From IMG/VR virus record IMGVR_UViG_3300032322_002283, positions 1-36,587 of that record: a DNA stretch of 36,587 bases. One strand, written 5' to 3'. This document shows positions 1 through 36,587 of this stretch, one piece after another. Positions within the stretch are counted from its first letter, which is position 1, and each line of letters starts with the position of its first letter. The translations under genes and the position numbers were made by a program. The notes under the pieces are model-generated. The model did not search any database and had not been told where the DNA came from. It was given only the letters and a program-made list of their open reading frames with translations. Source of the DNA: a virus.

Positions 1-66
1 AAAACCGCATTTGTCCTACGCCGCCAAGTATGAATACCTCCAGCAATGAAAAACACCTACCACCTA

Positions 67-297
67 TTAGCGGCGCTTTTTTACGGAACTTTTGGCCTTG
101 GTCAGCTTTGGCTTGGCCGCGGACTCCAGGCCCTCGCCCGTCTTTTGTAGCCATTCCTTAAGCAGGCCACGGACCACGGAGCTCAAAGAACGGTCCTGAG
201 TTGCGGCCACGCGTGACGCGGCCTCTTTGAGGTCCGTGGGCAAACTAATGCCTGCGGCTCGGGAGACTTTGCCTGGTTGTTGCTTGGGGTAAGCCAC
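67..297 (-). CDS. Ribbon-helix-helix (CopG/Arc-like) DNA-binding protein
   Basis: Likely dimeric transcriptional regulator. The 76-aa product carries a short RHH domain: an AAGISLP beta strand at about residues 14-20, then two helices to about residue 50 (SLSSVVRGLLKEWL), then a Lys-rich basic tail. It is a paralogue of the divergent gene at 406-573. I chose the GTG at 297 for two reasons. The N-terminal stretch before the shared AAGISLP strand then has the same length as in the paralogue. A TTGACA (332-327) - 17 nt - TACGTT (309-304) promoter also ends 6 nt before it, implying a leaderless mRNA. The frame stays open to an ATG at 375, but that reading crosses the hairpin at 340-365. The DNA-binding role is inferred from the fold; the target is unknown. 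Confidence 0.7.
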   Translation of the reverse strand: MAYPKQQPGKVSRAAGISLPTDLKEAASRVAATQDRSLSSVVRGLLKEWLQKTGEGLESAAKPKLTKAKSSVKKRR

Positions 298-303
298 GCC
301 CAC

Positions 304-332
304 AACGTAGGGCCGAAAGCAATTCTTGTCAA
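304..332 (-). promoter_or_regulatory. Predicted sigma70-type promoter for the minus-strand RHH gene
   Basis: Reading the minus strand, TTGACA (332-327), a 17-nt spacer and TACGTT (309-304) fit a -35/-10 pair with a perfect -35 and a weak -10. The expected transcription start falls on the GTG at 297, so translation would be leaderless. Confidence 0.4.
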
Positions 333-339
333 TTTTTGC

Positions 340-365
340 GGGGTGGGCAAAACACCCCATTTTTT
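340..365 (+). terminator. Terminator-like hairpin GGGGTG/CACCCC with T-run
   Basis: GGGGTG (340-345), a 7-nt loop and CACCCC (353-358) are followed by A and six T (360-365). This has the form of a rho-independent terminator on the + strand. If the genome is circular it would stop readthrough from the integrase. It may instead be a palindromic operator between the two divergent RHH genes. Confidence 0.45.
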
Positions 366-367
366 GC

Positions 368-405
368 CTTGCCATGTCTTGCCATGCCTTGTTAAGTCTT
401 GGCGC
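368..405. promoter_or_regulatory. Tandem decamer operator between divergent RHH genes
   Basis: Four successive units start with CTTG at exactly 10-bp steps (368, 378, 388, 398). The first two are CTTGCCATGT and CTTGCCATGC; the last two are degenerate. Repeats with one-helical-turn period next to RHH genes are the classic layout for cooperative RHH dimer binding (MetJ/Arc/CopG families). On the opposite strand the units read ATGGCAAG, resembling the GGC-rich array at 6.1-6.6 kb. Confidence 0.5.
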
Positions 406-573
406 ATGGCGAGAAAACCTGTTGCGGAAAACAAGCGCGCAAAGGCTGCTGGCATTTCCCTGCCGAGCGATTTGATCCGCTTGGCGCGCAAGGCGGCGTT
501 TGAAAAAGGGATGAGTCTTTCGTCCTACGTGCGCGTGCTGCTGGTGGAAAAACTCAACGAGGAAGCGGCGTGA
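406..573 (+). CDS. Ribbon-helix-helix (CopG/Arc-like) DNA-binding protein
   Basis: A 55-aa RHH protein whose AAGISLPSDL strand (residues 14-23) and SLSSYVRVLLVEKL second helix (37-50) match the divergent paralogue at 67-297. Unlike that gene it has no basic tail. ATG 406 sits directly after the tandem decamer operator, so autoregulation is likely. Its stop overlaps the GTG of the next gene (GTGA), so the two are probably translationally coupled. Likely a small phage repressor or regulator; the DNA target is inferred from position only. Confidence 0.7.
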   Translation: MARKPVAENKRAKAAGISLPSDLIRLARKAAFEKGMSLSSYVRVLLVEKLNEEAA

Positions 574-773
574 GCACGACCGACTTCATCATTCGCCCGG
601 AGCAGGCCGCGGCCATGACGGGCTACAGCGTCTACATGATCCGGCGCTTTGCCCACCGCGGCGAGTTTGCGGCGTGTATGCCGCGGGGCAAGCGGGGCGG
701 ATGGGAAATCGCCAGACCAAGTTTCGAGGCGTGGTGGCAGTCAAAACGCGCCTCCTCAGCAAACAGAAAATAA
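570..773 (+). CDS. Excisionase/AlpA-like helix-turn-helix protein
   Basis: A 67-aa protein starting at GTG 570 within the stop of the RHH gene. The sequence PEQAAAMTGYSVYMIRRFAHRGEF, followed by GGWEIARPSFEAWW, is the pattern of MerR/Xis-type winged helices: a recognition helix, then a wing rich in Arg/Gly and a closing W. Such proteins act as excisionases or as activators of early promoters. The integrase lies only about 0.6 kb away if the map is circular, which supports a recombination-directionality role, but this is an inference. It could simply be a transcriptional regulator. Confidence 0.6.
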   Translation: MSTTDFIIRPEQAAAMTGYSVYMIRRFAHRGEFAACMPRGKRGGWEIARPSFEAWWQSKRASSANRK

Positions 774-780
774 ACCCACC

Positions 781-993
781 ATGGACTACATAACAATCAT
801 CATGCTGACGATGGCCACGGCCGGCCTCGTCGGCCTCGCCTGGCTGTCGGGCTATGAGTTCGGCAGCACGGACGCGACCAACTCGGAGCGCGCTTTGGCC
901 AATCGGCGAGTCAATGCGCTGCTCGAGGAGATCAACAAGCTCAAACCGCGCGTCGTCACGCACGCCCGCGACCTTCGGAGGGCGCGGCGATGA
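781..993 (+). CDS. Small single-pass membrane protein
   Basis: A 70-aa protein with a hydrophobic N-terminal segment at residues 3-24, then a charged helical tail (ALLEEINKLKPRV) rich in Arg at the end. ATG 781 follows an A-rich leader without a clear Shine-Dalgarno site. The stop overlaps the next ATG (ATGA). It is the first of three short overlapping genes. Function is not recognisable; such early phage membrane proteins sometimes act in superinfection exclusion, but nothing here proves it. Confidence 0.6.
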   Translation: MDYITIIMLTMATAGLVGLAWLSGYEFGSTDATNSERALANRRVNALLEEINKLKPRVVTHARDLRRARR

Positions 994-1160
994 GCATCGA
1001 CCCGCGTTTCAAGGTCTCCGACAACCTTGGCTATCACCCGTGCGTGCCGCCCATGTTGCTGGGCCGCGCTCTCGACCGGCTCGACCAGGGCCGTGGGCCG
1101 ACGCTGCGCGACCGCGTGGCCAAAGCCTTGGCCAACCTCCGCTGGAGGCTGGCGCGATGA
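990..1160 (+). CDS. Hypothetical small basic protein
   Basis: A 56-aa reading frame opening at the ATGA overlap with the upstream gene and closing at another ATGA overlap with the downstream gene. This tight packing is the main support for it being real. The product is Arg-rich with amphipathic LGRALDRLDQG and LRDRVAKALANLRWRL helices. No family was recognised. It is short enough to be missed by length-filtered gene finding. Confidence 0.5.
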   Translation: MSIDPRFKVSDNLGYHPCVPPMLLGRALDRLDQGRGPTLRDRVAKALANLRWRLAR

Positions 1161-1264
1161 GGACTGACCCACCGGAGAACGCGATTGCCGCGATGCTGCT
1201 GCTGACGGCGATCGCCATTGGGCTGGTGCTGTTTGTCGAGTGCATTGCCAAGGGACTGAGATGA
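1157..1264 (+). CDS. Very small membrane peptide
   Basis: A 35-aa frame between two ATGA overlaps (1157-1160 and 1261-1264). Residues 9-30 form one hydrophobic helix (AIAAMLLLTAIAIGLVLFVE), preceded by an acidic N-terminus and followed by a Lys/Arg end. The overlap chain argues that it is translated. Function unknown. Confidence 0.45.
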   Translation: MRTDPPENAIAAMLLLTAIAIGLVLFVECIAKGLR

Positions 1265-1692
1265 TTTACGAGGTAGACCAGTCCTACGGCAGCACGGTCC
1301 ACAATGGCCGTGTTAGCCTCGGTTCCTCGAGCAAGTCCGCGGAGCGCAGTCCGTGGGAGTTGCTTGCCTGGGCGATCCTTGAGCAGGCCGTCGATGATCT
1401 CGTGCTGTTTTGCCGCTATGGGATCATAACGACCGAGGGGAAGTGCCTGCCTTGGCCGACCACGGTCAAGCGCCGGCTCAAGTGGACGAGCACCGGGCCA
1501 AAGTATTCTTGGGACCGGATTCCGCGGAACATCGCCACTTGCAAAGGGCCGAACGACCACAAGGAGTTGAGCGCTTGGTTGCTTTCCGACGAGGCGGTTG
1601 AGTTTTGCGATTGGATCGGCTGCCGCCTGCCGCCTGCGGAGATTTTTTGGAAGACCATTAAGAATCACGGAGGGCTTAACCATGTCGCATGA
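1261..1692 (+). CDS. Hypothetical phage protein, Trp-rich
   Basis: A 143-aa protein; ATG 1261 overlaps the stop of the preceding peptide, which decides the start over a GTG at 1240. The central segment (ELLAWAILEQAVDDLVLFCRYG) is helical. The rest holds many Trp and Cys residues, with an LPW..TVKRRLKWTS basic patch and an ELSAWLLSDEAVEFCDWIG helix. No known family is recognised. Its place in a string of overlapping early genes suggests an accessory early function. Confidence 0.6.
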   Translation: MIYEVDQSYGSTVHNGRVSLGSSSKSAERSPWELLAWAILEQAVDDLVLFCRYGIITTEGKCLPWPTTVKRRLKWTSTGPKYSWDRIPRNIATCKGPNDHKELSAWLLSDEAVEFCDWIGCRLPPAEIFWKTIKNHGGLNHVA

Positions 1693-1942
1693 AATGGAGA
1701 TGGAGGACTACATCCGCGCCAAAGACATGCAGATCGGCGCGCTCAGCGAGGAACTCCACCGGGAACGGATGAACGCCGAGCGGCTCGAGGCGGAGATTGC
1801 GAATCTCTACCATGCAGCGCAGAAGGCGACCCGCGACAACCTCAAGCTGCGGAAGCGTCTGCAAGCCTACATCGACGAGGCGGATGCCGAGATCCAACTG
1901 GCTGCGCTGCGACGGGCGGAAGCGGAGGCGCTTGAATTATGA
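1682..1942 (+). CDS. Coiled-coil hypothetical protein
   Basis: An 86-aa, highly charged, almost wholly helical protein (EELHRERMNAERLEAEIANLY, then DNLKLRKRLQAYIDEADAEI) with heptad-like spacing of Leu/Ile. It overlaps the end of the upstream gene by 11 nt and the next start by 4 nt. Likely forms a coiled-coil dimer; function unknown. Confidence 0.6.
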   Translation: MSHEMEMEDYIRAKDMQIGALSEELHRERMNAERLEAEIANLYHAAQKATRDNLKLRKRLQAYIDEADAEIQLAALRRAEAEALEL

Positions 1943-2298
1943 ATTTGTCGCAGGACAACACACCTCCTACGGGGAGAAACGCGGGGGCGGTGCCGGTTTG
2001 GGGACCGGCGCACGCCGCCCCCGCACATCCCATGACCGTGGGCGCGGTGGGCTTTGGACCTGCGTGGACCATGGAGGACTCGATGGCGGCCAGCATCGTG
2101 CGGCTGGAGTGCGAGAACGACGAACTGCGGGCGACCGTGGCGACTTGGGAGGTCGAGCGCGGCATCCTGATCCGCGAGCTCGAGCGACTGCGCGAGATGG
2201 TAGCCGACGAACGTGCGAAGGATGCAGCCTGCGCGGAGAAGTGCCGCGACAAATACGAGGCCGACCGCATCGGCGGGCACGATTGGAGCAACCGATGA
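1939..2298 (+). CDS. Coiled-coil hypothetical protein with Pro/Gly-rich N-terminus
   Basis: A 119-aa protein. The first 45 residues are Pro/Ala/Gly-rich and probably disordered. Residues 50-105 form a charged helix (RLECENDELRATVATWEVERG, LIRELERLREMVADERAKDA). It is similar in style to the preceding coiled-coil protein and may be partnered with it. Overlaps both neighbours by 4 nt (ATGA). No family recognised. Confidence 0.55.
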   Translation: MNLSQDNTPPTGRNAGAVPVWGPAHAAPAHPMTVGAVGFGPAWTMEDSMAASIVRLECENDELRATVATWEVERGILIRELERLREMVADERAKDAACAEKCRDKYEADRIGGHDWSNR

Positions 2299-2864
2299 GC
2301 CGCGAGATCCATTATTGCAAATGCGGCCAGTCGATTTTTCACGACATGACGGAGTGTGGCGATTGCGTCGAGAGCATCGTGGGCGTCATCGGCATTGACC
2401 CCGGCCCGGAGAAATCGGCGCGGGTCTTGTTTGATGGGCTGCGCGTAACGGTCGCGGAGATTTTGCCCAACGATGAACTGCTCGAAATTCTGGGCAGAGG
2501 CTTGCACGTCCGCGTCCCAATCTATTGTGAGCACATTGCCAGCTATGGCATGGCCGTGGGCGCATCCGTCTTTGAGACGTGCGTGTGGATCGGGCGCTTC
2601 ATGCAAATTTCTCAACAGGCGGGAAGCCAGTTTTCCCGCGTGTTCCGCCGCGACATCAAGCTGCACCTGTGCAATTCGCCGCGGGCCAAGGACGGCAACG
2701 TCCGCCAAGCCTTGATCGACAGACTCGGCCCGCAGGGAACGAAGAAGGCTCCCGGCCCGACGTATGGCGTGAAGTCGCACGAGTGGGCGGCGTTGGCCGT
2801 GGCGGTTTACGGGTGGGACCAGATTTTTGGACGGCAAACCACTAACGGAGGGCCGCCCGCTTAA
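2295..2864 (+). CDS. RuvC/RNase H-fold Holliday junction resolvase-like nuclease
   Basis: A 189-aa protein. The GIDPG motif (D35) is the first metal-binding Asp of the RuvC/RNase H fold. E80 in YCEHIASYG fits the second acidic position. The C-terminal YGVKSHEWAALAVAVY segment matches the last helix of phage RuvC-like nucleases. A short Cys cluster at the N-terminus (C8, C10, C21, C24) may bind zinc. Family members resolve recombination junctions or branched replication intermediates before packaging. It sits just before an ERF annealing protein, consistent with a phage recombination pathway. Confidence 0.75.
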   Translation: MSREIHYCKCGQSIFHDMTECGDCVESIVGVIGIDPGPEKSARVLFDGLRVTVAEILPNDELLEILGRGLHVRVPIYCEHIASYGMAVGASVFETCVWIGRFMQISQQAGSQFSRVFRRDIKLHLCNSPRAKDGNVRQALIDRLGPQGTKKAPGPTYGVKSHEWAALAVAVYGWDQIFGRQTTNGGPPA

Positions 2865-2920
2865 CCCCAAAAAAAGACCGCGCCCAGGTTGCAGCCCGGA
2901 CGCGGCGAATAACACACACA

Positions 2921-3481
2921 ATGGAGACGAACCAAGAGAGCGTGTCAAAACCACGCAAGCAGATATGCAGCGCCCTCGTCAAGGCCCAGAAGGGCTTTGG
3001 CCCGGCGCTCAAGAGTAGCCAGAACCCGCACTTCAAGAGCCGCTATGCCGACCTGTCGGCCTGCGTTGAGGCGGTGGTCGAGGCGCTCAACAACAACGGC
3101 ATCGCGCTAACTCAGCACACGCACCACGCCGAGCACGGCGTTTGTGTCGAGACGATCCTAATCCACGAGTCGGGCGAGGAGTTGAGCTTCGGCAAGCTCT
3201 TCGTGCCTTCAAGCAAGAATGACGCGCAGGGCTACGGCTCGGCGCTAACCTACGCCCGCCGCTACAGCCTCATGGCCGCGTGCGGCCTTGCTCCCGAGGA
3301 CGATGACGGCAACGCAGCGAGCTCATCCGCCCCGCGCATCATTTCCAAGGATCTGGCCAAAGGCACCACGACTTACGCGGCCAGGCCGAAACCAACACCG
3401 CGCACAACGGACGAGTTTCCCGTGGAACGTCCGACCAAAGCAAAACCCGTCGAGGCCGACGATGACCGCATCCCGTTTTAA
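2921..3481 (+). CDS. erf: ERF-family single-strand annealing protein
   Basis: A 186-aa protein with the ERF signature: PHFKSRYADLSACVEAV, then a GIALTQ strand, then YGSALTYARRYSLMAACGLAPEDDDGNAA. ERF proteins anneal complementary single strands during phage recombination and genome circularisation. The C-terminus is a linker followed by an acidic DDRIPF tip, like the partner-binding tail of SSB proteins. The same kind of tip ends the next gene. The start is preceded by an ACACACACA-rich leader without a Shine-Dalgarno site. Together with the downstream nuclease this is a Red-like recombination set. Confidence 0.85.
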   Translation: METNQESVSKPRKQICSALVKAQKGFGPALKSSQNPHFKSRYADLSACVEAVVEALNNNGIALTQHTHHAEHGVCVETILIHESGEELSFGKLFVPSSKNDAQGYGSALTYARRYSLMAACGLAPEDDDGNAASSSAPRIISKDLAKGTTTYAARPKPTPRTTDEFPVERPTKAKPVEADDDRIPF

Positions 3482-3513
3482 CCAACTAACCAACAACCAA
3501 CCAAACACACATT

Positions 3514-3792
3514 ATGGCAATCCAACTCAAAATCGACGTTAGCAAAATCAGCAAGCCCGACCTCTACCAAGGCAAGAAGGGCATCTACCTCGACGCAATC
3601 CTTTGGGAGAACCGCGACGGGCAAAGCCAATACGGAGACGACGGCTACGTCACCCAGGGCATCAGCAAGGAGAAGCGCGATGCCGGCGAGCGCGGGCCGA
3701 TCATCGGCAACTGGAAGCACATGGAGAAGAAGGCCGCGGCGCCGGTGAAGGCCGAGGCGGACGATGCAGCGGATCAAGACATCCCGTTCTGA
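3514..3792 (+). CDS. Small SSB-like protein with DIPF tail
   Basis: A 92-aa protein: a compact N-terminal domain (KISKPDLYQGKKGIYLDAIL, then YGDDGYVTQGISKE and IIGNWKHM) followed by an Ala/Lys linker and an acidic tail ending in DIPF. The tail mimics bacterial SSB, and the position between ERF and a RecB-type nuclease fits a single-strand DNA binding or recombination accessory protein. The exact family is not known to me. The leader is A/C-rich (AACCAACAACC type) with no Shine-Dalgarno. Confidence 0.6.
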   Translation: MAIQLKIDVSKISKPDLYQGKKGIYLDAILWENRDGQSQYGDDGYVTQGISKEKRDAGERGPIIGNWKHMEKKAAAPVKAEADDAADQDIPF

Positions 3793-3794
3793 CC

Positions 3795-4646
3795 ATGCGC
3801 TCCCTCAAATACGGAATTGCGGGCGTGTTCTACGACATGCTCGAGCAGGAGTATCGCGCGCAGGCCGCCATCGCGGGCAGTGACGCCAAGCACATACTCC
3901 CGCCGAAAACGCCGAGTCACTACGCGGCGCACATGGCGGGGGAAACCAAGCGCGAGCAGACCAAAGCCATGCTGCTCGGAACGATGGCGCACCTCGCCGT
4001 GCTCGAGCCGACCAAGCTCGACGCGGCTTTTGTGGAAAAACCCGAAGGCAAGGAAGGCGACTTCCGCACCAAGGAGGGCAAGGAGTGGAAAGCTAAGATG
4101 GGCGCCACGCCGATCCTTGACCAGGACGAGGCCCGCGCCGTGCGGGGAATCCGCGACAGCATCGCCGCGCATGATGCGGCAGAGGCGCTCTTGGCTGGTT
4201 GCGACAGCGAGGTGGCGATGTTTGCCGAGCATCGCACCGGGCTTTGGATCAAGGGCCGCGTCGATGCGCTGAAGGTCAAGTCGGACAACGAGGCTGTCAT
4301 CGTGGACGTTAAGACGACGTCGGCGGGCGCGGACTACGGCACCTTCTCGCGGCAGGCGGCATCGCTCAACTACCACGTCAGCGCAGCTTGGTATTGCCAT
4401 CTGGCGGGGCTGAACGGCCTGCCGCCGTGCCGCTTCTATTGGATCGCAGTGGAGACTGCCGCGCCTTACGCGGTGGTTGTTTACGAGATCCACCCGGACG
4501 CGCTGGATCTTGGCGTCGGGATGATGAATGACGCGCTTGAGTTGATCGCGCAGTGCGAGGACGCGGGCGTTTGGCCGGGCTACCAGGCCGAGGCGCAGTG
4601 TCTGAACTTGCCCGCGTGGGCTTACGGGAAGGCGGTGGCGGCGTGA
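3795..4646 (+). CDS. PD-(D/E)XK exonuclease, RecE/Cas4-like
   Basis: A 283-aa protein. The segment AMLLGTMAHLAVLEP near residue 60 gives the family's His. IKGRVDAL with VIVDVKTT near residues 155-178 gives the D...DxK catalytic core. A following helix has YHVSAAWYCHLAG. This is the pattern of phage exodeoxyribonuclease VIII-like nucleases, which resect double-stranded ends to make substrate for annealing proteins such as the ERF protein upstream. Only 2 nt separate it from the SSB-like gene, and its stop overlaps the GTG of the next gene. Confidence 0.8.
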   Translation: MRSLKYGIAGVFYDMLEQEYRAQAAIAGSDAKHILPPKTPSHYAAHMAGETKREQTKAMLLGTMAHLAVLEPTKLDAAFVEKPEGKEGDFRTKEGKEWKAKMGATPILDQDEARAVRGIRDSIAAHDAAEALLAGCDSEVAMFAEHRTGLWIKGRVDALKVKSDNEAVIVDVKTTSAGADYGTFSRQAASLNYHVSAAWYCHLAGLNGLPPCRFYWIAVETAAPYAVVVYEIHPDALDLGVGMMNDALELIAQCEDAGVWPGYQAEAQCLNLPAWAYGKAVAA

Positions 4647-4885
4647 CCTGGCAGCCCGAACTGTCCTTCGGCCAGCCCGAAACGCACCGCCGCCCGACGC
4701 AGGCGGGCCGCATCCTCTCGCACCTTCGCGCAGGGAACAAGCTGACGGCCCTCGAGGCGCTGGAGCGTTTCCAGTGCCTGCGCCTGGCTGCTCGCATCCA
4801 CGAGCTGCGCGACGCGGGCTGGCAGATCGAGGAGCGCACCGTGGAGACGCGGAGCGGGAAACGGGTGGCGGAGTATTACCTATGA
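4643..4885 (+). CDS. Winged-helix/HTH domain protein
   Basis: An 80-aa protein starting at GTG 4643 in a GTGA overlap. RILSHLRAGNKLTALEALERF is a helix-turn followed by LRLAARIHELRDAGWQIEE (recognition helix) and RSGKRVAEYYL (wing). This is a widespread phage helix-turn-helix family found near recombination/replication genes. Likely DNA-binding; regulatory target unknown. Followed by an ATGA overlap with the next gene. Confidence 0.65.
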   Translation: MTWQPELSFGQPETHRRPTQAGRILSHLRAGNKLTALEALERFQCLRLAARIHELRDAGWQIEERTVETRSGKRVAEYYL

Positions 4886-5082
4886 AGCGCAGCCGCTGGC
4901 AGCCGAACCCTGACCGGTTCATCTGGAATAACAACGGCACCTACTGGCTGCGGTGGACGCCTTACGATCCGGTCTACAAGCAGGCGCGGATGGCGGCCAG
5001 CCTGGGGACGGCCGACCTCGAGGAGGCCCGGCGCAAGCGGGATGAGGTCTTGGGGAATTGGAATCGGAAGGAGGCGGCGTGA
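4882..5082 (+). CDS. Stand-alone integrase Arm-type DNA-binding domain-like protein
   Basis: A 66-aa protein beginning in an ATGA overlap. The pattern NGTYWLRWTPYDPVYKQARMA followed by SLGTADLEEARRKRDEVL resembles the N-terminal three-stranded Arm-binding domain of tyrosine integrases, with its typical SLGT...EA..KRD helix, but no catalytic domain follows. It could bind DNA alone, for example at att arm sites or the repeat array, or be a remnant. The similarity is by eye only. Confidence 0.5.
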   Translation: MKRSRWQPNPDRFIWNNNGTYWLRWTPYDPVYKQARMAASLGTADLEEARRKRDEVLGNWNRKEAA

Positions 5083-5393
5083 CCGAGCAACTCGAACTCC
5101 TGCCGGCGCACCCGGACGAGCACCTGTTCCCTTACTGGCGCCAGCAGTTGGCCGCCTGGCCGTGCGATGTGTTCCAGTTCCGCAATATGCCCGAGACCAC
5201 CGGCTGGTCGATGGCGACCCAAAAGATGTGCTTTGCTCGGTGGCTTTTCGGCGCCGGTGAGATGAGCCGCGCGGAGTTCTGGCGCTGGGCGCGGTTTAAC
5301 CGGCGGGTGAGGCGGAGGGATGAGGCCGACATGACTTTTAGCAATTTGCCTACGGGCGAAACCAAGAAACACACAAACACAACACACACATGA
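5079..5393 (+). CDS. Hypothetical early phage protein
   Basis: A 104-aa protein from GTG 5079, overlapping its upstream neighbour by 4 nt. It is rich in Trp/Phe/Arg (YWRQQLAAWPCDVFQFRNMP, FWRWARFNRRVRRRDEADM) and ends in a Thr/His/Lys tail. That tail is encoded by the CA-rich leader of the next gene, so the last codons may serve as leader rather than protein function. No family recognised. Confidence 0.55.
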   Translation: MTEQLELLPAHPDEHLFPYWRQQLAAWPCDVFQFRNMPETTGWSMATQKMCFARWLFGAGEMSRAEFWRWARFNRRVRRRDEADMTFSNLPTGETKKHTNTTHT

Positions 5394-6022
5394 GCAAGAA
5401 CACGAAAGAAGAAAACGTGACGATCAAGGCGCCGTCAATATCGACAGCCGCTTTTAAGATCGTTGGCACATCACCCTACATCCAACTGCGATTCTCGCAA
5501 AAGGCCATCGAAACGATGATGGCGAAAATGGCGGCTGGATCGCAGGCAAACAAAAAGAAGGCCCGCGAGGCCCGCGATTTCGACGCGGACTTTGAGGCGG
5601 CAAAACACATTAGCACGGAAGGATGGTGCGGCATCCCGGCATCCGCTTTCCGCAACGCGCTTATCTCGGCCTGCCGTCTGGTCGGCTTCAAGATGACGCT
5701 CGCCAAGCTGTCGCTATTCACCGAGGCCGATGGCTTCGACATCGTGGACGCGGTGCCGCTCATCAAGATCGAGGGCGAGGCCGAGAAGCACATCATGCAC
5801 GCGCGCAACGCCACGGGCGTCTGCGACTTGCGGGTGCGGGCGAAATTCTGGCCTTGGTCGGCCAACGTGCGCGTGAGCTACGACACCGACCAGTTCAGCG
5901 CCACCGATGTCGCCAACCTCCTGCAACGTGTCGGCCAACAGGTCGGCATCGGCGAGGGGCGCAACGACAGCAAAATGTCGGCCGGCATGGGCTGGGGCAA
6001 CTTCACGCTGGCAACGGAATAG
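5390..6022 (+). CDS. Conserved phage protein with Cas7/RAMP-like features
   Basis: A 210-aa protein. It has a GTSPYIQ strand near residue 27, GIPASAFRNALISACRLVGF near residues 81-100, and a C-terminal GxGxGxF-like ending (VGIGEGRNDSKMSAGMGWGNF). The pattern is familiar from an uncharacterised phage family next to ERF/SSB genes. The ferredoxin-like layout and Gly-rich C-terminal loop recall Cas7/RAMP proteins, but I see no crRNA-related partner, so this is only a resemblance. It may be a nucleic-acid-binding component of the recombination module. It follows a CA-rich leader. Confidence 0.55.
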   Translation: MSKNTKEENVTIKAPSISTAAFKIVGTSPYIQLRFSQKAIETMMAKMAAGSQANKKKAREARDFDADFEAAKHISTEGWCGIPASAFRNALISACRLVGFKMTLAKLSLFTEADGFDIVDAVPLIKIEGEAEKHIMHARNATGVCDLRVRAKFWPWSANVRVSYDTDQFSATDVANLLQRVGQQVGIGEGRNDSKMSAGMGWGNFTLATE

Positions 6023-6093
6023 CAAAACGCTGCCATGAACAATTTCGCCACGGCCAACAATCCAACTGCTGCGCGCTCCGTGGGGCGCGTGAA

Positions 6094-6595
6094 GCCTACG
6101 CAGGCAAGGTTAGGCCGCGCGAGGTCTGGCGTGCCACGATCCGGCAACGCAGGCAAGGCGGGTCAAGGCTCGGCGTGGCTTGGAATGGGAACGCAGGCAC
6201 GACGAGGCACGGTCTGGCTTGGCATGGTTTGGCCAAGCAACGCAGGCATGGCCTGGCGCGGCAAGGCTTGGCAAGGTGGCGCTCGGATTAGCGCGGCGCG
6301 GACAGGCAACGCAGGCAAGGTTGGGCAATGCGAGGCGCGGCATAATGCGGCGAAGCAGGCTTGGCTAGGCATGTCGGGGATCGGCAAGTCATGCAATGGC
6401 AACGCAGGTGTGGTTCGGCGTAGCACGGGTAGGCGGAGTATGGCAGCGCAGGCTAGGCGCGGCACCGCTGGGCTTGGCCTCGAGGGGCCCGGCAAGGCAA
6501 CGCAGGCAGGGCAGAGCGAGGTTCGGCAAGGCTGGGCACGGCAACGCAGGCAAGGGCTGGCCAGGCGGGGCCAGGCAGGGCAACGCAGCGCAGGC
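6094..6595 (+). repeat. G-rich direct-repeat array, core GGCAACGCAGGCAAGG
   Basis: Core copies begin near 6094, 6143, 6187, 6236, 6305, 6349 (degenerate), 6398, 6442, 6496, 6540 and 6579. Successive steps are mostly 44-54 bp. Sequence between cores is a patchwork of NNGGC pentamers (aaGGC, ttGGC, atGGC, gcGGC) on the same strand. Cores fall in different reading frames, so protein coding does not explain them. The region 6023-6729 has no convincing gene. Placement between recombination and replication genes suggests an origin, partition-like or recombination-stimulating site; function is unknown. Confidence 0.75.
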
Positions 6596-6679
6596 GGCGA
6601 TAGGCAGGTCCGGGCAAGACCGGGCGCGGCGAGGGGAGGCTTGGCATTACACGACACAAACCGGGGAGCGCGACCGGGG

Positions 6680-6685
6680 TATAAA
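6680..6685 (+). promoter_or_regulatory. Candidate -10 element upstream of the 6730 gene
   Basis: TATAAA at 6680-6685 stands out in GC-rich DNA about 45 nt before ATG 6730. Directly upstream is a repeated CCGGGG (6661-6666 and 6674-6679), possibly an activator or repressor site. No good -35 is visible, so the promoter call is tentative. Confidence 0.35.
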
Positions 6686-6729
6686 TTGCGCTCACTTTTT
6701 GCAGACAACAACAAAATAGAAAGAGAACC

Positions 6730-7221
6730 ATGATTAGCCTATTAGAACCACAACGCGGGTCGCTGACCCGTAACGACGAAATCCGCAAGGAACTGACCGC
6801 GATCGCCGCGGGCAAACGGGGACTGACGCCGCAAAGCGTGCTGTCCGTAGCGAAGAACCCGCGCTCGCTGTTGCACAACTACTTCTGCTGGGATGACTCG
6901 GAGGCGGCGCGTAAATACCGGGAGTTCCAAGCCTACGAGTTGATCCGGCGAGTCAAAGTGACGATCGAGACTCCGGAAAACAAGACGCTGACCATCCGCG
7001 CGTTTTGGCCGGTGAAGCAAGTTGCAGCCGATGGCACGATCGACACGGCGAGCCGCGGATCGTATCTGCCACTGGCGGACGCGATGCAGAATGAGGCGGC
7101 CCTCGAGCAGATTGTGGCTGCGGCAAAGTCGGAGTTGCGGGCCTTTACGGTCAAATACTCGCAACTGGAGCGCGTGATGGAGATGAGCAACGTGTTCGAG
7201 GCGATCAGGGAGGTGGTCTAA
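6730..7221 (+). CDS. Conserved phage hypothetical protein, replication region
   Basis: A 163-aa protein. It contains LTPQSVLSVAKNPRSLLHNYFCWDDSEAARKYREFQAYELIRRV, a pattern seen in many uncharacterised phage proteins of about 160 aa near replication genes, then a beta-rich middle and a helical C-terminus with SELRAFTVKYSQLERVMEM. First gene after the repeat array. Its leader is A-rich (ACAACAACAAAATAG). Only 4 nt separate it from the replication-type gene. No biochemical role is known to me. Confidence 0.6.
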   Translation: MISLLEPQRGSLTRNDEIRKELTAIAAGKRGLTPQSVLSVAKNPRSLLHNYFCWDDSEAARKYREFQAYELIRRVKVTIETPENKTLTIRAFWPVKQVAADGTIDTASRGSYLPLADAMQNEAALEQIVAAAKSELRAFTVKYSQLERVMEMSNVFEAIREVV

Positions 7222-7225
7222 TCGC

Positions 7226-8092
7226 ATGGCCGGCGATTGGATTAAAATGCGCTGCAATCTGGACACGGACCCCGCCGTGTTCCAGATGGCAGCGGCGCTC
7301 CAGATGGACGAGCTGGCCGTGGTCGGCCGGCTTTGGAAGGTCTGGGCGTGGGCTGATCAGCATATCGCAGATTGTAACGCTGTGAGCGTTACAACAAATG
7401 TGCTGGACCGCATCACGACCACACCGGGTTTCGCCGAGGCGATGCGAAAGGTGGGCTGGTTGGAGGGCCGCGAGGGCGCCCTGTCCTTCCCGCACTTTGA
7501 CCGTCACAACGGCCAAACAGCTAAGAAGAGGGCACTTACGAAGAATCGCGTCGAGAAAACGCGGGGCGATTCTGTAACGCTCCCAGCGTTACAAGAGCGT
7601 TACCAGAGAAGAGAAGAGAAGAGTATAGATAGCACAGTAATGAGCGGGGTGGGGTTTGGGCTTGATGAGGTCGTCGAGGCCGGCAGACGCGCCAGCATCC
7701 CGGAGGACGTGTGCCGCGCCTACCACGACGACCGCGAGGGAGCGGGGTGGATGGACGGAAAGGGCCGGCCGGTGCGCTCGATGCCGCATGACTTGTCGGG
7801 ATTCTGGCGCAAGTGGCAAAGCAACCGCAGCCAGAAGCAATTCGGCAACGGGCAGGTGAACGGCCACAACGGCAGCCCGAAGCCAACCGAGGGCGTGTGG
7901 CACCTTGAGAAGCGGATCGAGGCCGCGCAGAAGGAGATCGACCGCATCCAGGCCAACCCAGCGAACAAGGAGCAGGTGCCCGACTCGTTTGACCGGCGGC
8001 TTAAGGCCGAGCCGATGGCCAAGGTTAAGGCACTCAAGGCCAGCATCAGCGAAATGCGGCAGCGCATGGCGGGAGTGGAGGTGGCGGCGTGA
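7226..8092 (+). CDS. Phage replication protein (DnaD/primosome-like N-terminus)
   Basis: A 288-aa protein. The N-terminal 110 residues (GDWIKMRCNLDTDPAVFQMA, VVGRLWKVWAWADQH, PGFAEAMRKVGWLE, FPHFDRHNGQTAKKRA) match a winged-helix family common at the start of phage replication initiators. The middle is a polar linker, and the C-terminus is a coiled coil (LEKRIEAAQKEIDRIQANP, MAKVKALKASISEMRQRM). Likely an origin-binding or helicase-loading protein. The repeat array 0.6 kb upstream could be its target. Overlaps the next gene by 4 nt. Confidence 0.6.
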   Translation: MAGDWIKMRCNLDTDPAVFQMAAALQMDELAVVGRLWKVWAWADQHIADCNAVSVTTNVLDRITTTPGFAEAMRKVGWLEGREGALSFPHFDRHNGQTAKKRALTKNRVEKTRGDSVTLPALQERYQRREEKSIDSTVMSGVGFGLDEVVEAGRRASIPEDVCRAYHDDREGAGWMDGKGRPVRSMPHDLSGFWRKWQSNRSQKQFGNGQVNGHNGSPKPTEGVWHLEKRIEAAQKEIDRIQANPANKEQVPDSFDRRLKAEPMAKVKALKASISEMRQRMAGVEVAA

Positions 8093-8283
8093 GCGAATCC
8101 CTGCGCGCCTATATCGCCGGACGGGGCCTCGACGAGGTGGCCGTGATGAACGAACTCCAAGACCACGGCGTCATCTCCGACAATGCCGTGAGCGTTGCCG
8201 AGGTGGGTAATGGGGGTGTGGCTATTGCTTGGCTGGAAAAACGCGACCAGAGGGCCTTGCGGGCGCGGAAGGAGGCGGCATGA
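8089..8283 (+). CDS. Hypothetical small protein
   Basis: A 64-aa acidic-to-basic protein starting at GTG 8089 in a GTGA overlap with the replication gene and ending in an ATGA overlap. RAYIAGRGLDEVAVMNELQDHGVISDNAV looks like a compact helical domain, followed by a basic tail (EKRDQRALRARKEAA). Likely co-translated with its neighbours; function unknown. Confidence 0.55.
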   Translation: MSESLRAYIAGRGLDEVAVMNELQDHGVISDNAVSVAEVGNGGVAIAWLEKRDQRALRARKEAA

Positions 8284-8858
8284 TTGACATGAAACTCGCC
8301 CAAATGCTCGGAGGCGACCCCGCAGACCGTAAAGAGGCGAGCTATTGGCCCGAACACCGCGACGCGCCCGAGGACATCTTCTTGGAGCGGCTGGCTGAGT
8401 TGGCACGGGCCAGCGGAGAACAAGTGCCGGCCTTGGTCGGCAAGATGGCCGCCCAGGCGTTTCTGGCTGCATCGAAGGAGACGGACAACGATTCCACCCG
8501 GCACGCCCAACGGGAGGCCATTGTGCAATTCCTGCAACAGGCAAGGGAGGCGTCGGCTTGCCCTGATCTTCAATACTTTGTTGCCTGCTGGATGGCGGCC
8601 TTTGAGATGGAGGATAGGGACGAGGACAGGACGCAGACCACAATCGCCAAGCAGTTCAATGTGACGCGGGCGGCCGTGAGCAAGCGGGTCATTGAGATCC
8701 GCAAAGCGGCCAACCCGGGCACCATTGCCCGAAGCCAGAAGAGCATCGCGGCCCGAAAGACTTACGCCCTGAGACAACTGATCGTCGGGGGCACACGAAC
8801 CAAGATCAACCTAACAACAACACAGAAGGAGACGGCAGACATATGGGCACAGAACTAA
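8280..8858 (+). CDS. HTH-containing phage protein
   Basis: A 192-aa protein, mostly helical. Residues about 122-150 (DRTQTTIAKQFNVTRAAVSKRVIEIRKA) form a clear sigma/AsnC-like helix-turn-helix, so it probably binds DNA; being just before the packaging genes it might control late transcription. Two starts are possible: ATG 8280 (ATGA overlap), or ATG 8304, which lies 14 nt after a TTGACA (8284-8289) exactly as in many late genes of this genome. The second start would give 184 aa beginning MLGGDPADRK. Confidence 0.6.
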   Translation: MIDMKLAQMLGGDPADRKEASYWPEHRDAPEDIFLERLAELARASGEQVPALVGKMAAQAFLAASKETDNDSTRHAQREAIVQFLQQAREASACPDLQYFVACWMAAFEMEDRDEDRTQTTIAKQFNVTRAAVSKRVIEIRKAANPGTIARSQKSIAARKTYALRQLIVGGTRTKINLTTTQKETADIWAQN

Positions 8859-9331
8859 CAACAGCAATCAGCGTGGAGCAGTTGCGCGCATTGGCCGAAC
8901 GCATCCGCGAGGCCAAGGTCAGTGCAATCAAGGAAATGAAGACGGCCATCGAGGCCATGCACGAGGAGGGAACGCTTTTGGTGCAGGCAGAGATGGAGTT
9001 GGGCGCGGCCTTTGATGGGTGGGTGGATGGGCTGGCTGATCATGGCGTGGACCCGATGCAAGCCAGGTATTGCATGAAGATCGCCAAGAAGCACAAGGAG
9101 GTGAAGAGCCTGTTCGCCGATGCAAGCGCAGCCAAGCAGTTGGTGCTTTTCAACTTTGCGCCACCCACGCCACCCAAGGCTGAAGCCGAGAGGGTGGCCG
9201 ATGTGCCGGCCTACACCATCACGGTGCGCTTCAACATCGACCCGATGGACGCGGCGTTTCCGCGCGCGCGGTTCTTGGCTGAACCGCAGGTGAAGAGCCT
9301 AGTGCAGGTGGTGCAGGAGCTTGAGGGGTGA
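8843..9331 (+). CDS. DUF3102-like phage protein
   Basis: A 162-aa protein. ISVEQLRALAERIREAKVSA, EEGTLLVQAEMELGAAFDGWVDG and PMQARYCMKIAKKHKEV follow the pattern of DUF3102-type proteins (helical, AAxxxGxxLxxAK...W). The C-terminus is beta-like (VPAYTITVRFNIDP) and of unknown function. ATG 8843 has one of the few plausible Shine-Dalgarno sites here (AAGGAG, 8827-8832) within an A/C-rich leader that overlaps the previous gene. Role not known. Confidence 0.5.
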   Translation: MGTELTTAISVEQLRALAERIREAKVSAIKEMKTAIEAMHEEGTLLVQAEMELGAAFDGWVDGLADHGVDPMQARYCMKIAKKHKEVKSLFADASAAKQLVLFNFAPPTPPKAEAERVADVPAYTITVRFNIDPMDAAFPRARFLAEPQVKSLVQVVQELEG

Positions 9332-9414
9332 AATAGCCCCGCCCCGTGGTCGGAAGTCTACTTGCAACCTACGACGCAAGTGCCCGATACAGATCGGTTT
9401 CTTCCTGCGAGCCT

Positions 9415-9435
9415 ACAACCCTTGACAAAGGTTGT
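9415..9435. promoter_or_regulatory. Inverted repeat ACAACC/GGTTGT around TTGACA before terS
   Basis: ACAACC (9415-9420) and GGTTGT (9430-9435) flank TTGACA (9422-9427). A second inverted repeat, CTTGC (9361-9365) / GCAAG (9376-9380), lies upstream. The gap 9332-9440 separates early from packaging genes, so an operator or late promoter here is reasonable, but no -10 is evident. Confidence 0.35.
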
Positions 9436-9440
9436 GGGTT

Positions 9441-10031
9441 GTGGGCAACGGGTTGTCACAGGGTCAAATCGCCAAGGCGTTAGGCATCAGCCAGCAGGCC
9501 GTCGCCAAGGCGGTCAAGCGCGGCATGCCTCTGACCAGCGTCGAAGACGCGATGGCTTGGCGCCGAGTTAACCAAAGCACCAAACGCACTAAGGCAAGCA
9601 GTGGGCCCACGCCTCGCCCTGAGCCGATCGGCCTGTCCGCCCTGCCGGAACTCTCCGACGACCTCGCCGTCACCGACAAGCTCCGCCGCATTGCAGTCAA
9701 AGATTTCGAGAACGCCGGCACGATCCAGGAACGCTCGGCCGCCAGCCGCACCGTGAAGGACGCCGAAGAGGCCCACGAGATCCGAAAGCGCGACCTGGTC
9801 CGCTCCGAGCAGGAAGCCCAAAACCTCATGCACCGCGACCAGGTGCAGACCGTCATTGCCGAAGAAGTCGGCAAGCTCCGCGCTCTCCTCGAGGCCATGC
9901 CCGGCGCCCTCGCTATGGCCGCCAACCCCCACGACCCCGAGCTTGCCCGCGACGCCGTGGCCGACTACCTCGAGCAGGTCTTCTCGACCTTGAGCAACAC
10001 CGGCCATGCGCTGCGAGTGGATTCCAGATAG
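9441..10031 (+). CDS. terS: Terminase small subunit
   Basis: A 196-aa protein. The N-terminal helix-turn-helix (LSQGQIAKALGISQQAVAKAVKRGMPLTSVEDAMAWRR) is the Nu1-type DNA-binding domain, followed by a Pro/Ser linker and a long helical oligomerisation part (EEAHEIRKRDLVRSEQEAQN). It recognises phage DNA and hands it to the large subunit encoded directly downstream (26-nt overlap). I prefer GTG 9441 because it lies 13 nt after TTGACA, as in other late genes; a TTG at 9432 is the alternative. Confidence 0.75.
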   Translation: MGNGLSQGQIAKALGISQQAVAKAVKRGMPLTSVEDAMAWRRVNQSTKRTKASSGPTPRPEPIGLSALPELSDDLAVTDKLRRIAVKDFENAGTIQERSAASRTVKDAEEAHEIRKRDLVRSEQEAQNLMHRDQVQTVIAEEVGKLRALLEAMPGALAMAANPHDPELARDAVADYLEQVFSTLSNTGHALRVDSR

Positions 10032-11778
10032 CCGCGAGAAGGCCCTGGCCATGTGGCGCCAGCAATGGGTGCCGCACCCGCGGCAGTCCGTCACCGAGTG
10101 GGCCGAGGCCAACCTCTCCTTCTCCTCCCGCTTCACGTCCTCGCCCGGGCCCTTCCGCGTCCGCAGCTACCCCTACATGCGCGAATGGCTCGACTGCTTC
10201 CATCCCGCCAGCGGCGTCCGCTCCATGGCGCTCCTCTGCGGCGCTCAGGTGGCCAAGTCGACCGCCATCCAAGTCGGCATGGCCTACCGCCTCGTCCGCG
10301 CGCCGGCCCCGGCACTGTGGGTGCTCGACACCCAAACCAACGCCCAATCCTTCTCCGAGTCCCGCTGGCAAGTGATGATCGACGACAACGAAGTGCTCCG
10401 CGCCCAACTTCCGCGCAACAAAGACAAATTTAAAAACCTCGACCAGGCGTTCCAGCGCATGCACCTCTGGTTCATCGGCTCGAACTCCCCCGGCAACCTC
10501 GCCGGCCGCTCCATCTCGCTCCTCTGCTTAGACGAGGTCGACAAATACAAAACCAAAACCAAGCAAGAAGCCGCTGCCGTTCAACTCGCCGTGCAGCGCG
10601 TCGCCTCGTTCCCGATGCACCTCATCGTGATGACGAGCACGCCGACCACCCAGGAAGGCTCGATCTGGAAAGCCTGGCTCGAAGGCGACCAGCGCCGCTT
10701 CTGGCTCCCGTGCCCGCACTGCTCCGCCATGACCCTCCTCGCGTGGCCCATGATGAAATGGGACGACGCCGCCAAACTAGACGACGGCACCTGGGATCTG
10801 AAGCGCGTCCGCGAGACCGCACGCCTCGAGTGCCCGCACTGCGCCGGCCATCTCACCGACGCGCTCAAGACCAAGATGCTCCGCGCCGGCGAGTGGCGCG
10901 CCGAGAACGCCAACGCCCTCCCGGGCCACCGCAGCTACCACCTCTCCGCCCTCTACTCCGTGCGCCGCAGCTTCGGCGCGTTGGCCGTCAAATTCCTCCA
11001 AGACAAATCCTCGCTCATGGGCCTGCAAGATTTCGTCAACAGCATCCTCGCCGAGCCGTGGGAGGATGCCATGACCGACGAAAGCCGCCCGCTCACCATT
11101 GGCGAATATCATCTCCGCGCCGCGCCGGAGGAGGGCACCGCCCGCATCATGGCCGTCGACGTCCAGCAAGACTGCTTCTACTTTGCCTGCCGCGCCTTCG
11201 CCAAAGACGGCAGCAGCCAACTCATCGACGAAGGCCGCCTCACCACCTGGGCCGACCTTGAATTCAAAGTCCAAGAGCTCGGCCTCGACCAGCAACGAAA
11301 CATCGGCGGAACCATGGCCAAACTCGTCGTCGTCGACTCCGGCTTCCGCACCGACGAAGTCCTCGACGTCTGCCTCCGCAACCGCTACATCCCGGCCAAA
11401 GGCGAAGACCGCGCGGACGGCTACGGCGTGAAATTCGGCAAAACCCTCCGCAAAGCCATCAGCGTCTTAAAGCCCTACCGCCGCGGCTACTTCCTCATGC
11501 TCTTCAGTTCACCCGCCGCGCAAGACGTCCTCGAGTGGCTCCGCGGCGGCAAAGGCCCCGCGTGGACCGTCGCCGCCGACGCCAGCGAAGAATACAAAGC
11601 CCACCTCGACTCCCACCGCAAAGTCGTCAAACGCTCCCCGCTCACCGGCCGCGAGAACTACATCTGGAAACAGATCGGCCGCCGTCCCGACCACATGCTC
11701 GACTGCGAGCTCATGATCCTCGCCCTCGCCGAATACGGGAACATCATCAAGCCGAAGTTGGACGCCGTAACAGAGTAA
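10006..11778 (+). CDS. terL: Terminase large subunit, GpA family
   Basis: A 590-aa packaging motor and nuclease. Walker A-like GAQVAKST is at residues 79-86, and Walker B LLCLDEVD at 172-179. Two CPHC pairs (236-239 and 276-279) form the zinc-binding insert of the lambda gpA type. Nuclease-domain acidic residues lie in MAVDVQ (about D385), VVVDSGFRTD (about D454) and the C-terminal HMLDCELM. Length is close to the usual 600-650 aa. It cuts concatemers and pumps DNA into proheads through the portal encoded about 2 kb downstream. Confidence 0.93.
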   Translation: MRCEWIPDSREKALAMWRQQWVPHPRQSVTEWAEANLSFSSRFTSSPGPFRVRSYPYMREWLDCFHPASGVRSMALLCGAQVAKSTAIQVGMAYRLVRAPAPALWVLDTQTNAQSFSESRWQVMIDDNEVLRAQLPRNKDKFKNLDQAFQRMHLWFIGSNSPGNLAGRSISLLCLDEVDKYKTKTKQEAAAVQLAVQRVASFPMHLIVMTSTPTTQEGSIWKAWLEGDQRRFWLPCPHCSAMTLLAWPMMKWDDAAKLDDGTWDLKRVRETARLECPHCAGHLTDALKTKMLRAGEWRAENANALPGHRSYHLSALYSVRRSFGALAVKFLQDKSSLMGLQDFVNSILAEPWEDAMTDESRPLTIGEYHLRAAPEEGTARIMAVDVQQDCFYFACRAFAKDGSSQLIDEGRLTTWADLEFKVQELGLDQQRNIGGTMAKLVVVDSGFRTDEVLDVCLRNRYIPAKGEDRADGYGVKFGKTLRKAISVLKPYRRGYFLMLFSSPAAQDVLEWLRGGKGPAWTVAADASEEYKAHLDSHRKVVKRSPLTGRENYIWKQIGRRPDHMLDCELMILALAEYGNIIKPKLDAVTE

Positions 11779-11821
11779 AACAGGGGGTCAAAAAAAACTT
11801 TCAAAAAGGTGAAACTTTTCC

Positions 11822-11849
11822 TTGCATACTCAAGCGGCTGGCGTATTAT
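11822..11849 (+). promoter_or_regulatory. Candidate promoter TTGCAT-16-TATTAT
   Basis: TTGCAT (11822-11827) and TATTAT (11844-11849) are 16 nt apart and lie in the AT-rich start of the accessory cluster after terL. The expected start of transcription is about 11855-11857, followed by a 9-bp tandem repeat GAACACTGT (11850-11858, 11859-11867, partial 11868-11873) that could be an operator. Confidence 0.45.
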
Positions 11850-12066
11850 GAACACTGTGAACACTGTGAACACGAAAAACACTCAATGGATCAAAAAAAC
11901 CGCACAGATTTTTGGCATCAGCTTTGATGCCGCAAAAGCCATGTGCGACAAAGCAAACGAACGCAATACCAAGACGCACACGGCGGGCAAATGCTTGGCC
12001 GAGGCCGTGCAGTCTGGCCTTGCTCTTCGCGGCGGAATTGCCAACGCGAGCGCCTTTGCAAAATAA
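11848..12066 (+). CDS. Hypothetical small protein in lower-GC insert
   Basis: A 72-aa protein (ATG 11848) beginning MNTVNTVNTK, an imprint of the 9-bp DNA repeat, then WIKKTAQIFGISFDAAKAMCDKANER, and ending GIANASAFAK. If the promoter at 11822-11849 is used, the real start is the in-frame GTG 11857 or 11866; a GTG at 11809 would also extend it. Base composition is more AT-rich than neighbouring late genes, suggesting recent acquisition. Function unknown. Confidence 0.5.
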   Translation: MNTVNTVNTKNTQWIKKTAQIFGISFDAAKAMCDKANERNTKTHTAGKCLAEAVQSGLALRGGIANASAFAK

Positions 12067-12311
12067 TGAAAGCCATTATTGATCCCGATGGCGGATACAA
12101 CGTCTTGTTAGAGACAAAGGAAGAAGCGGAATATCTGATGCGAAGCGCCATGTTCGGAACTCGTTGCCCGTTCTTTTGCAGGAAGTGCGGAATCTTTTTT
12201 GATTCACCGAAACGAACACAAGAATGCGCGCAATGCAAAAAACTAATGGAAAAAGTATCTCGCTTGCTTGATGAAGAATGCCTTCGATACGGCGGGCCTT
12301 GGGATCAATGA
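12066..12311 (+). CDS. Zinc-ribbon hypothetical protein
   Basis: An 81-aa protein starting in the stop codon of the previous gene (TAATG). CPFFCRKCGIFF followed by CAQCKKL (residues about 34-58) gives CxxCx(n)CxxC, a zinc ribbon. The C-terminal helix is acidic and Trp-capped. Part of the AT-richer accessory group after terL. Possibly nucleic-acid-binding; no known partner. Confidence 0.55.
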   Translation: MKAIIDPDGGYNVLLETKEEAEYLMRSAMFGTRCPFFCRKCGIFFDSPKRTQECAQCKKLMEKVSRLLDEECLRYGGPWDQ

Positions 12312-12493
12312 ACTGCCCACACTGCAATAAGACCCTGCCCGCGCACATCGTGGACACCCGCGCCACTGGCAGCAAGGGCGGCAAGGTCAAGTCGCCGCTC
12401 AAGGCCCGCACCCGCGAGCAGGCGCAAGCTGCGATCCGGGCGCGGTGGGCCAAGTATCGCGCCAAGCAAAAGCAGGCCAAGCAAACTTCTTAG
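12308..12493 (+). CDS. Small Cys-containing basic protein
   Basis: A 61-aa protein in an ATGA overlap with the zinc-ribbon gene. The N-terminal CPHCNK is a half zinc knuckle; the rest is strongly basic (GGKVKSPLKARTREQAQAAIRARWAKYRAKQKQ), fitting nucleic-acid binding. Its end overlaps by 4 nt the end of the antisense HNH gene. Function unknown. Confidence 0.55.
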   Translation: MNCPHCNKTLPAHIVDTRATGSKGGKVKSPLKARTREQAQAAIRARWAKYRAKQKQAKQTS

Positions 12494-13305
12494 CCGTGCA
12501 ATAACGGCAAATGAAGTTGCGGCTGTGTAATTTTGCCGTTTTTGCTTTTGTTGGCTATCGCCTCAAGCGGTTGCAGGTTTTGCCAGTTCATCGCCAAGGC
12601 AAGCTGCCTTCCGTCTGAGAGATCAAAAGCGCAAAGCGGAACAATGTGGTCAACGTGCCAATAGCTTCCGTAGTTGTCCCAATTCATGTGCCTATCAAAG
12701 AGCGACTCCAAATGCTTACGCAAAGCGTCTAAAGAACATCCGATAAGCGCCAGAGTTGGCGCCTGTTTGGATTTACCAGCAAGCAAAGAGCAAAGACGGG
12801 CGCGCAAGTGCGATGCCATGCGGAACATCGGGTCTGTTCTTCTTTTCACGCGAGTATAGTTGGCGCGCTTTTTTCTTTGCGCGGTCAGACGCTCAGAATC
12901 AGCAAAAACTTTATCTCTCCATTTTTTGCGCCAGCCAATCCGGCGAGCCATTAGCTGTGGATTCAGCTTGTCGCGCTTGTATCTTTTCTTTGAAAGTTCT
13001 CGCTTTCGCTCAATAAACGATGGGTCGTTTTCTTTGTTTTTGTGGTAGAAACGAGTTGCGGACTCAAGTTTGCGAGCAGGGTTTTTGGCGTAATTCTTTC
13101 TGTCCCTTGCGCGGATATGCTCTCCTATCCGTTGCTGCCTAAGAATGCACCTCTGGCGATCTTTCTCCAAAAAAGCAGCATACTTTTCAGAGTCTTGCTT
13201 AAGACGCGCAAGCCACTCACGCCTTGATTTTGCAGCCTTTGCGCGCCGAATGGCGTCCTTGTCTGCGACATCCGGTGACATTACAGTTGGGTCAGCTTCA
13301 TTCAT
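12490..13305 (-). CDS. HNH endonuclease (free-standing, homing-type), copy 1
   Basis: A 271-aa protein on the strand opposite to all surrounding late genes. The catalytic part near residues 205-255 reads SYWHVDHIVPLCAFDLSDGRQ then NWQNLQPLEAIANKSKN, an HNH/beta-beta-alpha-metal motif. The N-terminal two thirds are Arg/Lys-rich with repeated NK/W motifs that probably bind DNA. Two shorter relatives lie at 21006-21710 and 22598-23164. A consensus promoter at 13365-13392 drives it. Such genes are usually selfish elements that spread between phage genomes; this one is inserted between terL and the head genes. Confidence 0.85.
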   Translation of the reverse strand: MNEADPTVMSPDVADKDAIRRAKAAKSRREWLARLKQDSEKYAAFLEKDRQRCILRQQRIGEHIRARDRKNYAKNPARKLESATRFYHKNKENDPSFIERKRELSKKRYKRDKLNPQLMARRIGWRKKWRDKVFADSERLTAQRKKRANYTRVKRRTDPMFRMASHLRARLCSLLAGKSKQAPTLALIGCSLDALRKHLESLFDRHMNWDNYGSYWHVDHIVPLCAFDLSDGRQLALAMNWQNLQPLEAIANKSKNGKITQPQLHLPLLHG

Positions 13306-13364
13306 GTTTGCTCATGTTTGAGGTTAGATGGCGGGACGAGTTGGACCTCGTTTCGCCATCGCCA

Positions 13365-13392
13365 TTTATAGGCTTTCTACAGAGAATGTCAA
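13365..13392 (-). promoter_or_regulatory. Sigma70 promoter of HNH copy 1
   Basis: On the minus strand TTGACA (13392-13387), 16 nt, TATAAA (13370-13365): five of six -10 bases and all -35 bases match consensus. It leaves a leader of about 50 nt before ATG 13305. The -35 is one half of a perfect 7-bp inverted repeat, TGTCAAA/TTTGACA (13387-13393 and 13402-13408), so it may be controlled. Confidence 0.65.
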
Positions 13393-13423
13393 ACGCGCTC
13401 CTTTGACACAATCAAGCGGAATA

Positions 13424-13744
13424 ATGACTCCGCGCTCGTTCGTTTTTTCTGTTTGGGTGGCAAACAACAAAGAAGCGGCCAAGACGGTTAGCGCGCTTGA
13501 GGCCATCGCCTCCAATAATTTTGCCGTCGCCAAAGAAGGCGGCAAGGTCATCACCTCAGTCTCAATGGGGGGCAAGAGCTACTCTTTCGCGCTCCCGCCC
13601 GACCAGACCGCCGGCACCGTCGCCGAGCTCGCCTTCTACGCGTGGAAGCAAATCAAAGACCTCTCCGCTGCCGACCTCGAGCTCTGGCTCACCCGCAAGA
13701 CGAACAAGACCACCATCGCCGCCTTCAACTACCCGCTCACATGA
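13424..13744 (+). CDS. Small head protein in the gpW position
   Basis: A 106-aa protein between terminase and portal, the place of lambda W (head-completion). Sequence: VSALEAIASNNFAVAKEGGKVITSVSMGGKSYSFALPPD, a short beta hairpin after a helix as in gpW-like proteins, then AELAFYAWKQIKDLSAADLELWL. It is larger than gpW and the homology is only suggested by position. ATG 13424 is 15 nt after TTGACA (13403-13408). The stop overlaps the portal ATG. Confidence 0.5.
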   Translation: MTPRSFVFSVWVANNKEAAKTVSALEAIASNNFAVAKEGGKVITSVSMGGKSYSFALPPDQTAGTVAELAFYAWKQIKDLSAADLELWLTRKTNKTTIAAFNYPLT

Positions 13745-15228
13745 AACTTGCCGACCGCTGGAAACTCGTGACCCGCGCCTTCAGCCCGAAGGCCCAGAGC
13801 TACGACGCCGCGCGCCCCTCCATCCAGCGCCGCTTCCCCTACAACGCCACCGCCGTCGACAGCCACATCGACGTCTCCGGCGCCGACCGCGAGCGCCTGA
13901 TGAAACTCTCCCGCTGGGTCTACAACAACATGCCCTTCGTCCGCGGCCTCATCAGCGAGAAAGCCCGCTACGCCACCGGCACCGGCATCCGCCCGCAAGC
14001 CCGATCTGGCGACGAAGCGTGGGACAACGCCGCCGAAACCTTCTTCGACCAATGGTCCCGCGTCGCCGACATTCAAGGCCGCTACACCTGGCGCGAAATG
14101 CAGCGCATCGCCTCGGTCGCCATCGACCGGGACGGCGAAGTTTTCTTTCGCGCCACCGCGCAGAGCACCGGCTACCCTGCGCTGCAACTCATCCTCGCCC
14201 ACCGAATCGGCGACGCCCGCTCCTCGATCTACGAGCCGAGCAACCCGCAGGCCCGCGAAGGCGGCCAGAACATCATCGATGGCGTCGTAGTCAACGACCA
14301 ACTCCGCCCGATCTTCTACCGCCACCTGATCGGCGACGGCATGGACGCCGCCCAACGCTTCGAGGACATCCCCGCGCAGCAACTCATCCACGTCGGCGAG
14401 GCATCGCAAGGCGACGAGCTCCGCTACGTCACCCCGCTCGCCCCGTCCATCAACCACCTCCGCGACGTCTCCGACGCCGTCAGCTTCGAGAAGATGGCGC
14501 TGAAGATTTCCTCCTACATCGCCCTCGCCATCAAGTCCTCGAACCCCCAGGGCGCCGACTTCTTTGGCGAGTCCACCGCCAGCGTCAACACCCAGGACAA
14601 CAGCGAAGTCACCGTCGAAAGCCTCGGCAACGCCGGCGGCGCCATCCCCCGCCTCGGCCTCGGCGAAGACTTGATCTCCTGGACCTCGAACCGCCCGTCA
14701 CAAAACTTCCGCGAGTTCTGTGACGTCCTTCTGCGCGAAGTCTGCCTCAACATCGGCGTCCCCTGGGAATTCGCCGCCCGTCCGGCCGACGCCGGTGGCG
14801 CCGCCCTCCGCGCCGTTCTCGTCCGCGCCCAGCGCACCTTCGAGCAACGCCAAGCCCTTCTCATCGACCGCCTCTGCTCCCGCGTCTGGGCGCACACGAT
14901 TACGCTGGCAATGCAGCGCGGCCTCCTGCCGCAAAACGAAAACTGGTGGCGCGTCGAGTGGCAACGCCCGGCCGCCGCCTCCGTCGATTACGGCCGCGAA
15001 GCCGCCGCCAACTTGAACGACGTCCGCGCCGGCCTCCGCACCTACAGCGAAGACTACAGCGAGCGCGGCCTTGAGTGGAAAGACCAACTCCGCCAGCGCG
15101 CCGTCGAGGCCAAGTATCTCGCCGACCTCTCCGCCGAGTTTGGCATCAGCGCCGACAGCATCGCCACGTTCAATCCCAACCCCGCGCCGGTCACACCCGC
15201 CGCATTGACACCGCCGCAAGCGCAATGA
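13741..15228 (+). CDS. Portal protein, lambda gpB family
   Basis: A 495-aa protein. N-terminal features of the lambda-type portal: NNMPFVRGLISEKARYATGTGIRPQ (residues 60-84), DRDGEVFFRA near 135, and then DIPAQQLIHVGEASQGDELRYVTPLAPSINHLRDV, the typical crown/stem transition. GVPWEFAARPADAGGAALRAVLVRAQRTFEQRQ matches the family C-terminal helix. Forms the dodecameric vertex through which DNA is pumped. The last codons contain the TTGACA that precedes the protease start. Confidence 0.9.
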   Translation: MKLADRWKLVTRAFSPKAQSYDAARPSIQRRFPYNATAVDSHIDVSGADRERLMKLSRWVYNNMPFVRGLISEKARYATGTGIRPQARSGDEAWDNAAETFFDQWSRVADIQGRYTWREMQRIASVAIDRDGEVFFRATAQSTGYPALQLILAHRIGDARSSIYEPSNPQAREGGQNIIDGVVVNDQLRPIFYRHLIGDGMDAAQRFEDIPAQQLIHVGEASQGDELRYVTPLAPSINHLRDVSDAVSFEKMALKISSYIALAIKSSNPQGADFFGESTASVNTQDNSEVTVESLGNAGGAIPRLGLGEDLISWTSNRPSQNFREFCDVLLREVCLNIGVPWEFAARPADAGGAALRAVLVRAQRTFEQRQALLIDRLCSRVWAHTITLAMQRGLLPQNENWWRVEWQRPAAASVDYGREAAANLNDVRAGLRTYSEDYSERGLEWKDQLRQRAVEAKYLADLSAEFGISADSIATFNPNPAPVTPAALTPPQAQ

Positions 15229-16316
15229 ACCCGACGTGGTATGCAATTTCAGCGCCCCGCAACAGCGAAGCCGAAGACAGCGGCATCGAAATCTCTATTT
15301 ATGACGAGATCGGCTTCGGAGGCGTTACGGCAAAGAATTTTGTCGCGGATCTTCGCAAGCTCAAAGACCAGCACATCCACCTCCGCATCAACAGCGTCGG
15401 AGGTTCCGTCATCGAAGGCGCCGCCATCTACAACGCCCTCCGCCGGCACAAAGGCGGCCTGACCGTCCACGTCGACGGCCTCGCCGCCTCCATGGCCTCC
15501 GTCATCGCCATGGCCGGGGAGGAAGTCCTCATGGCCGGCAACTCCATGCTCATGATCCACAACCCCTGGTCCATGGCCATGGGCGACGCCGACGACCTCC
15601 GCAAAGAGGCCGACGTCCTCGACAAACTCAAAGCCACCCTCGTCAACGCCTACGTCCGCAAGACCGGCCGCGAGCGCGGCGAGATCGAAGCCATGATGGA
15701 CGAGGAAACTTGGCTCGATGCCACCGAAGCCCTCGGCATGAATTTCATCGACGGCATCGAAGACGACCTCGAGGCCGCCGCCTCCATCACCCCCGAGCAG
15801 GCCCGCGCCCGCTTTGACAACTTCTCCAACTCTATGCGTAAACCCGCGAAATCCCGCAAGGCCGAGGAAGCCGCTCCCGAAGTCGTGGAGCCCGCCGTCG
15901 ACACGCCCGTCACCGACGAGGCAGTTGACATCTCCGAGGAAGTTATGAACGCCGAACTCCAGGCCAAAGTTGACGCCCTCCAGGCCGACCTTGCCGCCAA
16001 AGTCGAAGCCGAAGCCGCCCAGGCGCAAGCCGCCGAGGACACGGCCAAAGAACTCGAAACCCTCAAAGGCGAGATCGCCCGCCTCTCCGCCGAAGTCGCC
16101 ACCCGCGACGAGGAGATCACCGCCCTGCGCGCCGACTCCAAGACCGCCGGCGAGCAAGCCGCCGCCATCGTCGCCGCCGTCGGCCTCGAGCCCGTGGCCA
16201 TCGTCAGCCCGGAGCCGGAACTGACCGCCGCGCAAATCTTCAACAACCTTTCTGGCGCCGAAGCCGTCGAATACTACCGCACCCACAAGCGGGAGATCAT
16301 GGCCTCCGTCTACTAA
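15225..16316 (+). CDS. ClpP/S49-type capsid maturation protease with fused scaffold
   Basis: A 363-aa protein. Residues 20-180 are a ClpP-like serine protease: NSVGGSVIEG (56-65), DGLAASMAS with nucleophile S89, MIHNPWS with H112, and acidic DATEALG near 165. From about residue 240 comes a long coiled coil (AELQAKVDALQADLAAKVEA, EIARLSAEVATRDEEITAL), the scaffolding part, as in lambda gpC/Nu3. ATG 15225 overlaps the portal stop and lies 14 nt after TTGACA. Two in-frame internal ATGs (15834 and 15945) have the same motif, predicting separate scaffold products. Confidence 0.88.
   Translation: MNPTWYAISAPRNSEAEDSGIEISIYDEIGFGGVTAKNFVADLRKLKDQHIHLRINSVGGSVIEGAAIYNALRRHKGGLTVHVDGLAASMASVIAMAGEEVLMAGNSMLMIHNPWSMAMGDADDLRKEADVLDKLKATLVNAYVRKTGRERGEIEAMMDEETWLDATEALGMNFIDGIEDDLEAAASITPEQARARFDNFSNSMRKPAKSRKAEEAAPEVVEPAVDTPVTDEAVDISEEVMNAELQAKVDALQADLAAKVEAEAAQAQAAEDTAKELETLKGEIARLSAEVATRDEEITALRADSKTAGEQAAAIVAAVGLEPVAIVSPEPELTAAQIFNNLSGAEAVEYYRTHKREIMASVY
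15945..16316 (+). CDS. Predicted nested scaffolding protein (Nu3-like)
   Basis: An in-frame internal start in the protease gene: ATG 15945 (Met241) lies 14 nt after TTGACA (15925-15930) and also has a GAGGA purine stretch at 15935-15939. The 123-aa product is purely the coiled-coil scaffold. A longer version could start at ATG 15834 (Met204), again 14 nt after TTGACA (15814-15819), giving 160 aa. Phage lambda makes Nu3 from an internal start of gene C in the same way; here the evidence is the motif and position. Confidence 0.55.
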   Translation: MNAELQAKVDALQADLAAKVEAEAAQAQAAEDTAKELETLKGEIARLSAEVATRDEEITALRADSKTAGEQAAAIVAAVGLEPVAIVSPEPELTAAQIFNNLSGAEAVEYYRTHKREIMASVY

Positions 16317-16337
16317 ACCCAAAAACCAAAAACTCTT

Positions 16338-17234
16338 ATGGCAACCCTGAATTCGTCCCTGAACGATAAACTCATCGCGCAAGCCGCGCTTGAGTCCTTC
16401 ACCGCAGACCTCGAGCCGCTCTCGATCTTCACGACCTCGTATTCCAACGAAGTCGTGCGTCGTGGCGCGTCCGTCGAAGTTCCGCTCATCGCAAACCTCA
16501 CCGCGACCACCTTCGCCGATTCTTACGAAGCGGATGGCGGCACGATGAACAAAGTCACGATCAACGTGGACACCCACCGCATCGTGACGGTTTCACTGTC
16601 CGACACCGAGTATTCCAAGTCCTCGGCTGCCGAGATCACCAAGTTCGCTACCCAGCAGGGCAAGGCCCTCGCGCAGTCGGTGCTGACTTCGTTCTACAAC
16701 CTGTTCGTCACCACGGCTGGTTCCGCCGCGCAGTTCAGCGCCACGCTCACCAACCTCTCGGCCTTCACGATCACCAACGCCCGCGCCCTCCGCAAAGCGT
16801 TGAGCGACGAGAAAGCCCCGTTGACCGGCCGCGCCCTCATCCTTAACACCACCCTCTACGACAGCCTCCTGTCCCAGAGCGGTCTGTTGGATGCCAGCGC
16901 CTTCGGTGCTCGTGACGTGATCTCGGAAGCCCGCGTGCCCCGCATTTTGGGCATGTCTGCTTACGAGTCGCTGATCTTGCCGACCAACAGCATCAGCTTG
17001 GCCGCCATGGCCGTTCACCCGAACGCCGCCGCCATCGCTGTCCGCGCCCTCGAGCCCCAGGCTCCCAGCGAATACTTGGCCGCCACCGTGGTCAACGATC
17101 CGCAGAGCGGCCTGACCCTCGGCTACCGCCGCCACTACAACCCGAGCTCGGGCAAGCACTTCGTCTCCTTCGAGTGCGTGTTCGGCGCCTCCCGCGCCAT
17201 CACCGGCGCCGCGAAGCTGGCTCTCGGAGCGTAG
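16338..17234 (+). CDS. Major capsid protein, HK97-fold
   Basis: A 298-aa protein directly after the protease/scaffold and with less C-ending codon bias than its neighbours, as is common for the most expressed gene. It shows the N-terminal arm, then EVPLIANLTATTFADSYEADGG, VTINVDTHRIVTVSLSDTEYS and a C-terminal LTLGYRRHYNPSSGKHFVSFECVFGA domain, consistent with the HK97 fold. The call rests on position and general pattern. It has an A/C-rich leader (ACCCAAAAACCAAAAAC) instead of the TTGACA motif and is followed by a strong terminator. Confidence 0.8.
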   Translation: MATLNSSLNDKLIAQAALESFTADLEPLSIFTTSYSNEVVRRGASVEVPLIANLTATTFADSYEADGGTMNKVTINVDTHRIVTVSLSDTEYSKSSAAEITKFATQQGKALAQSVLTSFYNLFVTTAGSAAQFSATLTNLSAFTITNARALRKALSDEKAPLTGRALILNTTLYDSLLSQSGLLDASAFGARDVISEARVPRILGMSAYESLILPTNSISLAAMAVHPNAAAIAVRALEPQAPSEYLAATVVNDPQSGLTLGYRRHYNPSSGKHFVSFECVFGASRAITGAAKLALGA

Positions 17235-17259
17235 TTCGTCTCCAACTCATAACACGAAA

Positions 17260-17283
17260 CCCCCGGCCCGCGCCGGGGGTTTT
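17260..17283 (+). terminator. Rho-independent terminator after major capsid gene
   Basis: CCCCCGGC (17260-17267), loop CCGC, GCCGGGGG (17272-17279), then TTTT (17280-17283) and CGTTTG. A perfect 8-bp GC stem with a T-tail. It would make the capsid transcript end here, separating it from the glycosyltransferase and tail genes. Confidence 0.85.
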
Positions 17284-17312
17284 CGTTTGTTGACAAACCA
17301 TCTCCGCGCGAG

Positions 17313-19121
17313 ATGGAGAAACAAAGCCCGCGCGAGCAGATCGCGCTTTGCGTCATCGTGGGGAACGAGCCGAAGCGGCTCGACAAATGCCTCACCCTCT
17401 TCGCCCCCGCCGTCAGCGAAATGGTCGTTGTCCACGCAACCGGCGCCGAGGCCAAGAGCATCAAAATTGCCGAGGTGTGCCAGAAGCACGGCGCGACCTA
17501 CGATGTCTATGCCAACGCCCCCGGCAACGAATGGCCTCACGTCGACGACTTCGGCGGCGCCCGCCAGCGGTCCTTCGACCTCGCCAGCAAGCCTTGGGCG
17601 CTGTGGGTAGACGCCGACGATACGCCGGGACCAAACTTCGCATCCGCCCTCCACGAGTTGCTCGAGAAGCACGGCGAGAACTTCGACGCCTTCGCCCTCT
17701 ACCACAACGTCGCCGGCCGCGGCATCGCCCACAACATCCGCGAGCGCCTTGTCCGCCGGGACAAAGGCAAATGGGTCAACCGCATCCACGAGAACTTCCA
17801 ACTCGCCCCCGACGCCCGCATCGCCAAGTGCGACGAGCCGATCGTGGTGCACTTGCCCGACGATGAGCCCAAGCAGGGCAGCAATCGCAACCTCACCATC
17901 CTCGAAAGCATCCCCGAGGCCGAGCGCACCGTCAGCGAACTCTATCACCTGCATGGCGAATACATGGGCGCCGGCCGCAAGAACGACGCCATGGCCTTGG
18001 CAAAGCAAGCCCTCGCGCACCCCGACCTCAAGCCCACCGAACGCTACGAGCTTTGCCTCAACATCTGCGAACTGGCCCGCCCGCCCATCCTTGAGACCGG
18101 CACCCCCGAGCACACCGCCATGCTCACCGCGCTCCACAGCGCCTACCGCACCCAGCCCAACCGCCGCGAAGCCTTGGCCCTCCTCGGCGCCATGCACCTC
18201 GACCTCGGCGACTTGGAAAGGGCCGAAGCCTATTTGCGCTGCATGATGGCCCTCCCGCGCCCCGCGGAAAAACCCTGGACCCACCGCGACGGCCTCTACG
18301 GGTGGGCAGGGGAAACCCTCTGGACGCAATTTCTCCGCATGATCGGCGACCTCGACAAAGCCGACGGCATCGAGCGCGCCCGGCTCCAGGCGCAAAAGGA
18401 ACCCACCATCAGCATCATCCATCCGACCCGCGGCCGCCCCGAGCAAGCCGCCGTGGTGCGGAAGATGTTTTTGGACAACGCCAAAAACCCCGAACGCATC
18501 GAGCACATCTTCGGCCTGGAAGCCGACAGCCCCGACTTCCCCATCCTCGGCCGCTTCCGCCACGCCACCTCGCCCGCGGGGAATCTCGCACAAACCAACT
18601 GCGTTGCCGCCGCCAACGCCGCGGCCCGCGCCTCCACCGGCGACATCCTCATCTACGCCCAGGACGATCTGGCCCCACCACCGCTGCATTGGGACGAAGC
18701 CATCGTGCAAGCCCTGGGCGGCGACGTCCGGCGCCCCGCCATGGTCTCCATCGGCGACGGCGTGCGCGACGACGAATTGCTTTGCACGCCCTGCCTCACC
18801 CGTCCCGCGGTCGAGGCCCTCGGCTATGACGGCGGCCTGTATTTCGACGGCTACCGCTCCATGTTTGCCGACACCGAACTGACCTGGCGTGCCGTGAAAA
18901 ACAAATGGCTGGTGTCCTCCGGTCTGGTCATCCGCCACTTGCACCCCACCGCCGGCGGCCCCGACCACGAAACCACGGCGCGCAGTAACTCGGTGGAAAA
19001 CTACCGCCAAGGCTTCGACCTCTTTTGCCGCCGCAACCCCGACTACCTCGAGGCCAACCCCAGCTTTGTCCCCGACACCGAGGCCATGTTCGCCGCCGCC
19101 GCGCATGATAAAAAACGCTGA
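17313..19121 (+). CDS. Two-domain glycosyltransferase with central TPR-like part
   Basis: A 602-aa protein. Residues 8-180 look like a GT2 family GT-A domain: ALCVIVGNEPKRLDKCL, then WALWVDADDTPG with the metal-binding DADD at 100-103. The middle (about 200-350) is helical, with TPR-like pairs (ALALLGAMHLDLGDLERAEAYL). From about 365 a second GT-A domain begins (ISIIHPTRGRPEQAAVV, GDILIYAQDDLAPPPLHWDEA). It lies between capsid and neck genes, so it may glycosylate a virion protein or alter host surface glycans. ATG 17313 is 17 nt after TTGACA. Confidence 0.8.
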   Translation: MEKQSPREQIALCVIVGNEPKRLDKCLTLFAPAVSEMVVVHATGAEAKSIKIAEVCQKHGATYDVYANAPGNEWPHVDDFGGARQRSFDLASKPWALWVDADDTPGPNFASALHELLEKHGENFDAFALYHNVAGRGIAHNIRERLVRRDKGKWVNRIHENFQLAPDARIAKCDEPIVVHLPDDEPKQGSNRNLTILESIPEAERTVSELYHLHGEYMGAGRKNDAMALAKQALAHPDLKPTERYELCLNICELARPPILETGTPEHTAMLTALHSAYRTQPNRREALALLGAMHLDLGDLERAEAYLRCMMALPRPAEKPWTHRDGLYGWAGETLWTQFLRMIGDLDKADGIERARLQAQKEPTISIIHPTRGRPEQAAVVRKMFLDNAKNPERIEHIFGLEADSPDFPILGRFRHATSPAGNLAQTNCVAAANAAARASTGDILIYAQDDLAPPPLHWDEAIVQALGGDVRRPAMVSIGDGVRDDELLCTPCLTRPAVEALGYDGGLYFDGYRSMFADTELTWRAVKNKWLVSSGLVIRHLHPTAGGPDHETTARSNSVENYRQGFDLFCRRNPDYLEANPSFVPDTEAMFAAAAHDKKR

Positions 19122-20031
19122 TATTCTCTATATCGGCGAGGAACCAGCCTCGGTCGCCGCCCACGCTTTCGCCCAACTCCAGCGCGCCGGCTTGGCCGTC
19201 AATCTGATCGACTTCCCGCAGCAACCCGACGACGTCCTGCGCTTGCTGCAAGACTCGCCGGCCGACGCCATCGCGCTCTATTCGCCCTTCCAGCTTCGCA
19301 ACTTCATCGGCACCCACGGCGAAACCCTCCGCACCCTCGGCAAGCCGGTCATTTCCATCGTGCCCGAATACACCTGGGGCAACAGCTTCCCCGGCTACCG
19401 CGACTTCGAGGAGTACGACGACTACGCCGATTTCTACATCTGCTGCCAAAGCAGCGACACCGAACAGATGCGCCGCCTCGGCCGCCACGCCGAGACCATG
19501 CCCTGCTGGGTCGCCACCGACACCTTCCGTCCCGGGCCCCCGCTGGCCGAGCGCATCCAGCGATTTTGTTTTGTCGGCCACGTCAACGACTACTGGCCCG
19601 GCATTTACAGCGAGCGCCGCCGCCTGCTCGGCGCCCTGCAAGCCCGCGGCCTCATCGACATCTTGAACATCCCGCGCCACGCCAGCACCGCCTCGCTCGT
19701 TGCCGACGCCTACGCCAAATACGCCGGCGTGTTCTGCCCGCCCGCCAACGGCAAAGGCCACAGCATCCGCGCCTACGAAGCCACGGCTTGCGGCGCCCTC
19801 ATCGTTGAGGTGCAGCCGCTCGACCCCGACGGCGAGCACTTCAAAGACCGCTTGCACCGCTTGGCCCTACCCGAAGGCATCTCCGGCGACGACCTCTGCA
19901 CCTGGGTCGAGGATCTTCGTTTTCCCGATTGGCAGGAAGTCGCCACCCGCGGCCGCGACTTTTGCCGCGCCCGGCTTAACCCCTGCGAAGTCTGGCGCTC
20001 CATCTTCGCCGCCGCTGACAAGGCGCTCTAA
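19105..20031 (+). CDS. GT-B/CgeB-like glycosyltransferase
   Basis: A 308-aa protein overlapping the end of the large glycosyltransferase by 17 nt. N-terminal ADILYIGEEPASVAAHAFAQL is Rossmann-like. RFCFVGHVNDYWPGIYSERRR and GKGHSIRAYEATACGALIVEVQ match the donor-binding C-terminal half of CgeB/GT4-type enzymes, where the E of YEA contacts the nucleotide sugar. Likely works with its neighbour on the same glycan. Sugar and acceptor unknown. Confidence 0.75.
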   Translation: MIKNADILYIGEEPASVAAHAFAQLQRAGLAVNLIDFPQQPDDVLRLLQDSPADAIALYSPFQLRNFIGTHGETLRTLGKPVISIVPEYTWGNSFPGYRDFEEYDDYADFYICCQSSDTEQMRRLGRHAETMPCWVATDTFRPGPPLAERIQRFCFVGHVNDYWPGIYSERRRLLGALQARGLIDILNIPRHASTASLVADAYAKYAGVFCPPANGKGHSIRAYEATACGALIVEVQPLDPDGEHFKDRLHRLALPEGISGDDLCTWVEDLRFPDWQEVATRGRDFCRARLNPCEVWRSIFAAADKAL

Positions 20032-20034
20032 CCA

Positions 20035-20340
20035 ATGTCACAGTTCGCCCAGGCTTACACCGCAGCCTCGACCGAGGCCGTCGGCACAATCCGCGACCAG
20101 ATCGAGTATAGGGAGCGTTGCTACCTTGCCGTCGTCGGCGAGGAAACCTACGGCAACACCCTGGGCGAGGGCGGCTTTGAAGCGGCGAGGGGACTTACCG
20201 CCACCGTCCTCAAAGCCGGCGCGCCCACCTTCCGCTTGGGCGGCATCGTCAAATATGACGGCCGACGCTACCGCATCACCGGCATCGACACCGACACCGC
20301 CACCATCGACCTCACCCTGCAATCGCCCGACACCCCATGA
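20035..20340 (+). CDS. Head-tail connector (gpFII-like) protein
   Basis: A 101-aa mainly beta protein (GLTATVLKAGAPTFRLGGIVKYDGRRYRITGIDTD), the pattern of small head-closure or head-tail joining proteins of the lambda FII class. ATG 20035 is 14 nt after CTGACA (20015-20020), a one-base variant of the start motif. Overlaps the next gene by 4 nt. Assigned from size, pattern and location. Confidence 0.55.
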   Translation: MSQFAQAYTAASTEAVGTIRDQIEYRERCYLAVVGEETYGNTLGEGGFEAARGLTATVLKAGAPTFRLGGIVKYDGRRYRITGIDTDTATIDLTLQSPDTP

Positions 20341-20825
20341 GCGCCCCCGCTTACAGCCTGGAGGAATCCCTCGAGCGCGCCATCGACACCGTCCTGACCG
20401 CCGACAGCAACCTCGCCGCCTGCCGCATCACCTCGGCCGACGAGTCCGACGAGGACAGCCTCCCGATGATCGCCATCCGCGCCGAGAAACTCGACGAGCT
20501 CGTGCTTGGCATGCAGACCTGGAACGCCCGCGTCATGATCACGCTCACCACCTCGGCCGACGAAACCCCGGACGAAGAACGCGCCGAGCGCCGCCTGCCC
20601 GATAGCGAAGACGACGACGAAGGCGCCGCCGGCTTTAAGGAATTGTGGCACGACCTCTGGGCCAACGTCGACGGCCCCAACTTCGTCACCAACCTCAACG
20701 CCACCGACCTGGTCAAAGTCTGGGGATTGGAGTTCGACCCCGTATCCTATGAAAACGAAACCCGCAGCTTCCGCCGATCCATCAACTTCCGCCTCTGGGT
20801 CAACGAAGCCTACCCGACTCCCTGA
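20337..20825 (+). CDS. Neck/tail completion protein
   Basis: A 162-aa protein after the connector. It begins with a helix (SLEESLERAIDTVL), then beta strands (ARVMITLTTSADETPDEERAE) and FRRSINFRLWVNEA at the end, resembling minor tail/neck proteins (Z/U type tail terminators). An acidic loop (PDSEDDDEG) is notable. Position supports a tail-terminator role; sequence alone does not prove it. Confidence 0.5.
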   Translation: MSAPAYSLEESLERAIDTVLTADSNLAACRITSADESDEDSLPMIAIRAEKLDELVLGMQTWNARVMITLTTSADETPDEERAERRLPDSEDDDEGAAGFKELWHDLWANVDGPNFVTNLNATDLVKVWGLEFDPVSYENETRSFRRSINFRLWVNEAYPTP

Positions 20826-21000
20826 CCTCGGCCACGCCCGCTGGCAAGCCGACGACTCTGGTGCCCTGCACCTCGTGCGCTTGCCCGGCTGGCCCGAGTG
20901 CCTGGCCGACAAAGCCATCGCCGCCACCATCGAGGGCGCCGTCTACGAAGGCTACGAGCAGGAGCAAGGCCAGCGCACCGGCCTCTACCGCCGCCCGTAG
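20749..21000 (+). CDS. Hypothetical small protein in the neck region
   Basis: An 83-aa frame from ATG 20749, overlapping the previous gene by 77 nt. The overlap part is low-complexity (KPAASADPSTSASGST), but the rest looks like a folded domain: DLGHARWQADDSGALHLVRLPGWPECLADKAIAATIEGAVYEGYEQ. The true start may be later than 20749. No family recognised. Confidence 0.45.
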   Translation: MKTKPAASADPSTSASGSTKPTRLPDLGHARWQADDSGALHLVRLPGWPECLADKAIAATIEGAVYEGYEQEQGQRTGLYRRP

Positions 21001-21005
21001 ACAGG

Positions 21006-21710
21006 CTACTTGCCCGCAAACCTGTCTCGCTTTCGGCTATTTTCAGCAGCCCACATGGGCTGCATGTTTTTAAGACCGAAGGCTTTTTTCTGCTGATCCG
21101 GATCAGACAGATCAAACCACGCCAACGGGAATACGTGGTCAACATGCCACCCGCTTCCGTAATTGTTCCAAGTCATGCCCGGTTCAAATTGGCTCTCCAA
21201 GTGGCGACGAAGCTGCTCTACCGTGCATCCCAAAAACTCAAAAGTCTTCTTAATCTTTCGGATGCCCATCAGCGCCGCATAAATGCGGCACCGCATGGCT
21301 TTTTTCAGCCTATATTCGGGGCTGGTTGCCCGCATTTTTTGGTCATGCCTTTTAAGCGTGGCCCGCACTTTGCCTCTGTTTTCACGGACCCATCTAACTT
21401 GGTTTTGCCTAACCCGACCGCGGTTTTGCTCTTGCCATTTTTGCGCGTTTTCTTTGTGGCGATCTGGGTTTTGAAGCCTCCAAGCCCGATTTGTTAAGCG
21501 CCTCCGCTCTTTGTTTTTTTCGGCCCAGCGGCTGTTTGCCCAAAGTTTGTTGTCCCATGCTTTCTGCGTAAGCCACAGCTCGTCCCAGACATACGAGCCG
21601 TCTTTCTTTTCGCGAAGCAGATACGAGTAAAACAGGCGGCCATCAGCCCGCTTTGTGCCGCGCTTGATTTCCGGAACAGGTTTAGGCACGTTGGCCTTAG
21701 TCTTTCGCAT
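21006..21710 (-). CDS. HNH endonuclease (homing-type), copy 2
   Basis: A 234-aa protein antisense to the tail genes. Conserved core: FLGCTVEQLRRHLESQFEPGM, GSGWHVDHVFPLAWFDLSD and GLKNMQPMWAAENSRKR, an HNH nuclease with an upstream helical domain shared with copies 1 and 3. The N-terminal part is rich in Trp, Asn and Arg (WAEKNKERRRLTNRAWRLQN). Lower GC than the neighbouring late genes. It ends 6 nt from the end of the gene at 20749-21000. Confidence 0.87.
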   Translation of the reverse strand: MRKTKANVPKPVPEIKRGTKRADGRLFYSYLLREKKDGSYVWDELWLTQKAWDNKLWANSRWAEKNKERRRLTNRAWRLQNPDRHKENAQKWQEQNRGRVRQNQVRWVRENRGKVRATLKRHDQKMRATSPEYRLKKAMRCRIYAALMGIRKIKKTFEFLGCTVEQLRRHLESQFEPGMTWNNYGSGWHVDHVFPLAWFDLSDPDQQKKAFGLKNMQPMWAAENSRKRDRFAGK

Positions 21711-21732
21711 AAGTAGATATGTGAAGGGTTAA

Positions 21733-21773
21733 GCGGCAGCTTGGACGCCAATCCTTGCTGCCGCTGTTTTTTT
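21733..21773 (+). terminator. Rho-independent terminator before tail gene 21824
   Basis: GCGGCAGC (21733-21740), 16-nt loop, GCTGCCGC (21757-21764), TG, then eight T (21766-21773). A perfect 8-bp stem. It would end + strand transcripts from the neck genes, so HNH copy 2 appears to sit between those genes and their terminator. Tail genes from 21824 then need readthrough or their own promoter. Confidence 0.85.
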
Positions 21774-21823
21774 ACCAGAACAGAGGAAGCCGGTCAAACG
21801 GGTTGACAACGCGCCCATAACAA

Positions 21824-22171
21824 ATGAGCGCAACCATAGTCGGCCTGACTTCTATCACCTTCGGCGGATCGGCAGAAACCGTCGCCGTCTTCACCTCTTT
21901 CTCCCAAACCTCCGACAGCGAGAAGACCACCGTCGTCGATGAGGACGGCGATTTTGTCGCCGCGGCCTATCACGGCAAGAAGAGCGTCGCCTCGATGAGC
22001 GGCTACCTCAAATCGACCACCCCGACCATCGGCGCCAGCGTGACCTTGGCCAACGCCACCGCCGGCCTCGGCGGAGTCACCGGCACCTTCTTCGTCGATA
22101 GCGTCAGCGTCAGCCGCGCCCCGAACGACTTCCAGCAGGTGACGATCGGCGCGACCAACCACGCCTTCTAA
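21824..22171 (+). CDS. Tail tube-like structural protein
   Basis: A 115-aa beta-rich protein (ATIVGLTSITFGGSAETVAVF, AYHGKKSVASMSGYLKSTTP, GTFFVDSVSVSRAPNDFQQVTIGATNH). It occupies the place where the tail tube gene is expected, after the neck genes and before the assembly chaperones, and follows a terminator as abundant structural genes often do. It is shorter than most tail tube proteins. ATG 21824 is 15 nt after TTGACA (21803-21808). Confidence 0.5.
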   Translation: MSATIVGLTSITFGGSAETVAVFTSFSQTSDSEKTTVVDEDGDFVAAAYHGKKSVASMSGYLKSTTPTIGASVTLANATAGLGGVTGTFFVDSVSVSRAPNDFQQVTIGATNHAF

Positions 22172-22207
22172 CCCACCGCGCCCGCCGGGCGCTTAGAGAT
22201 CGAGATT

Positions 22208-22609
22208 ATGCAAGCCAGTTACTACGCTACCACCGACACCAAGGTCGCCTCGTGCCTGTGCACCGTCGGCGTCACCCTCCGGCAGCAAGACCCCATCAGC
22301 CGGGTTATCCAAAAGGGCAAGGAGACCACCCACTTCTGGTTCTCCTGCGACGGCGCCGGCGGAATCCCGACCGGCAGCATCGTCGAAGCCATTGTCACCA
22401 GCCAAGAGGCGTGCGAGGAATTGCGCGACCAGCTACCGGATCTGCCAGGAGCTCGGGCGGCTCTCTACAACAGGGAAATCCTGCTGGACGTCATTTTTAA
22501 GAAAACCAGACCCTTGGTCATGGTTAATCTGCCGCAAGGCGGCGTCATGCTTGCCGACAAGCAGTTGGACGCAAAGACGAAACGCGACTTGGCTCAGTTA
22601 ATTTATTAA
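22208..22609 (+). CDS. Hypothetical tail-region protein
   Basis: A 133-aa protein. VASCLCTVGVTLRQQDPISRVIQKG and HFWFSCDGAGGIPTGSIVEAI point to a mixed alpha/beta fold with several Cys; the C-terminus (LPQGGVMLADKQLDAKTKRDLAQLIY) is helical. No family recognised. Its last 12 nt overlap the end of antisense HNH copy 3. Confidence 0.55.
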   Translation: MQASYYATTDTKVASCLCTVGVTLRQQDPISRVIQKGKETTHFWFSCDGAGGIPTGSIVEAIVTSQEACEELRDQLPDLPGARAALYNREILLDVIFKKTRPLVMVNLPQGGVMLADKQLDAKTKRDLAQLIY

Positions 22610-23164
22610 CGCGGCCCGCCAGGCTATTTTTGCGTTTTTTCGGAGATTGTCCTGTTTTGTAAGCGGCTGAAGGTTTGAGTAATGGAAGGCCCATCTCTGC
22701 TGGTTTTCATCGTCTAAATCGAACCAAGCTAGCGGGATTATGTGGTCAGCGTGCCAATAGGTTCCAAAGTTTTCCCAAGTCATGCCTGGCTCAAATTGAG
22801 CTTCTAAATGCTCCTTAAGTTGGCACGTCGTGCATCCGACAAGCCGCACCGAGTTGAGTTCCTTGCGGCCACGAAGCAAGCCCGCAAGCCGGCTTCTGGT
22901 AGTTTTGATTAGGCGAAAAACAGGATCGGACGCTCGCCTGCAAGCCTCGTATTTCTTGGTGTAACTTTTTAAGTGCGCCTTATTGGCAACTCGCCACTTT
23001 TGCCCCGTTGCCATTGTTTTCGCGTAACTCTGTGGGCTGACCCAAATTTCGCGGCGTTTTACTGTTCCAGATTTTAGACTCTCCCTGCGATAGCCCCAAA
23101 AAATAAAGCCGTCCTTGCGCCTATCACCCCTCTTACGCCTCTCGTCTTTGCTTAAATCTGTCAC
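22598..23164 (-). CDS. HNH endonuclease (homing-type), copy 3
   Basis: A 188-aa antisense protein. It shares with copy 2 a LVGCTTCQLKEHLEAQFEPGM helical block, TYWHADHIIPLAWFDLDDENQQ (HNH core) and YSNLQPLTKQDNLRKN. The N-terminus has its own Arg/Lys-rich segment. It starts at GTG 23164; a TTGACG (23198-23193) - 16 nt - TACACT (23176-23171) promoter places transcription start on that GTG, implying a leaderless mRNA. Confidence 0.87.
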   Translation of the reverse strand: MTDLSKDERRKRGDRRKDGFIFWGYRRESLKSGTVKRREIWVSPQSYAKTMATGQKWRVANKAHLKSYTKKYEACRRASDPVFRLIKTTRSRLAGLLRGRKELNSVRLVGCTTCQLKEHLEAQFEPGMTWENFGTYWHADHIIPLAWFDLDDENQQRWAFHYSNLQPLTKQDNLRKNAKIAWRAALIN

Positions 23165-23170
23165 AGAAAA

Positions 23171-23198
23171 AGTGTAGCAACAGACAATGCCGCGTCAA
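23171..23198 (-). promoter_or_regulatory. Promoter of HNH copy 3, leaderless geometry
   Basis: Minus strand TTGACG (23198-23193), 16-nt spacer, TACACT (23176-23171); the GTG start begins 6 nt later. This is the same spacing as proposed for the RHH gene at 67-297. Confidence 0.5.
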
Positions 23199-23242
23199 AC
23201 GCGGGCGCCCGCAAGTTCTTTTGACAGCGCCCCGCGGGCGAT

Positions 23243-23641
23243 ATGGATATTGACCCGGAAAAAAGAGACGTGCTGCTCGAGGCTTCGGCCCTTGGCGGCG
23301 AGGAACAAATTGCTGGCATCACCCTGCGGCCTGTCACGGCCGCGACCTGGAGTCTGCTGACGCGGCTCAAAAACAGCTTCGTCACGGGCGAGCCCGACGG
23401 CGACTACGCCTTCGCGGTGTATTCGTTCATCTACCTGCACTCCATGCCCATCACCGACATCCGCCGACGGATTGCCACCTTGGACGACCTGCGCGCCGAC
23501 GTCTACGAGTGGATGGACAAGCAGGCGCCGGCCGACATGTTTGCCTTCACGCCGTGGATCACCGGCCAGATGGAGCGCGTGGCCGCCACCATCACGCAAA
23601 GCGCCAGCGTGGAGCCTACTGCTGACGGCCCAAAAGCCTAA
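23243..23641 (+). CDS. Tail assembly chaperone, G-like
   Basis: A 132-aa, mainly helical acidic protein (ITLRPVTAATWSLLTRLKNSFV, DDLRADVYEWMDKQAPADMF) located two genes before the tape measure, where lambda encodes gpG. The gene ends three bases after a C CCA AAA heptamer (23629-23635), and coding continues in the -1 frame to 23862, the G/GT arrangement. ATG 23243 is 16 nt after TTGACA (23221-23226). Confidence 0.75.
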   Translation: MDIDPEKRDVLLEASALGGEEQIAGITLRPVTAATWSLLTRLKNSFVTGEPDGDYAFAVYSFIYLHSMPITDIRRRIATLDDLRADVYEWMDKQAPADMFAFTPWITGQMERVAATITQSASVEPTADGPKA

Positions 23642-23862
23642 AGGCCCGACCGGCTTGGCAGCTTTGCCTGGCCGCGCGGGTCGCAAAATACGGCATCTCC
23701 ATCGACCAGGCGATATGGCACTTGCCTTTGGCGGCGCTCAACCAGCTTCTGCTCTGGGACGACATCGCCTCCGGCCGCGTGCCGCGCTGGGCCGATAGCG
23801 GAGAAACCGGAGCCGCCAGCATTGACACCCTGCTCGCCGACGCGCTGACAGGCGGCGTATAG
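23243..23862 (+). CDS. Frameshifted tail assembly chaperone, GT-like (-1 PRF)
   Basis: Predicted 206-aa fusion. Ribosomes read the G-like frame to the slippery heptamer C CCA AAA (23629-23635), slip back one base and continue to TAG at 23860-23862. The -1 frame encodes a plausible domain: WQLCLAARVAKYGISIDQAIWH, then LAALNQLLLWDDIASGRVPRW and TGAASIDTLLADALTG, with no start codon of its own. Lambda-like phages use this to make gpGT, which recruits tail tube and tape measure. The site is the textbook X XXY YYZ form. Confidence 0.7.
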
Positions 23863-23863
23863 C

Positions 23864-24616
23864 GTGCAGGTCAAGGTCACGCCAGACGAAAAAGCCGCCC
23901 GCCGGTTCCACTCGGCCATGCTCGAGCTACGTCGCATCAGCGGCAAGGACTTCGAGACCGTGATGAAAGCCGAGCTCGGGGCGATGCTGGCCAGCGCCGT
24001 CCGCTCAACCAAGAAGGCCACGGTCAAAAGCATCCAAGGCTCGCACGAGAAGCGCCCGGGCTCGCAATACACCTTCAACTACGCCGGCCCCGAAAGCCGC
24101 AGCGGCAAAACCTATTCGGCCGCCGATGTCGCGCGCGCGCAGACCCGCGCCGCCCAGCGCAGATCCAAAGGCAAGAACGGCAAGCTGGTCTACTACTTCA
24201 GCCGCAGCAACGAGCCCAAAGCCTACCCGTCCTGGCTGTGGCGCCAGATCCAAGAGCAACGGGCCAAGTCCCTGCAAAACAAACTCAAGGCCCGAGGGCT
24301 GGCTGCCTCGATGTTCGTCAAGATCGGCGAGGGGCTGGGCATCCCGGTCAAGGCGCCGGCCTATCTTCGCACCGCCGCGCACCACCGAAAGGGAGAGATG
24401 CGCCAACTTCTCGAGCTCACCAGCAAAGGTAGCGGCAACAAATACGAGGTCGGATTCGTTAACAATCTCGGCTACCTCAACCGCTGGGCGCAGGCCGGCA
24501 CGGCCTTTCGCAAGGCGCTCAATGCCCGCGCCAATTTTTTTGGCCAAGCGGTCAAGCTCGCCGCCCAGGGCAAGATCAAGAAGACGCTCGATCGTTATCC
24601 CGGTCTGGCGTCTTGA
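23864..24616 (+). CDS. Tail protein of unknown function, basic
   Basis: A 250-aa, strongly basic protein between the chaperone and tape measure genes. It has EKAARRFHSAMLELRRISGKDFETVM at the N-terminus, YSAADVARAQTRAAQRRSKGKNG in the middle and a helical C-terminus. GTG 23864 is 13 nt after CTGACA (23845-23850), a variant of the start motif, and 1 nt after the fused chaperone's stop. Probably a minor tail or tape-measure-associated protein. Confidence 0.6.
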   Translation: MQVKVTPDEKAARRFHSAMLELRRISGKDFETVMKAELGAMLASAVRSTKKATVKSIQGSHEKRPGSQYTFNYAGPESRSGKTYSAADVARAQTRAAQRRSKGKNGKLVYYFSRSNEPKAYPSWLWRQIQEQRAKSLQNKLKARGLAASMFVKIGEGLGIPVKAPAYLRTAAHHRKGEMRQLLELTSKGSGNKYEVGFVNNLGYLNRWAQAGTAFRKALNARANFFGQAVKLAAQGKIKKTLDRYPGLAS

Positions 24617-24634
24617 CACTTGGGCGCAAGGCAA

Positions 24635-26641
24635 ATGGCCGGAGAAGCAATCAGATTTAATGCCTCGCTCAACACGGCGGGCTTTGATAGCGGCGCCAAG
24701 AACCTGCAAAACTTGGCGGCCAACGCCAGCGCCGGCATCACCCGCCACTTTGGCAAGATTGCCGCGGCCGTCGTCGGTATCGGCGCAGCCTTCATCGGCG
24801 TCCGCGCGGCCGTCCAGGCGTTTAACGCCGCGGTCGCCATGGGTGGCCAACTCAACGACCTTTCTGCCCGAACCGGCGAAACCGCCGGCAACTTGGCCAT
24901 CCTTCAGCGCGCCTTCGAGAACGCTGGCGCCGGAGCCGAGTCCGTCGGCCCGACCATCAACCGCCTTCAGCGGGCCATCGTCGAAGCAGGCGAGGGTGGC
25001 AAAGAGCAAGCCGAAGCCTTCGGCAAGCTCGGGCTCAACCTCGAGCGCCTCAAAGACCTTACCCCGACCGAGCAGTTGCAAGCCGTGGCCGGTGCGCTAC
25101 AAGGCGTTGGCAACGACTCCGACCGCAGCGCCATCGCCATGCAGCTTCTCGGCCGCAGCGGCGGCGAATTGCTTCCGCTCCTGCGCGCCATGGGCAGCGA
25201 ACTCGATGTGGCCCGCAAACAACTGGGCAGCACGCCGCAAGTCATGGACCGCGTCAGTGCGTCTTTCGACACAATCGGCGACAACTTTGCCGCAATTGGC
25301 GAAAAGGGCAAAGAGTTCGCCGCGGGCTTGCTCGAGCAAATCGCCCCAGCCTTGGTCGATGTGACCACTCGCCTGGCTAACATCGACGCCGCCGGCTTTG
25401 GGGCAAAGCTCTCCGAATACGCGGCCTCCACCCTGGCATGGTTGACCGAGACCTTTAAGCTCGGCACTGCGCTGAGTCAGATCGAGATAGCTATCAAAGC
25501 GATCACCGAAGGAGAATTTGGCGACGGGTTGTCGCTCATGTTTATGACCGCCCGCAACACGGCGCTCAATGCAATCAATGAAGTGGTGGCCATGGCCATG
25601 GCTGCGGTGCAGACCGCAGGAGAAGCCATGCGGTCTCTTTTTGCGCCAAGCTCCACGACCATGGCCTTTATCGAGGGCAGCTTCCAAATGCTTGGCGCCA
25701 AGTTGGCCTCGGGCATTTTCGACGCGGTCGGTAGCGTCTTGGAAAAAATTCCGTTCATGGGGGCGGCGGCTCAGGCCGTTCGCTCTGCCCAAGACGAAGC
25801 CGAGCAGGCCGTTACCGACATCTCGAACATCATGCACTACGAGGCCGAAAACCTCAAAAGTGAATGGGGCGGCATCATGGCCGAGATGCCCAAGCAATTT
25901 GCGGACTCCTACGCCCAGAACGCTGCCAATCCGCTGATCGACATGAACACTCGGCTGGCCGAAGCGGAGGCATTAGCCGCCGGAATTGCCAGCAACATTG
26001 CCTCCGCCGGAGGTGCCGCCGCCACCGTAGACCCCAAAGTCACAGCCGCCGCGGAGACTCCGGCCGAACGCATCGCCCGCCAGGAAGCCGAGGCCCGAGC
26101 CAAGGGAGCAGCCGGCGGGGGCGGTGGCCGCTCGAGCAAACCCTTTGACCCCGTCACCGGCTTTGGCGAAGCCCTCCGCGCCCGCGGCGAGCAAGCCGTC
26201 AATTTCGACCCTGCCACCTCACGCCTTAGCAGCACCGGCCTCGCCATCGAGCGAACCAAAGAACGCTTCAGCGTGGACAAGACGGCCGCCAACATCCGCG
26301 CGGATCTGGCGCGCATGGAAAACCGCAACCGTTCAGCCGCCGAACGTGCTGACCGCTTCGAGCAAGCCGGACAATTTGGAGCGGCCGAGCGTCTCCGCGG
26401 CCGCATTGAGCGCCGGGTGGCCGAGGAAGAAAAGCGCCTGGCCGAAAAATACAAGTTGGACGTGCAGGACATGGCCAAGACCCCCGAAGAACGTGCCCGC
26501 GCCGAAGAAGAAGCACGCGCCAAGCACGGCGCAAAGGGCGGCAAATCCGACTTAGAAGTCGCAGTCAACAACGTGCTGTCATTGCTCAAAACGCACATTC
26601 CAAGCATCGACGAAAAACTTCCGCAACACGCCCTCGTCTAA
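24635..26641 (+). CDS. Tail tape measure protein
   Basis: A 668-aa protein, the longest in the tail region. The N-terminus (RFNASLNTAGFDSGAKNL) is the usual tape-measure start. It is followed by a hydrophobic stretch (IAAAVVGIGAAFIGVRAAV), long helices (LNDLSARTGETAGNLAILQRA) and a hydrophobic middle part. The C-terminal third is a charged coiled coil (ARMENRNRSAAERADRFEQA). It sets tail length and may help DNA entry. ATG 24635 is 16 nt after TTGACA (24613-24618), which decides the start over a TTG at 24620. Confidence 0.88.
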   Translation: MAGEAIRFNASLNTAGFDSGAKNLQNLAANASAGITRHFGKIAAAVVGIGAAFIGVRAAVQAFNAAVAMGGQLNDLSARTGETAGNLAILQRAFENAGAGAESVGPTINRLQRAIVEAGEGGKEQAEAFGKLGLNLERLKDLTPTEQLQAVAGALQGVGNDSDRSAIAMQLLGRSGGELLPLLRAMGSELDVARKQLGSTPQVMDRVSASFDTIGDNFAAIGEKGKEFAAGLLEQIAPALVDVTTRLANIDAAGFGAKLSEYAASTLAWLTETFKLGTALSQIEIAIKAITEGEFGDGLSLMFMTARNTALNAINEVVAMAMAAVQTAGEAMRSLFAPSSTTMAFIEGSFQMLGAKLASGIFDAVGSVLEKIPFMGAAAQAVRSAQDEAEQAVTDISNIMHYEAENLKSEWGGIMAEMPKQFADSYAQNAANPLIDMNTRLAEAEALAAGIASNIASAGGAAATVDPKVTAAAETPAERIARQEAEARAKGAAGGGGGRSSKPFDPVTGFGEALRARGEQAVNFDPATSRLSSTGLAIERTKERFSVDKTAANIRADLARMENRNRSAAERADRFEQAGQFGAAERLRGRIERRVAEEEKRLAEKYKLDVQDMAKTPEERARAEEEARAKHGAKGGKSDLEVAVNNVLSLLKTHIPSIDEKLPQHALV

Positions 26642-26644
26642 CCC

Positions 26645-27385
26645 ATGCCCTCCACCGTCATCGGCAACGCCACCTGGAACTCCACCGGCCTCATCCTCTC
26701 CCAGCAGTCCGCGCAGGAGCAGGTGACGGGTCTGGTCAATGTTCAGTTGACCTACGTCTGCCCGGCATCCAAGCAGCACGCGTTGGCGCGCAGTTTCTAC
26801 CTCGACGCACCCCCGCCGATCTTCCCCTCCGTCGTCACCCGCGCCGAACTGCTGACCAACAACCTTTACATGGTCACGCGCACCGTAGAGCGGCTGAACG
26901 GCCTGTGCTACATCCGCGCCGAATACGCCGGCGGCCTCCGCCGGGCGGGCTTCCGCGGTTACTTCCAGCGCGAGACGCTCGAGCTCCGCAAGCGGGCCAG
27001 TGCCTACAACTACGTCACGGCCAGCACCCAAGTTATTTCCGGCTTCGGCAGCTTCTCCAGCATCATCGTTTTGGTCACCGACCCCGCCGGGAAGCAACGC
27101 CGCGCAACCCTGCCCACCAGCTTCACCTACGACGAACGCATCCAGCAACTGGCTTTTGTCCGCATCGGCCAGGAACAAGCCGTCAGCCTCCCCAGCTTCT
27201 ACCGATCCGACTTGGTCGCACTCTCCCCGCGCTCCACATCCGCCGCCGCCTCCGACCTCTGGGTCATGCCCGGCGATCCGTCTGCCCCCTACGAAAAGAC
27301 CACGCCCGTGCAAGGCACCGACTCCAGCGAATACGTCACCCCCCGCGTCCAAGTCATCACCCGCACCTACCGCCTCGGCAACTAA
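26645..27385 (+). CDS. Minor/distal tail protein
   Basis: A 246-aa beta-rich protein immediately after the tape measure gene: ATWNSTGLILSQQSAQEQVTGLVNVQLTY, YMVTRTVERLNGLCYIRAEY, YVTPRVQVITRTYRLGN. The position is that of distal tail or tail-tip proteins (lambda M/L). No domain is recognised with certainty. Its stop overlaps the next ATG (TAATG). Confidence 0.5.
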   Translation: MPSTVIGNATWNSTGLILSQQSAQEQVTGLVNVQLTYVCPASKQHALARSFYLDAPPPIFPSVVTRAELLTNNLYMVTRTVERLNGLCYIRAEYAGGLRRAGFRGYFQRETLELRKRASAYNYVTASTQVISGFGSFSSIIVLVTDPAGKQRRATLPTSFTYDERIQQLAFVRIGQEQAVSLPSFYRSDLVALSPRSTSAAASDLWVMPGDPSAPYEKTTPVQGTDSSEYVTPRVQVITRTYRLGN

Positions 27386-27744
27386 TGAAAGACCCGATCA
27401 ACGGCCAGTGGCTTTTTACGGAACTGGTCAACAACAAGCCAGCCAAGGGCAGTAACGACTACCCGGTGGCCATCAAGGCAATCCACCTCGACGACAACTG
27501 GAAGCGCAGCACGCTGGCCCCTCCTAACGCAGAGTCTGTCGATCCCAACCTCTACGAGGTCAAATACGACGCCGACGGCACCCGCATCACGCGCATCTTT
27601 GCCGATGGAAAAGACGGAGATCTTCTGCACTGGGATGGGGCAAGATGGTGGCCACTTACAAGCGTCGTAAGCGAGGACTTGTATGTTTTAGGTCTTCAAA
27701 ACAGCCAACTGCGGTGGATCAAAACGCAAGACTGCGCCGAGTAA
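27385..27744 (+). CDS. Hypothetical tail-tip region protein
   Basis: A 119-aa protein with Trp-rich, likely beta-sheet sequence (YEVKYDADGTRITRIFADGKDGDLLHWDGARWWPLTS). Starts in the stop codon of its upstream neighbour. No family recognised; structural role inferred from location. Confidence 0.55.
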   Translation: MKDPINGQWLFTELVNNKPAKGSNDYPVAIKAIHLDDNWKRSTLAPPNAESVDPNLYEVKYDADGTRITRIFADGKDGDLLHWDGARWWPLTSVVSEDLYVLGLQNSQLRWIKTQDCAE

Positions 27745-27747
27745 CCA

Positions 27748-28461
27748 ATGCCCAACATCGCCACCACCGTGACCGAAGGCGGCCCACGACTCGTTGTTAC
27801 TAAAGTCATTGACGGGACGCGCCTCGTCTCCTGCACTTGTTGCACCCCCGTCGACATCACCTGCTGCCTTCTCGACACCGAGCTCGACCTCGACCTTTTC
27901 CCCAACGGCGCGATCACGCAGGACAAGCTCCCGCCCACTATTGTCCTCGACGACGTGCAATATTCCCTCGGCACTCTTGGCTACGGCGACACGACCAACG
28001 GCGTCTTCCTCGAAAGCGGCGTCTGGGCCGTTTACAAATCCGGCGTTCGCACCACCCGCCGCTGCCTCATCAGCAACATCGCCACCGACATTGAGGATGA
28101 GTTTCCCGATACGGTCACGGTCAGCTACAGCAATTTCGGCCTAACCGTCACAACGTCCCTTACGCGCTTAAGCCTTTGTTACTACGAGGGCACCTTTACT
28201 TTCGACGGCACTGACTACGATGTGCTGCTCTATCAAAACGGCGGGGGATCGCTTTTGCAGGAGGGCAATGTTTGGACGCTCATCGGCCCCATCATCGCTG
28301 TGGCTGATTTTGGCTCTGGTCTCGAAGCGTTTTTGCAGGGTAGCAACTACTCTACAAGCACCAACAATCAACCTGTTGGCAGCTATACTGGCCAATTTGG
28401 CGAGAGCGCAGATGGCTTTGGCGCGCTGATCACGCTAACTGCAACCGTCACCACTCCGTGA
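27748..28461 (+). CDS. Cys-containing tail protein
   Basis: A 237-aa protein, mainly beta strands with many Thr/Ser. A Cys cluster near the N-terminus (SCTCCTPVDITCC, about residues 28-40) could bind metal or iron, as seen in some tail-tip proteins. The rest (YSLGTLGYGDTTNGVFLESGVW, YYEGTFTFDGTDYDVLLYQNG) looks like a fibre or baseplate domain. Overlaps the next gene by 4 nt. Confidence 0.55.
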   Translation: MPNIATTVTEGGPRLVVTKVIDGTRLVSCTCCTPVDITCCLLDTELDLDLFPNGAITQDKLPPTIVLDDVQYSLGTLGYGDTTNGVFLESGVWAVYKSGVRTTRRCLISNIATDIEDEFPDTVTVSYSNFGLTVTTSLTRLSLCYYEGTFTFDGTDYDVLLYQNGGGSLLQEGNVWTLIGPIIAVADFGSGLEAFLQGSNYSTSTNNQPVGSYTGQFGESADGFGALITLTATVTTP

Positions 28462-28679
28462 CCTGTCCGCACCAATCCCGCACCCGCGACCGAGGCCAGT
28501 TCGCCTGCGCGCTGGGCTGGTATGGCGCACGCCCGTGGCTCGGCAACTGCCAAGAATGCATAAGGCGAGGGGACAACACCCCGGAAGCCAAAGCTGCCGC
28601 CGACTCTCGCGCCGACCGCAGTCATCCCGCCCACCGCCAGCGCCTCTCCGGCTGCTGCGATCGCGCCGACCAAGCATAG
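28458..28679 (+). CDS. Cys-rich small protein in tail operon
   Basis: A 73-aa protein from GTG 28458 (GTGA overlap). CPHQSRTRDRGQFACALGWYG, NCQECIRRG and later GCCDRAD supply about six Cys in a zinc-knuckle-like order. Similar short Cys-rich proteins follow tail genes in other phages; role not known to me. Confidence 0.5.
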   Translation: MTCPHQSRTRDRGQFACALGWYGARPWLGNCQECIRRGDNTPEAKAAADSRADRSHPAHRQRLSGCCDRADQA

Positions 28680-28705
28680 CCCTTTGACACCTTGCATGGG
28701 CAAGG

Positions 28706-29659
28706 ATGCAGGCCCGCAAACTTTACCTCGACACCGGCAGTCGCACATTCGTCGCCGAGCCCACCAGCACGCTGCCCGCCGCCGGGCTGACCGTCTTCCG
28801 CGAGGACGTTGAGGACATCGAACTTTACTTCTTGGAGCCGACCGGCGATTTCTCCGCGCCTTACCGCTACCTCAATTACTCGACGCTGACCGCGAATTTC
28901 GCCCTAGGCACCACCACCCCGGCCACGACCGTGACCTCGTTCACGGCCCTCACGACGACCGTCACGATCACCGCCTCGGTTGCCATCACCGGCGGCTCCG
29001 GCGTGACAGAAATCCAGCGCATCCACATGTCGCCCGCTCCGGCGACCGGCTACTACTCGCTCTCCCTCCCGACGCGCAACATCACCGTGAGCAGCATCAC
29101 GGCCAGCGTGTTTTCCGCCGCCTACCACGCCCTGCTCGACGGCCAAAGCGTCACCCTCACCGGATTCAGTTCGCCCTCCGGCTTCAGCAACGGCAGCGTC
29201 TACTTCGTCCGCGACCGCAGCCGCGACGGCTTCAAGATCGCCACGGCCGCAGGCGGCACCGCCATCACTGCCTCAGCCTCCTCCGGCGGCACCGCTGTCC
29301 TTCCCGCTTACATCACCGCGCCGCTCCCCGCAGGCACCGGACCTGCCGAGATCGCCGCCGCCTTGGCCAGTGCTGCCGGATCGGCCACCCAAGAGATTGC
29401 CGTCATCGGCACGGCGGACGACTACCGCTTGACCTACGGCGGCGCGTATGCCGGGGCGGACATGCCCACCGTGGCCATCACGGCCTCGACCATCCTCGGC
29501 GCTCCCGGCCTGCTCGGCACGCTGAACCTCAACACCGCCGCGATTACCGCCCTCGTCGCATCAGGCACGACCGACGTGTTGATGGAAGTCGAGCTCAGCA
29601 ACGCGACCAAACGCCAGACCTTCCAATCCACCGCCACCCTTTCCGCCGACATCATTTAA
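28706..29659 (+). CDS. Tail-associated structural protein
   Basis: A 317-aa protein very rich in Thr, Ala and Ser, with repeated beta-strand segments (TTTVTITASVAITGGSGVTEIQ, NITVSSITASVFSAAYHALLDGQSVTLTGFS). It looks like a tail-fibre-associated or decoration protein. ATG 28706 is 16 nt after TTGACA (28684-28689); the stop overlaps the next ATG (TAATG). Confidence 0.6.
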   Translation: MQARKLYLDTGSRTFVAEPTSTLPAAGLTVFREDVEDIELYFLEPTGDFSAPYRYLNYSTLTANFALGTTTPATTVTSFTALTTTVTITASVAITGGSGVTEIQRIHMSPAPATGYYSLSLPTRNITVSSITASVFSAAYHALLDGQSVTLTGFSSPSGFSNGSVYFVRDRSRDGFKIATAAGGTAITASASSGGTAVLPAYITAPLPAGTGPAEIAAALASAAGSATQEIAVIGTADDYRLTYGGAYAGADMPTVAITASTILGAPGLLGTLNLNTAAITALVASGTTDVLMEVELSNATKRQTFQSTATLSADII

Positions 29660-29844
29660 TGAGCCTCCACGCCGCCACCGACTTTATCACCCGCCCGCTC
29701 GTAGCATCGACAGCCAGCCTCGGCTCAGTCGTCGTCAGCCTCCTTCCGCACCTAGAGTCCACCATGCGCCTCGGAACCCTCGGATGCGGATTGCTGATCG
29801 GCCTGCTCGCCCTCCGCAAGTCCTGGCGCGAACGAAACAAATGA
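29659..29844 (+). CDS. Small membrane protein
   Basis: A 61-aa protein with hydrophobic stretches at about residues 15-30 and 36-53 (MRLGTLGCGLLIGLLALRK) and a basic C-terminus. It has holin-like size but lies before the fibre genes, so the role is open. Both ends overlap its neighbours (TAATG and ATGA). Confidence 0.5.
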   Translation: MSLHAATDFITRPLVASTASLGSVVVSLLPHLESTMRLGTLGCGLLIGLLALRKSWRERNK

Positions 29845-30209
29845 GCACCTGCGGACTTCAAGGCAAGCAACCCGCGCAGGTCGATCTGGCGCTTCCGCAA
29901 GGCCAGACGTGGGACACCGAGTTTTTGTGGGAGGCCGACGGCGATCCGGTCAACCTCACCGGCTGGACCGCCCGCATGATGCTGCGCGCCACGGCCGAAG
30001 CCGCCAGCCCGACGGTTTCGCTCTCCACCGCGACCAGCACCATGACCGCGCTCTCCACCGGCGTCATCGGCCTTTCCTATTCCGCGATCAGCAGCGCCGC
30101 CATCACAGCCGCCACCTACCTTTACGACCTCGAGGTGGTCAACCCATCCGGCACGGTGCGCCGACTGATGCAAGGCAACGCCGTGGTCTCGCGCGAAATG
30201 ACCCGCTGA
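29841..30209 (+). CDS. Fibre-associated phage protein
   Basis: A 122-aa protein. LPQGQTWDTEFLWEADGDPVNLTGWTARMMLR is a signature seen in a common phage family encoded just upstream of tail fibre genes, probably a small beta-sandwich adaptor. Starts in an ATGA overlap and ends 3 nt before the fibre ATG. Function in fibre attachment is inferred from context. Confidence 0.6.
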   Translation: MSTCGLQGKQPAQVDLALPQGQTWDTEFLWEADGDPVNLTGWTARMMLRATAEAASPTVSLSTATSTMTALSTGVIGLSYSAISSAAITAATYLYDLEVVNPSGTVRRLMQGNAVVSREMTR

Positions 30210-30212
30210 CCC

Positions 30213-31880
30213 ATGGCCGACACCATCACCATCCAGACCTCGAGCAGCACCGATGTCGTCAAGATCATCGAGCGCGGCCCGCAAGGCCCGGCAGGCGAGG
30301 GCGGGGGTGGCGATGTCGAAAGCGTCAACGGGCAGACAGGGGTAGTTGTCCTGGCGGCGGCAGATGTGGGTGCGGCCTCAACCTCCCACACCCACGGCAA
30401 CCTCACCAACGCGGGAGCCATCGGCACGACCAGCGGACTTCCCGTCAAAACCGGCACCTCCGGCGTCCTCGAGGCCGGAGCGTTCGGCACGGCGGCCGGG
30501 CAGTTTGCGGAGGGCAATCATACGCACACCCCAGCCAGTTTGGGCGCGGCGCAAGCCGTCACCGTCATCGAGCTTACCCCGTCTCCCGGCTCCACGACGA
30601 TCACCACCTCGCAACTACCCGCCCGAGGAATAGCATATATTGAAGGTGGCGGATCTTTCACGGTTAACTTGCCTACACCCGACAAGCGGCAAAGCGGTTT
30701 GACCTTTTCGATTAAAGTAGAACACGAAGGCGCATCGGGTGACGTTTTTATCACCGTCGTTCACAACGCGAGCGACTTGCTCACCAGCTACGAACTGGAC
30801 GAAGACGAAAGCAGTTTGGATTTTCTTTGGGATGGCTACCGCTGGACGTATTCAAGCGCCAACTGGCTATACAGCTACCCGAACCGAAGGCTCGTTATTC
30901 CCCCGTTGTCGGGCACGCTCGGCCTCTCCGAACCGTCCGACACCACCTTCCGCGTGGTCGGCTCCTCAGACGCCACCAAAAAAGTCGCCTTTGAGGTGGA
31001 TGGGCTGACTCCGGCAACGGTCCGCACACTCACCGTCCCCAACGCCTCCGGCACCATCGCGCTGACCTCCGACTTCGCCGCCCCGCCAGCCATCGGCACA
31101 ACCACGCCAGCCGCAGGCACCTTCACCACGCTCACCGCCAACACCTCGCTCACATTAGGCACCAGCGGAATCCTGACAGGCGGCACAAATCTGATTGAGC
31201 AGGTCAACGGAGCCAACCCCCAAACCTTCCGCATTTACACGACATCGGGCACCGCCACCGAGTATCTTTTCCTGCGCGGGCAAACAGGCAACGCCTTCCA
31301 AATCGGAACCGTAAAAGGCGGCACTGGCACGGCGAGGGCGCTGGAGTTTCAGACGGATGGGGCGACGAGGATGACGATCGCTACAAATGGCGGAGCTACG
31401 TTTTCGAGCGATGTATTGTCTAATGGCGATGTATATTGCGGTGCAGGAAATTCTTTGCGCTTTTTCACCAATAGGTCGCGCATTTTTTCACCAGCGGACT
31501 CCGTGTTAAGATTGTCCAATTCGGGTGGCACCGACTTTGACCGCCTCCAATTCGGCGGCACAACCAGTCTTTTTCCCGCCCTCAAGCGCAGCAGCACAAC
31601 CCTGCAAGTGCGCCTCTCCGATGACACGGCCTTTGCTCCACTCGCCTGTGGCGCGTTGACCATCAACGGCAACCTTGACGCCTCGACGCGAGACATAGTC
31701 ACCGACATCACGACAGGCACCAAGATCGGCACCGCGACCACGCAGAAGATCGGCTTTTTCAACAAGACGCCCGTAGTGCAGCCGACCGCCGTGGCAGACG
31801 CAACGGACGCCGCCAGCACGCAAGCCCGCCTCAACGATCTGCTCGCCCACCTCCGCACGCTCGGCCTCATCGCTACCTAA
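30213..31880 (+). CDS. Tail fibre protein with collagen-like and head-domain segments
   Basis: A 555-aa protein. A short Gly-Xaa-Yaa stretch (GPQGPAGEGGGG near residues 22-33) leads into VESVNGQTGVVVLAAADVGA, a motif very common in fibre stalks, then SHTHGNLTNAGAIG repeats and a beta-rich middle (TLTVPNASGTIAL, TTTPAAGTFTTLTANTSLTLG). The C-terminus is an alpha-helical trimer-like part (ADATDAASTQARLNDLLAHLRTLGLI). Codon use shifts to AT-richer in places (31380-31510), suggesting mosaic exchange of receptor-binding parts. Confidence 0.8.
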   Translation: MADTITIQTSSSTDVVKIIERGPQGPAGEGGGGDVESVNGQTGVVVLAAADVGAASTSHTHGNLTNAGAIGTTSGLPVKTGTSGVLEAGAFGTAAGQFAEGNHTHTPASLGAAQAVTVIELTPSPGSTTITTSQLPARGIAYIEGGGSFTVNLPTPDKRQSGLTFSIKVEHEGASGDVFITVVHNASDLLTSYELDEDESSLDFLWDGYRWTYSSANWLYSYPNRRLVIPPLSGTLGLSEPSDTTFRVVGSSDATKKVAFEVDGLTPATVRTLTVPNASGTIALTSDFAAPPAIGTTTPAAGTFTTLTANTSLTLGTSGILTGGTNLIEQVNGANPQTFRIYTTSGTATEYLFLRGQTGNAFQIGTVKGGTGTARALEFQTDGATRMTIATNGGATFSSDVLSNGDVYCGAGNSLRFFTNRSRIFSPADSVLRLSNSGGTDFDRLQFGGTTSLFPALKRSSTTLQVRLSDDTAFAPLACGALTINGNLDASTRDIVTDITTGTKIGTATTQKIGFFNKTPVVQPTAVADATDAASTQARLNDLLAHLRTLGLIAT

Positions 31881-31884
31881 TCTT

Positions 31885-32196
31885 ATGCTAACAAACCCTA
31901 ATCCCATCGAAACCCCTGCCATAGCCGCCAAGGTCTACGACAGGCTCCACGTTTACACGTTGTCTGCGATTCAGCCGACCGCTGATTCCGGCAGCATCAC
32001 CGTGGAGTTGCTTCCCGCAACGGCAGACGGCGAACTGGCCAACGGCTCGCTCGTCCAGCGCATGACCGCGCCGCTTGATCCCGAAATTATGGCAGCGGTG
32101 CCCGAACTCGCCGCAGCGTTTGCCGCAGTGCTGGCCGCGATTCCCGCGACACAGGCTTACCTCGCCGCGCAACAGGAGGAAGCAGTCAATGAGTAA
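31885..32196 (+). CDS. Hypothetical protein downstream of fibre gene
   Basis: A 103-aa protein. KVYDRLHVYTLSAIQPTADSGSITVELLP is beta-like; the C-terminus is Ala-rich helical (AAVPELAAAFAAVLAAIPATQAYLAAQQ). Possibly a fibre chaperone or tail fibre assembly protein by position. Overlaps the next start by 8 nt. Confidence 0.5.
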   Translation: MLTNPNPIETPAIAAKVYDRLHVYTLSAIQPTADSGSITVELLPATADGELANGSLVQRMTAPLDPEIMAAVPELAAAFAAVLAAIPATQAYLAAQQEEAVNE

Positions 32197-32353
32197 GCAA
32201 GTCACACTCACCGAAGAGCAAGCGAAGTTGGTCATGCAGTGCCTCGACCTCGCGTGCAAGCAGGGCGGGCTGAATGCGGCTGCGGCGATTTTGCCGGTGG
32301 CGCGGGCGATTGAGGGGCAACTGACGGAAGAAGCGCCTTCGCTTCAGTCGTAA
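32189..32353 (+). CDS. Small helical protein
   Basis: A 54-aa protein, MSKQVTLTEEQAKLVMQCLD then KQGGLNAAAAILPVARAIEG, a pattern of short helical proteins often seen near lysis genes. It starts inside the end of the previous gene. No function can be assigned. Confidence 0.5.
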   Translation: MSKQVTLTEEQAKLVMQCLDLACKQGGLNAAAAILPVARAIEGQLTEEAPSLQS

Positions 32354-32419
32354 AGAAAACCTTTACAACCGACCCGCCAAGTATTGTTAAGCGATACTCT
32401 TTGACACCCGCCCGAGGGC

Positions 32420-32593
32420 ATGAACGTCGTTCAAACCGCGCTGGGCAAACTCAAAAGCAAATCCACTTGGGCCGGGCTGGCTACGCTTGCAGCCGCCGCA
32501 GGCTGGAAGCTCTCGCCGGAGGAATGGAGTTCCGTAGCGGCTCTGGTCATCGCGGCCATTGGCGTCTGGGACGTGTTTCGCAAGGACAAGTAA
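32420..32593 (+). CDS. Holin-like membrane protein
   Basis: A 57-aa protein starting 13 nt after TTGACA (32401-32406). WAGLATLAAAAGWKLSPEEWSSVAALVIAAIGVWDVFRKD gives two short hydrophobic helices separated by a charged turn, with a cytoplasmic basic end: holin architecture. The following lipoprotein and endolysin genes make a lysis cassette. Its stop overlaps the next ATG (TAATG). Confidence 0.55.
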   Translation: MNVVQTALGKLKSKSTWAGLATLAAAAGWKLSPEEWSSVAALVIAAIGVWDVFRKDK

Positions 32594-32814
32594 TGCGGCT
32601 CGCCTGCACGATTGCGGCCCTGCTCGCCACCGGCTGCGCGTCGGTGCCGCTCGACCTCGACAATGGCGGCGTGCCGCTGGCCAAGACGGGCTGGCAGCTT
32701 TCGGGCGGGGCCGACTTCGACAAAGAGATCTGGTATGTCTTGTTCTGGCGGCCTTGGGGCAAGCAGGAGAAGGACGCCGTCGTCGACGCCGACCGCATCG
32801 TGCTTCCGGAATGA
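32593..32814 (+). CDS. Small lipoprotein, possible outer-membrane spanin
   Basis: A 73-aa protein with signal peptide MRLACTIAALLATGC: a lipobox (LATGC) puts the lipidated Cys at residue 15. The mature part is short (ASVPLDLDNGGVPLAKTGWQ). Placed between a holin-like and an endolysin gene, it may act as an o-spanin or regulator of lysis in an envelope with an outer membrane. No inner-membrane spanin partner is evident. Confidence 0.55.
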   Translation: MRLACTIAALLATGCASVPLDLDNGGVPLAKTGWQLSGGADFDKEIWYVLFWRPWGKQEKDAVVDADRIVLPE

Positions 32815-32990
32815 GGTCCAGCAAACCCGTGGAAATCGACGGGAATATGCTGCGCGCCATCTTTACGCACCCGCGGCCATCTGACACGCGCCCCCTGCTT
32901 ACGCGCCTACTCACTTCGATTCAGCCCGTGCTGCGCTTCGGTCGCAAGGGGCTGACGTTTGTCGGGGTGAGGGGCGAAGTGAAATTCTAA
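32811..32990 (+). CDS. Hypothetical small basic protein in lysis cassette
   Basis: A 59-aa Arg-rich frame from ATG 32811 (ATGA overlap): NMLRAIFTHPRPSDTRPLLT then PVLRFGRKGLTFVGVRGEVKF. No hydrophobic helix. Overlap with the lipoprotein gene supports translation; function unknown. Confidence 0.45.
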   Translation: MRSSKPVEIDGNMLRAIFTHPRPSDTRPLLTRLLTSIQPVLRFGRKGLTFVGVRGEVKF

Positions 32991-32997
32991 CCGCAGC

Positions 32998-33603
32998 GTG
33001 AATAAAATACTTACATGGTTGAAGCAATCATTCGTGGCCTTTCTGGCTGGCCTCCAGCAGATCGGCGAGCAGTCGCCCTTGCCCTCGTCCGGAAACTTTC
33101 CCTCACCGACCTCGCCGACATTGCCTCCGCTGCCCACGACCGCATCCACGCCGAAGCGGAAAAAAGGAAAGCAGTTCACGGGCGCAAAGGGCGACTTCCA
33201 AAAGCTCCTCGATGAGGCAGGCGTGCGGTATTTCACGGCCGACGAAGTGTTCTTCCGCGGCGCACGCGATGCCCGGCTGCAACTCAACAGCGATCCACCA
33301 CGCTCGCTCTGGCCATCGCTGCTTGCCGTGACCAAAGTCGCCGACGAGGCGCGGCACCGGATCGGCCGTCCGCTGCGGATCAACAGCGCCTACCGCAACG
33401 CGGCCTACAACCGGGCCATCGGCGGAGCCTCGGCCAGCATCCATATGCGCGGCGGCGCGCTCGATCTCTCGGGCTCACCGGCCACCTTGCACAAGATCCT
33501 CACGCAAATGCGGCGAGAGGGGCTATTCCGTGGCGGCATCGGCAAGTATCGCACGTTCGTCCACGTCGATGTGCGCGGTAAGAGCGCGGATTGGCAGGGC
33601 TAA
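32998..33603 (+). CDS. Endolysin, peptidase M15 family
   Basis: A 201-aa protein. The N-terminus (MNKILTWLKQSFVAFLAGLQ) is a hydrophobic anchor or SAR-type signal, followed by a Pro/Ser/Thr linker to residue 50. The catalytic domain shows INSAYRN (128-134), the HxxxxxxD zinc motif with H149 and D156 (SIHMRGGALDL) and HVD with H189 and D191 (FVHVDVRG), as in M15A murein peptidases. It cleaves peptide cross-links of peptidoglycan. GTG 32998 is 7 nt after the upstream stop. A second frame (33015-33215) overlaps its 5' end. Confidence 0.85.
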   Translation: MNKILTWLKQSFVAFLAGLQQIGEQSPLPSSGNFPSPTSPTLPPLPTTASTPKRKKGKQFTGAKGDFQKLLDEAGVRYFTADEVFFRGARDARLQLNSDPPRSLWPSLLAVTKVADEARHRIGRPLRINSAYRNAAYNRAIGGASASIHMRGGALDLSGSPATLHKILTQMRREGLFRGGIGKYRTFVHVDVRGKSADWQG

Positions 33604-33606
33604 TTT

Positions 33607-33683
33607 GGCGGGGTGCCGCACCGAGCACCGTATGGTGTATCCAAGGCGGCCGGGTGCGGGTTCAATGCCCGGCCCCGCCCCCA
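33607..33683 (+). ncRNA. tRNA-like element with encoded CCA end
   Basis: GGCGGGG (33607-33613) pairs perfectly with CCCCGCC (33673-33679), followed by C and CCA (33681-33683). A T-arm-like hairpin (33656-33672) has loop TTCAATG. In between there is no good D- or anticodon-arm: GCCGC (33615-33619) pairs with GCGGC (33646-33650) around a small CACC/GGTG hairpin. The bases ATCCAAG (33639-33645) could be a degenerate Trp anticodon loop. It lies 3 nt after the endolysin stop. Could be a decayed tRNA or a tRNA mimic. Confidence 0.4.
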
Positions 33684-33747
33684 ACTTGCAAGCAATCCTT
33701 GTGAGTTGAACTTGTCGATCCCATCGACACGTTCGCGGGACGTGTGC

Positions 33748-33770
33748 AAAAACCTGTCATTTTTCGACAG
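33748..33770 (-). terminator. Possible terminator of the minus-strand accessory operon
   Basis: On the minus strand CTGTC (33770-33766), a 7-nt loop and GACAG (33758-33754) are followed by G and TTTTT (33752-33748), about 25 nt past the end of the GNAT gene. The 5-bp stem is weak. A second inverted repeat ACACGT/ACGTGT lies alongside at about 33727-33745. Confidence 0.45.
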
Positions 33771-33793
33771 ATTAGCAGGCCGCTAATGCAGGT

Positions 33794-34225
33794 CTACTTT
33801 ACACCCGCCAGCGACTTCCGTAAATATACCGACGCCGCCCCGCCCCATTTGTTCTCGGGCCGATAGAAGCGGTAGCCGCAGGCTACGAGCGAATTGATCG
33901 ACGGGCAGTTCCAGTGGGCCACATAGGTGACGATCTCGCTCAACCCCAACGCCCGCGCCTCGGCCTCCCGCGCGCGGATCAGCCGCCGCTGCAAACCTCG
34001 GCCTCGATGCGCGCGCACTACGCCCGCCCGCGAGAGAAACCCGAGCCCGGCATTCTGCGCGTTCTCGCACACCCGCAGACCCGCGTAGCCGACCGGCTCT
34101 TTGCCGCGCCACACGACCCACCAGAGCGAGTTTTCCAGCACTGGGCGGTGGTCGCTGGGAAAGCACTCGGCGTCCAGCGGGAGGACCGCCAGCGGCGTGT
34201 CTTCGCGCTGGATGCGGTAGGTCAT
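33794..34225 (-). CDS. GNAT-family N-acetyltransferase
   Basis: A 143-aa protein. The acetyl-CoA binding motif A is SRAGVVRAHRGRGLQRRLIRA (about residues 71-91; V...RGRG). EPVGYAGLRVCENAQNAGLG precedes it, and WNCPSINSLVACGYRFYRP matches motif B with the Asn/Tyr of GNAT enzymes. It transfers an acetyl group to an unknown acceptor (protein, sugar or small amine). Last gene of a three-gene minus-strand operon; its ATG overlaps the stop of the upstream gene (ATGA). Confidence 0.85.
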   Translation of the reverse strand: MTYRIQREDTPLAVLPLDAECFPSDHRPVLENSLWWVVWRGKEPVGYAGLRVCENAQNAGLGFLSRAGVVRAHRGRGLQRRLIRAREAEARALGLSEIVTYVAHWNCPSINSLVACGYRFYRPENKWGGAASVYLRKSLAGVK

Positions 34226-34491
34226 TTGAGTCGGTAGTGCGGCGTGGGCCGCACGATTTGGTCGAGCTTGATGATAAAATCTTTGCGCTCAATTTGCCCT
34301 GCGCGGAACAGCCGCTTAACGCGCTCGCCGGTCGTGCACTCGGAGCGGCCCCATTTAGTCGCCAGTTGGCGCACCGTGAACCATCCGGGGGGCACGACCT
34401 CGGGCACGACGCTGCTTTGGGAGAGCACGGCGCACCATGCGGCAAGGTCGGTGTCGGGTGTCACATTCTTTGCTGACTTTTTGTGACTCAT
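34222..34491 (-). CDS. HTH/winged-helix DNA-binding protein
   Basis: An 89-aa protein from ATG 34491 in an ATGA overlap with the phosphoesterase gene. GWFTVRQLATKWGRSECTTGERVKRLFRAGQIERKDFIIK is a winged-helix with recognition helix CTTGERVKRLFRAG. Likely a regulator, perhaps of its own operon through the palindromes at 35263-35298, but no direct evidence links them. Confidence 0.6.
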   Translation of the reverse strand: MSHKKSAKNVTPDTDLAAWCAVLSQSSVVPEVVPPGWFTVRQLATKWGRSECTTGERVKRLFRAGQIERKDFIIKLDQIVRPTPHYRLK

Positions 34492-35222
34492 AGGGGCAGG
34501 CGGTAATGAGGCGAAAGGGTCTCTAGGCGAATGACGGCCAAGTTGTCGGTGTATTCGCCCCAGCAAAGGCCGTGTGCCCAGCCCAGCGTCTGCCGGCGGG
34601 TCTGGGCATAGCCGACATCGAGCTTGATGCCGCAGCCTACGTTGTAGCCGATGACCGGCCGCTGAGTGCGGCCCTGTTCCTGGGCAACGCGGTGCGTGTG
34701 GCCAAAAACGCAGGACATCCCGAGCGCCTCGGCATGATCGCGGGCCGCGCTGACGTTATACATCACGCCGTGGAGGAATAGGGCGTCACCAAGCTGCACG
34801 CAGGCCGAGGGACGGAGGCCGTCGTAGGGAATCAACTTGGCCTTCATTTCTTTGGCCGCGTCGGAGATCCGCGCCAGGACATTGCCCGCCGCGTAGCTGA
34901 CCACGGCGTTGCCGCTGTGGGCGAGACTCACAAGTCTGTGCTCATGGTTTCCCATGAGGACGTGGGTCGGTTCCAGCTCGCGCAGGAAGGACAGCCCGGC
35001 GAGGAGGTCGTCGGCCATCGACTCGGCGCGGTCAGGATCGTCGGGCTTGGCCGAGGAACGCAGTGCGGCCATGTCGGTGAAGTCGCCCAGGTGAATTACC
35101 GTGTCGGGTTTCCACTTCTCCCGCATCTTGAGCATGGCGCCGAGCGCCTTGGGGTCGGCCATGTGGCCATGGGTGCAGGAGAGGGCCAAGAACCGTCGCC
35201 ATTTTCGGGAGATCGTCGCCAC
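34488..35222 (-). CDS. Calcineurin-like metallophosphoesterase
   Basis: A 244-aa protein with the metallophosphoesterase motifs in order: SCTHGH (15-20), GDFTD (46-50), GNHEHR (91-96), LHG (150-152) and GHTH (174-177). The first motif normally reads DxH; here a Cys (C16) stands in place of the Asp, so metal binding at one site may be altered. GTG 35222 lies 16 nt after a minus-strand TTGACA (35244-35239), the same start motif as late + strand genes. Substrate unknown; could be DNA, RNA or small phosphodiesters. Confidence 0.8.
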   Translation of the reverse strand: MATISRKWRRFLALSCTHGHMADPKALGAMLKMREKWKPDTVIHLGDFTDMAALRSSAKPDDPDRAESMADDLLAGLSFLRELEPTHVLMGNHEHRLVSLAHSGNAVVSYAAGNVLARISDAAKEMKAKLIPYDGLRPSACVQLGDALFLHGVMYNVSAARDHAEALGMSCVFGHTHRVAQEQGRTQRPVIGYNVGCGIKLDVGYAQTRRQTLGWAHGLCWGEYTDNLAVIRLETLSPHYRLPL

Positions 35223-35262
35223 GCAAACGCGCGGCGGGTGTCAAGGCGTGGCGCTATGACGC

Positions 35263-35298
35263 GGACAAACGGTGTCCGTCAGAGGACAGAATGTGTCC
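35263..35298. promoter_or_regulatory. Two GGACA-N5-TGTCC palindromes 21 bp apart
   Basis: GGACA (35263-35267) / TGTCC (35273-35277) and GGACA (35284-35288) / TGTCC (35294-35298). The 21-bp spacing is two helical turns. They lie just upstream of the minus-strand operon and about 70 bp from the attP core, so they may be operators or arm-type sites for integrase/excisionase. Confidence 0.55.
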
Positions 35299-35367
35299 GG
35301 CCACGGTCCCGTGGCAATCGTTGGCAGGGCTTTTGCAAGTTATTGAGAGCCAGAGACGAGCCCTCAC

Positions 35368-35425
35368 CTCGAAATCGAGCGTGGGGTTAAACCCACCGTG
35401 GGTTCGAATCCCACCCCTTCCGCCA
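35368..35425 (+). other. attP core: 3' part of tRNA-Ser(CGA)
   Basis: From the anticodon loop CTCGAAA (35368-35374; anticodon CGA) through a long variable arm (GTGGGG..ACCCAC), T-arm GTGGG-TTCGAAT-CCCAC (35398-35414), acceptor CCCTTCC, discriminator G and CCA (35423-35425). Sequence 5' of the loop does not pair as a tRNA, so this is only a 3' fragment. Such a fragment next to an integrase marks the attachment site that restores the host tRNA-Ser gene after integration. Confidence 0.8.
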
Positions 35426-35436
35426 TTTTCTCTGTA

Positions 35437-35494
35437 AAAGCCGCACAGGCCCAGACACTTACGCCGCTCCCGTGTCTTGGCTTGTTGCGGCTTT
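35437..35494. promoter_or_regulatory. Long inverted repeat between attP and integrase
   Basis: AAAGCCGCA (35437-35445) pairs with TGCGGCTTT (35486-35494), GCC (35449-35451) with GGC (35479-35481) and AGACAC (35453-35458) with GTGTCT (35472-35477). It is followed by TTTCTGTTT, so it may be the terminator of the restored tRNA-Ser after integration, or an integrase arm site. Confidence 0.5.
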
Positions 35495-35537
35495 CTGTTT
35501 GCCAATGTTGCTCCCAAAGCGTAGGTTTTTGGCAATT

Positions 35538-36548
35538 ATGGCAATGACCCGCAACATCAACCCTGTTCGCTTTCGCGTGCGGAGAGTGAGTTGGAACAAG
35601 TCGAACCCGTGGTGCTGCGACTTCTTTGCTTACAGTAAGCGGCTGCGGCACTTCTTTTCTTCGGAGGAGTTGGCTTGGGCGGAAGGGGCGAAGCTGACGG
35701 CGCGGGTGACTGAGCAGGGGACGCGGTCGCTTGATGACTCGGAGGGGCTGACCGTGAAGGCGGCGCTGCGGATGTTCGTTAATGAGGCGGACCCGCAGTC
35801 GGCCAGCCACGCGCAGAAGTTGGCCATTTTTGAAAAGGCGTTCGCCCGCGATTTCCGCGGGGCGGCCGGCAACATCGAGGCGGCGGCGCTGCGGAGATGG
35901 ATCAAGGGGCGGTCGGCCAACGGCAACACGCAAGCCATGTATTTCCGCTACGCCAAGATGTTTTTCCGCTATCTGGCCGCCAACCGGCTGGTGCCGCACG
36001 ACCCGATGACGGCCGTGCCGGCGCCGAAGACCAAGCCGCGGCGGGATATTCTGACCCCGGGGCAGATGAAGAAGTTGCTGGCCCTCGAGCTTCCCGACCA
36101 CGTGCGGGCGTTGCTGCTTTTGGGCGGTTTTGCGGGGCTTCGGACGGAAGAGGTGATGCGGATGGATTGGGCGAGCGTGAACGTAAAGGCGGGGCAGATC
36201 CATGTGCCGCCGGGCGCGATGAAAGATTCGGGCGGGTATGATGAGCGGATCGTGGATTTCACCGAGCCGCTCAACCGCCGCCGGGCGTGGCTGCGGAAGC
36301 AAAAAGGGCCGATCGTGCCGATGGCCTCGGAGACTTTCCACGGGCACCGACGGCGGGCGTGCGCTCCGGTGCTGCCAGAGTGGCCGGACAACTGCCTGCG
36401 GCATAGTTTCGCCACTTACCACCTAGGCCGAGCGAAGAACGCGGGGCTCACAGCGTTTCAGATGGGCCACACGGACGCGAAGATGGTGCAGCGGGTCTAT
36501 GCGGTGCCGGCGGCGCGGGCGGACTGGCGGGCCTGGTGGGCTATTTAA
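35538..36548 (+). CDS. int: Tyrosine site-specific integrase
   Basis: A 336-aa recombinase. The N-terminal SAM-like core-binding domain includes ANGNTQAMYFRYAKMFFRYLAANRLV (127-152). In the catalytic domain, R202 lies in GLRTEEVMRMDW, K229 in AMKD, R288 in NCLRHSF, H311 in MGHTD and the nucleophile Y321 in VYAV. The usual first His of HxxR is Asn (N285), a tolerated change in some integrases. I chose ATG 35538 because longer readings run into the inverted repeat at 35437-35494. It recombines the adjacent tRNA-Ser attP with the host attB. Confidence 0.9.
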   Translation: MAMTRNINPVRFRVRRVSWNKSNPWCCDFFAYSKRLRHFFSSEELAWAEGAKLTARVTEQGTRSLDDSEGLTVKAALRMFVNEADPQSASHAQKLAIFEKAFARDFRGAAGNIEAAALRRWIKGRSANGNTQAMYFRYAKMFFRYLAANRLVPHDPMTAVPAPKTKPRRDILTPGQMKKLLALELPDHVRALLLLGGFAGLRTEEVMRMDWASVNVKAGQIHVPPGAMKDSGGYDERIVDFTEPLNRRRAWLRKQKGPIVPMASETFHGHRRRACAPVLPEWPDNCLRHSFATYHLGRAKNAGLTAFQMGHTDAKMVQRVYAVPAARADWRAWWAI

Positions 36549-36570
36549 GTCTTAATACCTTGTTGCTTGC

Positions 36571-36587
36571 GGGGGGGGGGGGGGGGG
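36571..36587. other. Terminal poly-G run, probable artefact
   Basis: The last 17 bases are all G, directly after an ordinary sequence. Such ends are typical of sequencing or assembly artefacts (dark cycles read as G). The first bases of the window do not repeat the end, so circular closure cannot be shown from the sequence. Confidence 0.7.

What the first reader, a model, noticed from the sequence alone, without database searches (positions are those of the whole stretch)
6023..6729. 0.5-kb G-rich repeat array between recombination and replication genes
About 11 copies of a GGCAACGCAGGCAAGG-like core recur mainly at 44-49 bp, all in one orientation, in a matrix of NNGGC pentamers. Cores fall in different frames and both strands are open, so this is not ordinary coding. 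It could be a replication origin with iterons, a centromere-like site, a recombination hot spot for the ERF/nuclease pair, a packaging site or a structured RNA. I know no described family like it.
Basis: seen in the sequence. Interest (0 to 1): 0.82.

Follow-up and report, generated by a model that had tools for sequence, protein, structure and literature searches.

The report
Phage VIPR guide-RNA array (vrRNA)
The odd G-rich repeat in this phage is most likely a bank of about eleven guide RNAs for VIPR, a newly described CRISPR-like weapon that phages use against rival phages; it is a new, unusually packed member of a kind first reported in a 2026 preprint, not a replication origin.

Summary
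It is not coding and no origin evidence was found. It sits 76 bp behind gene 5390-6022, whose family profile matches the solved 'SUSP1 Vipr protein' (PDB 36pp, E=6.7e-38) and whose model matches Csm3/Cas7 RAMPs. That makes it a VIPR (Viral Interference Programmable Repeat) vrRNA array, described in a 2026 preprint (PMC13142463). About half of viral loci picked by the DNA pattern alone carry a Vipr-family gene next to the array. The array ends in an H-type pseudoknot tail supported by strong covariation. In sibling phages with a near-identical Vipr protein, guides differ but leader and tail are conserved. Guide 2, decoded by the published 1-nt-skip rule, spells the Walker A motif of phage D5/P4 primase-helicases; 113 IMG/VR contigs match versus 35 for a shuffled control (suggestive, picked after the fact). 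Differences from the characterised type II: 11 guides share one tail and are separated by slips; the neighbouring gene is not vap1. New member of a known kind; transcription and targeting untested here.

The parts
5390..6022 (+). vipr gene (210 aa; phrog_4652; RAMP/Cas7-like RNA-binding protein)
   Evidence: A1 profile vs PDB 36pp_D 'SUSP1 Vipr protein' E=6.7e-38; AF2 pLDDT 91, top Foldseek hits Csm3/Cas7 RAMPs of type III and VII CRISPR, E 8e-6, prob 1.00, modest TM about 0.4
6023..6098 (+). conserved leader of the array (role unknown)
   Evidence: nearly invariant in siblings L246, L247 while most guide letters differ
6099..6647 (+). vrRNA array: 11 units of about 7-12 GGY-NN pentamers, separated by 1-nt 'A' slips (core GGCAACGCAGGC)
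6152..6191 (+). guide unit 2: NN = AA GG AA TC GT TT AT AA, decodes (skip = wobble) to [NK]G[NK]SV[FL][IM][NK], Walker A of D5/P4 phage primase-helicases
   Evidence: 113 IMG/VR matches, 86 with skip at codon position 3 of the longest open frame, 58 in GxGx[NK]GKSV P-loops, D5_N/primase families; shuffled control 35 hits
6245..6309 (+). guide unit 4 (longest, 13 NN incl. terminal AA, several degenerate anchors)
   Evidence: seed search gave chance-level hits only
6648..6693 (+). 3' tail: H-type pseudoknot, stem 1 6661-6664/6674-6677, stem 2 6666-6671/6688-6693
   Evidence: 21 tails, 95.2% cells paired vs 31-45% when slid; 41 double changes vs 12.4 shuffled
6730..7221 (+). candidate vipr-accessory gene (phrog_15946, 163 aa), often next to arrays; unrelated to the gene next to SUSP1 vipr
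   Evidence: second commonest neighbour family, 35 flank entries; no fold match; no profile match to the SUSP1 neighbour gene

Best explanation
The repeat is the guide-RNA (vrRNA) array of a phage VIPR system. It is transcribed with the vipr operon; the RAMP-fold Vipr protein (5390-6022) coats the RNA by its GGY anchors, and the variable NN pairs of each unit recognise double-stranded DNA with one skipped base between pairs, probably silencing genes of competing phages. The one-base 'A' slips mark guide boundaries; one pseudoknot tail closes the whole array. Shown here: the grammar, the Vipr identity, the tail structure by covariation, guide hypervariability. Inferred from the preprint: transcription, RNA binding, the code, silencing. 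Inferred and only suggestive: guide 2 targets phage primase-helicase genes. How single guides are released from a one-tail array is unknown.
For: Vipr profile match 6.7e-38 to PDB 36pp; RAMP fold; GGY/NN grammar as in the preprint; of 96 loci fetched by the (GGCNN)8 DNA pattern alone, 44 have a Vipr-family gene within 300 bp of the array; pseudoknot tail with covariation, of the same topology as seen by eye in the SUSP1 vrRNA tails; sibling L247 has Vipr 209/210 identical yet differs in guides, leader and tail conserved; guides duplicate and change in NN only (L258, L259); guide 2 matches Walker A codons with skip at wobble in 86/113 hits; a guide of L147/L159 matches 9 consecutive NN in a Sak4 gene in L028 with skip at codon position 3.
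Against: No RNA or binding data for this phage. A test of 491 guides against about 2.6 Mb of fetched loci showed no excess for the 1-nt skip over other skips or shuffles, though that set is small and not a sample of likely targets. Guide 2 was picked for scanning after its decoded peptide looked like a P-loop, so its enrichment has no clean p-value; P-loop triples are not enriched among all guides (2 vs 4 expected). Unit 4 and one L258 guide gave no target. Many anchors in this array are degenerate (GTC, GGA, AGC), so some units may be dead. The L028 match is of a kind of which about 0.1 are expected by chance in that search (my estimate).
Confidence: 0.93

Rival explanations
1. Iteron-type replication origin bound by the downstream replication protein (7226-8092).
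For: Neighbour 7226 is a phage replication initiation protein by PHROGs; repeats lie upstream of it.
Against: The recurrent partner of such arrays in unrelated phages is Vipr, in mycobacteriophages next to other genes; repeat letters are hypervariable at NN, unlike iterons; several arrays with own tails flank single genes in one contig; no GC-skew sign switch at the array.
Confidence: 0.02
2. Protein-coding low-complexity gene (ORF 6035-6733, 232 aa, ATGA overlap with the next gene).
For: Open from a conserved ATG in three siblings.
Against: Lengths 232, 189, 334 aa; one runs into the next gene; peptide differs wherever guides differ; 22 of 95 arrays have no open sense frame; 5n-1 slips shift frames; no phrog, and only a sub-cutoff Pfam match.
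Confidence: 0.02
3. Recombination hot spot or cassette boundary for the Erf/exonuclease pair.
For: Erf and exonuclease VIII-like genes lie upstream; arrays flank single genes and guides differ between siblings, so repeats may recombine.
Against: Does not explain the pseudoknot tail, the strand bias or the Vipr partner; at most a side effect.
Confidence: 0.03
4. A decayed VIPR array (compatible with the best explanation): most units are non-functional relics and only a few guides act.
For: Only 56-88% of anchors per unit in the body of the array are GGY, against about 100% in relatives L249-L262.
Against: Leader, tail, slip rule and Vipr are intact; Vipr is unchanged at protein level in siblings despite about 6% DNA change, so it is under selection.
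Confidence: 0.25

Closest known systems
VIPR type II of Escherichia phage SUSP1 (PMC13142463; PDB 36pp)
   Same: Vipr RAMP protein; alternating GGY/NN vrRNA co-oriented with vipr; 3' tail with interleaved stems and an A/U-rich linker; phage-encoded
   Different: SUSP1 vrRNAs have 11-15 clear repeats (one shorter), mostly GGT, and each its own tail; here 11 units mostly GGC, split by 1-nt A slips, share one tail; the gene next to vipr is unrelated to the SUSP1 one
VIPR 'staggered arrays with overlapping vrRNAs' (PMC13142463 fig. S18)
   Same: Possibly this very architecture
   Different: Cannot be compared: the supplement could not be read
Class 1 CRISPR RAMPs (Csm3/Cas7)
   Same: Fold and G-loop; guide RNA bound at regular steps
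   Different: No cas operon, no palindromic repeats or contiguous spacers, single small RRM protein
VIPR-like loci of cluster F mycobacteriophages (Saal, Quico, ByChance) and Gordonia phages
   Same: Vipr homologue 31-36% identical; the mycobacteriophages also show the GGC-NN array with GGCA slips
   Different: Array upstream of vipr; different 3' end without the window's tail motif; Gordonia arrays not examined

Membership tests
VIPR system | Vipr protein: single RRM-like RAMP homologue | tested here: met
   E=6.7e-38 to PDB 36pp_D; Foldseek hits to Csm3/Cas7
VIPR system | Intergenic sequence of alternating GGY/NN repeats next to vipr | tested here: met
VIPR system | NN hypervariable, GGY conserved | tested here: met
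   sibling comparison and unit lists
VIPR system | 3' tail with conserved secondary structure (pseudoknot in the SUSP1 clade) | tested here: met
   covariation in 21 tails
VIPR system | vipr-accessory (vap) gene | tested here: inconclusive
   6730-7221 recurs next to arrays but no link to a named vap; unrelated to the SUSP1 neighbour gene
VIPR system | DNA targets read with 1-nt skip | tested here: inconclusive
   guide 2 and L147 guide fit; bulk test shows no excess
VIPR system | vrRNA expressed and bound by Vipr | not testable with these tools
   needs sRNA-seq and pull-down
VIPR type II | each vrRNA carries its own tail | tested here: not met
   one tail for 11 units against one per vrRNA in SUSP1
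CRISPR-Cas class 1 | direct repeats with contiguous spacers and cas genes | tested here: not met
   no such repeats; no cas genes among the searched neighbours
Iteron replication origin | constant repeats at a fixed place beside rep, kept in relatives | tested here: not met
   NN hypervariable; arrays follow Vipr rather than rep

The most novel reading that the evidence does not exclude
A VIPR array type not yet described: many guides packed head to tail behind one shared pseudoknot tail, with a one-base 'A' slip as the only guide boundary, so that guides are released or read by a mechanism other than the one-tail-per-guide layout, and with guides turning over by duplication and NN mutation without an integrase.
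Probability: 0.35. Interest if true: 0.75.

Novelty: new member of a known kind. Interest (0 to 1): 0.6.

Why it matters
VIPR is a brand-new RNA-guided system thought to predate CRISPR. This window shows it in a probably temperate phage carrying an eleven-guide, slip-delimited array. Sibling phages with an almost identical Vipr but different guides make guide turnover without Cas1-like integration directly testable. Guide 2 yields a concrete prediction, phage primase-helicase genes at the Walker A codons, where skipping the wobble base would make escape by synonymous change hard. It also shows that well-studied cluster F mycobacteriophages carry the same kind of array beside a 'hypothetical protein', so genetics can be done now.

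Tried and rejected
Coding ORF 6035-6733. Rfam: only sub-threshold snoRNA noise. Promoter/terminator scan: none on the + strand. Exact core GGCAACGCAGGCAAGG in viral contigs: mostly single chance hits, about 15 true arrays. Bulk target search with 491 guides and 0-3 nt skips: no excess. Unit 4 seed: 27 hits, flanks do not extend. L258 9-NN seed: no hit. L153 guide in L148: 9 NN but G+C-rich and probably not at wobble phase, rejected. NN composition is nearest to codon positions 1-2 (KL 0.10-0.11) but barely better than uniform (0.12-0.13): inconclusive. Decay of 5' units: mostly not significant. Window self-target of guide 2: none. Structure of 6730-7221: no fold match. Host: relatives cannot be drawn for a virus record; the only genome hit is an Acidobacteria MAG contig. 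P-loop triples are not enriched among guides.

Full report
What is there. The array is real and highly non-random. GGCnnGGC occurs 27 times in 6023-6729 against 3.0 in dinucleotide shuffles, and the boundary motif 11 times against 1.85. Parsed as GGY anchors followed by two free letters, the stretch 6099-6647 falls into 11 units of roughly 7 to 12 pentamers; each unit ends in a single A instead of two letters ((G/C/A)GC-A-GGY), usually after NN = AA. All spacings between cores are 4 mod 5. Over the family the one-letter spacer is A in 255 of 264 cases. Nothing similar occurs elsewhere in the window or on the other strand.

It is widespread and tied to one protein family. Of 167 distinct arrays, 102 have both neighbouring genes on the G-rich strand and 4 have both opposed (gene calls are my own simple ones). 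Of 96 loci chosen by DNA alone, 44 have a member of one protein family within 300 bp, and this family, phrog_4652, is the window's 5390-6022 gene. Nearly all relatives of that gene found by protein search carry an array just downstream.

The protein is Vipr. A profile of 51 members matches PDB 36pp, 'SUSP1 Vipr protein', E=6.7e-38, over nearly its whole length. Independently, the AlphaFold2 model (pLDDT 91) finds Csm3/Cas7 RAMP subunits of type III and VII CRISPR as top solved structures (probability 1.00, modest TM-scores about 0.4). The preprint PMC13142463 describes VIPR: Vipr plus vrRNAs of alternating GGY/NN, in which NN pairs recognise dsDNA with one skipped base per step, usually at codon wobble positions, repressing competing phages.

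Anatomy compared. I fetched the SUSP1 locus: its vrRNAs have 11-15 clear repeats (one shorter), mostly GGT, each followed by its own tail, e.g. GGGTAGTTAGTCTCAGCTACATTAAAATGAGAC. In the window one tail (6648-6693) closes the array. In 21 family tails two interleaved stems (CCGG or CCGC with partner; GAGCGC with GCGCTC and equivalents) pair in 95.2% of cells against 31-45% when slid, with 41 double changes against 12.4 in shuffles. The tails were collected with a sequence pattern that fixes parts of stem 1, but stem 2, which varies most, was not constrained by it. The SUSP1 tail seems to have the same topology by eye. So the window shares the tail idea but has a multi-guide, single-tail, slip-delimited layout. 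Whether this is the preprint's 'staggered arrays with overlapping vrRNAs' could not be checked because supplements were closed.

Guides vary as guides should. Sibling records L246 and L247 have Vipr proteins 210/210 and 209/210 identical to the window's (DNA about 94%), with conserved leader and tail, but different guides; L246 and L247 share their 5' units and differ towards the tail. Elsewhere guides are duplicated and then differ in NN only (L258, L259). A trend to decayed anchors at the 5' end exists but is mostly not significant.

Targets. Read with skip at the wobble base, guide 2 (6152-6191) spells [NK]G[NK]SV[FL][IM][NK]. Its pattern matches 113 IMG/VR contigs; the same pairs in shuffled order match 35. 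In 86 of the 113 the longest open frame puts the skip at codon position 3, 58 lie in GxGx[NK]GKSV P-loops, and the 20 most G+C-rich hits all have the primase-type P-loop; three tested genes are D5_N primase-helicases. This is a sensible prey: a replication gene the window phage itself does not seem to use. But I noticed the P-loop before scanning, 11 guides were on offer, and a conserved motif will always collect hits, so I call it a prediction. A second case, a guide of L147/L159, matches 9 consecutive NN in a Sak4 annealing gene, again with wobble skips. A bulk test on fetched loci showed no excess.

Verdict. A VIPR vrRNA array, confidence 0.93 for membership; about 0.4 that guide 2 really targets phage primases.

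Noticed in passing
L120-L122 (Mycobacterium phages Saal, Quico, ByChance), about 2980-3230: Cluster F mycobacteriophages carry a GGC-NN array with GGCA slips upstream of a 'hypothetical protein' that is a Vipr homologue; Gordonia phages (ODay, Pipp, UmaThurman, Ecliptus) also encode it. The preprint's main text does not mention mycobacteria.
   Followed up: partly
L242 2261-4137, L225 1312-3335, L057 5044-6168, L264 5720-6894: Two or three arrays per contig alternate with single genes (vipr and the phrog_15946 gene); in L242 and L057 two arrays each have their own pseudoknot tail.
   Followed up: partly
L258 1624-1950 and L259 1640-1861: Neighbouring guides are near-copies that differ only at NN letters, suggesting duplication followed by NN mutation as a way to make new guides.
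   Followed up: no
L144, L188, L221, L240 (neighbours of arrays): A third small protein family (about 145-192 aa, 'DLVTYEEIGEAIG' type) flanks several arrays; possibly another accessory gene.
   Followed up: no
L130 6331-7019 and L031 6725-8007: Very long arrays (about 140 pentamers in L130, 135 GGC pairs in L031); L130 has almost no slips, so there guides must be delimited otherwise.
   Followed up: no
window 364-392: Short TGCCTTGCCA/TTGCCATGCCATG repeat whose reverse complement reads as GGC-NN pentamers.
   Followed up: no
window 35472-36548 and 17313-19121: Integrase (phrog_1), so the phage is probably temperate, and a glycosyltransferase-like gene inside the structural region.
   Followed up: no

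Follow-up and report, generated by a model that had tools for sequence, protein, structure and literature searches.

TTGACA at a near-fixed distance before start codons in temperate phages of probable Verrucomicrobiota hosts: a candidate translation-initiation element

Results

The stretch analysed (the window) comprises 36,587 nucleotides of the virus record IMGVR_UViG_3300032322_002283 and contains genes for virion assembly, an integrase, a probable attP and a series of TTGACA hexamers (Table 1). The attP matches a full-length tRNA-Ser(CGA) gene of the Verrucomicrobiota genome G185 at 58/58 bases, and it is from this match to the tRNA end that the host is inferred. The phage is temperate and belongs to a large group of temperate, lambda-type siphophages, the hosts of which are probably Verrucomicrobiota poor in Shine-Dalgarno (SD) sites.

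Table 1. Motif copies and other features of the window, with distances from hexamer to start codon and conservation in relatives
Feature	Position	Strand	Context	Conservation
Putative late regulator	8280..8858	+	C-terminal HTH resembling sigma region 4; just before late block	
TTGACA	8284..8289	+	directly after stop of upstream gene; candidate second or alternative start at in-frame ATG 8304, 14 nt downstream	
TTGACA	9422..9427	+	13 nt before GTG 9441, terminase small subunit (9441-10031)	
TTGACA	13403..13408	+	15 nt before ATG 13424	13/13 orthologs; 60 distinct sites
TTGACA	15205..15210	+	within end of portal gene; head maturation protease starts at ATG 15225, 14 nt downstream	12/13 orthologs
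TTGACA	15814..15819	+	within protease gene; possible nested scaffold start at in-frame ATG 15834, 14 nt downstream	
TTGACA	15925..15930	+	within protease gene; another possible nested start at in-frame ATG 15945, 14 nt downstream	
TTGACA	17290..17295	+	17 nt before ATG 17313, glycosyltransferase	11/13 orthologs
CTGACA	20015..20020	+	14 nt before ATG 20035	13/13 distinct upstream sequences listed
TTGACA	21803..21808	+	15 nt before ATG 21824	7/13 orthologs at called starts
TTGACA	23221..23226	+	16 nt before ATG 23243	12/13 orthologs
CTGACA	23845..23850	+	13 nt before GTG 23864	10/11 distinct upstream sequences listed
TTGACA	24613..24618	+	16 nt before ATG 24635, tape measure	12/13 orthologs
TTGACA	28684..28689	+	16 nt before ATG 28706	12/13 orthologs
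TTGACA	32401..32406	+	13 nt before ATG 32420	11/11 orthologs
TTGACA	35239..35244	-	16 nt before GTG 35222, metallophosphoesterase (34488-35222)	6/10 orthologs at called starts; 10 distinct sites
Probable attP	35368..35425	+	3' half of tRNA-Ser(CGA)	
Tyrosine-type integrase	35538..36548	+	phrog_1 E 2e-29; PF00589	

The + strand holds 13 exact copies of TTGACA, 12 of which are followed by ATG or GTG 13-17 nt downstream, the sole exception being the copy at 23822. This recount agrees with an earlier note on the same DNA, as it does for the two CTGACA variants and for the minus-strand copy ahead of GTG 35222, all of which were found again. Four copies lie on the - strand (35244, 13392, 2948 and 332); two of them (13392 and 332) are promoter-like, with TATAAA or TACGTT following after 16-17 nt. 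Nine of the 12 starts listed in the note coincide with starts called without the motif, and the other three (8304, 15834 and 15945) turned out to be in-frame ATGs within longer called genes, where the motif is conserved as well. Starts called without the motif lie 13-17 nt after TTGACA at 9/13 sites against 0.087 expected (P = 1.9e-17), and TTGACA is the top hexamer at this distance before starts in the window (9, runner-up 4). The note had put the chance expectation below one placement; for any ATG or GTG it is in fact 1.44 of 13 sites, with P = 4e-11 for 12/13. The association of the motif with start codons is real and stronger than first noted.

The note had staked its proposal on enrichment in related genomes, and this enrichment is present: in 116 related loci, some of them overlapping, the late-gene strand carries 689 copies of TTGACA and the opposite strand 25, with a sharp window of 13-17 nt. 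Among 163 deduplicated copies from the family, an ATG opening at least 50 codons lies at spacers of 12, 13, 14, 15, 16, 17 and 18 nt in 2, 13, 35, 11, 39, 10 and 1 cases, with at most 5 ATGs at any other spacer up to 39; for 339 copies from diverse contigs and prophages the corresponding numbers are 0, 17, 22, 19, 25, 4 and 1, with at most 10 at any other distance. In both sets the window is sharp at its lower edge. CTGACA is a conserved variant of TTGACA. Either form precedes the 9441 start at 13-16 nt in 5/8 distinct upstream sequences listed. For 21824, TTGACA is found in 13/13 upstream sequences listed, and the six orthologs in which it does not fit the called start have a further ATG at 16 nt. 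In the diverse set, which includes some background sites, 80/126 motif starts have no homolog among the called genes of the family, suggesting turnover of the motif between genes. Loci with distant terminases from elsewhere (L117, L119-L123) had TTGACA near a start in 5/53 cases, with no pattern, and a Verrucomicrobia contig (L118) in 0/5; a terminase scan of genome contigs returned only seven distant relatives, 22-35% identical.

With genes of caller score at most 12, genes that come first on a piece and families lacking a window member set aside, the motif precedes 76/134 late genes with an upstream gap of at least 9 nt and 12/132 with a gap of at most 8 nt, all 12 from the 15225 family; SD-like words stand ahead of 14/268 late genes, bearing out the remark in the note that most of these genes lack an SD site, and early genes at called starts have the motif in 0/125 and SD-like words in 50/125 cases. 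Motif genes are mostly without translational coupling to the upstream gene, and some late genes, such as the 22208 family, have neither the motif nor obvious coupling.

Several hexamers overlap coding sequence. That at 24613 shares its TGA with the stop codon of gene 23864-24616, and that at 15205 reads TTG ACA in the portal frame, in which TTG makes up 12% of Leu codons. Judging from the three sites ahead of in-frame starts, selection acts on nucleotides: within the reading frames the residue changes and the hexamer persists. The ATG at 8304 lies 24 nt inside its gene, and hexamer and ATG are kept in 20/20 distinct segments at 14 nt (16 segments) or 17 nt (four segments); the Ile codon is ATT in all 20 versus a 25% share, and the next residue is M, T or I. 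At 15834, TTT-GAC-A is kept in 44/49 distinct segments with T, K, N or I as third residue, and at 15945, GTT-GAC-A is kept in 44/44 segments matched by the search pattern (5/49 were unmatched and are left out of the count), the residue being T, I or N. The protease gene, which lies between those for the portal and the major head protein, thus harbours two conserved in-frame starts.

The motif precedes 0/302 genes of G185, whereas divergent phages or prophages of the same order do use it. In eight host-like or terminase-bearing genomes, TTGACA is about as frequent at 13-17 nt before starts as at 25-29 nt, counted over the whole genome. A host-wide signal in Verrucomicrobiota was rejected on the same comparison, since the two counts match in 25 genomes that were chosen by eye out of 288 because their counts or ratios were high; in the two genomes compared by contig, matches at 13-17 nt cluster on the phage contig (10 vs 1 for C27 of G479, 7 vs 1 for C9 of G417). 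TTGACA seemed to be depleted from the coding sequence of G185 (9 vs 64 in synonymous shuffles), but this was discarded, as shorter words predict 13. The 16S rRNA tail seen in G526 has the usual CCTCC; a single TGTCAA about 440 nt into this 16S, outside the 3' tail, is regarded as chance.

Discussion

By kind, the motif is a start-associated sequence: it recurs in one direction, start codons follow it at a nearly constant distance, related phages keep it together with the gene, and it is rare in the host as inferred from attP. SD sites tolerate 4-5 nt of variation in spacing, and the motif, likewise a short upstream signal, has the same tolerance, in which it resembles a ribosome-positioning element. 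It differs from SD in sequence and lies about 8 nt further upstream; the logos display neither complementarity to CCUCC nor a position 5-9 nt before the start. The start-associated sequence of Cluster K mycobacteriophages is 13 bp long with an AGGAG core and is found 3-7 bp ahead of the starts of non-structural genes (PMC3203893). Both are short directional repeats that accompany the translation starts of some of the phage genes, follow the individual genes in their conservation and are rare in the host. However, the logos here do not match the Cluster K element in length, core or distance: our motif has 6 bp, lies 13-17 nt from the start, shows no complementarity to the anti-SD sequence, marks mostly structural genes, occurs in more divergent phages and also marks in-frame internal starts.

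TTGACA is the sigma70 -35 consensus. Nevertheless, the motif differs from a -35 element of identical sequence in its placement relative to the start codon and in the missing -10: TAnnnT 15-18 nt after TTGACA occurs at 1/121 and 0/101 deduplicated sites, and no purine preference was seen at would-be transcription starts, which upholds the view in the note that these are not promoters. We consider it clearly improbable that a phage specificity factor for polymerase reads TTGACA alone and starts transcription a few nt before the gene, giving very short leaders, as modelled on the late promoters of T4. The use of one strand, of mainly late genes and of mainly genes with a gap in front would suit such single-box promoters, as would a lone box without -10, but besides the lack of a purine preference the sites overlap upstream coding sequence and occur inside the protease gene, the hexamer alone carries little information in a host genome, and a 5-nt window from the start codon is seldom seen in promoters. 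The main rival to a role in translation, although unlikely in itself, is an element acting at the DNA level, at which RNA polymerase with a factor resembling sigma region 4 or Q, for which the 8280 product is a candidate, would engage TTGACA during elongation as a -35-like element and pause or be modified as the start codon is made, coupling transcription to translation or preventing termination. For this speak the hexamer itself and gene 8280, which adjoins the start of the late block and whose HTH best matches, weakly, a sigma-factor family (phrog_351, E 3e-4 to 5e-4 in 3/3 members scanned; Pfam Sigma70_r4, E 0.009-0.025 in 4/4, below the curated cut-off). Lambda Q offers a precedent, having an HTH similar to sigma70 region 4 and loading at a sigma-dependent pause (PMC7171158). 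Against it, a DNA-level element alone leaves the 4-5 nt window from the start codon unexplained, the structure model of the 8280 product is poor (pLDDT 52), and minus-strand and internal sites would need the same factor. The recognition-helix residues of this product, moreover, presumably differ from those of sigma70.

A boxA/nut-like RNA site for NusB-S10, with a hairpin in the spacer as boxB analogue, is very improbable. A boxA-like string ending in the hexamer, TTCTTTGACA, does lie about 550 nt after the end of the G526 16S gene, presumably in the 16S-23S spacer; the position preceding the hexamer has some preference for T (0.45 across 121 diverse sites); and the spacers of 222 sites fold slightly better than shuffles (-1.51 vs -1.02 kcal/mol, p 0.006). 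Yet the conserved T/C-rich 5' part of boxA is missing (positions -6 to -2 have at most 0.17 bits), isolated column pairs with z 3-4.5 do not stack into a helix, an antitermination site needs no fixed distance from the start codon, and the untranslated gap lies upstream of the motif instead of following it. A spacer hairpin as such, striking by eye at 28706, 32420 and in several prophages, has weak excess stability and no convincing covariation. Even less probable are repressor sites of the kind of the L5 stoperators, scattered one-way near gene starts: the single orientation relative to transcription and the complement of TTGACA within the L5 stoperator would fit, but the tight spacing, the mere six conserved bases and the sites at internal starts would not. 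Chance or coding bias, to which the four hexamers within reading frames (8284, 15205, 15814 and 15925) could point, has a negligible probability and is already refuted by the relatives, in which 294/295 distinct sites open at least 50 codons; P is 2e-17 in the window, and at in-frame sites the hexamer stays as the residue varies.

A role in translation is favoured by the spacing, by the starts inside genes and by the distribution of the motif with respect to coupling, with the sigma-region-4-like protein keeping a role at the DNA level alive. We therefore suggest, with a probability of somewhat more than one half (about 0.55), that YUGACA (mostly UUGACA), ending 13-17 nt before AUG or GUG, is a phage translation-initiation element. 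It would be read on the mRNA and would mark mainly late genes that cannot rely on coupling, together with in-frame starts in two longer genes. The upstream edge of the initiating ribosome is at about -15. The spacer of 13-17 nt would place the hexamer just beyond this edge, so that a protein binding to it could recruit the 30S subunit or set its position. A candidate reader is a phage-encoded or phage-modified factor, because the host-like genome and the early phage genes as called do not use the signal (but compare 8280). Against translation count the hexamer in RNA, which is as unpaired as expected (0.510 vs 0.509 at 195 sites) and gives no sign of selection for being unpaired, and the placement of two sites, since the 35222 gene lies outside the late block and runs in the other direction, and 8280/8304 precedes the block. 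No ribosomal protein or initiation factor was found among the phage proteins scanned, some of them against one of two libraries only.

Going further, and more tentatively, these phages might possess a dedicated, SD-independent and sequence-specific initiation system. In hosts from a phylum with little SD usage, a factor that the phage makes ahead of late expression would bind UUGACA on late mRNAs and seat the host 30S subunit at the start codon. Translation would thereby shift towards the virion genes, with a scaffold translated from an internal start and a second start site in the putative late regulator 8280 among the targets. Lambda-type phages make their scaffold inside the protease gene (nested C/Nu3). 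For lambda, protease C and scaffold Nu3 are named in PMC3224144. The arrangement here is alike in that a protease gene with in-frame internal starts lies between portal and major head protein, and differs in that the motif marks the starts of the putative internal products.

The choice of start codons in bacteria with little SD usage is an open question, and a conserved non-SD signal in phages of such hosts offers a handle on it. Taking the motif into account would make gene calls better in many contigs of uncultured phages, as it predicts nested starts, and it might serve as a portable, orthogonal ribosome-recruiting element.

Conservation of the motif before late genes

The 13 plus-strand copies of TTGACA in the window lie where the earlier note placed them, and 12 are followed by ATG or GTG 13-17 nt downstream. 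Its estimate of fewer than one such placement by chance was too low (1.44 of 13 are expected for any ATG or GTG), but 12 of 13 still gives P = 4e-11. When only starts called from codon usage, with the motif disregarded, are counted, 9 of the 13 copies are so placed with 0.087 expected (P = 2e-17); the start caller is simple and home-made and misplaces some starts, e.g. those of six orthologs of gene 21824.

Of 116 related loci collected by portal and terminase searches, some come from the same contig and overlap; together they contain 689 copies of TTGACA on the late-gene strand versus 25 on the opposite strand. ATG follows at 14, 16 and 17 nt in 219, 196 and 129 cases, with 0-45 at distances outside 13-17 nt, and at 294 of the 295 distinct TTGACA-N12-18-ATG sites the ATG begins a reading frame of 50 codons or more. 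After stricter deduplication, spacers of 12 to 18 nt number 2, 13, 35, 11, 39, 10 and 1 in this family (at most 5 at other distances) and 0, 17, 22, 19, 25, 4 and 1 in more diverse contigs and prophages (at most 10). The motif precedes 105 of 679 called genes, almost always in the same gene families (Table), and the hexamer is fixed while flanking spacer sequences vary widely. It is present in 13 of 13 sequences upstream of 21824; CTGACA replaces it before 20035 in 13 of 13 sequences and before 23864 in 10 of 11 distinct ones.

Table. Features of the window and motif-bearing orthologs at called starts
Feature	Position	Orthologs with motif	Remark
Gene start	13424	13/13	
Head maturation protease start	15225	12/13	
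Glycosyltransferase start	17313	11/13	
Gene start	23243	12/13	
Tape measure start	24635	12/13	
Gene start	28706	12/13	
Gene start	32420	11/11	
tRNA-Ser(CGA) 3' half, attP-like	35368-35425		Adjoins integrase

In a tally that leaves out CTGACA and the inner start of gene 8280, the motif precedes 76 of 134 late genes at least 9 nt from the upstream gene and 12 of 132 at 8 nt or less, every one of the latter in the protease family, so late genes unable to rely on coupling tend to carry it. Shine-Dalgarno (SD)-like words stand ahead of 14 of 268 late genes, and early genes at called starts have the motif in 0 of 125 and SD-like words in 50 of 125. There are two exceptions. Most 22208 orthologs share another string ahead of the start, with a hairpin-like part followed by about AGAGATnnAGATT and the ATG, and in most relatives the major head protein lies close behind its neighbour gene. 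The motif before the metallophosphoesterase gene 35222 on the opposite strand indicates that the signal is not limited to the late block. This gene and that of an 89-aa protein (34222-35222, minus strand) recur jointly in many motif-bearing contigs, in part because the pattern search selects for this. Early genes of the family (781-8858) often have SD words, though the host-like genome G185 hardly uses them.

Starts inside longer genes

Starts 8304, 15834 and 15945, proposed in the earlier note, do have motif and ATG on the plus strand, but lie in frame within longer called genes. The 15814 hexamer is kept in 44 of 49 distinct segments while the third residue varies (T, K, N or I); at 15925 the search pattern picked up 44 of 49 segments, leaving 5 unmatched, and all 44 keep the hexamer (residue T, I or N); the 8284 hexamer is kept in 20 of 20 (M, T or I), followed by an in-frame ATG at 14 nt in 16 segments and 17 nt in 4. 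Valine is encoded by GTT in 44 of 44 segments at 15925 (27% of the family's valine codons), and isoleucine by ATT in 20 of 20 at 8284 versus a 25% share. Retention of the hexamer while the residue changes shows selection on nucleotides; the segments are mutually related and thus not independent events.

In lambda, the scaffold Nu3 is nested within the gene of protease C. The in-frame inner starts of the window's protease gene resemble this arrangement, and 15834 and 15945 are possibly internal starts of a scaffold protein, giving candidate nested products; protease C and scaffold Nu3 are named in PMC3224144. Gene 8280 may likewise have two starts, an outer one at 8280 with SD-like words ahead in 14 of 20 segments and the inner, motif-bearing 8304.

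Distribution in other phages and in host genomes

The pattern TTGACACCC-N3-7-GGGCATG occurs in at least 119 stretches of IMG/VR; controls gave 23 (hexamer permuted), 60 (ATC for ATG) and 45 (longer gap). Among the 119 matches listed, 83 loci have a homolog of a window protein, and of the 171 other TTGACA in these loci 111 precede starts; in the remaining 36 loci the figure is 15 of 181. Contigs of host-order genomes, labelled prophages and some of them short, encode terminases 27-40% identical to the window's; 14 of 15 fetched stretches have at least one motif start, most clearly in G526, G417, G479, G423 and G475. The motif there precedes mostly different genes than in the family: the 126 diverse motif starts include some background, and 80 of them have no homolog among family genes. 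The pattern was not seen in distant relatives elsewhere (5/53) or in one Verrucomicrobia contig (0/5).

All 302 genes in a 400-kb portion of G185 lack the motif, and 27 of them have SD-like words ahead, barely above the 21 of 302 counted in a control stretch. Akkermansia and another Verrucomicrobia strain are described as SD-scarce with conserved CCUCC in PMC10783764. Whole-genome counts in eight genomes are close at 13-17 and 25-29 nt (G185, 10 vs 11; G479, 52 vs 38; G406, 34 vs 46), and in G479 and G417 a group of the matches at 13-17 nt (10 of 52 and 7 of 48) sits on the phage contig.

A proposed translation-initiation element, with a DNA site as rival

TTGACA is the sigma70 -35 consensus. 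This identity favours a DNA-level role through a sigma-like or Q-like factor, as does the product of 8280-8858, just before the late block, with a helix-turn-helix weakly matching sigma factors; the two are the main evidence against a role in translation. By analogy, lambda Q is likened to sigma region 4 in PMC7171158. The earlier note's view that the hexamer is not a promoter was borne out: TAnnnT lies 15-18 nt past it at one of the 121 diverse sites and at none of the 101 family sites, a frequency not above that at control distances, and no purine preference was seen at the would-be transcription start of a single-box promoter. Two minus-strand copies in the window, at 13392 and 332, are promoter-like (TATAAA after 16 nt and TACGTT after 17 nt).

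The sharp-edged window of 4-5 nt relative to the start codon, the in-frame inner starts and the link to missing coupling argue for translation. Placed 13-17 nt ahead of the start codon, the hexamer would end near the upstream edge of an initiating ribosome. RNA accessibility of the hexamer gave no support for translation. Given this, the -35 identity and the weak sigma match of the 8280 product, we put a translation-initiation element at a probability of about 0.55 and consider a DNA-level role unlikely. As the motif is unused by G185 genes and by early phage genes as called, we infer that a phage factor reads it.

The kind of element is already known from the Start-Associated Sequences of Cluster K mycobacteriophages (PMC3203893), which have another sequence, lie at another distance and mark another class of genes in phages of another host. 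In the open-licence literature we found no earlier report of a TTGACA start signal, and none on Verrucomicrobia, prophage and TTGACA jointly.

The phage and its host

The window is the entire 36,587-nt record (G+C 62%), classed as linear and thus possibly a fragment. It encodes a gpA-type terminase, lambda-family portal, head maturation protease, major head protein, tape measure, endolysin and integrase, and as judged from sequence the phage is a temperate lambda-type siphophage. The glycosyltransferase (17313-19121) matches two families, lies inside the head gene block and is found in relatives too. Minus-strand ORFs 12490-13305, 21006-21710 and 22598-23164 occupy large gaps of the late block and are possible inserted genes; one adjoins the TTGACA-N16-TATAAA at 13392, one weakly matches ROS/MUCR and one HNH.

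All 58 attP-like bases are present in G185 within a complete tRNA gene (ARAGORN), the sole full match among 387 genomes sampled from the UBA1412 phylum; a second genome matches with 3 mismatches. The host would thus probably belong to the Verrucomicrobiota, and the attP-like tRNA half provides a host link for a phage otherwise without host assignment.
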